Assembly: GCA_000697475.1 (NCBI GenBank)
Contig: JNEU01000207.1
Location: forward strand, 31,924 to 95,923
Direction of reading: 5' to 3'
Origin: Lichtheimia corymbifera B2541
Taxonomy: Eukaryota; Mucoromycota; Mucoromycetes; Mucorales; Lichtheimiaceae
Length of the DNA stretch: 64,000 bases
This document shows, piece after piece, positions 1 through 64,000 of the stretch. How positions within the stretch are numbered: position 1 is the stretch's first letter; each line of letters opens with the position of its first letter. A model generated the notes under the pieces. That model saw nothing but the letters and a program-made list of their open reading frames with translations. It ran no database searches and was not told where the DNA came from. Position numbers and translations under genes: made by a program.

Positions 1-297
1 GTTGGATGCCATTTTGTTGAATAAAGATTTGCATTTTACTTTATTGGTGATAATTAGTGGTAGAGGAGGTTTTATGTGTGACAACATGTTGAGTGAGTGG
101 ATATGAAAGGTGTGGAGGACATTAACAACTAGGAGAAGGGAATGAAGAGACGTATCGAAGGATGCATGTATGCGGATAAAAAGATCTTGTTGGCTAACAC
201 CGCCGCACACCAATTCCCGCTCCTATGACATGTGCCGCATGACTTTGGGCTCGCTGTTCATATCACCACTTGCTCTTTCTTTGGATACCCTGACACA

Positions 298-3200
298 ATG
301 GACTTTTCTTATTGCCTCACAAAGGACATTGAGCTTCCTGTTTCAATACGAATGTAAGACTATCTGATTCTCACGTCAGTGACAACAGGTTATTAACATA
401 AATACCACCATCAGTGCGAGCTTAGAAGGCACGCGAGATCGCCGTCAATGGATCAAGAACGACTCTCGACCTCACATTCATGACGAGTAAGCACTCATTC
501 CTAGGTCGATAACGCATTTCAAAACTAACATTGACTGCAAGGGAGCATACCGACTTTTATGTCACTGTACAGCTTTTTGGCGACAACAAGCCCTTGACGG
601 TTCCTGTTCGTACGTGCTACAAGGCGTTCAAATCTCACTGCAGGTGTGTGTGTGCGTGTGTGTGGTTCATGCTTGGGATATCAGGATCGATGTATTAAGA
701 AATGTACATAGCTGGAACGAATGGTTGACACTACCTATCAAATATTGCGAGTTGCCACCTTCAGCACAATGCGCTATCACTGTTTGGGATACAACAGGAC
801 CACGACAAGCTATACCCGTAGGCGGAACAACATTGCAGCTCTTTGGCAAATACTAGTAAGTGATGACAAGGATGACGGGTACAGAGGAATGCACTGACAC
901 GTGGATGTGCATACTAGTACTCTCCGAAAGGGCAAACATAAGCTGCATTTGTGGCCTGGTGTAGAATCAGATGGCAGAGTCAATTCCAAGACACCAAGTA
1001 AAGTCAAGATGGATGATGATATGGACAAGCTGGAAAAGGTACAAGAGAAAGAAAAGGGATATACGTGCGCGCATTCTAATATATGCATTGGTTGCTGTAG
1101 CTGGTCAAACGATATGATTGTGGCGATATTCGTCCAGTGGAGTGGTTGGATAACATGGCTTTTAGATACATTGAAAAGGCTCACACAGTAAGTGAAATGG
1201 ATGTGAAATGTGACATGCGTCATTAACTCTTTATCATAGAAAGCGGCTCAAAAATCAACTGATATGGCTTTATACATTGACCTTCCCAAATTCGATTTCC
1301 CGGTGGTTTTTGGAGAGATGGTAAGATATCATGGATGGCATGTATACTTGATAGTGTACCAATTCATACGCGTATATAGGAATACACATTACCTAATCCA
1401 AGCGATTCATTGGCAAATCCTCAGCAGCCAGCCTCACAGTCCAATGCAAATGTGATGAATCAATCGCTCCATAGCGATGTACCGGACCAACACCGACTTT
1501 CCAATGAACACCCAACCGATTCTCCTCGTTCATACGCACTCGTACTTGATCTGGACATTATCCGTGACAATCCGGTGGAAGCAAAGCATCGTCGTCTTGT
1601 TCGCAGTCATCGAAATGGACCACTGGATCGCGATTTGAAACCCAATCCAAAGATTCGAGACGAATTAAATGTAAGCATCATGATGAATGGATTAAGAAAA
1701 CGTATCAACCTCATCTATGTCTTCAGAGTATCATGTCTTATCCACCAACCCAAACGCTGACCACGGAAGAAAAGGATCTTGTTTGGAAATTCCGTTACTA
1801 CCTGACAAGGGACAAGAGGGTGAGTGCCGTTATGATGGTAGAGTGAGCTATTCCACTAATGAGGGAGGTACTAGGCCTTAACCAAGTTCTTGAAATGTGT
1901 GGTGTGGACGGATGCAACAGAAGTTAGACAAGCTGTGGATATCTTGTCCTTATGGGTCGACATTGACGTGGATGATGCTCTGGAGTTACTTGGCAAAGAA
2001 TTTGGCAACCGGGCTGTAAGGTCATATGCTGTCAATCAATTAAGAAAAGCGGATGATGATGTAAGTAAGCCTGGTTACGGGAGATGACCATAGCTCACAT
2101 ATACATGATAGGATCTGCTACTATACTTGTTGCAGCTTGTGCAAGCGTTGAAATTCGAACATCTCGTTGAGAAAGGATCAGGATCATACGAGTCGTCGTT
2201 GCTTCAGTTCTTGATTGATCGTGCTACCCGCAATCCTGTTTTGGGGAATTACTTTCATTGGTATGACTGGCCTCTTTTTCAAATTGTATGATCAACTAAT
2301 CGATGATCTCAGGTATCTCATGGTCGAGTGCGAAGACAAGATTGTCGGCAGAATGTACGCAAAAGTCACCTATCATTACTTTACTGCAATCTTAGAGGCA
2401 AGTCCAAATGTGGAATGGCGAAGGGCTAGCTCTAATATCATGATACAGGTTCCCTATGGTCATAATCGGCGTGATACCCTACGACAGCAGGGTGAGCTTA
2501 TCCAAACATTATCCAAGCTATCACAGCAAATACGAGCAATGAAGGAACCACGAGCTAAAAAGGTAAAAGGAGAAAAAAGCTCACGTGAATGATGTCTTAT
2601 GGATGATGTAGATTGAAAAATTGCGTGCCATCTTGGGTGATCCCAAAGGAATGTTGTCAAATCTCCCAGGCCTCCCATTGCCACTAGACCCCACTGTACG
2701 TGTCCGCAGCATTCTTCCAGGTGAGCATGATGACTGTTCTACTCTTATCCCGGCAAGGCTAACGACTCTCTCTTAGAAAAATCGAGCATCTTCAATAGCA
2801 ACCTCCAACCTCTTCGATTGACCTTTATATGCGATGATGGTTTAGAGTACCCAGTAAGTGGAATACCTCTTTTGATTGCAGTCAAGCGGATGAGGCTAAC
2901 CTATTGATGTCTACTTTAGGTTATCTTCAAGACGGGAGATGATTTACGGCAGGATCAGCTGGTCATCCAGATTATTACATTGATGGACAAGCTATTGCGC
3001 AAAGAGAATTTGGATCTTCGATTGACACCCTACAAGGTGCTTGCTACTGGACCAGAGCATGGTCTCATGCAATTCATCCCATCCATGTCCCTGGCAGCTG
3101 TGTTGAACGAGCATCAAAACAATGTCATTGACTTTTTCAAGAAACATCACCCAGATCCTGGTCCAGATGGCATTTATGGTGTGGATGCTCAAGTGATGGA

Positions 3201-3815
3201 AACATATATTCGCAGTTGTGGTAAGCTTATATCATCTCTTGCTTTCTTCATTGGGGGCTGACAGTGATTGTGTTTTAGCCGGTTACTGTGTCATCACCTA
3301 TTTACTGGGTGTAGGAGATCGCCATCTTGATAATCTGCTACTCTCTCCAGAAGGTCAGTGTCCGACTTCATCTGCAGCAAGTAAACTGACATATGTGTGT
3401 GCGTGTGTGTGTAGGCTACCTCTTCCATGTCGATTTTGGTTTTATCCTTGGACGAGATCCAAAGCCTTTCCCGCCACCTATGAAGCTCTGCAAAGAAATG
3501 ATTGAAGCTATGGGCGGTGCCAACTCTCGCCACTATGACAAGTTTAGGCAATACTGCTATACAGCTTTTACGACATTACGACGCAATGCCAACTTGATTC
3601 TCAACCTGTTTGCACTCATGGTGGATGCCAACATCCCTGATATCAAGATTGAACCTGATAAAGCTGTCAACAAGGTGCAGGAAAAGTTTAGGCTGGATCT
3701 CTCTGAAGAGGCAGCTATTGCTTATTTCCAGGGCTTGATTTCAGAAAGCGTGAATGCTCTATTCCCACAAATCATGGAGACTGTACACAAATGGGCACAA
3801 TACTGGCGTAGCTAG
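298..3815 (+). CDS. VPS34: Class III phosphatidylinositol 3-kinase Vps34
   Basis: Makes PI3P for endosomal sorting and autophagy, in complex with Vps15 and Beclin/Atg6. I reconstruct 18 exons: 298-353, 415-486, 542-643, 712-855, 918-1038, 1101-1187, 1240-1320, 1380-1670, 1727-1819, 1875-2060, 2112-2260, 2313-2397, 2449-2562, 2612-2720, 2777-2853, 2920-3220, 3279-3353, 3415-3815, giving 847 aa, near the family norm. The C2 domain covers about residues 1-220, a Gln/Ser-rich linker follows, then the helical PIK domain ([13 protein letters not shown]) and the kinase domain: Lys in [12 protein letters not shown] (about 590), GDRHLDN catalytic loop (about 702), DFGF (about 722), C-terminus AQYWRS. 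The start was chosen because the ATG at 298 opens [14 protein letters not shown], which fits the family. Exon 12 appears to end at a GC donor. Intron 3 begins, and intron 17 ends, in GT repeats. Confidence 0.95.
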
Positions 3816-3884
3816 GATAGTAAACAAGTAATCTCTACAATAAAAATGTTATTCACCTACCAGTCAGGATTACCTTGTGGAGTG

Positions 3885-4010
3885 GCTACGCTACCTATGA
3901 AGAATAATGATCTTACAATAAACTTACGCATTTATGCAACCACATTACTATCTCGGTATCCATCTTTACAGGGACTGCAACCTTTTGCTTTATAAGAGGC
4001 TATCTATGCA
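3885..4010 (+). repeat. Left terminal segment of R1, shared with R2
   Basis: The stretch from CTACCTATG through the ACAATAAAC and CAACCACATTA motifs to AATAAACTGC matches 54045-54185 almost collinearly, while the sequence to its left differs. This marks a shared left boundary, only about 70 bp after the VPS34 stop codon. Confidence 0.7.
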
Positions 4011-4977
4011 ATAAACTGCATGTTCCGCCCGTTCATCATTTCTCCTACATTTGGGTTTCCCCGCATCCAAAATCTTCATAATGAAGCGTGCAGTTTTTAA
4101 ATAAATGGAGTTGATCAGCATGACTCAGAGCACCTTCTGACCAAGTTTCAAGTTTGAGAGGGCGAATCCCAAAATCATTTATACTGTTTCGATAAATCAT
4201 GGATTCGACGGGTACCCAATTTCCGACCAGCATAGTCAATCCCACATTATACCCTCCCATTCAAAATTTTGAAATGAAGTGTGGGTTCTTTATTAATACA
4301 AAATTGATCAGCATGCCAAAGAGCATCGTGTTTACAAGTTTGAGGCTCAAGATGATGAATCAATTTACAGTGTGACCCATTTAATTTCCACTTCCTCTCT
4401 CAGCTTCTTGCCTTTTCTTCTTAATAGGGGTAAGGTTTGAAGGGTTCTTATTGGTGGAGAGTGCATGATAGACAATCTCTAAACAGTAAGGTTTGCCTAT
4501 GATGGTGTGGTTAACAAGCATAAATGATCAGTGCATCCAAGACATGAGCGGTAATGGTATTGTTTGCCTCTAGGGTTCATTCTTATACAAGGCTATACAT
4601 ACAAGGTGGATCATGCTGATAGGGCCATTGTCATAGGTAAGCACTATGATGTATGTACTTGTGCCACAGAGCTCATCATCTTAGCCGTAATGATTTAAGC
4701 TTACAATGGATCAAGCTTCCGTGACAAGCAGGGTTGTTGGGTACTATTATTATGGGTTTATTAACATTGAAGATACAAGCGTCTATTTAAACATGTATAC
4801 AATCAGTTATTGGCACTACCCATTGTCTAATGAACATATGAACAATGAAGTTTTAATGAATGTAATATGACAGAAGGAACAAGAGCGTCTCTATACAATG
4901 ATGTGGGTATAATCCAATCTCCCCTTCCGGCCTTCAAACTTCTATCCTTCCTTTCCTTCCAGATGCCAACCAGTGGA

Positions 4978-5430
4978 TCACAAAGAATCAGCAGGTGTCG
5001 TTGTGTCTGTATTCTTGGTTGCTGCCGTCATAGCATCTTCATCCAAATTTGTAAAAGTAGCTGTTGCATGCATTGACTTGAATGTTGCAATATCATCCAT
5101 GGTGGTAAATCCTCTCTTGTCAAAGATATAAGCCCTCGTTTCCATGCCATCCAATTCATCCAATCCATCATCATCCTCAGCCGTATCCACGTGTTCGTTA
5201 CTGCTGACGACGAGCCAAGTAGCCAAAGCAACATTCCAGGATTCCACATTACTGCACTTGATTGCATCCATCCATTCATCCATAACCGTTGCGAGTCCAA
5301 TAAGAAAGAGCCTCTGTGATCGCTGCTGATATGCTTCCTTTTCCATCCGAGTGTTCGTCTCTCTCTTTCTTGGTCATTTTCAGTGCAGCTTATTGCGGGA
5401 TACTTGATAGCTGATATGGGACCATCCATT
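4978..5430 (-). pseudogene. Decayed element ORF, R1 copy
   Basis: The minus strand keeps a 122-residue frame (5346-4978) beginning MEKEAYQQ and holding IKCS, ATWLVVSS and an acidic DGLDELDG stretch. A second overlapping frame (5429-5028) is also open. Related but broken copies lie at 55632-56210 (+), 56582-57307 (-) and 60039-60522 (+). In the last the same start is followed at once by a stop. This looks like remnants of an element-encoded gene; the product is not recognised, and which frame was coding is unclear. Confidence 0.5.
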
Positions 5431-6000
5431 AGAAGTCGTATGCATCATTGCAAGTTGCCACACGTAAATAAAGCTGCTTTTATACAATGGCTATCAGCTG
5501 TCCACGTGAAGAGGCCGCAAGCAACTTGAAACAATGGAGACCTTGCTAATGGCAGCTGCTGTTACGGGATGGTTGTGGCAGAGGAGCGTGTTGTAGTAGT
5601 AGAGTGACAAGATTGTGAACGCTGCTTGAGACAATAAAGTCATTGCTAATAGTAGCTGCTGGAATGAATGCTGTTTCGTTTGATTGTGGCATTGGAGTGT
5701 GCAAGACAGTGTGTGCTTTCAAGAAAGGCGTGTGTTGAAGTGGGGTGGACAGGCCATGAGCTTGTCATTCAGCTCAAGACAATCGGATATTCGTAGCATT
5801 GACATGGTGTATCGGAAGCAAGGCAATCGTTCGCAGGTTGTAGTTGTACTTGAATGGGGGCAACAGTTGAGAATGGGAGGAGGAAGAGGCAAGAACCGAG
5901 AGTGGAAGAAGTGGAAATTAAATAGGTCAGGCACAATCCGACAGATGCATGCACTCTATAAATTACTCCACGACCTTGATGGCCTCTCTCAAACCTGAAA
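5423..6000 (+). repeat. Left subterminal arm of R1
   Basis: This is inverted relative to 10200-10765. Shared landmarks are CACGTAAATAAAGCTGC near 5461, the TTGTGGCAGAGGAG-type segments, and the stretch ending in CAACAGTTGAGAATGGGAGG near 5880. Similarity between the arms is high, with scattered substitutions and small indels. The same arm appears in R2 at 55010-55560, 57375-57870 and 59340-59930. Confidence 0.8.
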
Positions 6001-6830
6001 CTTGCACACAAGGTGCTCTAGGACATGCTGATCAACTTTGTCTTAATGACGAACCCACACTTCATTTGAAAATTTCGAATGGGAGAGCATAATGTGGGGT
6101 TGACTATGACGGATGGAAATTGGGAAAGCGCCGGATTTATGAAAAAGTCAATTAGTATGTAGTTTCTTGGGATTCCCCATTTCGCACTTGAAACTTGGTC
6201 AGAAGGTACTCTAGGACATGCTGATCAACTTTGTCTTAATGACGAACCCACACTTCATTTGAAAATTTCGAATGGGAGAGCATAATGTGGGGTTGACTAT
6301 GACGGATGGAAATTGGGAAAGCGCCGGATTTATGAAAAAGTCAATTAGTATGTAGTTTCTTGGGATTCCCCATTTCGCACTTGAAACTTGGTCAGAAGGT
6401 ACTCTCGCACATGCTGATCAACTCCATTCATTTAAAAACCGCATGGTTCATTATGGACACTTTGAATGCCGGCCAGCCCAAATGTAGGAGAGACAAAGAC
6501 AAAAGTAGGGTAGACGCTCCTGTTCCCCGAGATTGCCCACCTCGAACCTGAAACTTTCACACAACATCCTTTCGACCACGGCGAGCAATTTCGTTCTCAT
6601 AAAGTCCCCATGATTCGTTATGAAAAAACCTGCATGCAGGAGAGACGACAAATGGATGGAAACATAAATAGGGTGTACGGCCGTGCGCGCCGATATTGCC
6701 CATGGCGACGTCGAAACTTGGTAAGGAGGTGCTCTCGGTCATGCTGATCAACATCGTTCTCATAATCCTCTAAACATCATTATGGAGATTTGGAGATACA
6801 GGCACCTTCATGTTTTACCTATGCTGTAAG
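6000..6830 (-). repeat. Module array, left side of R1
   Basis: About five diverged copies of a module that on the minus strand reads AATGAA...AGTTGATCAGCATG...AAGTTTCAGGTTCGA. Two nearly identical copies (around 6021 and 6214) are spaced 193 bp apart. The array is the mirror of 8700-10200 but shorter. Confidence 0.8.
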
Positions 6831-6954
6831 CGTGATGCCATAGGAAAGGTGGTGTTTGTTCATTGTGAAGCAAGTTGGCCCTAATAGAGCGGAAGGTGCA
6901 CAGGGGCGTGCTTGTGTAACACAGCCCATTTGCATGATACTTCATAATGAACAA

Positions 6955-7330
6955 ACACCACTTGTCACATAGCATCACGTTTACAGCATATGTAAAAACA
7001 TAAAGGTACCTGTATCTCTAAACTTCACAATGAAACGTGGGGTCTTCAATCGAACAAAGTTGCTCGTCGGGGTGAAGCGCACCTTGGGTGCAAGTTTCAC
7101 GATCAGGCTCGCCGATCCTAGATTTCGCAATGTCACCACCAGCCAAAGTCGAAAAAAAAATTCTCGAGGTCGACCCAGATCTACTTTGGCTGGAGGTGAC
7201 ATTGCAAAATCTAGGAGTGGCGAGTTTGATCGTGAAACTTGCACCCAAGGTGCGCTTCACCCTGCCGAGCAACTTTGTTCGATTGAAGACCCCACGTTTG
7301 ATTGTAAAGTTTAGAGATACAGGCACCTTT
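6955..7330. repeat. Palindromic hairpin P1 in R1
   Basis: Arms from about 6955-7150 and 7180-7330 are inverted copies (GAAACGTGGGGTCTTC on one side, GAAGACCCCACGTTTG on the other) around a short spacer containing an A-run and CTCGAGGTCGAC. Both strands are open over about 95-100 codons and translate to related peptides, as expected of a palindrome. A related hairpin lies at 8130-8545. Confidence 0.85.
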
Positions 7331-7439
7331 ATGTTTTACATATGCTGTAAATGTGATGCTATATGTAAAGTGGTGTCTGTTCATTGTCAAGTAGCTCAAC
7401 CCGGATAGAGCGGAAGATGGGCAGTGGCGTGCTTGTGTA

Positions 7440-7755
7440 CCACAGCTCATTTGTATGATACTCCACAATGAAGAAAAATCACTTGTCATATAGCATCATG
7501 CTTTTCAGCATATGTAAAAACGAGAAAGTGCATTTAACTCAAAACTTTACAATGAAACATCGGATCTTTGATAGAACAATATTGCTCGTCGTGGTAGAGC
7601 GCACCTTGTCAACCTTGTTTCACGATCACGGTTGCCAATCCTCGATACATTCGCTTTTACGTTTTTACATATGCTGAAAGCGTGATGCTTATGATAAGTG
7701 GTGTTTGTTCATTGTGAAGTATCATGCAAATGAGCTGTGGTACACAAGCACGCCA
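7440..7755. repeat. Inverted hinge unit in R1
   Basis: The sequence around 7440-7480 (CACAGCTCATTTG, TGATACTCCACAATGAA) recurs inverted around 7700-7745, flanking one degenerate module at 7552. This is one of at least three alternating inverted units in the centre of R1. Confidence 0.65.
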
Positions 7756-8129
7756 CTGCCCATCTTCCGCTCTATCAGGGTTGAGCTACTTGACAATGAA
7801 CAAACACCACTTGTCATATAGCATCATGCTTTTCAGTATATGCAAAAGCGTATAAGTACATTTATCTCAAAACTTTACAATGAAACATGGGATCTTTCAT
7901 AGAACAGTATTGCTCGTCGTGGTAGAGCGCACCTTGTCAATCATGATTCACCATCAAGCTTGCCAATCCTCGATGCAGGCACTTTTACGTTTTTACATAT
8001 GCTGAAAGCATGATGCTATATGACAAGCAGTGTTGATCATTGCGAAGTACCATTCAAATGAGCTGTGTTGCACAAGCACGCCGCTGCGTATCTTCCGCTC
8101 TATCAGGGTCAAGCTACTTCACAATGAAC

Positions 8130-8545
8130 AAAGGCCACCTTTCATATAGCGTCATGGTTACAGCATATGTAAAACACAAAGTTGCCCATAACTAAAAATT
8201 TTACAATGAAACGTGGGGTCTTCAATCGAACAAAGTTGCTCGTCTGGGTGAAGCGCACCTTGGGTGCAACTTTCACGATCGTCGCGGCCGATCTCAGATT
8301 CACCCAATGTTGCCACCAGCCAAAGTCGAAAAAAAAATTCAAGAGGTCAACCCAAGATCCACTTTGGCCGATGGTGACATTGCGAAATTTGGGATCGGCG
8401 AGCTGGATCGTGAAACTTGCACCCAAGGTGCGCTTCACCCCGACGAGCAACTTTGTTCGATTGAAGACCCCACGTTTGATTGTAAAGTTTAGAGATACAG
8501 GCACCTTTATGTTTTACATATGCTGTAAATGTGATGCTATATGAC
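8130..8545. repeat. Palindromic hairpin P3 in R1
   Basis: Second copy of the P1-type hairpin, with arms about 8160-8320 and 8350-8545 and again an A-run near the centre (about 8329-8340). Its arms have diverged from P1 by point changes. Confidence 0.8.
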
Positions 8546-8699
8546 AAGGGGTCTTTGTTCATTGTGGAGTATCATGCAAATGAGCTGTGTTACACAAGCA
8601 CGCCCCTGCGCATCTTCCGCTCTATCAGTCTCAATCTACTTTACAATAAACAAATACCACTTGTCATATGGCATCACGCTTACAGCATAGTAAAAACAT

Positions 8700-10200
8700 A
8701 AAGGTGCCTGTATCTAGAAACCTCCATATTGATGTGTAGAGGCTTTATGAGAACGATGTTGATCAGCATGACCGAGAGCACCTCCTAACCAAGTTTCGAC
8801 GTCGCCATGGGCAATATCGGCGCGCACGGCCGTGCACCCTATTTATGTTTCCATCCATTTGCCGTCTCTCCTACATTCAAGGTTTTCATAATGAACTCTG
8901 GGGACTTTATGAGAACGAAATTGTTCAGCGTAGTCGAAAGGACGTTGTGTGAAAGTTTCAGGTTCGAGGTGGGCAATCTCGGGGAACAGGAGCGCCGACC
9001 CTACTTTCTCCTACATTTGGGCTGGCCGGCATTCAAAATGTTCATAATGAACCATGCGGTTTTTAAATGAATGGAGTTGATCAGCATGTGCGAGAGTACC
9101 TTCTGACCAAGTTTCAAGTGCGAAATGGGGAATCCCAAGAAACTACATACTAATTGACTTTTTCATAAATCCGGCGCTTTCCCAATTTCCATCCGTCATA
9201 GTCAACCCCACATTATGCTCTCCCATTCGAAATTTTCAAATGAAGTGTGGGTTCGTTATTAAGACAAAGTTGATCAGCATGTCCTAAAGCACCTTGTGTG
9301 CAAGTTTCAGGTTCGAGGTGGGCAATCTCGGGGAACAGGAGCGCCGACCCTACTTTCTCCTACATTTGGGCTGGCCGGCATTCAAAATGTTCATAATGAA
9401 CCATGCGGTTTTTAAATGAATGGAGTTGATCAGCATGTGCGAGAGTACCTTCTGACCAAGTTTCAAGTGCGAAATGGGGAATCCCAAGAAACTACATACT
9501 AATTGACTTTTTCATAAATCCGGCGCGTTCCCAATTTCCATCCGTCATAGTCAACCCCACATTATGCTCTCCCATTCGAAATTTTCAAATGAAGTGTGGG
9601 TTCGTTATTAAGACAAAGTTGATCAGCATGTCCTAAAGCACCTTGTGTGAAAGTTTCAGGTTCGAGGTGGGCAATCTCGGGGAACAGGAGCGCCGACCCT
9701 ACTTTCTCCTACATTTGGGCTGGCCGGCATTCAAAATGTTCATAATGAACCATGCGGTTTTTAAATGAATGGAGTTGATCAGCATGTGCGAGAGTACCTT
9801 CTGACCAAGTTTCAAGTGCGAAATGGGGAATCCCAAGAAACTACATACTAATTGACTTTTTCATAAATCCGGCGCTTTCCCAATTTCCATCCGTCATAGT
9901 CAACCCCACATTATACTCTCCCATTCGAAATGTTCATAATGAACCATGCGGTTTTTAAATGAATGGAGTTGATCAGCATGTGCGAGAGTACCTTCTGACC
10001 AAGTTTCAAGTGCGAAATGGGGAATCCCAAGAAACTACATACTAATTGACTTTTTCATAAATCCGGCGCTTTCCCAATTTCCATCCGTCATAGTCAACCC
10101 CACATTATGCTCTCCCATTCGAAATTTTCAAATGAAGTGTGGGTTCGTTATTAAGACAAAGTTGATCAGCATGTCCTAAAGCACCTTGTGTGCAAGTTTC
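8700..10200 (+). repeat. Module array with 349-bp higher-order repeat, right side of R1
   Basis: Two diverged monomer types alternate. The marker CCATGCGGTT lies at 9052, 9401, 9750 and 9944, so the dimer period is 349 bp twice, then 194 bp where one monomer is missing. Copies are nearly identical, pointing to recent unequal exchange. Each monomer carries the TTGATCAGCATG core. Confidence 0.85.
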
Positions 10201-10765
10201 AGGTTTAAGAGAGGCAATCAAGGTCGTGGAGTAATTTATAGTGTGCATGGATTTGCATGACAGTGCCTGACCTATTTTAATTTCCAGCTTCTTCCTCTTC
10301 CTCCTCCCATTCTCAACTGTTGCCCCCATTCAAGTACAACTTCAACCTGCAAACGATTGTCTTGCTTCCGATCCACCATGTCAATGCTACGAATACCTTG
10401 ATCCGATTGTCTTGAGCTTAATGGCAAGCTCGTGGCGTGTGCACCCCACTTCAACACACGCCTTTCTTGAAAGCACACACTGTCTTGCACACTCCAATGC
10501 CACAATCAAACGAAACAGCATTCATTCCAGCAGTTACTATTAGCAATGACTTTATTTTCTCAAGCAGCGTTTACAATCTTGTCACTCTACTACTACAACA
10601 CGCTCCTCTTACACAACCATCCCGTAACAGCAGCTGCCAATAGCAAGGTCTCCATTGTCTCAAGCTACTTGCGGCCTCTTCACGTGGACAGCTGATAGCC
10701 CTTGTATAAAGGCAGATTTATTTACGTGTAGCAGTTTGCTTTCAATACATACGACTCTTATGGAT
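10200..10765 (-). repeat. Right subterminal arm of R1
   Basis: Inverted partner of 5423-6000, ending near CACGTGGACAGCTGATAG and TTTACGTGTAGCAG. The decayed ORF found outside the left arm is not present on this side. Confidence 0.8.
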
Positions 10766-10790
10766 ATGGATATGGATATGGATATGAGTA
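10757..10790. repeat. GGATAT hexamer microsatellite
   Basis: About four to five tandem ATGGAT/GGATAT units directly outside the right arm of R1. Confidence 0.8.
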
Positions 10791-10795
10791 CATGG

Positions 10796-11420
10796 AATGG
10801 ATGGATATGGGCATATACGACACGTGAAAAAGGAGCTTTGTTCTTACGTATACATTGTCAACTTGCATCCAACCATCATACTTTAAACTCTTCAATGGCA
10901 GCCACAGTCATCATCCTTTGTGCAACCTGTCAACCATGTTTTGCGACACTACATATGCAGATAATTCGCTCGATCCATTCACTTTTGCACAATGCGCCCT
11001 AAAGGATAGAAACTCCCAACATCGATGTATCTCTCCCATTGCAGCAATTCAATATCTCTTGTGAATGATGTGGAGTAAAGGACTATTTCAGCGAATATGG
11101 ATTGTGTTGGCAACCAATTCTAAGACTTATGGTGTAAGAGACCTTCCTTCTTCTTGAGTTGGACCTTGTCGTGTATGGGCACGTGATGGATGCATTGTAT
11201 TATATACCCACTTGTCAATGCTGAAATAAAGGGAAAAAGAAATGGAGGGAAAGGGCTTAACTGGTTCATTGTACATTGAACAAAGGCTGTATTCGATAGC
11301 ATATCTTATCTCCTCCTTTTCTTTGTGATCAACTCTTATCAATAACATCTTACATACCACACGTCCCTTTTCATGTTTTAGATATTTAAGATAATGACAT
11401 TTGAAGAATCAATGCAGTTT
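10796..11420. other. Intergenic, nothing identified
   Basis: Unique-looking sequence between R1 and the 3' end of the first F-box gene. Short open frames here have no coding character that I can support. Confidence 0.5.
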
Positions 11421-13030
11421 TTAATGCAATCTATTTACAACAACCTTGACACCTTTACTTTTTGCATAGCTAATAAACTCATCTACACCAGCTGGCATTC
11501 TTTGTGCTTGGGCGATCGAGAAAGTGGCATTGCGCAACTTTGGTAATCCATTGACGAGGGTCTTGATACCATGGATGGTGACAATAGGGCAGTCGACAAT
11601 ATCCACTTGTTCCATCAATGATGCATGGGGTATGAGTGCTTCCAATGCCTTATCATCCAATTCACGAATCGACAATAAGCGTAACTTTTCTAATGGCATA
11701 TCATGGAACATCTGGAATAGCTGGGAGAAGTGGTCATTGTTGGCACCATCAAGCGCTGTGAGTTCCAGTTTTCGCAAGGTGGTCATCGTACTCAATCGAC
11801 GTATGAGTGCACGCCAATGTTGATCACGATCATCGCCATATTGCCATATCTGCAAGTGAATTGAAAGATGTTGTAGTGCCTCCAGGTTCATGAGTGGGTG
11901 CCATATCTTGTCAGTGATGGAGTGATCCACAGGATAGAGAGCCACCGTTTCGAGATTGGGTGATTGTCGAATCAAGGATGCAATGGTATGTGGTGTGCAT
12001 TCATGTACCTGAGCACATACAAGTGTCTTAAGACTCGTTGACTGGAAGGAATCAAGGTCGCTCCATGGTGGAACTTTTACAGGTACCCACGTACTGAGAT
12101 AAAGATACTCGAGTGTGTGTTGATGGTCCAATACAAACTTCATAGCATTGGTGTCGTGACATGTTCCCCAATGACCAAAGTATCGTAAGCCTTGCTTGTC
12201 AGAGGATGATGGCGGTGGCCACTTTACCATCTTGGGTACACCAAATTCGCCAATAAACATGGATTGCAGTTGAGGACAGGTGTTCATAATGTCGTGACAG
12301 CTGATAGGATCGGCAACATCGATATGAATATGTTGTAATGTTGATGAGCATCGTTGCAAGATATCCATCCAGTCAGCTCGAATATTCTGGGTTGTCAATG
12401 CCAAGGACACCAAACCAAACTGATATGTATTGGGCAGAGGAGGTGCTGGTGGAGGATATGGACACATGTTCTCATTTTCAGCGAGCGCAAGTATGGGATA
12501 CATCGCGTCGTAATGGCACGCAAAATGTCGCAAACAACCATCACCATTCGCAGCCATAATGATCCCGAAAAAGTCCAAGCATGCACCAGAGACACCATTC
12601 AATTTGAGTGATTCGCACCTCATATTTTCCAGCAGATCAGCAAGGCGCTTATTATCCTCAATCTTGAACCAGTCTATGACTATCATCATCATCATTAATA
12701 ACAAAATCCAATAAAGAAGCCATTAGCATATAACTTACCTAGAGATTGTAAATGACATCCCTGTAGTCGCTTGAGTGTAGGATATAACAATGCATCATTG
12801 TCACCCTTGATGATATTGCATGAATCGATATACTGTCCAAAACACGAGGTCTGTGTAAGGAAAAGGAGATGGTCATCGGTCTTGATATCCACATGCTTCC
12901 ATAGGTGGCTCGAGTAGGGTGGGAGATGCTGACGCCAAGAGCGATTCACTTGTACACATTCAATAAAGTCGCGTCGATTGAAGTGGTTGGCAATCTTGCG
13001 GACAATCTCGGATGGGAATCTCTCAAGCAT
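11421..13030 (-). CDS. F-box protein with LRR-like C-terminus (F-box 1)
   Basis: Probable substrate receptor of an SCF ubiquitin ligase. Exons are 12739-13030 and 11421-12673, giving 514 aa. The F-box is at residues 1-45 (MLERFPSEIVRKIANHFNRR, then CVQVNRSW). The rest is leucine-rich with recurring LExL and LRKLEL patterns, consistent with degenerate leucine-rich repeats. The start is the ATG at 13030; an upstream in-frame TTG is ignored. The acceptor could also be six bases upstream without changing frame. Intron phase 1 after 97 codons matches the other two F-box genes in the window (30473 and 43859). Substrate unknown. Confidence 0.8.
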
Positions 13031-13546
13031 GGACAAGGAAACAAAGAGGTATAAAAAGGTAGCCGGTAGTGAGAACCGTCTTTTATAAGGATATGAGCCA
13101 AGTGAAAAGGTAACTCGAAAAGATGTGTACCGCAGTAAGATTGATGACCATTCTGTCCTTAATTAGGCTATCGGGATTCATGCACAGACGCTGCCCCCCT
13201 CTTTGCGAACACAGCCATTCACATATCCCATGCGTTGCTAAGCAAGAATGTTGTCACGAACCACCATATTGTTATCACCACACATCTCTAACTCGTTTAT
13301 TGCTTACATCCTCCTAAAGACCCCTTAGTAAGCTTGATGGCATGTGATCTGCTGCGGGACATGTAATAAACTTTTAGCGATTCATTGTTATTGTACTACT
13401 TTCATTGTCGTCATTGTCAGTGTTCTGTATCCCCACACCATCACCCCCTCGGGTCACTTTTGTTCTTATTCGCCGTAAGAAGAGCTTCCTTCATTGCCAT
13501 ATGTGTGATGGGTATATAAGTAGTACTAAGCGAGACCACGTATCAT
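13031..13546. other. Intergenic, F-box 1 upstream region
   Basis: About 0.5 kb between the F-box 1 start and the 3' end of the next minus-strand gene. A TATATAAG string lies near 13513, too far from the start to assign with confidence. Confidence 0.4.
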
Positions 13547-14433
13547 TTATAGTTCTATGGAAGGCCAAGGGGATATTGGAGGAAAAAGAACTGTATCTCT
13601 ATTAAAGAGGTTGCTATTCTGGCATAATGCTTTGAGCCTCCTTTGGAATGCTGTGGCAGGCTGCACAAAGCTATTCATTAACAACATGATGTCGTGGTAT
13701 AGTCTCATGAGTTGGTTCAGCTCCAAGTCAAGAGCATCGGCTTCATTCGTGGTATCAGGGAAATAGATCCGCAGTAGTTGGAGCTTTGCAAAGAATGTGT
13801 AAAAGTAGTCTTCGGTATCTCCGTCGAAAACACCATGGCCTCCTACTGTAGGGCCATCGTAAGGTTGTTCCTCATCAACACCATCTATTTCCATCATCTC
13901 TTCATCAAGCCGTCTCTTTTTTGATGGTCGTACATTCTGGTTGTCTCTTGTCATCATATTGTTGGTATTGGTCGCTGTGTTATCCAATGGCAATGGCATC
14001 GTAGTGTTTTGATCCCTTTCATCGGATCGCCTCTTTCTGGGTCGTTCATCATCATCTCCTTGGATGTTGGTGGTATTGTGCAAATCCACTAGTTGTAACT
14101 CAAGTACTATCGACGTTGGTAGTTGGTTCTGAAAAAAGTATACGCCAAATGGCACAAGAGTACGTCCTTTTCATACATATGACTTAATTAAGTGTTCATG
14201 TTGTATGTATGTATCTTTAGATTACCAATCAATCGCACCACAGAGCCTTCCACAATGTTGTTATCTATCATATACCTCATAATGTTTTCATCTTCAGCAA
14301 TACAGGTTACAGGAATACCGGATATTTCAGTGTCAAATCCGATTAGTAGATTGTTAGGCAGTTGCAGCCTCCTCAAAGGCGACAGGATAGAAGCCGTGGC
14401 CATAAATGTCATCGTCGCATTGTCTTGATCCAT
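13547..14433 (-). CDS. Unidentified two-exon protein with nuclear-localisation-like motifs
   Basis: Exons 14226-14433 and 13547-14166 join in frame through a 59-nt GT-AG intron to give 275 aa. The first 100 residues are beta-rich (GIPVTCIAEDENIMRYMIDN, then EGSVVRLIGR), which could suit an OB-like fold. The middle is acidic and basic with PRKRR and PSKKRR clusters typical of nuclear import. The C-terminal 80 residues are helical (LQLLRIYFP, LNQLMRLYHDIMLLM). I do not recognise the family. The frame holds across the intron and the composition is clearly coding, so the gene is likely real. Confidence 0.6.
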
Positions 14434-15156
14434 GGAGTTTTAAAAGGGAGCAGACAACAAAGCGAGAGATTGCGTAAAAGACGATAACTATATATGAATA
14501 CAGAGGTTCATTGTATGCATTATGGCACATTGTGTGTACCTTTTCGGCAATACACCTCTCGATCTGCTTGACAACACGGTGCTGTAAGCGGCTTAATGTT
14601 GTCGTATACTGCCCGTAGTAGATTTGTAATAATCCACAGTCACTTTCAAGTGCTGACCAAGCAAATGTTGTAGTGTGTATTAGTTTGCATCTGTGAGAGA
14701 GAGACATGTAGTTGGGATGGTGATGAGTGTGGTTGTGGTGGTGTGGTGGGATTGCATATATGGAAAGCCAATGCAACTACTTTATCCAATCAAATATTTC
14801 TGATTACGTTTTGCTTATCCAATGGCGTTTTGCTTTCCCCCTTTTAATTTTTGGACGAGTAAAGAAGACTATCTTGTAGAATAAGGTAAGAGGCACTCTA
14901 TATTGATTTCTTTGGGGGTTAGGATAGACCGTAACCAAGTATAAAGCCATGCATTGTCAATGACAGGTGACACAAATGCAAATGTCGCTGACATGAATGT
15001 AAAATGCATGTGAAAAACAGCGTGCCTGACTTTGAAATATCACTGCTTTGGCGATGACTAAGAGACTACGAGGCAAAGCATTGAAAAGGGATTCCAGGAA
15101 CATGCATTTTCCCGCTTTCTTTGTTTCCCCACACATTATCTTTTTCCTCCACCACC
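14434..15156. other. Divergent intergenic region
   Basis: Lies between the minus gene starting at 14433 and NMO1 on plus. A C/T-rich leader (15111-15156) precedes the NMO1 start. On the minus strand 14722-14550 is open (SALESDCGLLQIYYG) and could be a small exon, but I could not join it to a neighbour. Confidence 0.4.
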
Positions 15157-16208
15157 ATGGTTCTCAAGACAAAATTGACTGAAATGCTCGGTATTGAGCA
15201 CCCCGTTGTTCAAGGTAAAAGAGAAAGGACGTGCTTCCACATGACGGACATGGGCTCATTGGCAATGTGACAGGTGGCATGCAATATGTCGGCACTGCTG
15301 AAATGGCATCTGCTGTATCGAATGCGGGTGGTCTTGGTATGATTACGGCATTGACGCAGCCCACTCCCGACAAGTTACGTGACGAGATTCGCCGTTGTCG
15401 CTCCATGACCAGCAAACCCTTTGGTGTCAACCTTACATTTTTGCCTGCAATCACCCCACCTCCTTATGCTGAATACGCCCAAGCTATCATTGACGAAGGT
15501 ATCAAGGTCGTTGAGACTGCTGGCAACAACCCTGGCAAGTACATCAAGATGTTCAAGGAAGCTGGTATCATTGTGATCCACAAGTGCACTGCTATCCGTC
15601 ACGCCTTGTCTGCCCAAAAGTTAGGTGTGGATGTGATCTCCATGGATGGTTTCGAGTGTGCTGGTCACCCTGGTGAAGATGATATTGGTGGTTTGATCCT
15701 TTTGGCCAAGAGTGCTACTGCATTGAAGATCCCTTACATTGCTTCTGGTGGTATGGGCAATGGTCGTAGCTTGGCTGCTGCTTTGGCTTTGGGTGCTGAG
15801 GGTGTCAACATGGGTACTCGTTTCATGTGCACACAAGAATCGCCTATCCATCACAACGTCAAGGAAGCTATGGTGAAGGCTGATGAACGATCCACTTCTC
15901 TTGTCTTCCGTCCTTTCCGCAACACTTCGCGTATTTTCAAAAACTCGGTCGCTGTCGAAGTCAATGCTCGTGAACGTAACCCCAACATCAAGTTTGAAGA
16001 TGTCCGTGAATTGGTCGCTGGTGCTCGTGGTCGTCAAGTTTACACCACTGGTGATCCTGAATTTGGTGTCTGGACTGCTGGTCAAGTGCTTGGTCTTATC
16101 AATGATATTCCTACTTGCAAGGATCTTGTCGCTCGTATCGTGGCTGATGCTGAAGAGATTATCAAGAATCGTCTTATTCGTATGGTTGATACCAAGAGCA
16201 AGTTGTAA
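15157..16208 (+). CDS. Nitronate monooxygenase (2-nitropropane dioxygenase family), copy 1
   Basis: FMN-dependent TIM-barrel enzyme that oxidises nitronates such as propionate-3-nitronate. Exons 15157-15214 and 15274-16208 give 330 aa. The start MVLKTKLTEMLGIEHPVVQG is typical, and the phase-1 intron splits the glycine codon at VVQG/GM. Family marks are GFECAGHPGEDD with the likely catalytic His151, IHKCT (about 122), ASGGMGNGR and the phosphate-binding GAEGVNMGTRF. The start is set by a good context (ACCACCATGG) after a pyrimidine-rich leader. A paralogue with the same first intron lies at 25513-26611. The actual substrate cannot be read from sequence. Confidence 0.9.
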
Positions 16209-16420
16209 TCTTCATCTCCTCCATTCTTACTTTATATATACCGCTTTTGTCACTACTACATCCTTCTCCTCCTCCCATCCACCGCCTTCTTTACATCTCT
16301 TAGAAAGGAGAAAGAGCTTGATCTTTTATAATAAAGAGAGAGAATACATAAAACTAGTACAGTTGAATAGCAAAAAAGGGTGATAAGATAAGAGTACAAG
16401 GTATAGAGAGGATGAAGGGA

Positions 16421-17790
16421 TCAACGTTTGACACGCACGATACTCTTCCATGACGTGCCACTTTCGCGTCGATTGGATGCAGCAGCAGTAGCAGCAGCTT
16501 GTGTTTGGGATCGTTTGAGATTAGTTGATGATGTGAAGCTGTCAAGAGTGAGACTCGATAGGTTGATGCCACCTTTTTTGCTTGGTGTTGGGCTCACAGG
16601 AGGTGATGTAGGTGTGGGTGTTTGTGATGGAGTAGTAATGATGGATAAGGATCGTTGTTGTTGTTGTTTTTGCTGTGCTCCTGTTGATGCTGGTGCTGAT
16701 TGTGGTGGTGTTGGCAAAGAATCTCGTGAAGAAGCACGTGATGGCGGTGGCATACAAGAAAGAACAGCTTTACGTGCCCAACGACGACGTCGAGTGGAGA
16801 TCCATCCTTTATGTTCTGCACCAAATACTGACCAAAAAGGGGTTCCATACATCCAACCAAGCTCATCTCCTTGCCCATGAGCAGGATTCGCCAATCGCCA
16901 TTCCTGTTCAGCCCATTGCCATGTCCATGTATGCTTTCCTGCGTGAATAGTTTCAGGGAGCTCAAATTGTGATTTAGGACGAACCGGTTTACTTGTGCTG
17001 TCAGTCCATGTTGCACGATCAATGATAGGAAATGTTTGTGTCTTCCAACCGCTCAATGGCCATGATCGCTATAGCAGCAGCAGTACATAGAAATGAGTGA
17101 TCCATAGTTTGGGGATGATGATGATCATTATTCTATTACCTGATTTTCATACAATACAAATTCAAATTCACAAGATGGCGTGTTTGCTTGCATGTGCTTG
17201 CGTTGGAAGTCTTCCACGTGTTGGGTTAGGGATACATTACTGCGATCGCCTTCTTCAGATGATTGCTTATGTACCAGGGCAAGCCAAAGTGAATGTAAAA
17301 AGGCAGTTGGCATGCACCCTTTCCATATGGCTGTCAGCAGAGGATTGTTGGCAAGAACAAATACAGTTCCCACGACCGAGATCACTTGCCATGGCTGAAA
17401 CACAGTAATCAAGCCGATCCATGCACTGACCATCAATGTCATCATTTGCCAATGACAATGTATATCCCATGCTCGTTCGAGTCGATCAATAAAGTTCAGT
17501 GTTTCAAGTGCACGTTCCAGTCGTTCATCGGCAGCAGCGGCGTCATCTTCCTTTTTGGAAGATGCTACTGGTATTGCTTGTTGCTTGTGATAACTTGCGT
17601 ACAATAAAAGGAGTGGGAATGCGTATTGGAATCCATAACAAAACACCGGCCAGCCGAAAAGGAGAAAAAATGTATGATGTCGCTTTGAAGTTTGCCAGGT
17701 AGCAGCACTCCATACTTGTTTGCAGAGACGTGGGATGCCAGCAACCCGTGCCAGGCATCGAATTGAGACAGAAGAACTTTGAGGTGGCAT
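16421..17790 (-). CDS. Dysferlin-domain membrane protein (Pex30/Pex24-like)
   Basis: Exons 17140-17790 and 16421-17068 give 432 aa. Two hydrophobic hairpin-like segments (about 38-65, FFLLFGWPVFCYGFQ, and 118-160, MMTLMVSAWIGLITV) resemble the reticulon-like part of Pex30-type ER/peroxisome proteins. A DysF domain follows: FEFVLYENQR at the N-terminal half and TWTWQWAEQEWRL ... DELGWMYG at the C-terminal half, with the expected tryptophans. The tail is Ser/Thr/Pro and Gln rich. The start is the ATG at 17790, although the frame remains open upstream to 17976. The role in peroxisome biogenesis sites is inferred from the family. It is divergent to the carrier gene at 18384. Confidence 0.7.
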
Positions 17791-18383
17791 TGTGGATGGG
17801 TAACGCACACACACAAAGGTAGGTGGATAATAAAGCTGGGGGGAAAAAAGTGGAAAAGAAAAAGGAAGAAGAAAACAACAAACCATCACTACTTGTAGGT
17901 TGCGGAGGTTTGATGGGATTTTCATTACACTTGTGCAACCACCCAACAATAAGACTTGCTCAACCATTTTGACCAACCCAAATTCCCATCATGATTGTTG
18001 TCGCATAGCAACGAACATCATCCATGCATAAAGGATATGCATGTGATCGCGTTTAGAATGAAGGATAACAGCACCTCGAATAGGTAGCAGCAGTAGTATG
18101 ATGCTGATGATTGGGATTTGTTTACATGGCATGGTAATCCATCATTCTTCTAATACCTACGTAGGCGAATGCAAGAATCAAACATGGAAATGATTCTGGC
18201 TCGTGAGATCCTGATTAACAAACGTGATGATGAATGAATGCATACAGATCCTGCCACGAAACATTCAATCACCGGTTGATTGTAACACAAGAAACTGGAA
18301 GAAAAAGCGACTAGGCTGCATAGAGTCGTTTCTTCCTCTTTTTTTTTTTTTTTCCTCCCTCCTTCCCTTCTTCCCCTTTGGCA
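17791..18383. other. Divergent promoter region
   Basis: Separates the dysferlin-domain gene (minus) from the GTP/GDP carrier (plus). It contains a T-run and C/T-rich tract at 18330-18382 just before the carrier start. No other element is evident. Confidence 0.5.
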
Positions 18384-19561
18384 ATGTCACCACCTCCTCC
18401 TGCTGCAAGTCGTCGATCAGAATCTGGCACAGCACGTTTCCTAGGAAGTGCAAGCTCTGGTATCCTTGAGCTTTTGATTTTTCATCCAGTAGACACCGTT
18501 GCCAAACGCCTTATGAGCAACCAGACAAGGGTAAAAAGAAGGATCATGACGACAAGATCCATGTGATGCTCACATACCACGACCATAGATCTTTGGTGCG
18601 GGCCATTCGATGACCGAAAGTCGGGCCGCCTTAAGTAACGTGATCTTTAGAGTAAGAACAAAAAACACGTAACAAGTAGTATATACTGAAACGATGATGT
18701 TGGGTAGGATGCAGCCAATGAGGCATTTTTGAAAAAGTACGCGTCGTTGTTTCCTGGTCTTGGGTTTGCTGCAGGCTACAAGATTGCTCAACGCATCTAC
18801 AAGTTTGGTGGACAACCGTTTGTAAACGATTATCTCAACAAGCACCATAAGGATGCGTTCACAGCTGCATTTGGTGAGAAATCGGGCAAAACCATGATGC
18901 ATGCAACAGCAGGAAGTCTTGTCGGCATTGGTGAAATCGCGTTACTTCCGCTGGATGTGCTTAAAATCAAACGCCAAACCAACCCAGAAGCTTTTCGTGG
19001 TCGCGGTTTCTTGACCATCATCAAAGATGAAGGCATGGGCTTATACAGGTAAATGATATGCAAGTGAAAAAAGGGATATACATGGATACTCATGATGATG
19101 ATGTTATAAAGGGGTGCTGGATGGACAGCTGCACGTAACGCACCAGGATCATTTGCATTGTTTGGTGGCTCGGCGTTTGTCAAGGAGCACATTTTCCATC
19201 TTCATGACTACAACAAGGCAACCTTTTTCCAAAACTTTTGTGCGTCCATTGGTGGAGCTGTTGCATCCATCACTGTGGCAGCACCTTTGGATGTCGTCAA
19301 GACGCGTATTCAGAATCGTAACTTTGAGAATCCTGAGTCTGGGTTCAAGATTGTCAAAGATCTAGTCAAAAATGAAGGACCAAGTGCTTTCTTCAAGGGG
19401 TTGACACCCAAAATTTTGGTGGTATGGATAAGAAGGAATGATGGTATCTATGTAAATGAATGCTCACATATCATTTTTTTGCATCTTAGGTTGGTCCCAA
19501 GTTGATCTTTAGCTTTACTGTAGCCCAACATTTAATCCCTGTGTTTGATCGCATGCTTTGA
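18384..19561 (+). CDS. GGC1: Mitochondrial GTP/GDP carrier
   Basis: SLC25-family inner-membrane carrier that exchanges GTP and GDP; in yeast its loss disturbs mitochondrial iron and DNA. Exons 18384-18530, 18708-19048, 19112-19421 and 19490-19561 give 289 aa. It follows the yeast Ggc1 pattern closely: ARFLGSASSGILELLIFHPVD, RLMSNQTR, LFPGLGFAAGYK, GIGEIALLPLDVLKIKRQTN, GWTAARNAPGSFALFGG and APLDVVKTRIQNRNF. Three carrier signature motifs (PxD/ExxK/R) are present, though the first is the HPVDTVAKR form. The intron-1 acceptor at 18706-18707 was chosen to keep the frame. The start is the ATG at 18384 (MSPPPPAASRR). Confidence 0.93.
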
Positions 19562-19885
19562 TTTTGATTATAAAAGTAGCTTAGAGGGAATACAGTTTGT
19601 GTGTGTCACGTGTGTACGATAGATAAGGATTGTTATCATGACGATGATCTAGAATACCCGAGAGGGGGACCATGCATTGCATATACTTTTATTGACAAAG
19701 TGGTAGTACTATGGCGTTTTCTCATTAAAGGCGCCCAATGCGTACATTTCATAAAGGACCGAGTTAAGAGCGAGAGAGAAAAGTGATTGGGTTGTGCGGC
19801 ACCTACAGTGACGGCCATCATCCTCTTCCTCTCTTTTTTTTTCTCACATCCTCCCAAAAGCTTTTGCGCCTGTCAACAGTCACCA
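19562..19885. promoter_or_regulatory. Intergenic with CACGTG box upstream of eIF4E
   Basis: A CACGTG motif (bHLH-type site) lies at 19607-19612, about 275 bp before the eIF4E start. It is a common hexamer, so function is uncertain. The rest is unremarkable. Confidence 0.3.
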
Positions 19886-20769
19886 ATGACAATGAACTTT
19901 ACTGCAACAACACAAACGATGCCTCACGACACATCAGTACCAGAGCAACAACAAGAGCAGCATCCGCTTCGTTATACCTGGGTCTTTTGGTTTATGCATC
20001 GAACACGGGGAGCAAAGATCACAAACTACGAAGAAGGCATGAAACGAATTGCAGCATTCTCAACGGCAAGTATTCATCGCTTGCTTTTAAAAGAGTGAGG
20101 TGGCAATGTGTCGGGTATCATAGCACAGTGCTTATTTGTCGTACAACAGGTCGAAGACTTTTGGGCCGTGTATAGTCACTTAAGGAGAGCTCGGGATTTA
20201 CCTATTGTGAGCGACTATCAATTATTCAAACAAGGCGTTCGACCTGTATGGGAGGTATGTCGATGATGCTTACAAGACACACAATCAATGACTCATGCTC
20301 AATGACATACGTTAGGATAACGCCAATATCCATGGTGGAAAATGGATTGTACGACTAAAGAAAGGATTAGCAACTCGTTATTGGGAATTACTGGTGAGTA
20401 AAGGAGTGGAACCCATTGGAGAGTGTAATATATATACTCATGTTCATATTACGATCCAAGGTACTTGCTATCATTGGTGAACAGTTTGATGTCAATGATG
20501 AGATTTGTGGAGCCGTATTATCAATCCGAAGCTCAGAGGATATCATCTCGGTATGGAACAAGACGTCATCCAATGGAAGGATCAACTTGAAGATCAGGTA
20601 TGTAGAACATATCTTAAAGTCGGCAACGTGTCTTATGAACATTGCTTGTTGCAGGGATACCATCAAAAAAGTTCTCAGCTTACCGGCGGATACTGTGATG
20701 GAATACAAGAGCCACAATGATGCATTAAAAGACAGATCCAGTTTTCGAAATACTGACATCTTTCGATAA
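19886..20769 (+). CDS. Class II eIF4E (4E-HP / eIF4E2-like)
   Basis: mRNA cap-binding protein. Class II members mostly repress translation of selected mRNAs instead of driving general initiation. Exons 19886-20065, 20150-20254, 20316-20393, 20461-20597 and 20655-20769 give 204 aa. Key residues: Tyr48 (ITNYEEG) where class I has Trp56, the class II mark; STVEDFW with Trp65, the dorsal 4E-BP/4G contact; VWED with cap-stacking Trp94 and Glu95; and [13 protein letters not shown]. The first intron appears to be GC-AG (donor GCAAGT at 20066), because using the nearby GT breaks the frame. The start could be the ATG at 19886 or the one two codons later. Confidence 0.9.
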
Positions 20770-20985
20770 AGCAAGAGGTTCTTTGTGCCAGCACGAATAT
20801 ATGGTTTTATTCTTGGATGATGGTGGTGGTGGTGGTGGCAAAAGGGGCTTGATCCGATTGGATGAGGAGGAGGAAGGTGCATGCAGATGATCCAGTTTAA
20901 TGGGAACTTTTTTTCTTTCTTCTCTCACACGCTCTCTCTCTCTCTCATTTTATTTCTCTTTCCTTTCCTTTCCCTCTCTCTCTTG

Positions 20986-22165
20986 ATGACATTTCCAGAA
21001 GCTTACGACCGTGTTCATCCACTCTACAAAGAACACGCGATTAGACAAGCAAATGATCCACCACCCTCAACTTTTGATGAAGGACGTCAAAGGCAAAAGG
21101 AGCGCTATCGAGCCGAGCGAGAAAACGTGCCTCAAGTACTGTGCAACAGCTATACAATATCCGTGGATGAGACACAAAGCAAAGGCAACAACACCAACAC
21201 TGTCCAAGTATATGTGATACGTCCACCTGGTACCGAGACAACAATCCTTCCTGTGATGGTCTTTGTGTAAGTAAAAGTGGGGACCTCTTTGTGATAAGAG
21301 AGCCAACTATGGTTTGTTATAGGCATGGAGGTGGATGGATTTACGGAGACAAGGAGATCTACGAGATACCTATTTGTGATGTAAGTGTTTTGTAGCTGGG
21401 ACAACAAAGGGAAGGGATTATGTATTAATACCGTGATAAAACAGCTTGCAATACGTGCACGAGCAGCCATTGTCTTTGTTGAATATTCGTTGACACCTGA
21501 AGTACAATATCCAGTGGCATTGGATCAAGTATGGGCTGCTATTCGTTGGGCACATCAGTCAAGCGATTTGATCCATGTTGATCCCAGTACCTTGATTGTG
21601 GCAGGTGATTCGGCTGGTGGCAACCTTGCTGCTGCTACATGTTGTAAGGGAGGAATAATCGAGACAATGCAATCCTTTTGATGACCATGGATTATACATA
21701 GTGCTTGACAAACAACGTGGTGGCGATAGGAGGATGATCCATGGACAAATCCTTATTTATCCTTTGCTTGACTTTGCACGTCCTCACGCATCGGAACCCT
21801 CGAGCTCAGTGACATTGTATGGCGGTGGCCCAGAATTTGCTTTGCCGATTGATGTGGTGTATCGATCCCAGCGACTGTATTGTGGGCAACAAACGACCAC
21901 GGATATTCTCATCTCACCTACATTGGCATCCACTAAGGACCTTGAAGGATTACCACCTACGTTGATTGCCACAGCAGAATGTGATCCATTGCGGGATGAA
22001 GGCGAAGCATACGCAAATCAGTTGATGCAAGCAGGAGTCCATGTGGCTGCGATCCGAGTTCTTGGAACCATTCATGGATTCTTCCAGATGAATAAAGTTG
22101 TTCCTCAGTATTCCCAGCTTCTCGGGTCCATGGCAAGCTTTATGCAAGATGTTTTCAAAAACTAG
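20986..22165 (+). CDS. Alpha/beta hydrolase, hormone-sensitive-lipase (fold-3) family
   Basis: Carboxylesterase or lipase-like enzyme. Exons 20986-21266, 21323-21380, 21445-21643 and 21702-22165 give 333 aa. The oxyanion-hole motif HGGGW lies at residues 95-99, the nucleophile elbow GDSAGG has Ser169, and the triad is completed by Asp in ECDPLRDEG and His in IHGFFQ. Exon 1 ends inside the Val codon before HGGGW. The ATG at 20986 follows a long C/T tract (20931-20985); the frame stays open upstream to an ATG at 20881, which is less likely. No signal peptide from the chosen start. Substrate unknown. Confidence 0.88.
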
Positions 22166-22567
22166 TTTTCTGTAACACAAAGAGACTTTTGTATATATAT
22201 ATTCAAAATAATGCAAAGGGTATCGTTTTTTATTATACATGGTGGTGGTGGTTATTGCAGATGCTTTTTTTTTCTATACAGATGAGAGGAAATGACAAAT
22301 ATGTGGGGGGTATCTTTTTTTTGTTGTTTTGTTGTGTGTGTGTCTAGACATGGATGCATGCGTGCTGTGCTGGAGGAATCATAAAATGCTGTTGAGAATG
22401 ATGCTTGAAAAAATGGATGCGTAAAAATGTTGGTTGTGCTTGAATGTTGAATGAATGAAATGCATATTGGAAGAGCAAATGAAGGAACGGCATGGATGAT
22501 GATGATGACGATGACAAACTTGAACATGTTGGAGGAGGAGGAGAAAAAGAAATGCTGTTGCTGCTGC
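22166..22567. other. Convergent intergenic region
   Basis: T-rich and GT-rich 3' flanks of the hydrolase (plus) and the coiled-coil gene (minus). Nothing else seen. Confidence 0.5.
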
Positions 22568-23338
22568 TTAAAAAGGAGCGACGGTAGCAGGCCAGTAGCC
22601 GTACATCATGGAGGAGGTATCAAAGAGCACCGATGATGGTTCCGATGGAAAGTAAGCTTGTTGTTGAATGGGATATTGGAATGATTGGCTGCCGCACAAG
22701 GAGATATCGGATTCGGGATAGAAAGCAGTGCTGTATGAAGATGAAGGAGTAACGGCTTCAGCTGAAGGATAAGAAAGATAGGGTGATGTGGCGGGTGAAA
22801 CAATGGGTGAAGCGTCAAAAAGGACATCAGGGGAAGTGGTTGCGCATGAGACGGTATCTTGTTGTTGTTGTTGGATGTTGTTGTTGTTAGCAACAACAGG
22901 CGAAGGAGCAGATGAGCGAAGTTCAGCAAGGCGTTTTTCAAGCTTGACAAGTTGGCGTTCCAAGTGTGTGACCTGAAGACCAAGATCGTCAAATTGAGTG
23001 AGAAGTTCCTTTTCCTTGTCAGACAAGCGAGTGGCGTTTTGTGATTGGTCCATTTCAGGCTTGCAGCTGGTATAAGCATGCTCCAAACTGCCAAACATCA
23101 CGTAGATGGTGGCCAAGGTATCGTAAGTGTAATTGAGCTCCGATTCAAGTTGGCGAATGGATTCTTCACGAGTGGCGCCATTACGCTTGTTGGTAGTGGC
23201 GTTGTGGCTGGCAGACTTTTTGGTGCTGCGGGAAGAAGCAGATGATGTGGTGCGCTTATGAACACGACCTGACTTGATGCGTTGGGTGGTCCACTTGAAG
23301 GACTTTGGGGATGTGGATGTAGCAATGGAAGATGGCAT
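22568..23338 (-). CDS. Coiled-coil, Ser/Gln/Pro-rich protein of unknown function
   Basis: Single-exon frame of 256 aa from the ATG at 23338 (MPSSIATSTSPK); the frame extends to a TTG upstream but not to another ATG. Residues 1-60 are basic and Ser/Thr rich. Residues 60-150 form a heptad-like helix (LLTQFDDLGLQVTHLERQL, LEKRLAEL). The C-terminal 100 residues are Ser/Pro/Tyr/Gln rich and disordered in character. The basic N-terminus plus coiled coil is reminiscent of a DNA-binding dimer, but no bZIP signature is visible. No family recognised; codon use looks genuine. Confidence 0.6.
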   Translation of the reverse strand: MPSSIATSTSPKSFKWTTQRIKSGRVHKRTTSSASSRSTKKSASHNATTNKRNGATREESIRQLESELNYTYDTLATIYVMFGSLEHAYTSCKPEMDQSQNATRLSDKEKELLTQFDDLGLQVTHLERQLVKLEKRLAELRSSAPSPVVANNNNIQQQQQDTVSCATTSPDVLFDASPIVSPATSPYLSYPSAEAVTPSSSYSTAFYPESDISLCGSQSFQYPIQQQAYFPSEPSSVLFDTSSMMYGYWPATVAPF

Positions 23339-25512
23339 GATGCAAAGATGTGTTTGTGTGTGTTGTGAATGCAAGTGTGAAAAAAAAGATGAAATGTGTT
23401 GTGTGTGTTGATGAGAAAACTGGGGGAATGGTGAGAATCATGCCCGTATTTATATTTGCCGCCCCTGCACAGCTTGATTTTTCAGACTCCTACGCCATAA
23501 CGCGATAAGGATAGTTTTGTACCACCTGAATCGGGGGTGCTAAAATTGTCATGCATTCTCCCTTTCGATGATGTTATCCAACGCATCATCCTGCATAACC
23601 TCGCAGCGTTTATTTTGTAATGTCGCTTTTCACTTTTCACCCTCACTGACACGTAATACCTTTCACATCCCCCTTGTATGCATATTGTAAATCACAAAGC
23701 TTTGCCCGCGTCTTTTCTTTCACTCTTTTTTTCGTCATAGGAAAAAAGAAATATACATGGTCGTACACGTTGTTTGAATGTAACGTTGCATCCGAGCACC
23801 CACCGATTTGAACCGATGGTTGCACTTGCCCCGGGAACATCGGCCCCTTTCCTTTTGCCAACCAAGTGGTTAAACTTTTCCCTCCTTCGCGCATGTTTTT
23901 CTTGTGCTGCCTACCCCCTATGGAAATCTCCTGTGACCAACCACATTCCTCTTGTTGCCTGTGCACTGGCATGTGCATGCTGCTATTTTTAACCACATGA
24001 CCATTGTTGGTTACCCCAATCCTGCATTTCCTTGGATCATCGCTCTTTATTCCATCTCTCCCCGGATATCGGCATTTTACTAAACAGGAGTAAAGAGAGC
24101 AAAAAAAGCTCTTGGACCCTTGCCCATCCTCCTTGAAAGTTATTCTTAGAAACAAACAATATGAAACCACGCGACTTTACATGTTTTTTAAATTATTGCT
24201 ACCATTGTTGCATTCATCCAGATAAGACTGGGGAAAAGTATAAAAGGAACCCACAATCGCAACTTTTAAAAACCTCTTTTGCCCTTTCTTTTCGTTTATT
24301 TTACGCTTTACTTTTTCGCCCACCCACCCACACACGTGATACCACCCGCTTTTAAAATACTGATACATGTTATCACAGCATCATCATGAGCAAATAAAGA
24401 AGCTTGTAAGGTGCAAGTTGTATATTGGAGGTGATGTTATGGGTGCTGCCAAAGTAGTAGAGTAATAGTAGCTATTTGGCGTTGGTTGGGGATTTAGCAG
24501 CAATATGGTGGTATGTGCGCAACTATGTATGTGTAAAAGCATTACGTCACTGAAAGTAGACTAAAGCGCAATGACGAGAATACGCCAGAAAGTTGGAAGC
24601 TCGTTACACAATGGCATCACTGTGGCACGTATATGCACCATGATGTCATGCATTTGATTTATTAAGCTTTACGCCGCACATTGTGGGGAAAATCCCTATA
24701 ACATCATCGACGTATCATGTTACACATGATGTCATGTCTCGGAAACGTGGCGACGATGGTGTCATGGATTGACGCTTTGACCATGTATATGCATATATGC
24801 AAAAATCGGAATGCTGGGCAATGTATGATTGCTGATTCATCATCTTGCATCTCCCCTTTACTTTTATCCATCTTGGCATATACCTCACCCCTTTATCGAT
24901 ACCCATTCTATTTTTACCACCATGTAAAGCTGGGATATGCACTAACCATGTGTATATCCCGCCAAGCGTAAAATTCCTCTCTGCTGTATGTATCGGGGTT
25001 TCATTCGCACGGCCGTCCCATCGGTGTCTGGCAGCTGCATGGACACACACACACACATCTATCTTGATCCATCTTTATTTGTTAATACCAGGTACTTGGT
25101 GCATTTACAAACACTCTTGATATAAAAATAGAACACTTTTGACATGGCTCCCCCTATTGTGAGCATCTTGATATCCCTAAAACATCATTACGTGTCATTC
25201 TTCATTAGTAATAAACATTACCCCCTTAGACAACAACGGCATAAAATTGTCAACATGGATAAGATTTTAATTTAGACCAGGTGTAGCGTGTTACCGCCGA
25301 CATCTTTACATTAGGTTGCACCGTTCCTTGGACTTGTCAAAAGCTATATGAAATGTGTGGTGAATATTAAATCGCTAGCATACACGTGATATTGGCACAT
25401 AGCAGCCACCACCACTAAACATGTTGGGGCGTCACTATTATCCTCATGAACACGATCCATATCGATTTGATTTTCAATCCAACGGCTTTATCATAAAACG
25501 CATCTATTCTAG
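23339..25512. other. Gene-free 2.2 kb interval
   Basis: No gene that I can support. It holds two copies of the 12-mer CATGATGTCATG (24639-24650 and 24725-24736) and pyrimidine-rich tracts. A 175-codon minus frame (24170-23643) lacks coding character. Confidence 0.5.
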
Positions 25513-26611
25513 CTATGTAATCAACTTTGCAAGGTCTTGCTTTATGATCTGCTCGGCATCTGTGGCGATTCTGGTGACCAGCTCCTCACATGTTGGGATA
25601 TCGTTGATCAATCCAATGACCTGACCTGCACTCCAGACACCATAATCCTTGTCTCCTGTGATATAAGACTGGCGTCCACGTTTACCCGAGACCAAATCCC
25701 TGATATCTTCAAACTTGACATCCTTATTCTTTTCGATTTGATTGACTTTTACAGCCACCTCATTCTTGAAGACACGAGCTGTGTTGCGGAAAGGACGGTA
25801 CAATAATGCTGTTGAACGCTCATCCGCTTGCACGATGGCTTCCTTGATATCGTCGTGGATAGGTGCTTCCTTTGTGCACATGAACCGAGTTCCCATATTG
25901 ATACCTTGAGCACCCAAAGCCAATGCAGATACCAATCCTCGAGCATTACCAAAACCACCCGATGCAATGTAAGGTGTCGTCAATGATTCAGCAGCTCTTG
26001 CCAACAGGATCATACTCGATATATCATCTTCACCAGGATGGCCCGCACATTCAAATCCGTCGATGGATAAAACGTCAACACCCATTTTCTGTGATGATAT
26101 AGCGTGACGGATGGTAACGCACTTGTGGATGGTTTTCAATCCTGCCTCCTTGAACATGGCGATATATTCCTTGGCTAAGGTGGATGAATGGATCATCATG
26201 AGTCATCCCATCACTCTCATTATCCTCTTTAAACACTTACGATTGTTTCCTGCAGTCTCAACGACAGGGACCTTTTCTTCACATATCACTTGGGCATATT
26301 CCTTGTAAGGGGGTGGCTTGATAGCAGGCAACAGAGTAAGGTTGACACCAAAAGGGTTATGCGTCATATCTCGCATGCGTCGAATCTCTTTTCTCAAGTC
26401 TTCAGGGGTCGGTTGTGTGAGTGCAGTAATGATACCAAGTGCACCTGCGTTGGATACAGCTGACGCCAACTCGGCACGACCCACATGAGTCATACCACCT
26501 GTAAATAGCAATGTCAGTAACCCGATCTTGTCGATATCGCTCGATGGCATTACCTTGGACAATGGGATGCTTGATGCCGAGAATGCGTGTCAATTGAGTA
26601 GTAATGGGCAT
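25513..26611 (-). CDS. Nitronate monooxygenase, copy 2
   Basis: Paralogue of the gene at 15157. Exons 26554-26611, 26241-26498 and 25513-26174 give 325 aa. The first exon has exactly the same length (58 nt) and phase as copy 1 (MPITTQLTRILGIKHPIVQG); a second intron lies after ETAGNN and is absent from copy 1. Landmarks are GFECAGHPGEDD with the catalytic-type His, IHKCVTIRHA, ASGGFGNARG and GAQGINMGTRF. The two copies face each other 9 kb apart, so they were duplicated dispersedly or the region was rearranged. Substrate preference unknown. Confidence 0.9.
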
Positions 26612-27314
26612 GGTAGCAACAAGTAGAAGAGTAGTTTGGGTTCCTGTCGGCTAAGCATATCCGAAAAGGAGAGTGTCCGTTATGGATCACGTAAGATGAC
26701 TGCATGTGAAAATCCGCCTTCCCACCAACCCCACACGCATACACTTGGCCATATTCCTCCTTCTTGTTAAATAATATATGCTTGTATACATAAAATGTTT
26801 TTCATTGTTCCCTTGTATTATAATCATCATTGCTTCTTTGTTTGAATGTGTGCGTGGTTGTGGGTGTGTTGAACGACATCATTGACTTTTAGCATACATA
26901 AATTCCAGCGTGTCATAGCAACGATGTTTGGTCCCAAGGCAACCATCATTGATCAATAATGAAGGATGGTGCATTAGTTGAAAAGGATAGGTCCAATGAC
27001 ATATTGATCCACTAGAAGCGAGCTCCCAACCAAGACACCAGCGGCTTCATCCCTTTTAGGATATCCCTTGTGTGTAGCATAATTGATAAGACAAGACAAT
27101 GAAAGCACCTATTAGGCCAACTTTGCTCTATAATCAGCAACATGCATATTTTCATGGTCCATGGATACAATGAGCCATCATGCGAATACCAAAAAGTAAT
27201 AATGAACGCAATCAATGCGTTTATGTGTCTTTATGCAGTAAATGGATGAACGTCTAACAAATAAACAGTGGATGGGAAAATGTCAAATTGGGTAGTTGGG
27301 AGAAAGGTTGATTT
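26612..27314. other. Intergenic, nothing identified
   Basis: 0.7 kb between the NMO2 start and the 3' end of the fucosyltransferase-like gene. AT-rich, no feature recognised. Confidence 0.5.
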
Positions 27315-28885
27315 TTACAAAGAAAAGGTATCCATTGGCAAAATAATATTAGGATCGCCCGACTCATATGCTTGTTGCCGTTGCGTAGCAATACGTTTGG
27401 TGAAACTGCTCGACTTGGCACACACGGCGGGTTTGCCTGCCAAAAAGTACTGAGCACGCATAGCGACCAACTTATCCACAATACCCAACACGCTCATATC
27501 CGGTGGTTTCGCGTATGGAGGCACAGTGATGATGTTCCAATGCTCAGCTGGCAATTCATGATACGGGATAGGCTGATTCTCCTTTTGCAGTGTCGTTACA
27601 GTCACATCCAATCGTTCATAGACATATTCGATAGCGTCATGGTGATCCTGAGTAAGCTCACTCAATTTGAAAGACATGGATTCAGGAGTTGCCACCGAGG
27701 ATCGTAATAAATGCGGATAATCAGTCAATAGGAATAACTTGAGCGGTTCATTGTGTTCGCTTTCAATGGCTTGCACCTTGGTTACAAGTGATTCTGCACA
27801 TGGCACCATGTTGGATACGGGTTCAAGACGTTCCATTCTCCAATGGATAGCAACGAATGGTTGTAACCTCTCAGCAATCTGATCAGCAAGATTGATCCAG
27901 CGTTGGTTATAGGTCAGAGGTACATGGACTTGGGGTTCTTCAATATAGCCAAATCTATAACACACCTATTAGATATCTTTTCTTAATACCCTCCCCTCGA
28001 TTACTTGCCTTCGATCATAAAAGAGACTGATCACATCCAAATGTTCATTGCCAGCACCTTGGTAATCACGGCCACGTGCTTCATCACCCAATACGTTCAA
28101 TAAAATGTCGGTGTAGTTACCGATGCGCTTGCTGAACATTTCAGGATCCTCCAAGGTGAATCGATGTCGTGGACGATCGGTATAATCCAAGAGGTGCTTG
28201 AAGCAATTATCCGCCTTGTCAAGGAAATGAAAGTTTGGATTGATATCCACGACGACTTCTTGAGATGTTGGCATGTTACCCAGGGCCTCGGTACGCTCAG
28301 CAATCCATTCCCGGAAATCATCCATGGTAATATAGTTAAAGAAGCGCTTGTTGTTCTCTAGCCATTGGTCACCGTAATAAAAGCTGAATGGGAAATGGCG
28401 ACATGCACCAAGATGTGAACTGTGGACATTGGGTAATACAATGGTACGATCCAATTTGCCCGATAAAAATGCGAGTTGACGGAAATGTTCCTGAGCCTTG
28501 GATTCTGAGCATGAATGAATCACAAAAAAAAAGCGTTACTATGGATACCATCACCAAGATACAAAGAGAACAACTTACCTTGCTCAGTGATAGCAATCGG
28601 GAGCATAAAACGACACTGATCACGTCCACAGTATTTACGGTCGATTTGACGACGCATAGCTTGCCGTTCTCGTTGGCGAATCAGGTCACGATCGATTTCA
28701 AGAAAGGTGTCTTGCTTGACTTCTTCACCATTGGGCTTTACGTAATCGAGTTGAATGTCGGGTTGATTGAGGTCCTTTTGCTTGGCATTGAGGTTGAGAT
28801 GATGACCAGAATAAAAGACAAAGAAGAGCAGTACACAAAGCACGAGTACGTAGCGTTGTATCGGCCTTCCAGAGCGAAAGGACAT
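27315..28885 (-). CDS. GDP-fucose protein O-fucosyltransferase-like type II membrane protein
   Basis: Likely Golgi/ER glycosyltransferase. Exons 28579-28885, 28009-28504 and 27315-27954 give 480 aa. A short cytosolic tail (MSFRSGRPIQR) precedes one membrane anchor (about 12-28, YVLVLCVLLFFVFYSG), then a lumenal stem. Fucosyltransferase marks are VLPNVHSSHLGACRHFPFS, FVAIHWRMER (the donor-binding H-R motif, about 300-310) and a C-terminal FLAGKPAVCAKSSSFTKRI. Intron 2 seems to be GC-AG (donor AG/GCAAGT at 28008). The alternative GT donor would need a 39-nt intron and a different acceptor. Divergent to COX16. Acceptor protein unknown. Confidence 0.75.
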
Positions 28886-29358
28886 GGTGAGAGGTATTAA
28901 GGAGAAGGAGAAAAAGAGACGAAGAAAGGAGGAAAAGGAAAGGAAAGGGGACAAGGAGCGTTTGTAGAATCAATCAAAGGAAAAACGAGGGACATCTTTT
29001 TGCTGTCAGGCCGACGCTAATACGAAACGATGCTTTGAATGTAACACAAGAGATTCAACTTTGACGATCCTCCTTCCATAATGAGCTTATACCAGGAAGT
29101 TTCCAACTGCACTAGTGTGATTAATCCCGGGTTTAAGGTCAATTACTAGGCAACCAAATGTAAACATAAAGTATTCATAATAAACTAGATGGTTATCCTT
29201 GCCCATCATCTCATTTACTAGCTGAATGTGTTGCGTGTGTCTCACTTTGCTCGGATACAGCAGCCTTTATTGACCTTTTATGTGGGAAGGGACTCATTTT
29301 CGAGTGGCGCGTGAACCCACCACCCCAGCTTCTGTGTTTATTCCACTTCCACCACGCA
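28886..29358. promoter_or_regulatory. Divergent promoter between fucosyltransferase-like gene and COX16
   Basis: 473 bp separate the two opposite starts, so regulatory sites are probably shared. No specific element can be named. Confidence 0.35.
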
Positions 29359-29810
29359 ATGCCCACTTTCCAATCGAAACCATACCGACAATCTCAAGCT
29401 CTCAATCCACTTGTCAGCAAAGTCAAGAAGCATCCCTTTATCCTTTTTGGATTACCGTTCATTGGTATCATTGTAGGCGGATCCTTTGCGTTGTCACAGA
29501 TCACACAGACTCGCTTCGACCACCGTGATATGAGGCATACCAAGGTATGTTTTATTGTCTTTTGTAATAATAGGATCTATTATTCATGCTATGGATGTTA
29601 TCAGGTTGCCAAGGAAGAAGCATTGGGAATGGACAAGAATAGACGCAAACTAAGCTTACAGGAGGAATATTGGGTAAGGAGGAGGGGAGATGATGAGATG
29701 GTTCATCATGTAACAAGGCTAACTATATATAACCTTTGTAGCGTTTACAATCCAAAACAGAGGAAGAATGGGAGCAAGTTCGTATTGAACGACCACCAGG
29801 AGTGGAGTAA
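29359..29810 (+). CDS. COX16: Cytochrome c oxidase assembly protein Cox16
   Basis: Small mitochondrial inner-membrane protein needed for complex IV assembly. Exons 29359-29544, 29605-29673 and 29742-29810 give 107 aa, the usual size. One membrane segment (about 25-45, HPFILFGLPFIGIIVGGSF) is followed by LSQITQTRFDHRD, the conserved KNRRKLSLQEEYWRLQ and WEQVRIERPPG, which match the yeast family pattern. The start is the ATG at 29359, the first in frame after a non-ATG extension. Confidence 0.9.
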
Positions 29811-30472
29811 ATTGATGATCCATCACCCACAGCCCCCCACACAACATACACAAGCATACAGCAGCTAGGCATCCACTCTCGTTATTCCCTTTTAAAAGCA
29901 CATCAACATCTCTACAGCATTTTTCTTCAACAAACAATACAACAGCATCTGTAATAATATTGTATTCAAGTAGCACATGGAGAAGCATTCAACGGGGGAG
30001 ATGTGGATTATGGATGAGGAAAGCGTTGCATTATGGATCATGACATCTGGTAGTAAAAAGGCAGCATTGGATTACTGGGAAATGGATTCTGAGCGTCTGT
30101 AAGGGATAGAATTGAAGTTTTGCTATTATCTAGTCTTGAAGATGAGCACCAGCTACTATGCCTTTCCACCCCATTTGTGCGTTTAACTAATTCATCCAAA
30201 GCCTTTTGATGATTCAAGTGTACGAGAGTATTGATAAGCTACAAAGAATTGCCCAAAAAGGGTGGTATGGGTCTCCCCAATAGTGGTTGCTATGCGACGT
30301 GATATGGGTACAATTAAACAATTATCTTCTGGTTGAGGATTACGCCTGAGCCTTTAGTTTGGCGGGTCACGTGAAATTGACCACATTTTGAATCAACTTT
30401 TTGATTGGAATCTCAGTGTATCCCTCGTCTCTTTCTTCTGTTCGCGATCACCCCTCTTCACTCCACATCAGC
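29811..30472. promoter_or_regulatory. Intergenic with CACGTG near F-box 2
   Basis: CACGTG at 30368-30373 lies 100 bp before the F-box 2 start, a plausible but unproven site. The rest is unremarkable. Confidence 0.3.
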
Positions 30473-32330
30473 ATGGATCATCTTCCGCCTGAAGTCATTC
30501 GCAGCATCGTTTCTCGTTTGGACCCATTGGACTGCATAGAATGCCTTCGAGTATGCCGACATTGGCAGCACATTATACCAACGCTTGCAGCACGACCTTG
30601 GCGAGATAGCACAGTGGACTTTGATTCTTATTGGATGCTCTCCCAGATTCATGTCTTTGGTCGCTTTGTGAGAACTGCTCGGATCAGGTTTAAACAGTAT
30701 GGATCGGTTACCAAGGCTATGCATCATTTGAAGGCTTGCTCTTCCTTGGAAAGGCTTGGTAGGTGAAGAAGATGATGAAGATGGGTATAATCAACATGAC
30801 ATCATGGATTAACAGCATATAATACATAGAGCTATGCGATCCTGGTTTTACGAGTGCAGATGATATTTACGCACAATTGGTTTCTTGCTTGAAGAGCTGG
30901 CCGCGTTTAGACACATTTGCCTTCACCGATGTCGACACTCGCGGATTGAATCTTGCCGATTATATCCTACTTGCAGCAAAACACAACGTCCGTCACATTG
31001 TATGTACTGGTGGTACTAGATGCCGTTTCCAACTGTCAGAAGATTCATTGCAATCCAGCAATCTCAATGCACTCAAATCACTTGTCATTGATTATCCAGA
31101 CATACGTGAAGATGCCATCAGAGCCTTGTTGTCTTTCACACCCAACCTTGAATATCTGGCAGTGAATGGAAGCAATTTGTTTGATTACCTCTTGGACGAG
31201 AACAACGAGATACGGGATCCACCCTTGTTGGGGAATACGCTCATGTCATTCATCTTTACCGCGTGCCCTAAAATCGCCCATTTTCACCTGGATTGCCGCT
31301 CAGGGAGATTGGATGTTCTCGATGACGACCTACAATTCCCAACCAAAAAAGCAGCAGCAGCAGTATCGGACGATGATGATCAGCAAGCTTATCCTGGGTC
31401 ACTACGTTATTATTGGAACGGCTTATCAGAATTTGACCATGCTGAATACGACATGATATTGAAATGCCAATCGACTTTGGAACACCTTTTTATTAGTCAT
31501 ATTGAGTCGAGCAACTTTAAACCAGTCTGGGAAACGTTTACAAGATGCTTTCTACCCAATACAACGCTCAAATATCTCTCGTTACCTGTGACTGATCAAC
31601 CCATGGATTGGCTTAATGCATGTCAAGCACTGGAGCATCTAGAGTTACATGACATCATGAGTCGCTTGGAGCATCGATAAGGCATGCACTGGAACATCAA
31701 CTACCATCACTTCATCGCATTGATATGACTTTTCATGGCTATGGTACAAGTTGGTCAGGTAGTGGACGAGGCAACATAGACTTTTTAAACCAGGTGCAGT
31801 TGTTACGAGCACTTCGATATCGATGCAACCACTCGGATTCGCTCAAAGAGATGCAGCTCGTCTTATCGATAGTTTTCAACAAGTGCGATCTAGCTGTCAT
31901 CCTTTCTAGTGTCATGAGCATCCGTACACTTGAAACACTGGCCATACGACGAACCTCTCATTATGACTGGGGAGATGAATCGGATATACTTGGATTTATT
32001 GAAGGTCTTGAATTCAGTCTTCCTCGCCTGAGGCACCTGGAATTGGATTCGTTTACCTGTGTTTCTGCTAATGTGATTGATGCCCTCGCAACTGTACGCC
32101 GCCTCAAGTCATTTGCTTTATCCAATGCCAAGATCAAGATGGATGAGGCTACGTTGTTGATCAAGACCATGGGCAAGCATTTGAAAGACCTTTTCTTTAT
32201 CGGCGTTGAAATAACTGACCACTACTTTCACACCACTTGGTCCCTTGAAGAAGCTGCACGTAATCATGCTCCAAAATGTCGGTTCCACGTTTATACTGGT
32301 TATAGCGGTGGTAGATACCCTTACTTATAG
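30473..32330 (+). pseudogene. F-box/LRR-like protein (F-box 2), frameshifted
   Basis: Exon 1 (30473-30758) encodes a clear F-box (MDHLPPEVIRSIVSRLDPLD, CLRVCRHW) and ends in phase 1 after 95 codons, like its two paralogues. Exon 2 (30830-32330) is open to a stop at 31678-31680 (after SRLEHR), then continues as good LRR-like coding sequence in another frame from about 31672 to 32330 (IRHALEHQLPSLHRIDM onward). The total length is one base short of a multiple of three, so a single missing base near 31670 explains the break. No short intron fits. Either a young pseudogene or an assembly error; whole, it would be about 595 aa. Confidence 0.75.
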
Positions 32331-33144
32331 CTGCATTGCTTTGTATATTATTGATTTTGTTGATACCCCTTGTACATACCCATTTATAAAGCACATCATG
32401 TATAATACTTGAATATTTAACTGCTGGCAGCATTTTGCTCAGAAAAACGGCTCGATGTCCATGTTTGATCTCGATCCTCAAGAAAGCATTTACAATCGAG
32501 GGGAAGGGGGAAAGGGGGTTTGCAGCATGTGGTGGCTGTCATGTAAGGGCGATTCAAAGTAAACAATGCAAGTAGCATGAAAAGTAAACAAAAAGTTTCT
32601 TGTCCCATGCATGTTTTAGAAGATCTAAGCACCAAATATGGCAAAAGCATGGTATCAGACACGGTGATCATTCCATGTTAGTGCAGTGATAAGATCTTTT
32701 ATTTCCTTTTTGCGGGGTACAATTTCTTATCTTGGGTGTGATGAGGCGGAGACAAAGAAAGATCAGTGCCATGATCTATTCGTTTATCGTTTTTCATATC
32801 AATGTGCCTGGAAACTTTAAAAAAGATTTGGGGGAGCATCAAGAAAGATAAAAGAAATGGACCAATGGTATCAAAGAAAACATACACACAGAACAATGGT
32901 CTACCTTTTTGTTTCATTTTGTTTCAAAATGCCTTATACACATGAGAGATGGGGGTGGAAATGTATACGTGGTATGCTTCATCTTGCATTCCCACATTGG
33001 TGGTGGGAGCGGTTGTGTTGCTGCTTTTTTTTCTTCTTGCAAGAGGAGTGGGGTGAATGTGGGGTGATGATGCTTTGTCGTCATATTGGGGTAGTCAAAA
33101 AAAAGTGACCAGAGGGGATATATCCACATACAAAAAAAGAATTT
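32331..33144. other. Convergent intergenic region
   Basis: 0.8 kb between F-box 2 and the WRKY-GCM1 gene. AT-rich, no feature recognised. Confidence 0.5.
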
Positions 33145-34348
33145 CTATACATCAATGATACGTTCTACTTTGCCGCATTCCGGTAAATGCTCTCCGCGAT
33201 ACTTGATCAGGTATTCGCCATTCTCCTTCCATGTCACCGTTTTGTTTACAGGACAACCCTAAACATGGATGGGATGATGAGATCCAGAGCTCTCTTTAGA
33301 ACAATAAATGTGCTCTTCTTACCTTGCTGCTATTGGAGCATTTGTAGTAAATGCTCTTGTTGCCTGTTTTCTTTTGTACTGTGTTGCCATTGTTTTTCCA
33401 AAAAAAGCCATCCATGTAAGGATATTCTCGTGTCTCAACAATCTTGGTAATAGCTTGCATCTCTCGCCGCCGTCGAGGGGGTCGTCGTACAGAGCCTGTG
33501 GTTGTCGAATCTTGTTCGCTGACCGAATCGTTGTTGAGATTGTTGGGTTGTGATGGTACATAGCTGCTATAACCGTGGCAAGAAAACAAGGTTAGAGTTT
33601 CGTTACTGTAAAAGGCGCGTGTACGTGCGTATCAATGTTACACGCTCGTTTACCTTGCCAAATGGAAAAGCGATGTGGGGGTGGTGGATGATGATGAAGA
33701 TGATGATGGGACTACGGTATTGGTATCGAGGGTGGTGGATGGAAAAGAAGGCGACTCGTCATTGCTGTTATCCATGGTTGGGTGTTGTTGCTCATCCGTA
33801 GGTGAGATGGGGAATAGGGTATCAGAAGGTTCTCGAGCTCTTTTTCGAGGAGATTCTTCCAGCTGTTGATCCTCTGCTGCCGCCATGGTTCCGGGAAGCA
33901 TGCCGATCATCAACTCTTGTTGTTGTTGTAAAAGCATAATATCAAGTTCTTTTGCACGTAAACGAGCTTCCTCAGTACGTCGCTTGTCTTCTTCAACTTT
34001 GCTAAGTAATATCAGCCTCAAGAGATCAGGCTGTGAGCGATAGTACATGAGTATGTCACGTAAATCACAAGCTGTAGGATCGTTATTGGTAGGATCTGCG
34101 GTGGTGGTGGTGGTAGTGGATGATGGTGGCTGTGGTTGTATTGTTGAGGATGAAGATGATGTCCACGTGTCGGCGAGAATACAGCTAGTTGGATCATCAG
34201 AGGAAGAAAAAAGTTGTTGTTGAAAGGGAGAAGTAAAGTTGGTGGTGGTGGAGTTGTTGTTGGGTGGTGGAGAAGGAAGGCGAAAAAGGGAAGAATCTAG
34301 TTTATCGTTATTGGATGTGGTGGTTGTTATGTACATGTATTCATTCAT
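33145..34348 (-). CDS. WRKY-GCM1-type zinc-finger protein, putative transcription factor
   Basis: Exons 33654-34348, 33323-33566 and 33145-33258 give 350 aa. The N-terminal two thirds are Ser/Thr/Pro/Gln rich, with one conserved-looking helix (LRDILMYYRSQPDLLRLILL, then EEDKRRTEEARLRAKEL) and a PRKRARE basic cluster. The C-terminal domain (about 265-350) reads SIYYKCSNSSKGCPVN, TVTWKENGEYLIKYRGEH, LPEC. The spacing of Cys, Cys, His and Cys resembles the WRKY-GCM1/FLYWCH zinc-binding fold, which binds DNA. The intron inside the finger splits SK/GC. Targets unknown. Confidence 0.72.
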
Positions 34349-36665
34349 GCTGTGCAGGGTGGTGTGGGAAGTGACTTTGTGCGATTTTACAGTGCTCCCC
34401 TATCTTGCGTCGGTTAAACTGAAAAAAAGGCGAGAGAGAGAGGAAGGAAAAGGGTCATTTGCTTTGTCCCTTAAAATTTGTATCAGTTACAACGTCCGCC
34501 AACATCACTGGTTGACACGGGCCCAATCAAATATAATCGACCTGCAGGTGTTCTATTCTCTAATCCAATCCCCATTTCCCCCCACCACACTCAAACCCCC
34601 AACCTGCCAACGCGGTTCATTTTGCTCAGCACATGGCGAATAGCTTTTGCAAAGCTATTTACTGCCAACGTGACTACAAGATATTCGAAAAGATCTTATT
34701 GGCTTTTTCTTGAGCTGACTACCTATACGATTATATGGCAGGGGTGATGAAATTGATAAGTACGATAGATGATATGGCATAGATAACATGCGTGGGTAAG
34801 ATGACCAAGAGTATCTATCTTGGAACAAGCTGGGAAAATGACATAACCACGGTTGTGCAAGCAATCGACCGACGTTTATACATTACACGACAACAAGCTA
34901 CGGATAAAGCTTACCACCATACATAAAATAGGGATGCTTTGTCATCCTTGTATGTCTTTAGAGATTGGTTGTTCAGTTTCTTGTCGCCGCCTCTGGAGCA
35001 AAATATTTTGCCCTGGCTCGACGTTATCTTGATGTCAAAGATGGGAGTATGCCGCCTCAAAAATACCTTTGTGCTATATCATCTAGGGAACTACAACGCT
35101 CTTTCATTTAACCATGGAACATATTTACACATCTACTACGATTGTTAGTGCAATGATGATCGTTTCTTGTTCACTGGTGGCATAATACATCTTATTTTGA
35201 TCATCCAAAGACCCGCCCGGCTCTTGAATTTTATTCACAGACGCCAGAGGGTGGTATGAGTAATGCATATATTAGACAAAGCTGAATGATGATACTTCAT
35301 CATCCATAGTCATCATAACAGCAATGCAGAGAGCATGAAAAGGATGGCAAAGATTTCCATGTTGCCACGAGGAAAACGCTGTGTCACGTACTACAACAAA
35401 TAAATGGTGGTTGTGTGGGACAAATAAATTCTCCGTTTGGTGGTCAACTGCTATGGTGTCATGTGTACGCTTCTAGCTGACCACAAGAACACGTTTCCCC
35501 ACATGGCCTTGTCATTACAATAACAATGAAACAACCTTTATACTTTGTATTCATTGTTATGTGGATGGGTCGGATGTATGAAAAACCTTGGGGTAAGCTT
35601 CTTATCGCCGATTCGGTGAGGAACCATTTTTGGTCACAAGCCGAGGTCTTTTTAAAGTTTTGGGGGTAAGCAGCAGCAATTACACTCTCTCTTCGTTCCA
35701 TCATCCCCTGATCGAACTTTGAGCAAATATACATACATCATGCATTACGTGTCAATACGTCAATGTCTCTTGTGAAGGCAGCCACGCCACTGTAACATCA
35801 CGAAGCGAAAAAGGCCCCCATGTTTTCGAAACAATAATGATTCGTTACCTTAGAAGAGCATATGATCATAATGGCTTTCTAACATGTCACATCCTGTGTG
35901 TTGTCAGCCTATCTCGATCTTGAATATATTTACCTACAGTACTGCATCCATTTTTTAAAGGTCGATGGGTCATCTGTCTCTTATCACGTATAAATGGATC
36001 ATCTGGTGCCAGGGTCCACACATGCATTTATTATGCTATCATGCAATGACACAAAAAAGCCAAAGGAAACATGCAAGAAAACGGCCAATGATTGCATAGT
36101 AAATGTGTTGGCTATAACCATTTTTCCAACTGTGGATGCTATAGCAGTAATACGTCGATGATGAACGATGCTGGTGGATGGTAGTATGAAAGTATTTTCT
36201 TCTTAGGCATGTTGTCTGTTATCAGTATTCGCATATATGTGAATTTAAAAGGTTGCAATGGGATGAATCCTTAAGAAGGATTTTTATTATGATCATGGTA
36301 ACCAAGCATTACAATGACAACAAAATGGTGGTTCCTGAGCAACGAGGTATCCAAGGAGGTCGTCGTCCAGTAAGATGATTTGGTGGGTAGCTGTATTGTA
36401 ACTCAGCTAGGCTTTGAGCCGTGAGTTTGGCACTGCCAAAGTAAAGATCCTCCTCTTTCTCTATACACTGGTGCATCCGTATGTATCATCCATCACCCCA
36501 ATCAACCCTGGACATTCATCCATCCATTTACGAATAATGTACTGATCGAAAAGGAAAACGCCATCCGACTTTTTTACTCCTATCACCTTGTTCGCCACCT
36601 TCCCATTCAACCCTCCTCCTCCCTGTTCCCAATTGGCGGTTCCCATTTTTTCTTTTTTGTAGACA
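34349..36665. other. Gene-free 2.3 kb interval
   Basis: No supported gene. Several short frames without splice or coding evidence. The last 40 bp (TTTTTTCTTTTTTGTAG before the eL13 ATG) look like a 3' splice site, so a 5'-UTR intron of eL13 may lie here. Confidence 0.45.
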
Positions 36666-37504
36666 ATGGTCTTGAAGCACAACAACCAGTTGCCCAACCA
36701 GCATTTCCGTAAGGATTGGCAGCGTCGCGTTAAGACTTGGTTTGATCAACCCGGTCGCAAGAAATCTCGCCGTGTTGCACGCATCCAAAAGGCTGCTCGC
36801 ATTGCTCCTCGTCCCGTTGATGGTCTTTTGCGTCCTGCTGTTCGTTGCCCCACTCAACGTTACAACATGCGTCTCCGTGTTGGCCGTGGTTTCACTCTTG
36901 AGGAAATCAAGGTAGGATTTGAATTTGCATGAATTTGGGGGGTGTGGAATATGGCATGTTTACTTACACATGGATCATCACGTGGTCTCTATAGGAAGCT
37001 GGCATTAACCGCAAGGAAGCTCGCTCCATTGGTATTGCTGTTGACCACCGTCGTCGCAACCACTCCCAAGAGTCGCTTGAGCTTAACGTTCAACGCCTCA
37101 AGGCTTACAAGGCCAAGTTGATTGTCTTCCCTCGCAAGGCCTCCAGCCCCAAGAAGGGTGACTCTGATGTAAGTATAAGGGACAAAGGATAAAGGGAATA
37201 TGTGGATACTCATTGTGGTTGTTATTATAGGCTGCCGCTGTTGCTTCTGCTGTTCAACTCCGTGGTGCCATTCTCCCCGTTGAGCAAGTTGCTACTGCCC
37301 CTGAAGCTCGTGCCATCTCTGCTGATGAGAAGAAGGTTAACGCTTACATGAAGCTTCGTTACGCTCGCTCTGCTGCCCGCACTCTTGGTGCTCGTGAGAA
37401 GCGTGCTCGTGATAAGGCTGAAGAAGAGGCTAACAAGGTAAGATTAATAGAATGTCATATGATAGTGGGATATGAAACTGATTCCTCGTCTATAGAAGAA
37501 ATAA
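36666..37504 (+). CDS. RPL13: 60S ribosomal protein eL13
   Basis: Large-subunit ribosomal protein. Exons 36666-36911, 36995-37168, 37231-37437 and 37496-37504 give 211 aa. It opens [18 protein letters not shown] and contains [61 protein letters not shown] and the basic C-terminus [17 protein letters not shown]. The last exon is only nine bases (Lys-Lys-stop) after a GT-AG intron. Strong codon bias (CGT, AAG, GCT) suits high expression. A TAG three bases before the start suggests an intron in the leader. Confidence 0.95.
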
Positions 37505-38425
37505 ACGTCTCTCTCTCTTTTCGTCACTTTCATTCTTCACGTGTATCAGAAACCGAGCTTTTTTTTTGTTCATTGGTTGTGCTAATAAACCGAAAACCAG
37601 CGTATTGTGTGTGTGTTCGTGCATATGATCTTTACATCTTATCATCCCATCCCAGCCACTGTGTGTCAAATTGATGTCTCAATCCCATATTCTCCACTTT
37701 CTTGGTTCCGTCGTCGTGGTAGCGGTGAAGTACTTTATGTTTCGCTGGTGTCGAATACAACGTGTCCAGACCCTTTTCTTTTTTATCCATCGGATGAAAC
37801 AGCAGTTGATTGAAAAAATGGGATCAGTGATTTGAGACAATGATTACTTTAGAGATTGTGTATATAGAAACTATAAATGTCGTTTTTACATAAATGCCCC
37901 ATGACACAACAATGAATTAGCTGACAATGACAATAATGCAGAGTTTATTGTTACCATACCGCTTTTGGTGTGCGTACACAAAGGTGTGGCTCGAGAGCCC
38001 AACGGTGTGGGGGAGCATGATAATGGAACAATAATTATGGGCAATGACAAGGGTGAAATGCCATTGGGGTTCATTTTTCTTATGTTGATTGCAGAATTCG
38101 ATCCTCCCGTAGGATCGGGTACCTGTTTTCTATTCATTCCAGGTACATGACACATAGAGTGCATGCAGGTGCACATATCCCACGCGAGATCTTTTTCGCA
38201 TTGAAGCGCCGCAAAGCGTGTGCGTTTTCACTTCAACATCTTCCAGGATGATACACCGCCCACTTTTTGTATTCTGAGAAACGAATCCAATCAAAAATCA
38301 CAGGTACATATATCTGCGTCGTGTATTTTTCTTGGTGCTTAAAAGGGGGGAGGATCCATCTGATGTTGTTTTTCTTTCTCTCTCTCTCTCTCTCTTTTGA
38401 CACATTCTTTTATTTCACATTCATT
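37505..38425. promoter_or_regulatory. Intergenic region upstream of the thaumatin-like gene
   Basis: 0.9 kb. It ends with a (TC)n tract at 38376-38397, 29 bp before the start, typical of strong fungal promoters; AGGGG-like boxes near 38345 could be stress sites. The 37505-37812 part is the eL13 3' flank. Confidence 0.35.
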
Positions 38426-39160
38426 ATGGTTCAATTGTCGTTGTTGTCTGCTTTGGCTCTCGCTGGCGTTAGTCTTGCTGCTCCTAGTGCACGATCAAAT
38501 GTTGGTGTTACCATCAAGAACCATTGTGATGTGGATTTGGATGTGTACAAGCTTACCAATGGCCATGGCAACACGGATACGTCGTACGAATTGTCACCTG
38601 GTGCCTCCAAGACCGTCAATGTAGACGCCTCTTGGGCTGGTAAGTGATCATCATCATCTCCGTAAAAAGAAGAACATTGTATTGATATTTTTGAAAAAGG
38701 TCGTTTCTGGGCTTGTGGTCCCAAGGATCCCAAAAAGTGTGGCCATTATGGCTCACCTGTCTCGCTGGCCGAGTTCAAGTTCAGCGGTTTCCAAGGTGTT
38801 GACTTTTACGATATCTCCTTTGTGGATGGTTTCAACTTGCCGGTCAAGATTAAGCCCAACTCCAAGGACCAAGGTGAATTTGGAAAGTATGATTGTGGTG
38901 CTGCTACTTGCTCTACACTTCCTTCATGCCCAGCTGGTCTGGAATCGGAAGGTGGTGCTTGTAAGAGTGCTTGTGCTGCCTTTGGTACCGACGAATTCTG
39001 CTGCACTGGTAGCTACAATGGTCCCGACAAGTGTGCTGCTAGCAAGTACGCTCGTCATTTCAAGAGTGGATGTTCCGATGCTTATTCATACGCTTATGAT
39101 GATGCTGATAGTACCTTTGGATGCCGCTCCAATGGCTACACTGTCACTTTTTGCCCCTAA
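38426..39160 (+). CDS. Secreted thaumatin-like protein
   Basis: Exons 38426-38639 and 38700-39160 give 224 aa. A signal peptide (MVQLSLLSALALAGVSLAAP, about 1-19) precedes a thaumatin fold: VTIKNHCDVDLDVYKL, GRFWACGPKDPKKCG, SLAEFKFSGFQGVDFYDISF, VDGFNLPVKIKP and a cysteine-rich C-terminus ending YTVTFCP. The acidic-cleft residues (Arg, Glu, then the Asp cluster around DFYDISFVDGF) are present. Family members bind or cleave beta-1,3-glucan and can be antifungal or remodel the cell wall. The exact role here is unknown. Confidence 0.88.
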
Positions 39161-39497
39161 GATCTTTTTAATAAAAAGCCAAGCGCAATCGCCATTGAAA
39201 AAAGAGACATTGAATTTGTATTAGGATAATATAAGAGAAAACTTTTAATTTTTTCGTATACAGGAAAGATATGGAAAAATGATACAGACACGAGAGAATA
39301 CACATGTTGATGCAATATGGTTAAGAGGATGAAAGAGTTGCGTGAGAAAGAGAAAGAGAGAGAGAGAACAAAAATTACAAGGGCGAGGATATGAATGAAA
39401 ACAGAGGAGGTTTGATATGATGTGAATATGTGGGTGAAGAGAGAGGGTGATATATGTATATGCGCGTGTGTGTGTTGTGAGTAAGTGCAATGCATTT
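39161..39497. other. Convergent 3' flanks
   Basis: Between the thaumatin-like gene and the NET-like gene. An AG-repeat (39340-39368) and a GT tract (about 39463-39480) are present; nothing else. Confidence 0.5.
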
Positions 39498-41601
39498 TTA
39501 AAGCATAATGTCAATCTCCTCGTCCTCCTCTTCCTCAATGGCAGATGGTGATGATGATGGTAAGGAGACTTGAGCGATCGATGAGGGTGAAGTAGGTACA
39601 GGTGTTGAAACAGGGGATGCTTCATGAACAATGGTTTGGTTATCCTTGACATTGAAATCCATCTTTTCGTCGCTGTATACAATCAATGTGCCTTCAGGTT
39701 GATCATCATCGGTTTCCTCGGATCCATAAAACTGATCTTCCATGATACGTCGCTTGTGTAAAGCAGTCCTTCGTTTAGGGCGGGTCACAGCGATGCTATC
39801 TGTCACTTGTTGTGCATGGGCCAATGCAGATGTTGATACCACTGCAGCTGCATCATCATCGCCATTCTTTTTGGATCGTTTACCACGACCACCACCTCGT
39901 CGACCATTGTTGCTACCAGCGCTTCGTCGTCGTTGTTTGCCTTGCTGCTTTTCAAGTTGAGCTTGACGCTTGGATAACTGAGCCATGGAAATCGGACCAT
40001 TGTTCTGAGACATCATCGTGGATGCAGTACCCAATACATCATCCTCTTGATCATCTGCACTTTCATCATCCGCCAAAATATCTTCAGTCAATTCTTGACG
40101 TGACTTCCTGGATCGTGCCTTGACTCCATGTTGACGTCGTCGTCCACCACCATTACTTGAAGGATTACGTCGACGAGGTTGTCTCTTCTTTTTTGGCATA
40201 TCATCTTCATCTTCAGAATCATCCAACATAGCAACGGAGTTTTTGTTGGCAATTGAAGGTTGTTGTTGTTGTTCCTCTTTCTTGTCAAGATATTGCTCGA
40301 GATCCACAGCCGGCCCGCCGCTCTGTTCAAGAATACACGCCTCGACATATGACAAGAGCCTTACTAATTGATCACGTGCCAAGCATGAGAGATCAATTTC
40401 AACTTCACCATTGGCTTGACCCGCGTTGTCATTGGAGATGATGGCAAGGATACCGGGTAATTTCTCAGGTTGCAATTGGTTACTGATCTTATTGAGCAAG
40501 GTTTCTTCGATTTGTCGTTTGTGCATGTATGCATAGGCTGAGCATGAAGCTGTAGGTGAAGCTGGACGCGACCTGCGCTTATGTGGTGTGGATGCAGCTG
40601 TGGATGCAGTAGGAAATGATTCTGATTCAGACTCTGATTCATCTGACGAAGACCAATATCGGCTACCAAGATTGGCGACTGTAGTAGGGATCACCGTATT
40701 CTCATCCTCTGAATCAGAAGAATCATCATCGGATGAATCGTCAGTGCTATCCTCTTCTTCACTGCTCAACATGGATGATCGTCGACGTTTGAGGTGGTTG
40801 ACAGGCAAGGATGGTTCTTCTTGAATGGCAGCAACAACAGGTACCACTGGTTCATCATCATCTTGTACAGTGATTTCCTCTTCTTCTTCTTCTTCAACGA
40901 TTTCAACTTGAGGACTGCCAACAGGTGTCGATTCAATCGAAGGTTGTGCACTCATGTTGATCGATGTATCATCAGCCACTAAGGTGATCTCCATGTTAAT
41001 ACCATGTCTATAAATAAATGCATTCAATCCTTACCAAACATCATTTCGTCATAAAAGGGTGATGGCATTTCAGTCAAATCGCCTTGACTAAACAAGTTTT
41101 CAAGATGGAGCGAGAGTTGATGTGCATCGAATCCACTAAGAGCAGCGTGTGCTTCATTGGCGACGTTATTGTCATCATCAGCATGCGTGGTAGTCGTTGT
41201 CGTCCAAGGCTGTAACCAAGAAGCCATTGACTCTCTAACAGCACGATCCCTTTTGTGTTAATGGCCTTATTTGTCTAGATGAAGTTTACAAAAGCAACGC
41301 ACCTCATCATGAGATCCTGGACTTCACCAGTCAAATCCTCCATATTGTGACCTGGCGTGGTGGTGCTACCGCCATTCGACAATAGCTTTGCAATCTCGTC
41401 TTCAGTAACGACAGGTGCTTCCGCATGTGATTTTCGTCGAGTCGATGCATAAGCAGCAAATGAGTCGTTGGTTTCTTGTTGATGTGCAACCGTGATTCTG
41501 GAAAAGGTCGTTGATCGAGGAAGAGTCAGTGTCAAATTTTTTTCTTCCCTTCCCATAAACAAATACACGCGTATGTAAAGGACTTTGACTTACCCTCCCA
41601 T
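39498..41601 (-). CDS. Nuclear protein with NET-like (extraterminal) segment and long charged tracts
   Basis: Exons 41594-41601 (only 8 nt, ATG GGA GG), 41303-41497, 41035-41249 and 39498-40978 join in frame to 632 aa. Residues 1-140 are mixed and helical (GHNMEDLTGEVQDLMMRDRA, HQLSLHLENLFSQG). A Glu-rich and Ser/Asp-rich acidic region follows. About residues 300-360 read ISNQLQPEKLPGILAI, EVEIDLSCL and LVRLLSYVEACI, resembling the NET fold of BET and TAF14-type chromatin proteins. Then come basic nuclear-localisation-like stretches (KKKRQPRRR, GRGKRSKK) and an acidic tail. Probably a chromatin or transcription regulator. The microexon start is inferred from frame and splice consensus. Confidence 0.65.
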
Positions 41602-41667
41602 GATGTTTAGAGTGTTATATAGTAAAGAGAGTTGTTGTTGTTATGTACAAAGCGTGTGTTGTGAGTT

Positions 41668-41706
<39 letters not shown>

Positions 41707-42075
41707 ATGTGTTATTGAACAACGCGTGTGAGGTGTGGTTGAAGCGAGTCAAGTAATAAAAGAACAAGCGGGTATGCTGGAAGACAAAGTTCAAGAGTTA
41801 CAAACTACGTATTGACTCGAGCAATCGAGTTGCTATTGATATATTGTCAAGACGAGTTGAACAGAACTTGTTCAAAGAAGTAAAAAGGGAGGAAGGAAAT
41901 AGGCCCACTGCCAGAAAAGTTTTTGAGTGAAAAAATCTGCAGTAAGAGCGACTCCGAATATGTGATCGTTACACGCCGCCCGTCTTATTTGACAAACCAA
42001 AAGTAAAGCGGATCAAAGCCGCAATAATACAAGTTTGATTTATTACAACAATGGTATCTTTATTCCCACTTTGAA
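41602..42075. repeat. Intergenic with (TG)n microsatellite
   Basis: A GT/TG tract of about 40 bp at 41662-41705 lies 60-100 bp upstream of the minus-strand NET-like start. The rest, up to the F-box 3 stop, has no recognised feature. Confidence 0.7.
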
Positions 42076-43859
42076 TCATCTACTAACAATGATACGGTTA
42101 TCCACCTTGACCTCGTGTAAAAATAAGGGACGTCTATTTAGGGTATTGTCATCACTGTTCTTCGTCTTACGGTCCTCCAGCCATTGTTCCAATATCTCGG
42201 CAGTCAATGGTTTGCACTTGGTAATCTTGAGAGTCTTGAGATGGCTCATCCCAAAAAGAATATCCAATATCTCAATATCCATACGTGTGACGCGTATTAG
42301 TGCAAGATGCTGCAATGTGCCATGTTGCTGCAGCCGTGTCAAGAATTGAGCCATGACCTGGGGTGGTACAAGCATCTTCTCCACACCTTCCAATGAAAGC
42401 TCCTCCAAGGTCCTTATGGATGCCACTGCAAGTAATACAGCAGAGTCAATCAATAGTGAGCCCATGCTTGATAGTGATAGGTATCGCAATGACGGGGTAT
42501 TTGGCCGGCTTATTGTCTGAAAGAACCATGGTAGAATCCCCCCTGATGATGATACAACATGATGTCGATGATTCAGTGTCGTCGTCATTCTTCTAGCAGC
42601 AGCAGCAGGAGGAGCGTGTTGGTCTTGTTGATCCACAAGTACATCAGGATTCTCAATACATAATTCCAGTTTCTCCAAGGATCTCAATGATAATAATGAT
42701 CGCCATACAGGTGTATCCAAGTGATGCATGCGACATAGATGAAGGTGTTCCAAGTTGGGACATGCCATGATCAATGCAGCAATATGTCCACCTCTGCAAC
42801 CGTAGAGTGATCGGCAGCACAACGTTTTGAGTCGATGAAATGGATGATGCGGTAACCTTGACACCAGATGATCCCAATCCGTACAAGTCAACCCTTCCAA
42901 TTCCAAATGAAGTAGCTCTAATGTGCTATGTTGCTCAAGGATAAAATCGAGTGTGGCGAGATTCTTGATCCGATCTTGGCGATATTCATGCAACACTAAA
43001 TGTCGCACTCCATAGCATGGATCATCATCATCATCCTTGGCCTGAGAATAAGATGGGTGGGTATCGTAATCATACAACATGTTGAATGGGCCGCTGTGAA
43101 TAACTTGAATGAATGGACAAGCTTGAAGTATGGTATGATAATCGAGTTGAACCATGAGATTCACTTTGAGGCGTAAAAGTGATGGACAATGTTGCAATAT
43201 GGCGTACAAATCAAATGAAGTCTCTTTGGTGTCAATGCGTAATGTTGTTAACCCAAGGCGATCTCTTGCTTCCACTGGTAAAAGTTTGGGTCGATACGCC
43301 ACTGAAAACGGCATTACTGCATATGATAATTGTGTAACATCAGGACATGCAGCGATAATGCGAGGAAGAAGGGATGGTAATGGCCGTGTGCTATGTAGTT
43401 CAAGTGTATGCAGACGATGGTAACGATGCGTCGTCTTTTTGGATAATGCACGCAAGAGCTCGATTAGCTTTTCTGGGTGTTTCATCTGAGAAGCGAGCTG
43501 CATTTCTACATGTGACGATATCACATCAGTATCGTGATCATCCCTACTTTTGTGTGCTTACTTAATCGATCAATGCGATGGCATTCCTGTAGCTTGGCTA
43601 ATGCATCATAGAGTCGATTCTCACCAAAGTTAGAGAGCAAGGTGACTGATCGTAAATGAGGTGCAAAGTATCGAATGTGATCAAGGGTATCGTCGGCGTT
43701 GGTGGCTATTGCGATATCGGCCCATAAATTGGCTGCACAAGGTGGAATAGCTCGTCGCCATTGCTGACACACGCCAATGCAAGTAATGCAATCGTTGCGA
43801 TCCAACTGCGAGACAATGTTGGTGATAATTTCGGGTGGCAATGTGTGCAATGCGGGCAT
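42076..43859 (-). CDS. F-box/LRR protein (F-box 3)
   Basis: Exons 43562-43859 and 42076-43505 give 575 aa. The F-box is at residues 1-50 (MPALHTLPPEIITNIVSQLD, CIGVCQQWRR). It is followed by LRR-like repeats with a clear period: LIMACPNLEHLHLCRMHHL, SLRSLEKLELC, LRYLSLSSMGSL, IRTLEELSLEGV, LQHLALIRVTRM, MSHLKTLKITKC. Likely an SCF ubiquitin ligase adaptor. The phase-1 intron after codon 99 matches F-box 1 and F-box 2, and this copy is intact. Substrate unknown. Confidence 0.85.
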
Positions 43860-44437
43860 AAGGAGATAAGGACGAAAAAGAGTGAGAGAAAAAGAAGAAA
43901 GGAAAAGAAGGCGCGTGCGTGTGTATAAACGCAGGATTGCTGTGCAACGTACCGTGAGACAAAAGAGAAAGAGAACAATGGACCCATTCTCATTCACAAG
44001 GACAAAATCATCCTCGTAACAGCTTCAGTATCGACATGCTGTAAAGGCATAGCTATTGCAATCAAAGCAAGCAGTGTTCCTTAATAATGCTACTTGTTAC
44101 TACTCCTGCATTACTTGCTGCATCATCACGGGATACATCCATCCCTGAAAACGATAGACGTGATGTGATGTGTGTGGTATCGACTTTATTTGTTTCTAAG
44201 CATCATGATTACATTACAGATAGGAAAATTAGAGTGGATTGTTTGCAATAATGAATCGGCAAATGGGTGTCTATATATAAAAGCTGCTCTTCCATCATCA
44301 TAGTCATTGTAGTACTGATAGATAGAGATGACGTTGTTGTGCTGCCAAAAGGATAGGCCATCGTATCATAGCAACCACTACAATTGAGTTACAGAATTTC
44401 AAAGTGGGGGTTGGAGGTGGCACTATTGTGGTTGCCA
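43860..44437. other. Divergent intergenic region
   Basis: Between the F-box 3 start (minus) and RRG7 (plus). TATATAAAAG at about 44273 is a plausible TATA element for the plus gene. Confidence 0.4.
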
Positions 44438-45151
44438 ATGAAACTCCTTTCTCAAACACTTGTTTGCCGTCGTCTTCTTATACCCAATTCGCGATGCAAA
44501 TCGACTTCGGCTATCACGGATCTTGCTTCGTTCTTAAAGACATCCCAAGGCAAAGACCAAACAACGTCTACTTTTCGAGGCACCTTGTTTGAATGGCAGA
44601 CATGCGAGGCATTACAAAAGGGCATGGGCATGCAACTACGTCGTACAGGTGGCAGAAGTGATCGTGGCGTGGATCTGTATGGTGAATGGCCCATTGAGAC
44701 GATCATCAACCACGGCATAAAAGGCCAGGAGAGGACTCTGTCATCGTCATCGTCAACGCCTCCTTGTGTTATTGTACAGTGCAAAAACATCAAAAGTGGA
44801 TGTACACCAGATCATATTCGATCACTCGTTGGTGCTGTGGTGCTTGCAAATGACTCGACTCGAGATACGATTGGGATCCTTGCTGGTGTACGGCCTTTTA
44901 CACGTGAGGTCACTGAACACTTTATGGGAAGCAATGTACCCCTTGGATTGGCAAGGATCAAGGATACATCAGTGCAATCACTTTTATTCAATGCTGCAGC
45001 AGAGGACGTACTTCAAGGATTGGTGGTTGTCACAGAATATAATGCGGATGGAATTACACAAGAACCTGTGCTGATGTACGATGGGATGACCATTAAACTC
45101 AACGAATCGTTACGGTGTTCCCCTTCTTCTTCATCCAATGTTGTATCATGA
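44438..45151 (+). CDS. RRG7: RRG7-type mitochondrial protein with PD-(D/E)XK nuclease-like fold
   Basis: Single-exon 237 aa. The start at 44438 (MKLLSQTLVCRRLLIPNSRC) gives an Arg-rich, acid-free presequence typical of mitochondrial import; the frame extends upstream without an ATG. The core reads TLFEWQTCEAL (Glu52), RRTGGRSDRGVDLYGEW (Asp79) and VIVQCKN (Gln114, Lys116). These are the residues of a PD-(D/E)XK active site and fit the fungal Rrg7 family (required for respiratory growth). A 10-residue Ser/Thr/Pro insert precedes the Q-C-K strand. The biochemical activity of the family is not well established. Confidence 0.75.
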   Translation: MKLLSQTLVCRRLLIPNSRCKSTSAITDLASFLKTSQGKDQTTSTFRGTLFEWQTCEALQKGMGMQLRRTGGRSDRGVDLYGEWPIETIINHGIKGQERTLSSSSSTPPCVIVQCKNIKSGCTPDHIRSLVGAVVLANDSTRDTIGILAGVRPFTREVTEHFMGSNVPLGLARIKDTSVQSLLFNAAAEDVLQGLVVVTEYNADGITQEPVLMYDGMTIKLNESLRCSPSSSSNVVS

Positions 45152-45601
45152 TAAACTAGAATGAGTATTGTATTATAACTAGTGATGGTTGGAAATATAG
45201 ATGCATTTGTATACCATTGTAAACTTACATTTCTTTGTCTTGGATTTGCTCATTACAGCAGCTCAGAATAATAAAGCAAGAAGTTTGATTGTCTTGGTTA
45301 TTGCAATGATTGATTGTTCTCTTATATCATTGATTAAATCTACAAACAGCCCTTATGCAGCAATATATGATGTGTCTCCCTGGCAACAAGAAAAACTACT
45401 ATGTAATGGATCCCAATAAACCAAATATATATACACAAGGATGATAATGTTTATTGTATAGCTAATGTATGTGAATGGGAATATGCCGGGGTGAAGGATG
45501 CTGCTAGCATAAAGGAGGAGTAATCCATTGGCTGGTTGATTCGTATCATTCCCTTTCGCCGACAATACCACACACCACCCGATCGCGAGTCTTACACATC
45601 C
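45152..45601. other. Intergenic, nothing identified
   Basis: 0.45 kb between RRG7 and the Nup96-like gene, same strand. An upstream exon of the next gene cannot be excluded. Confidence 0.4.
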
Positions 45602-46908
45602 ATGATTGCCAGTGCAAGCAGCAGTAAACGACCATTGACCACTGAATCCTTTGAGCGAGATCCTCCTGGGAAGTTTCCAAAGACATTCCATACAAACGGC
45701 AAGCCGGATTCCACAGCAAGTAGTGCAAAGGACAACTTTTTTCAAAGAGACGACGATCGTGAACACGCATTGCAAGCAACGGCTGTGTCTTCAAACGTAG
45801 AACGCGATGGGGTTACCATGTTGAAGAAGCTTCGTGAACGACGGGAACAGGTATATATGAATACTACCGAGAGCGAGAAAGAAAGTGAAGGCTCACATGG
45901 GTGTTTTAGCTGAAGAGGTTATATATTGGACTATTGAAGAAGATGACAGAAGAAGCAACACTGGATGAACATGGTCAATTATGTGCACGATCTACTAAGC
46001 GATGGACATCGATTGTCTCGATACCCGGCTTTGAACAGCTACCCGACAATGATCAAATCGCATGGCAGCTGTGTACACTTTTATTCGATCCTCAGCCAGA
46101 TAGTGAGCGACGATTACGGCAGTTCAGGAATTGGCTTCTCAATTATGTTTCTATACGAGCTGATACAGCAGCAGAATATGCCTCGTTGCACAACCACGAT
46201 GATCCATATGCGCCCATCTTTATTTATTTGACGTATGGTAGTCTACAAGAAGCAGCCAATGCTGCAATCCAGGGACCAGCAAAAGACAATGAATTAGCAC
46301 ACATGATTGCATCATCCCCAGCACCTTTCAAGGAGTTATACACCATGTACAAAGAACGATTAGACGAACTCGTACGATCAGGCCACTTTGATCGATTTAC
46401 ACCTTATCAGCAACGGATATGGCGAGTGTTATGTGGTGATATGACGATTCTGGATGATGACAGTATCCATTTGGATTGGCGACAAGCATTTGTGCTGTAC
46501 ATGATGTATGTCCCGATACAAAACGACGACGACAAGGATGTGGTGGATCGATTGGATGCGTTGATTGGTCTTTATATTGACTGCTTTGAGAACCCTTTCT
46601 GTTATCGGATGAGCCATGAATCCAACGATGAGACGAATCCACAGGACCGGCCCACATGGTACACTGTGCTCAAATTCTGGCGTCGGCTACAATATCACCC
46701 TGAACAACTACATTTAGATCGTCATCCAATTCATCTCGATGACTGGTCTCCGTGGCTCGGTGTCTGCTTTTCCATTTTCTTCCCAAACGTGTTCCCGAGA
46801 ACAAAAGTGACCGAATGGATGCAACGCGTGAGTCAACAATTGCGAAAAGTCGGTGCTACAAATGAAGATATTCCCAGTATTCTGGCACCCTACATGGGAC
46901 TCTTATGA
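45602..46908 (+). CDS. Nup96-like alpha-helical protein (nucleoporin fragment or paralogue)
   Basis: Exons 45602-45850 and 45910-46908 give 415 aa. The C-terminal 300 residues are alpha-helical and show a Nup96/Nup145C-like order: IAWQLCTLLFDP, RQFRNWLLNYV, IYLTYGSLQEAANAAI, ELAHMIASS, RIWRVLCGDM, HLDWRQAFVLYMMYV. The N-terminus (1-110) is charged and low complexity. A full Nup98-Nup96 precursor is several times longer with GLFG repeats and an autoproteolytic domain, and neither is seen here. It could be a separate Nup96 gene, a truncated paralogue, or another helical-repeat protein; family assignment is tentative. The start could lie in an unseen upstream exon. Confidence 0.5.
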
Positions 46909-48479
46909 TACACAGAGACGTCCGTGCCCAGCCCATCATTCACACTCGCACAATAAACAGCTTTACACATACAACCAAGATAGTATCATACACACGATAT
47001 CATGAAGGAGTCATTACAGGATATAAAGTGGTGCTTAAGGAATAAAAATTGTATATATTTGGTGACAGTGTGGGCATGTAATGCTATAATCTCGGTCGGC
47101 TGTTTAGTGAAGACAAATTACGCGAGCATGGGATAACGGACTAAGGATTGAATTTGGATAGAACCCACGCATTTCATCCCGCACGCATCAAACGCATGGA
47201 ATGCGAGCTGTCAGCATCGTGTAAGCGTAATTCCAATTTCGGTTTACCAGGGAAAAAATGGCAGCTGTCGTGCACTTGTCAAGTTTTCTCAGATATGAGT
47301 AATACGTTACAATAGCTTAGAGCAAAAAAGGCGCATAATTGTGTTCCTACAAGTCAATCCAAAATTGCACCAACGACAATCGTTCAAAGTGATGTCTTTG
47401 TGTGCTTTTCTTGATCAAGAGATAGGCCCGAGTTTCAGGGCGGGAATTTGTTTTTTTTTTTCTCTCTTCTACTTTTGCTGTTTGATATTCTCCGGACGGA
47501 GAGCGCATGTCATGCGGCGACCCACGCGGAAAATGGCAGGGTTGTCATAAAGTGAAATCCGCTGCAGCAGAAAAGACCAACAATGGGGTACATGCCATAT
47601 AATAAACAATGTTGATCCATGCAGGGGTTGACAAGTGTTTCGGTACATGTATCCATATGAAAGGAACAGCGATACCAGTTTGGATGATTTTTCATGTCTT
47701 ATGTTTCAAAAAAATCTTTGTTAATTGTCAATGACAAACAGCAAGGGCCACCTTTTTGTGTGTGGTAAATCGTCAATCCATGCAAAACACAAATCGCGCG
47801 AAATAACATGCACTACGACTGTTTTGTCAAATATATTTTGCGCACGGTCCGTGTTGACCTTTGGGCATGACTTGATACGTCCACAAGAGATCAGGGCGTG
47901 GGATAGTGAAAAGGATAGCGATATAACACCTACCCATTACCCTTCGGTCGATTGACTCGTTTTGGAGCCAAGGCTATGCAGGCGACGATGATACTGTGAG
48001 CTGATTTACCGTGTTTCACCGACCCCTTCAAAGATCGATGGCGGGCTAGACGCGGCGAGTCCTTTTTTAGCGAAGCTGACAGAAAAGTATGCATGATACC
48101 CCGCCAATGGGAAAGACAATGATGACTCGATCTTTAACAAGCAAATAAAAGACTATTACGAAAGGCTGACAAGATGTATATAGTGATTTCATTGTTACTT
48201 TACTCCCCTGAATACTCTACAATGTCCCTGGAGGGGGAAATGGAAAGATCATGGCCAAAGATGTCGTATGTCTTTCGTCACTGACTTTTCCATGTACGTG
48301 AAACACGGCGTGAGACAAAAGTCATGCAGAACCCTTCATTGCTGTGGTTTTGAGCCCTGATCATCCGATTGTGTGTGTGTGTGTGTATGTGCGTGCATAT
48401 GTGGTTGATAAGAAAGAAATAAATTCCACTGCATCTCTTTTTTCTCTTTTTTACTTTTTCTTCCCATCATCCATTACTT
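46909..48479. other. Gene-free 1.6 kb interval upstream of the C2H2 gene
   Basis: No supported gene. A (TG)n tract at 48369-48386 and a long T/C-rich leader (48428-48466) precede the C2H2 start. Confidence 0.5.
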
Positions 48480-49635
48480 ATGCCACAAAAAAAGCGTTCC
48501 CGTCGTTCTGAACCAAAACTCTTTCGCTGTACGGGCTTTAGTGACTGTAACATGGTGTTTACTCGTAGTGAACATCTTGCACGCCATGCACGTAAACATA
48601 CTGGAGAGGTACATTTTCATTTGACATTTCACTCCCCCCTTCAATCATTGTATTAATCATCTATAATAGAAACCTTTCAAGTGCATTGTGCCGGGATGTG
48701 AGCGGATGTTTAGTCGTTTTGACAATATGATGCAGCATACGCATACTCATGACCGTCAAAAAAAGAAGAACAATGACAAGGGGCCTAGCACTCGTACTAC
48801 CACAACCACAACCACGCCACCTTCTTTGGCTTCTTCACCACCCACCCATAATGAGGCTCATGTCAATGCTACCATGCTACAAAGCCGAACATTACCTCCC
48901 CCCTCACGTCCACATGACGATCCATTACGATCACCACCCAAGTATGGAACGACGTCGTCTTCGTCACTGGCTTCTCCACCTTCTCCAATGATGACACTTC
49001 CTCCGCCACCCACTCAACAACCCAACTGGCACCCAGCATGGCAAGGGGGAAGCAGTGGACCCTTGTTATCACCTTATTCACCTACTGGACATACCAGCTT
49101 GACCGATTACTTTGCTCAACCTGAAGGTGGTGTATCGTCAAGTGCATCTTCGAGACGTCCTTCATGGAATTATGGCCATCAAAATGATTTCTGGCAATAT
49201 CATCCTCCTACTACTACTACTGATTATTGGTCACAATTCCGTTATCCAAGCCCTACTTCTTATCGTCAACCTAGTCCAACAAAGCAACAAGATAACCAAT
49301 CAACACCATCTTCATCACCACAACCTCCTCCCAAACGACGCTTATCTTTGATTGATTTGCAAACACCCATCGATCATTGGCAGGAGCGTAGTAGTAGCAG
49401 TGGTGGTGCTACATCTGATGAAGATAACGATGATACTACTACACCCGTGGTGGATGTAACCCCTGATGAGTATGAAGCAATCCAAGGCTTTGGCAAGTTC
49501 CATGCAAAATCAGTCGTCAAGTTCGATTCTCCCCACATGGGCGTACAACTTCATGCATTTCGTCAACACACACTTCCTGTTCCAGAGTCATTCCAGCGCC
49601 CAGCTGCAGCTGCACCATCAGATTGGGTCGCCTGA
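48480..49635 (+). CDS. C2H2 zinc-finger transcription factor
   Basis: Exons 48480-48608 and 48670-49635 give 364 aa. Two adjacent C2H2 fingers lie at the very N-terminus: [19 protein letters not shown] with RHARKH, then [18 protein letters not shown] with QHTHTH. They are joined by the HTGEKPF linker, which is split by the intron. The paired SEHLxRH / DNMxQH arrangement is like the yeast Usv1/Rgm1/Com2 and fission yeast Rsv1 group, which respond to stress or carbon. The rest is Pro/Ser/Thr/Gln rich and disordered, with an acidic patch near 290 ([10 protein letters not shown]). Targets unknown. Confidence 0.85.
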
Positions 49636-50677
49636 GGATAGTCCCTCTTCCATTGTTGCAGCACACACACAAACAACTCATATCTCCATAACACACAAAC
49701 AACAACAACCCCCATTGTAACGACATTTTGTATATGTACTAGTTTTTTCTTCTTCCTTGCTGTCTCTCTCCTCCCACCCCCAAACACCCATTTTTTTATG
49801 TATATATCCTTTTGTTCTAAACACCACATCCCAAAGCATACTCTTCACTCTTCTTGTAAAAAAAGGAAACTAATTAAAAAGCTCGTTTACATAACACATT
49901 GCATAAACGGCGATGATAAGCGTGATCTATTTGGACATGTGCTCATTCTTGGCATGATATCAATCGGATTGGTGGCAAAGGATGGTTTGACATCATCACT
50001 TTGTCAATGGGGATGATGGATGGCGTTTGTCTGGTGTCATTCTGATATCATAGTAAATTTAGTGTTTGATATAGTGCACAGCGCGCAGTAAGGCACACCG
50101 AAAGTCTGATATCCTTTTAAACCCCCAACGAGATGTTTTGCATTGGGGTGGCTAGATCTATACTACCTGATGGTGGACAAAATGAGCGTCCTATAGGATC
50201 ACAAAATGAGCCTTTTAGGATCACATGAAAGATCTCGGTAACGCAAGGCCGTGCTCAATCAATCAATCACTGTCGTTTGGGTATGTGTGTGTGTGTGTGC
50301 CCCTGTATGCACTGTGTGATGAAAACACTAACCTTGTCTTGTGATAATAATGCATTTGAAGACCATGCTGTCATTGATCAATAGTAACCTTCTTTTTCTC
50401 TCTCTTCAAAAGTGGCAACGGTAACCATAACAATGGGTGGGTAGGAGGTGGTGGTGAAGCACACTATGCACACACATTACCACAAGCAGCACCAGCGGAG
50501 CCATGGTTGATGGGATTTTTAAACTCTATCAGACATTTACAAGCCATGATTGGCAGATGGCGAGGAAGAATTTTTTTGGCCGCATCTTAAATAACAGCGC
50601 GTCAGTGGTGCGCGTTGTGCTTTTTTTCACCCATCTTTTCTTTCTCTTTCATCTCTTAAACACACTCCATTGTCAAC
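49636..50677. promoter_or_regulatory. Intergenic region upstream of adenosylhomocysteinase
   Basis: 1 kb. A (TG)n tract lies at 50283-50300. A direct repeat of the type AAATGAGC...GGATCAC occurs near 50180-50224. A C/T-rich leader (50625-50660) sits just before the start, as expected for a strongly expressed gene. Confidence 0.4.
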
Positions 50678-52106
<1,429 letters not shown>

Positions 52107-52636
52107 GCGGTGTACTCTTTACACATCCTTCTCTCTCACATAATGCACCCGCACGTTCACATCCCCTCTTTTCTCTCTCTCCCATTTTCTTTTGTACAAA
52201 ATCAATGCATACCAAAGAACCCCTTCTAACGTAACCATTTAATCCTTGGAATCTTTTTCCCCTTTTTCTCATTCTCTTCTTACATCTTTTGCTTATCTTT
52301 TTCCACTTGTAAGATATAGAACGTTTCAACATGTTCGGGGTTCTTGTCTATTGCCAAAAACACATACACACATACACACATAACAATAAAAAAAACCCGC
52401 ATTCAACATGTAATATCACATGGCCGTTCTTTTGTTACTCATTGGCTTTTTTAAAACGCCACAAGGGCAGTAAGAAGGAGATGGCTGCAGGGGATACTGA
52501 CCTCATTCATACTCTTTAACGCTTCAAAACGTGCATGTTAAGCTTCCCGCGAATACAAAAAGAGAGCCAACATGCATGTGTTAGATGATCTGTGCCTTTT
52601 GCTCTTAATCCACCTTGCCATCTTTTTATTATTTCA
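52107..52636. other. Intergenic, nothing identified
   Basis: 0.5 kb, pyrimidine-rich 3' flank of the adenosylhomocysteinase gene, then AT-rich sequence. Confidence 0.5.
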
Positions 52637-53279
52637 ATGAAGGTTTGAATGGGGTGTTAACTAGCTACGATAGACAATTTGTTCTCTGATATTACTTTTA
52701 GCTATCCGTTTTCGCAGCCATGTTGCTCCTTAGTAACATAATCCAAAACGTGCAAGCCGACACCGACTATTTTAACAAGCCAGTCGCTGCATCATCTTAT
52801 TCACCATGCCAACGTGTCGACTTTTTGCTTGATAGGATTGATAATGACGAGGACCAAATCATTCTTGCTCAGCTCTACAAACATGAGGATATCCACAAAG
52901 ATGAGCAGGACCAGGAAGAAGAGAATGATGATGATGATGACGATGATAGTGCTGAGTAAGTTCACTTGGTCCCTCCTCCCTCACATGTGACCCACCCCCT
53001 CTCTTGATACTGATCGACATCCTCCATGAAAATAGTGCGACCTTTGTCAAGACAATCCGCATGTGGCGTGGCGATGATATTGGTGATGAAAACAGCGATT
53101 TCTCATTTTCCTGGATTGTGCCTGCTTCCCTTGCCAATGGCAAATACCACGTTCAAATCGAAACCAAACGCATTGGCAGTGATAGCATCGAACAAGGGGA
53201 TATCACCCGTAGCCGCACATTCACCATCCTTCCCAATCCCGATAATTCCAAAACCAAGAATCGTTGCATGCGACAATGA
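52637..53279 (+). CDS. Small secreted protein, Kre9/Knh1-like domain
   Basis: Exons 52637-52642 (six bases, ATG AAG), 52702-52955 and 53036-53279 give 167 aa. With the microexon the protein begins MKLSVFAAMLLLSNIIQNVQA, a good signal peptide; without it the ATG at 52720 leaves a poor one. A Glu/Asp-rich loop (about 65-87) interrupts a beta-sandwich-like domain that ends FSFSWIVPASLANGKYHVQI and SRTFTIL. This resembles the Ser/Thr-rich GPI-anchored/Kre9-Knh1 N-terminal domain linked to beta-glucan and cell-wall assembly. No GPI tail is seen. The intron donor GTTTGA is weak, so the first exon is an inference. Confidence 0.6.
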
Positions 53280-53400
53280 ATAAACAAAAAGCGTGCGTTG
53301 TTGTAAGAGATGTTGTTGTCTTTTTTTCTACCAAACTGACTAGTCGACGTAACGTTTCTAATGCTGGATATTTTCGGGCTATAATCAAACCAATGATGAG

Positions 53401-53819
53401 TTATACGATATCCTATTGTTTCCATAGCAACCGCATCCCATTTCATCCAATATCAAGCTTACCATGATAGGAGGCAAGTTGCGTTCCCACTTTGTACCAT
53501 CGGGACCCAAGTAGGCTATATATAACACACACATATATAAATATGAGTACTTTTCAATACACAACAGAAGACAAAAAGACAACGTACGCTTGTAAGGATC
53601 AGGGTGAGCCCAGCTTTGGAGTTCCTTTTCAGCATTCTTCAACAAGAGTTGGATTTCCTTGGGGTTGGAGACATGCTTGTTACGCTCGAATTGGGCACGA
53701 ATGTCCAAGGCCTTTTGGCGCCACAAATCGCGTTGAATGTACCAGTCGAGGGAGGTCTTAAGAGCACGCTTGTACAAGGATTGGACGTGAAGACGATGCG
53801 CGTTCTGGAGTGACGACAT
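53401..53819 (-). CDS. NADH:ubiquinone oxidoreductase subunit NDUFB9 (B22), LYR protein
   Basis: Accessory subunit of mitochondrial complex I. Exons 53588-53819, 53463-53515 and a 12-nt last exon 53401-53412 (DIV-stop) give 98 aa. The LYR-type start is HRLHVQSLYKRALKTSLDW with IQRDLWRQKALDIRAQFE, then LLLKNAEKELQSWAHPDPYK and PDGTKWERNLPP, which match the family. If the last intron is not removed the frame instead runs to 53385 with an unrelated tail. The gene lies 121 bp tail-to-tail from the Kre9-like gene, and its start is about 225 bp from repeat R2. Confidence 0.85.
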
Positions 53820-54399
53820 GAGGGATATAAAAGGTGTGTGTGTGTGGAAGGGTCAACACTGTTTTTTCCTTTACCGTGAATCGCTCACCCAGATTGGCTC
53901 TCAGTAGTCGACGTCACACCAGCTTGTGCTTAACGTGGAGAAGCGCACCTACTGGCTGGCTTTACCTCTTGGATGCTTGTCACATGATCGTCTTAATACT
54001 CGGTTGCGGTAAACTTCTTTATTCCTCGTTGAAAAGCTTAACACTACCTATGGAGTAATGATATTACAATAAACCTACACGTTTACGCAACCACATTAGT
54101 ACGTCTTTATCTTTACATGAACCTGCAATCGTTTGCTTTATCCATATTCACAAAATAAGATGCTATCTCTGTAATAAGCTGCCGGAGACAAGGCATATTA
54201 GTGTGCATCAACATACCCTACACCCAATCCACTGCATGTAGACGATCCTCCTACTTTAGCCCATAATTTCCATCATCCATGTGTCCTGTTCTGAGATAAT
54301 ACGGCTGAGCAACGCTGCAACAGGACACACAACATAAATACATGCACCATACATTCCCCTACTTATATTGTCACACCACATCACACCATCCCATTCACC

Positions 54400-55000
54400 A
54401 TTCTCCATAATGGAGCATGAGGTCTTTATTAGAACCAAGTTGATCAGCATGTCCAAGAGTATCTTGTCTGAAATTTTCAGGCTCGAAATGGGCATTCTTA
54501 AGGTTATGGAGCGTCCACCCTATTTATATTCCCGTCCGTTCATCGTCGGACGTCCCCATTCACAATTATCATAATGAAGGGTATAGTTTTTATTTGAATG
54601 GAGTTGATCAGCATGTCGAAGCCCACGGCCTGACCAAGTTTCGCGATGGAGGTGGGCAACCGCGGGGGTGTGCACTATGTACCCTACTTGCGTTCCTTCC
54701 GTCCTATATTTGGGCCCTCCGATTCATTGAATCATCGTAATGAAGCATACGGTTTTCAAATGAATGGAGTTGATCAGCATGACGTAGAGAACCTTCTTAC
54801 CAAGTTTCATATTCGAAAGGGGGAATCCCAAGATTATGCATACTAAATGACATTTCAATGAATCCGGGAGGGTCCGGAATTTTGGTCGATCATAGTAAAC
54901 CCCACATTACATCCTCCCATTCAAAATCTTTGAATGAAGCATGGGTTCTTTATTAAGACAAAGTTGATCAGCATGTCCAAGAGTATATTGTGTGCAAGTT
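54400..55000 (+). repeat. Module array, left side of R2
   Basis: Four diverged modules with the TTGATCAGCATG core, near 54439, 54603, 54769 and 54964. They differ more from each other than the modules in the central palindrome, so this array appears older. Confidence 0.75.
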
Positions 55001-55009
55001 TGAGGTTCG

Positions 55010-55560
55010 AGGTATGCAATCTCAAGTTCATGGATTAATTTACAGTGAGCATGAATATGCCTGACAGCTCCACCAACTTAAATTTCCAGCTCTTCCACTC
55101 GCAGCTTCTTTGTCTCTTTCTCTCATTCTCAACTGTTGCCCCATTCAAGTACAACTATAACCTGCGAACGATTGTCCTGCTTCAACCCAACATGTCAATC
55201 CCACAACTGTCTTGATCCGATTGTCTTTGACTGAATGGCAAATCCATGGTGTATACACCGCACTACAACACCCCCTGCTCCTTGACACTACACGTTCTCT
55301 TGTACACTCTTCTGCCACAACCAATCGTAACAGCATTCATTCCAGCAGTTACTATTAGCAAGGCCTTCATTGCATTGTCTCCACAGCGTTCACAGCGTTG
55401 TCACTCTACTACAACAGCACACGCTCTTGCACACTCCTCTGCCACGACCCAACATAGCAGCTGTTGCTATCAGGGATGTCTTTCTCCATTGTTTCAAGTT
55501 ACTTGCAGCAACTTGTAGATTCCAAAGGATTGTGGTGCCATATAAGCTATCAGAACACTG
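55010..55560 (-). repeat. Subterminal arm in R2 (copy 1)
   Basis: Same family and orientation as 10200-10765. Landmarks are CAACTGTTGCCCCATTC, ACGATTGTCCTGCTT and the repeated TGCCACAACCAATCGTAACAG-type string. Confidence 0.75.
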
Positions 55561-55631
55561 CATACAAGCAATCGCTCACCTGGTTGAGCTGCGATAGAAA
55601 CGGACCAAGAAAAAGATAGACCAACAGCCGG

Positions 55632-56210
55632 ATGGAAAAGCAAGCATATCAGCAGGGACACGGAAGCTCTTTCTTATTGGATATGCAGGAATGCGAAATC
55701 GTGGAACGTTGCTTTGGGTTACTTGGCGCGTCGTCCGCAGGAACGATGGATCATATCACATGGATACAGCTGAGGGTAATGAGGGATTGGATGGAATAGA
55801 GTAAAGGGCTTATATCTTTTGACCAAAGACGTTTTCAGTCATGGATGATATTAGAGTACTCGATTCAATGTGTGCAGCAGTTATTTTCCAACCATGGATG
55901 AAGGATGCATATGGCAGTAACGACCAAGATCACAATGGCACAATTATCCCTGCTACCTCTATTTGATCACCCCACGTATCTTATTCGACTTGCTATGCTG
56001 TTCCTTTATCGTATTTATTTGATAAACATCCACACTACCATGTATTATTCCTCGACATTTACATTGAGTGAATATTGGGTTCAACGGATATTAGACGGGT
56101 ATCGTGCTATCAGCTCCTATGTGGGAGATGTGGATCACTTGGTTTGTTTCCGGGTTAAAGGGGGAAGCGAGATTGGATCATATATATCATCGGATCGAGA
56201 TGCTAGATAA
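55632..56210 (+). pseudogene. Decayed element ORF, R2 copy 1
   Basis: Begins MEKQAYQQ, similar to the R1 frame, then stops after about 55 codons. A second open stretch (55905-56210) continues the homology seen inverted at 56582-56870 (FLYRIYLINIH, SSYVGDVDHLV). Broken and of unknown product. Confidence 0.5.
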
Positions 56211-56581
56211 AGATAGTGTTTGTTCATTGTCAACTAGCTAGACCTTGATAGAGCCAAAGATGCAGAAGAGCGTGCTTGTGTTACTGAGCCAGAATTGAAG
56301 GGCCGATCCTATTTGTGGAGAGAATGCATGAAGTAACTGCATCCACAATACGCCTTTAGTAAGGCCCGCCTATGATGGCGCGATGGAATGGTTCGTTCTT
56401 ACTTATGGTTTCATAGGATAGTGTTAGCTGGAACTTGTCGTAGGTAATCATGACATGTTCATGCATTCGTGCCACATTCTCTCACAGCTCACTCTTTCTT
56501 GAACATAATGAATTAAGCTTACAATGAATTAAGCTTATATAACAAGCACACCATATGATGTCGGGCATCCTCACTCTGAAT

Positions 56582-57307
56582 TTATTGTCTTTGCAAAACA
56601 AGTGTTTGGGAATAGCGACTGCCTTCGTGTATCATCATGTGGACTAGGAAGCTTAATAAACGAAAGTATACTGTCACAAAAGAACGAATGCATCTCGGTA
56701 CATACAATGATGTAAATGATTCAGCCTCGCTTTCCACCTTCAGGCTACTATTCCCCCCCTTCAATCCAGAAACCAACCAAGTGATCCACATCCCCCACAT
56801 ATGAGTTGATATCACGATACCCTCTAAATATCGTGTTGAATCCAATTTTCATTCCATGATTAAGTCGATGTTTATCGAGTAAATATGATAAAGGAACAGT
56901 GTTGCAAATAGCATAAGATACGGGTGAATCACATAGAGGAGAAGAGGGGTAATTGTGTCATTGTATTCTTGGTTGCTGCCGTCATAAGCATCCTTCATCT
57001 ATGATTGGAAATAGTTGCTGCATGATTTGATTCGAGTATTCCATATCATCCACGGTTGTAAAAGTCCTTTGTCAAAGATATAAGCTTCTTCGTCAACTCC
57101 ATCTCATCCATCCATCATCATGGTCCTCAGCCGTATCCACGTGGTCGATCCTACGGATAACGCGTCAAGTAACCAAAGCAGCATTCCAGGGTATCTCATC
57201 ACTGCACTTGATTGCATCCATCCATCATCCAATATGTTGGTTGAAAAGAGCCATAATGGTGGTACGCTCCCTTTTCCATCCGGTTGTTGGTCAATCCCTT
57301 CTTCCAT
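56582..57307 (-). pseudogene. Decayed element ORF, R2 copy 2
   Basis: Inverted relative to copy 1. Two open pieces, 57307-57104 (GWMQSSAVM, PGMLLWLL) and 56845-56582, match frames of the R1 and R2 copies but are separated by stops. Confidence 0.45.
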
Positions 57308-57374
57308 CGTAGCTCAACCAGGTGGGCATTGCTTGTAGTGTGCTGAATTTGATGGCTGGTATGGCATCCCATCC

Positions 57375-57870
57375 ATTGGAACCTACTATGTATCAAAGCA
57401 AGCTGCTGCCAAGCAACTTGAGACAATGGAGTAAAGACCTTGATAATAGCAACAGCTGCCATGTTTGGTCGCGGCAGAGTGGGTGTGCAAGAGCGTGTGT
57501 TGTAATAGAGTGACAAGGCTGTGAACGCTGTTTGAGTACAATAGAGTAAGACCTTGCTAATTGCAACTGCTGAATGAATGCTGTTACGATTGGTTGTGGC
57601 AGAAGAGTGTACGAGGGAACGTGCAGGGTCAAGGAAAGCGGGTGTTGCTGTAGTGGGGGTCCACACGCCATGGAACTTGCCATTCAGTCAAAGGCAATCA
57701 GATCAAGCCATTCGTAGTATTGACATTATGGGGTGAAGCAGGACAATCGTTCGCAGGTTGTAGTTGTAGTTAAATGGGGCAACAGTTGAGAATGGGAAGA
57801 AGAGGGAAATAAAGTGTGAGTGGAAGAGGTGGAAATTAAATCTGTCAGGCAGTCAGACATATCCATATAC
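57375..57870 (+). repeat. Subterminal arm in R2 (copy 2)
   Basis: Same orientation as 5423-5930 and inverted relative to 59340-59930. Its outer end lacks the CACGTAAATAAAGC block present in the other copies. Confidence 0.7.
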
Positions 57871-57899
57871 ACCGATATCAATGCATGATACATATTGGT

Positions 57900-59340
57900 A
57901 TTTCCTACCTCGAACCTCAAACTTTCACACATTGTGCTCTAGGTCATGCTCAACAACTTTGTCATAATAAAGAACCCACACTTCATTTGAAAATTTCGAA
58001 AGGGAGAGCATAATGTGGGATTTACTATGATGGGCGGAAATTGGGAAAGCGCCGGATTTATGAAAAAGTCAGTTAGTGTGTAGTTTCTTGGGATTCCCCA
58101 TTTCGCACTTGAAACTTGGTCAGAAGCTACTCTCGCACATGCTGATCAACTCCATTCATTTAAAAACCGCATGGTTCATTATGTACATTTTGAATGCCGG
58201 CCAGCCCAAATGTAGGTGAAAAGTAGGGTAGACGCTCCTGCTCCCCGAGATTGCCCACCTCTAACCTGAAACTTTCACACAACATCCTTTCGACCACGCC
58301 GAGCAATTTCATTCCCATAAAGACCTCAGAGTTCATTATCAAAACCTTGAGTGTAGAAGAGACGACAAATGGATGGAAACATAAATAGGGTGTACGGCCG
58401 TGCGCGCCGATTTTGCCCATGGCGACGTCGAAACTTGGTCAGGAGGTGCATTCGGTAATACTGATCAACATCGTTCTCATAAAGCCTCTACACATCATTA
58501 TGGAGATTTGGAGAAACAGACGCCTTTATGTTTTTACATATGCTATAAGCGTTGCTATATGACAAGTGGTGTTTGTTCATTGTGAGGTATCATGCAAATG
58601 AGCTGTGTTGCGCAAAGAAGTCCGTCTGCACCGTCGGCTCTATTAGAGTCAAGCTCCTTCACAATGAACAAACACCACTTGTCATATAGCATTATGGTTA
58701 CAGCATATGTAAAACATAAAGGCGTCTGTTTCTCCAAATCTCCATAATGATGTGTAGAGGCTTTATGAGAACGATGTTGATCAGTATGACCGAATGCACC
58801 TCCTGACCAAGCTTCGACGTCGCCATGGGCAAAATCGGCGCGCACGGCCGTACACCCTATTTATGTTTCCATCCATTTGTCGTCTCTTCTACACTCAAGG
58901 TTTTGATAATGAACTCTGAGGTCTTTATGGGAATGAAATTGCTCGGCGTGGTCGAAAGGATGTTGTGTGAAAGTTTCAGGTTAGAGGTGGGCAATCTCGG
59001 GGAGCAGGAGCGTCTACCCTACTTTTCACCTACATTTGGGCTGGCCGGCATTCAAAATGTACATAATGAACCATGCGGTTTTTAAATGAATGGAGTTGAT
59101 CAGCATGTGCGAGAGTAGCTTCTGACCAAGTTTCAAGTGCGAAATGGGGAATCCCAAGAAACTACACACTAACTGACTTTTTCATAAATCCGGCGCTTTC
59201 CCAATTTCCGCCCATCATAGTAAATCCCACATTATGCTCTCCCTTTCAAAATATTCAAATGAAGTGTGGGTTCTTTATTAATACAAAGTTGTTCAGCATG
59301 CCCAAGAGCATCTTGTGTGAAAGTTTGAGGTCAAGGTGAG
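57900..59340. repeat. Central near-perfect palindrome of R2
   Basis: Arms about 57950-58590 and 58655-59290 surround a 60-70 bp hinge centred at 58622.5. The 261-bp frames 58420-58160 (minus) and 58825-59085 (plus) are identical base for base by eye and exactly equidistant from the centre. Small differences exist closer to the hinge (for example near 58433 and 58812). Each arm contains four modules. Confidence 0.92.
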
Positions 59341-59930
59341 CAATCCCCATATCAAGGATCAATTTACAGTGTGCATGAATATACCCTGACAGCGCAACCA
59401 ACTTTAATTTCAAGCTCTTCCACTACCAGCCTCTTCCCTCTTTCTCCCATTCTCAACTGTTGCCCCATTCAACTACAACTACCACCTGCGAACGGTCGTC
59501 TTGCTCCAACCCATCATGTCAATTCTGCAACTGTCCTGATACTATTGTCTTTGACTGAATGACAAGTCCATGGCGTGTACACCTCACTCCAACACCCGCG
59601 TTTCTTGACGCGACACACGCTCTTGCACACTCCTCTGCCACAATCAAACGTAACAGCATTCATTGCAGCAGTTGCTATTAGCAAGGTCTTACTCTATTGT
59701 TCTCGAACAGCGTTTACAACCCTGTCACTCTACTGCAACACACGCGCTTGCACACTTTTCTACACCACCAAACGTAATACTATCAGCAAGGTCTTACTCC
59801 ATTGTCTCAAACAGCGTTCTTTACTTGCTGGAACTTGTATTACAGCCTTTTCACATGAACAGCAGATAGCCATTGTATAGAGCAGCTTTATTTACGTGTA
59901 GCAACTTGATTCAACATATACATAGTCCAA
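59340..59930 (-). repeat. Subterminal arm in R2 (copy 3)
   Basis: Inverted partner of 57375-57870, ending with TTTACGTGTAGCAAC like the R1 right arm. A 60-70 bp internal duplication (AGCAAGGTCTTACT at about 59679 and 59778) is present. Confidence 0.7.
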
Positions 59931-60038
59931 TGGATGATGCCACTTCAACTTTCAAATACATACAAGCAATCTTCACATGTTTAAACTGCAAAGGGAAACG
60001 ATCAAGAGAAAGAGTGTGTGTGTGACCAAGGGCCGGAT

Positions 60039-60522
60039 GGAAAAGGAAGCATATCAGCAGTGATCACAGGGGAGAGGGTTCTTTATATCAAATCCTGGAA
60101 ATGCAATGGTTAGGCTGGATGGAGGCAATCAAGTGCAGTGACGGGGATGTTATTGTGATTACCTGGCACGTCGTCAGCAAGAAGGAAGGATTCTATCATG
60201 TGGATCATGGTGATGGATTGGATGGCATTCGTGAGACGTGTTTTAATGCCATGGGAATGGAAGATATTGGATCACTGGAGTGAAGGCACGCAGCAGCGGC
60301 TTTGGGATCATGGATGATACTGATTATGGCGACAGCAACCAAGGATACAATGAAACAATGACAGCTGTTGGTTTATCTGATTCACTCATCATATTCAATT
60401 TGGTGATGCCGTTCCATTATTGTATCTACCTGAGAAAGACCCATACTATCATTCTTCAACTTCCAGTCGATGAACATTGGATTCAAATAAGAATTGTGCA
60501 TTATTATGGGGGTGATTTCTGA
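60039..60522 (+). pseudogene. Decayed element ORF, R2 copy 3
   Basis: The start MEKEAYQQ is identical to the R1 copy but is followed immediately by a stop. A later open piece (60101-60283) keeps WMEAIKCS and ITWHVVS, and 60280-60522 resembles the distal part of copy 1 (PFHYCIYL, DEHWIQ). Confidence 0.5.
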
Positions 60523-60530
60523 GTGAACGG

Positions 60531-60941
60531 CCCACGCGACTAATCTCCATGACAACCTGCTCTACATACTATTACTGCCTTCCAAGAAGTGCCTGAATGG
60601 ATTATGGGGTGTTTATTAAAAAAGTTACAACATATACAAGATTCTTGTAGAGAGGATAGAACAAACTGCATGATATATAGCAGCATAGCAGCATAATTGA
60701 CATTGTGTTTAAGAAGAGCTTTATTGATTAAAGTAAACAACCTAGCTGTGCCAATTCTTAGCCCATCAACCAAGATGGTTTCCAGATGTGACCACGAGGA
60801 GGTGATTGGCAATCCACACCCATAGTTTAACGTCGTTTCGGACGAGCAGTTTAGGGCCATACTCAGGCCAACACATTTAACGCCGTGTCAGGGCGGATGA
60901 CGTGTGATGACTAATGTCATAAGAAGAACCACAAACGCAAT
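60531..60941. other. Intergenic, nothing identified
   Basis: Boundary between R2 and the next gene. No feature recognised; the exact right end of R2 is uncertain. Confidence 0.4.
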
Positions 60942-62446
60942 TCATACATCCACCTCCCAGAGCGTGAAATATTGGTGCGTCTTTGAGTCGAGCGAGGTAA
61001 CAAACCTACTTACCGCGACCTTTTGGATTGAAAGTGGTCCCATCCAATCGTGGCTGCTTGAGATGAGTGGTCCGAGGATGGTGGCAAGGTTCTGAGACGA
61101 CTTCTTGTTCTTTCGGTTGATGATGGTGGCGTGCGTTGTCGTCTCCATGGTAAGCCCACCCCTTTGCATCAATGCGCCCTGCAGCATTTCTATAACATAT
61201 AATAATGAGAATGACTTTGAACTATTTTAAAAACAATCGCTGCATACCGATGAACTCGTTGATGGGGCTGGCTTCGTCTGTCGGGCACACACCAAGTACT
61301 AAACCAACATTTGCTTAGTTGAAGTGAAACAAAGAGACACACGTGAGCATAATGTATACCTTGGACTCGGCCAGTTGGGTTGAAGAATGCGACCTTGTCG
61401 CAAATGAACGTGTTGTGTATGGATTGTGGCGCTTGTGCCACAATCACTGCAACCTCTTGAGCAAGCTGCGCTACTTCTGCAGCAGACCATTCTCCATCCG
61501 TCTTGCAGACGGAAAAGTGAAGCTTTGCCTCGGCTACCACTCTTCCGTTTGCCCCCACCGTTTGCTGCAAAGCAGCAAGGTGGTTTGCCACCTGCGTGCC
61601 ACCAACAGTGATAATAACGTAGTTTTTTGTTGCTGGCCCAAAAACCACTAGCTACCAAAAAGAAAGAATATGTTTAGAAGTTGATAGTCAACACATAGCC
61701 ACTTTTTGCTTGTGACATATTTACCATTCGTTGCATGACGTTGACAACATGGCCAACCTTCTGCTCTGGTCCTTCGATCACCAATTCCTTGCCATCAACC
61801 AACTCGACTGTAACGCCTGTAGCGAGCTCCTTGAGCTTGCTCATCACCTCGCTATCGCAACCTACCAAACGGAAAGAAAACAAAGTGTGTCATGAGATCA
61901 GTGCTAGTATTCTTCTTCAAGTAACGTACCGAACACCTCCATAAGATCGTCCTGTTCTTTCTTCCATGTGATTGCCTTGTTGCAGTGGGCACCGGACAAA
62001 GTATCCCACACGTTGGGCGCCAACATCTCCCAAACGGCATCTTCTTCTTCTTCATGTTGGCAATCATCGTCACTTTCATCATCACTGTCTCCGGAATCGT
62101 TATCGGATGATGAGCTTGCTTCATCAGAAAGTTCATCAAGGTGGATACGCTTGTGAACAGCAGGCTGGGCAGGATCTTGGGAAGATTCACTGTCAAGTGA
62201 CGCGTTGGACACGGTACGCTTGAGCGTAGGAGCAGCAGTAGTAAGCGTGCACGTGGCAGAGGCTAAAGAGGAGTCAGTAAGCATGCACATAGCAGAGGCT
62301 GAAGAGGAGACAGTAAGCGTGCTCGTGGCAGAGGCTGAAGAGGCGGGTGTAAGCTTGCTCGTGGCAGAGGCTGAAGCAGAAGAAGAAGAACTGGACATGG
62401 AAAAAGAGACGAAAGGGGGAGGAAAAAGATGCTGCGCAGTATTCAT
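60942..62446 (-). CDS. Unidentified five-exon protein with Ser/Ala repeats, acidic tract and KH-like segment
   Basis: Exons 61930-62446, 61725-61861, 61360-61651, 61248-61298 and 60942-61189 join in frame to 414 aa. The N-terminus has tandem SASAT/LT repeats (about 17-65), then an acidic stretch (SDNDSGDSDDESDDD). Exon 2 (SKLKELATGVTVELVDGKEL, VIEGPEQKVGHVVNVMQRM) has a beta-alpha pattern like a KH or ferredoxin fold. Exons 3 and 4 read FGPATKNYVIITVGGTQVAN and CPTDEASPINEFI. The family is not recognised. The start could be 62446 or 62398. A further 66-nt intron inside the last exon (donor GTAAGT at about 61011) is possible and would keep the frame. Confidence 0.6.
62245..62400 (-). repeat. 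Coding minisatellite in the 62446 gene
   Basis: About five imperfect 36-39 bp units (GCAGAGGCTGAAGAGGAG with CGTGCTCGTGG-type linkers) encode SSSASATxxLT repeats. Being in frame, copy number may vary between strains without breaking the gene. Confidence 0.7.
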
Positions 62447-63676
62447 CGCGTTTTATGCTCACTATGAACCATATCTAATTCGATACGGATCATGGGGGCA
62501 ACGTTACATTCGCGCAAAAAGGCTTTTTGTTGCAGTATTTCCATAGTTGAAGACACACACACCCAATATTCATATACTTTACCCATCCATCTACATTCGA
62601 TGAATCCTCACTTTTGAACAGGATAACGCGTATAATTGACCCATTACATGGATGGTAATTAATAGGCATAATGTAATTTGGTATATTCCTTGGATCAACA
62701 TACAAATGCATCCGCTGTCATATTGCAGTCAACCAACTTTGAGCGTGTCAAAATTGCGTAGCAGCGCAGGTACCTGCATCCCAACCAAGATTTAAATGAA
62801 TGTTTTCTTAACATATATTGTCATGGTGAAGAAGTGACAAGTACAATGATTGTGTGAATGTTGATCTACAGCCTTTGAATCGATAATCGGTGTACAATGT
62901 CGGGGGAGACACCTCGGATGACTTGATCCGACGCGTTAGCTTTCTGATCCAGAAAAAGAAATCCATTAACCTTTTTGACAGAATCAAACCTTCGTAAAAA
63001 TCGTCTCACTTTGCTACATTGTGATGATTACCCCTTCACGAGAATAAAAAGGTATCACTTGGGAAAGATGCATATAGCTTACATGAATACGCCATAACAG
63101 CAGACAGCCTTGGAAGTAAAGAAGATCGATCTCACTGTGGTAAAGAAAAAGGGGGTTACCGGATATTGGGAATGCATGCATCAATGTGTTTATCGTCATG
63201 CATCCCAACCAACCCTTTTTCACGTGAAAATTTTTTCACACGCAAGGAACAACATGCAGCAACACACAGACATTGATTGACCAACCATCTCCCCTTATTG
63301 TTAACCCTGAATGATTATTGTGGGGGCTATGTAAATTAAGAGCATCACCATTAGCACTCTTAGACCAATATTGCTTATGTGGAGTAGGTTGTTGAGTATC
63401 GGTTGATCGATCGATCGATCACAATTATGTCTGTACAACAACACGCTGCATGACACTCGTGTACCAACCAATAAATCTCAGCCGCGATTTGCCTTTACAC
63501 CTCTTCATTATTCTGACTTCTGTTTAAAATACAAGGAACAAGGATGGTAGATAACGACAATGAATAGGGGAAACAATGGAAACAAGGCTGCATGGTGATA
63601 TGAACAATGAGCCTGTGGTAAATGGAGATAAGGGGAGGTTATAAACTTCCAGTCGGGGGTAAAACGCGTCGTTCCA
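62447..63676. other. Gene-free 1.2 kb interval
   Basis: No supported gene. A GATC-repeat (CGATCGATCGATCGATC) lies at about 63404-63420. Confidence 0.5.
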
Positions 63677-64000
63677 TCAAGCTCCTCTTTTCTTCCTACT
63701 ATCACTTTTGACCCCAACAAGCGAATGGCGTTCCCGATCCAACAACATTGACAGTAATCCAAGGCATCTTGAGCAAGGTAAGGTGAGGAATCAGGTGTGC
63801 GATTGACAGTGCCATTGTAACTAACCTTGAGCAACCAATTAGCAGCTTCCACGCCATTGACACCAACGCCTTTATGAAGCCTTGAGAAAACCACGCAGGC
63901 GTATCTCTTATCCACCTCATCGAATCATATTCGTGTGGCCTGTCTGTCACCTTGATCCTTGTGCAAAACTCCAGAACGACGTACGAGAAACGACGTGTTT
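63677..64000 (-). CDS. 3' end of an unidentified gene, truncated by the window edge
   Basis: Exons 63826 to beyond 64000 and 63677-63767, joined by a 58-nt GT-AG intron, give 87 C-terminal residues. The upstream exon is open to the edge (RRFSYVVLEFC, HEYDSMRWIRDTPAWFSQGF) and ends in a hydrophobic helix (IKALVSMAWKLLIGC). The last exon ends DRERHSLVGVKSDSRKKRGA. Other frames here are also open but do not splice cleanly. Family not recognised. Confidence 0.4.

Follow-up and report, generated by a model that had tools for sequence, protein, structure and literature searches.

In canonical Helitrons, a hairpin lies 10–12 nt before the 3′ end. The terminal signature of the Helitron1 type is TC/CTAG, as given in an extract of PMC5148889, and the same extract describes the FoHeli Helitron2 elements of Fusarium, in which the terminal inverted repeats are asymmetric and coding copies occur. 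Extracts of two further papers (PMC4067079, PMC7492417) concern the DINE-1/HINE elements and the satellite-carrying Helentron derivatives, which are non-autonomous, of rolling-circle type and equipped with internal tandem repeats, subterminal inverted repeats and TT targets. Tm1, Galileo and Tetris have composite inverted arms that are built of tandem arrays and vary in length; the Tm1 foldback family is of Mutator type, with target duplications of 8–10 bp (PMC3169594, in extract).

Here we analyse two repeat blocks, R1 and R2, in a window of Lichtheimia corymbifera DNA, by which we mean the whole 64,000-nt stretch under study. Each is likely an old copy of a family of this species that is Helitron-like and non-autonomous, and each runs 5′ to 3′ on the minus strand. 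The family was originally proposed as possibly undescribed, and no published description was found in the literature searched. It is like non-autonomous Helitron1 elements in its 5′-TC and 3′-CTAG ends, its insertion at A^T, its lack of terminal inverted repeats and target duplications, and its non-coding copies of widely differing lengths. It is unlike them in having a several-kb nested foldback core and no significant 3′ hairpin, and in that no RepHel partner with common ends was found for it. The resemblance to DINE-1/HINE and the Helentron derivatives lies in the rolling-circle type, non-autonomy and internal tandem repeats; however, the family has neither their subterminal inverted repeats nor their TT targets, and its arrays are inverted and nested. 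Its composite arms recall Tm1, Galileo and Tetris, but they are not terminal, target duplications are absent and the ends are different. With FoHeli it has in common a fungal host, rolling-circle type and asymmetric ends, whereas the end sequences of the two differ.

Results

Self-BLAST of the window showed that the two related blocks, with their nested inverted and tandem structure, are real, and relatives of both are present across many contigs of the L. corymbifera genome. In the large searches, scoring was limited to 40 candidates. The limits first assigned to the two blocks needed revision. R1, placed at 3885–10795, begins at 3857 and ends at ~11415, 620 bp beyond 10795. End-profile matches (3859–4021 and 10744–11403, with profiles built from a set that includes R1 itself) and alignments, in which the edges were read by eye, delimit a whole Helitron-like element of ~7.56 kb, decayed at both ends (3857–11417, minus strand). 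Its 5′ to 3′ direction is that of the minus strand, from ~11415 to 3857, and its 3′ terminus at 3857 has GTAG instead of CTAG. R2, placed at 54045–60530, is a 5′-truncated relative of R1 on the minus strand (53992–60440), with its start moved to 53992 by the U profile (match at 53999–54188) and its right limit to ~60440 by BLAST. It contains the 3′ terminal module followed by an arm-hinge-arm-core-arm series, and the profile of the 5′ terminal module, R, has no match in it.

The left boundary is shared by R1 and R2, as predicted (3888–3993 versus 54041–54141, 78.5% in self-BLAST), and so are the arms, hinges and core modules. The order of the modules had been thought to differ between the blocks, but we find one common order, in which R1 lacks one arm, while R2 lacks the 5′ end and has an extra S. 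Copies elsewhere in the genome (C160, C378 and C248) have this same order.

In R1, the 3′ terminal region U (3857–4038, minus strand) is followed by an old P module of ~100-bp units with TTGATCAGCATG (4039–4361), a 48-bp remnant of V (4373–4420), the Q hinge, which begins at a jump in identity (4422–4960), and the S module (4972–5400, minus strand), which contains a 131-aa frame (4978–5373). Then come an inner V arm of the young type (5424–5930), a P array in plus orientation with a 193-bp period (5988–6626), and the M/N core at the centre of the large palindrome (6777–8740), where palindromic M units of ~230–250 bp and N spacers occur in both orientations. The inverted counterpart P array, with periods of 349 bp and 194 bp (8722–10209), an inverted V arm (10289–10765) and the 5′ terminal region, module R, identified by profile and alignments (10744–11417, minus strand), complete the element. 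The end of the R module adjoins the stop codon of an F-box gene (11421–11423).

R2 consists of U (53992–54188, minus strand, by profile), P modules (54373–55026), an inverted outer arm V-S (55036–55968), a hinge made of an M half and an old Q (56165–56754), an inner arm S-V-P (56924–58515), a single palindromic M core (58507–58740) and a right arm P-V-S (58730–60386).

The predicted array-hinge-inverted-array core was seen in both blocks by self-BLAST. R1 has a palindromic core at 6171–9327 (83%) and inverted arms at 5424–6626 and 10765–9582 (90%); R2 has an inverted pair at 54512–56164 and 58396–56755 (73%) and a palindrome at 57418–59810 (87%). Tandem arrays with periods of 193–349 bp occupy 5996–6423, 7459–8262, 8937–9943 and 9728–10136 of R1, and the arms are built of tandem arrays, as in foldback elements. 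They sit inside the elements and not at the termini. The inverted V arm is 93% identical to the inner V arm in R1, and 76–80% in C160, C378 and R2.

The interior and the ends of these loci differ greatly in age. Between pairs of R1, C160, C378 and C248, the Q, S and inner V modules are 93–98% identical (93.5–97.9%), whereas the termini of the same loci are 56–67% (U) and 60–66% (R) identical, in three pairs each. At the Q edge, position 4422, the identity of R1 to 13 other loci rises from 32–52% to 84–94% per 100-bp interval (C264 has no value in the interval just outside), and in at least three different contexts its position agrees to within ~20 bp. The terminal modules are far older than the Q-S-V-P half, which therefore appears also to spread by itself, and the comparison of sequences suggests that the interior spreads, or is homogenised, apart from the ends. 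One explanation is that the young block from Q through S, V and P to the core is a separate mobile unit that inserted into older Helitron-like shells or replaced parts of them. The sharp edge at 4422 favours such a unit, but its opposite end is not sharp, the identity fading within the M/N core, and the block has no identified termini or target duplication. In R2, moreover, this architecture is already present in old sequence and hence predates the young block. We therefore consider a separate mobile unit possible but not the likelier account.

The Helitron-like reading draws on the family's ends. The family has two unlike, non-inverted termini, one found at 74 loci and the other at 105. Eighteen pairs of ends lie ≤12 kb apart, R1 among them, and strand and order are consistent in all 18, although the pair at C279 is doubtful, its 3′ end belonging to a deletion copy of ~290 bp; 56 of the 74 and 87 of the 105 ends are unpaired. 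The minus-strand sequence of the termini is TCTCCCRCCGTATAT, preceded by A, at one end and GCGAGCAACCnnGGCCGCTAG, followed by T, at the other. Read at the element ends, the family-level signature is 5′-TC, 3′-CTAG and an A^T target, and the putative termini fit the canonical Helitron (Helitron1) pattern; an unoccupied target site was not found. The membership of R1 and R2 rests on their relatives, because the ends of R1 are too decayed to show TC/CTAG and R2 has no 5′ end.

The motif of the 3′ end, AAGCGAGCAACCNNGGCCGCTAGT, occurs 24 times at ≤3 mismatches versus 0 for a reversed control, a 20-mer beside it 50 times versus 4, and the terminal 30 bp are GAGCGAAGCGAGCAACCnnGGCCGCTAG. Among the 30 three-prime ends read (a set of 16 and an earlier set of 14), 12 have an exact CTAG at the terminus, with T next in 10, and 18 do not; in four more ends, all within the set of 16, CTAT, CTAA or CTAC stands in its place. 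At the 5′ side, homology identified 18 ends, of which 11 have ATCTCCC or ATCTCTC at the terminus and seven do not (R1, C279, C225, C130, C387, C237 and C27). TC preceded by A was seen in 12 of 13 ends compared, four of which were chosen by pattern; the C160 end, cut short, was left out. A 5′ 16-mer exceeded its control only twofold (56 versus 28).

A comparison of the two ends over 47 and 63 nt gave no terminal inverted repeat: the local score was 8.0, whereas shuffled sequences averaged 10.96. No directly repeated target sequence abuts the element in any of the three copies with both ends read, one of which (C414) has a decayed 3′ end. The AACC of a GGTT...AACC stem stops 11 nt before the 3′ end in nine of 10 ends and 13 nt before it in one; by eye, the stem is compensated in C101 and C131 and is broken in several of the 10 copies. 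Folding of the 3′ hairpin was not significant (z of -0.44 for a consensus-like end, and -1.36 to 1.15 over six sequences). With no clear hairpin and no partner identified, the family might belong to another class whose ends are asymmetric and whose insertion leaves no target duplication, such as Helitron2/Helentron, Crypton or an unknown one. This is improbable, given that TC/CTAG is the Helitron1 signature (PMC5148889, in extract) and that no asymmetric or subterminal inverted repeat, a Helitron2/Helentron trait, was present between the ends over the 47 and 63 nt compared.

Frame lengths and Pfam scans revealed no encoded enzyme in R1 or R2, in agreement with the original prediction. The longest stop-to-stop frames, 138 aa in R1 and 162 aa in R2, do not exceed chance length, being equalled in 106 and 24 of 200 shuffles, respectively. 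No Pfam family reached the cut-off in nine open frames, drawn from 16 and 8 listed ones (best E 0.11), nor in four further proteins, one of them in R2. Across the window, neither an Rfam nor a tRNA scan gave a hit. As for a partner, the Rep domain PF14214 is present at four places in the genome (C84, C391, C73 and C396), with stops in three; none of the four is near a mapped family end, the nearest being ~27 kb away, on C396.

MULE domains were found at nine places on eight contigs, and a MULE transposase could in principle move asymmetric ends of a Mutator-like element that lacks terminal inverted repeats. In C213, one of two MULE domains (36900–37217, minus strand) lies 2439 bp upstream of a variant 3′ end on the same strand, GAGCGAAGCGAGCAGTTGGCGGCCTAG followed by T. 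This is one of nine places, however, and the other MULE-bearing contigs have no listed end. The variant end itself reads CTAG followed by T, and the three main-family copies have no duplication, whereas Tm1 has one of 8–10 bp, and we therefore think a Mutator-like element quite unlikely. An equally unlikely alternative is a non-mobile array, segmental or satellite-like, that owes its dispersal to ectopic recombination alone. Copy number varies, inverted duplications are present, repeat matches occur at several contig ends and some blocks have no recognisable ends (C384, C141, C363 and C89), but constant paired ends lie 1.1–7.7 kb apart at different sites, and the ~290-bp internal-deletion copy retains both ends. 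Copy sizes range from ~0.3 to 7.8 kb.

Discussion

That R1 and R2 are related non-autonomous elements of a mobile type, as originally predicted, is supported, and the family probably spreads by rolling-circle copying. The foldback assignment did not hold: a foldback DNA transposon of the FB, Galileo or Tm1 kind, with long composite inverted repeats and a cut-and-paste transposase, would match the array-hinge-inverted-array architecture, Tm1 is of Mutator type (PMC3169594, in extract) and MULE domains occur at nine places in this genome, but the arms are internal, the termini non-inverted and target duplications absent in all three copies, so that we reject this class as very improbable.

For a Helitron-like element, Helitron biology suggests that the 5′-TC and 3′-CTAG ends would be nicked by a Rep-helicase encoded at another locus, which would peel off a single strand and roll it out, and that the strand would be joined into an A^T site with no target duplication. 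The foldback-like core would then be cargo, its arms inverted around hinge Q and again around the M/N core, and it probably grew as templates were switched and segments duplicated in inverted orientation. For the Q-S-V-P half, nested insertion, gene conversion and break-induced copying are further possible routes of spread. More tentatively, the family could be a two-layer element, in which old Helitron-like shells hold a nested inverted core that now spreads itself. The half from the Q edge to the core would be copied between dispersed shells and rewrite the opposite arm by folding back, faster than the shells move, and the family would be renewed by hairpin-driven conversion rather than by transposition.

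If the Helitron-like reading is correct, an abundant L. corymbifera repeat with no description found would be placed as a Helitron-like family, and a foldback-type architecture can arise within rolling-circle ends. The contrast of young interior and old ends also allows the manner in which inverted arrays spread through a genome to be tested directly. The published repeat estimate of 4.7% comes from a comparison with Repbase by Censor (PMC4133162, in extract), an approach that could miss such a family.

Gene counts are affected as well. What the original prediction took for a decayed ORF is the S-module frame, which is annotated many times over as an L. corymbifera predicted protein. A PDB search with it gave no match. 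Purifying selection on the frame was considered but set aside, the signal being weak: omega was 0.46 for nine copies (no gap, ≥110 residues, >78% identity) from the 23 sources with a match, with P of 0.026 by simulation for the synonymous excess and 0.15 for stops. In the annotation, the frame is counted as 46 "predicted protein" clusters.

Organization and dispersal of the repeat blocks

The two repeat blocks R1 (3857-~11415) and R2 (53992-~60440), which run 5′ to 3′ on the minus strand, contain kilobase-long nested inverted alignments by self-BLAST that are far above chance, as the original prediction had described; the tandem arrays of R1 have periods of 193-349 bp. In the 35 Mb assembly (432 contigs, with the window at C11:31924-95923), there are at least 44 matches to a 1 kb piece of R1 (best 40 of 1121 candidates scored), at least 215 to the core query (best 40 of 836) and at least 61 to the R2 hinge (best 40 of 984). 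Related blocks of ~2.5-8.5 kb lie embedded in other sequence in 20 stretches from 13 other contigs, several of them extending to the limit of a contig or of the sequence retrieved.

When 17 regions were mapped with modules drawn from R1 and R2, a common order emerged, reading from the 3′ end inward: U-P-V(-)-S(-)-Q-S(+)-V(+)-P(+)-P(-)-[M/N core]-P-V(-)-R. Here U and R are the 3′ and 5′ terminal modules, Q the hinge, S the frame-bearing module, V the arms, P the arrays and M/N the palindromic core. The contig C160 has the series from U to R, with R cut short and the 5′-side P in one orientation; in C378 it spans R through the outer V, and the 3′ end of that copy lies 7.7 kb away; R2 lacks R and has one additional S; in R1 the outer V-S arm is missing apart from a 48-bp V remnant; and C248 begins with U and reaches V(+) at the end of its contig. 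C363, C384 and C141, which have neither U nor R, keep the part of the order that starts with the outer P or V and ends with the core, and further V and M pieces lie past the core in C384 and C141. The loci on C89, C264, C217a, C217b, C139, C167, C202, C308 and C324 show the series incompletely or with rearrangements. Because the shared series is mapped in R1, R2, C160, C378, C248 and others, the parts do recur in order, and the proposal of a distinct element survives the doubt, raised with it, that they never do so elsewhere.

Helitron-type termini

On the minus strand, the family begins with TCTCCCRCCGTATAT, flanked by A, and terminates with GCGAGCAACCnnGGCCGCTAG, flanked by T. ATCTCCC or ATCTCTC is held by 11 of the 18 5′ ends found by homology and is absent from the other seven; TCTC after a flanking A is present in 12 of 13 compared 5′ ends, four of the 13 being preselected. 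Exact CTAG is found in 12 of the 30 3′ ends read, with T next in 10 of those 12. A 24-nt 3′ motif has 24 matches versus none for the reversed control, and an inner 3′ 20-mer has 50 versus 4; the contrast is weaker for a 5′ 16-mer (56 versus 28). The 3′ 20-mer has no match anywhere within the window; R1 and R2 are old copies, and the 3′ edge of R1 reads GTAG.

The original prediction recognized the left boundary of R1 and R2, which recurs at many places in the genome, and overlooked a right boundary that also does so. Among the matches listed (merged lists), 74 loci carry one end and 105 the other. Eighteen pairs, including R1, lie within 12 kb (1.1-7.7 kb between mid-points), and strand and order are consistent in all 18, agreement by chance being ~1/4 per pair; the pair on C279 is doubtful, since a ~290-bp copy there bears both ends. 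The number of loci without a partner (56 of 74 and 87 of 105) is as expected given sequence decay, the limit on candidates scored and fortuitous pattern matches, of which the control had 28. In the C279 copy (L036 1368-1647), the two terminal regions are joined directly, a MITE-sized internal deletion.

No terminal inverted repeat was found between the family ends, and no direct repeat abuts the ends in the three copies checked. The foldback-type classification originally predicted is rejected on the terminal test that defines that class. Helitrons are described, in an excerpt of PMC5148889, as having TC and CTRR ends and no target duplications, and, in an excerpt of PMC4067079, as inserting between A and T. 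The family is probably a non-autonomous Helitron-like one with an unusual nested foldback core, its ends resembling those of Helitrons and its interior that of foldback elements.

Excerpts of the literature put L. corymbifera repeats at 4.7% by Censor against Repbase (PMC4133162) and mention Helitrons in Mucor (PMC7928374). Among titles and abstract openings, a set lying outside subscription journals, Repbase and Dfam, there was no published description of such an element.

Potential partner enzymes and a 3′ hairpin

The Rep domain PF14214 occurs at four places in the genome, with stop codons in three, and at none of the four is it near a mapped family end. MULE domains occur at nine places. 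One of them, on C213, shares its strand with a variant 3′ end at a distance of 2439 bp, and the 61 bases read at that end have the element terminating at GAGCAGTTGGCGGCCTAG flanked by T. The MULE may lie there by coincidence, or it may be a neighbour or a partner of the element. An identical 20-mer, TACGAGCGAAGCGAGCAGTT, is found at four places (C135, C213, C300 and C357) and may mark a more recent subfamily of the family 3′ end. Among these, the locus read (C213, L090) ends in CCTAG flanked by T, 2.4 kb from the MULE domain.

In nine of 10 measured ends, a candidate GGTT...AACC stem enclosing GCGAAGC would stop 11 nt short of the terminus. The heptamer d(GCGAAGC) folds into an exceptionally stable DNA hairpin. 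Folding of the candidate stem is not significant; its pairing is disrupted in several of 10 copies and, by eye, compensated in two.

Young interior and old ends

In pairwise comparisons among R1, C160, C378 and C248, identity is high in Q (93.5-97.8%), S (95.2-97.9%) and the inner V (95.2-96.3%, three pairs), versus 56-67% in U (three pairs, 144-178 nt), 60-66% in R (three pairs) and 73-80.5% in the 5′-side V (three pairs). R2, with old modules, is 73-80% identical to the others in S and the inner V. Identity changes in a step at the Q edge (4422) in all 13 compared loci, its position shifting by no more than ~20 bp between contexts; on the other side of the young block, identity fades within the core with no step. 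The two V arms of R1 are 93% alike, versus 76-80% in C160, C378 and R2, a pattern that overwriting of the inverted partner by the young arm would produce. A young interior with old ends would be explained by gene conversion, by a nested mobile unit or by break-induced copying that runs through the inverted arms; transposition of the whole element alone does not account for it.

Reading frames and neighboring genes

No reading frame of R1 or R2 is longer than expected by chance. Nonetheless, the S frame (4978-5373, minus strand) matches 48 protein clusters with 85 member sequences (P0007-P0054), of which 46 clusters are named as L. corymbifera predicted proteins and two are ENA entries without a name; none is named from another Lichtheimia, though the database includes proteins of three other Lichtheimia species. 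Evidence for selection on the frame is weak. The matching proteins resemble gene models derived from the repeat or, alternatively, a small gene carried as cargo. Their annotation as 46 predicted-protein clusters has likely inflated gene-family counts.

An F-box reading frame by R1 shares 100% identity, across 98% of its length, with an L. corymbifera JMRC:FSU:9682 protein. Within 11407-11423, the stop codon of this minus-strand F-box/LRR gene (11421-12704) lies no more than ~5-15 bp from the decayed R1 5′ end, and therefore the element would supply the gene's 3′ end. Elsewhere in the window are two divergent, oppositely oriented related genes (15231-16208 and 25513-26502; ~71% DNA identity), which are putatively nitronate-monooxygenase-like, and a 36-bp tandem repeat of 3.8 copies (62240-62376) within a serine- and alanine-rich reading frame.
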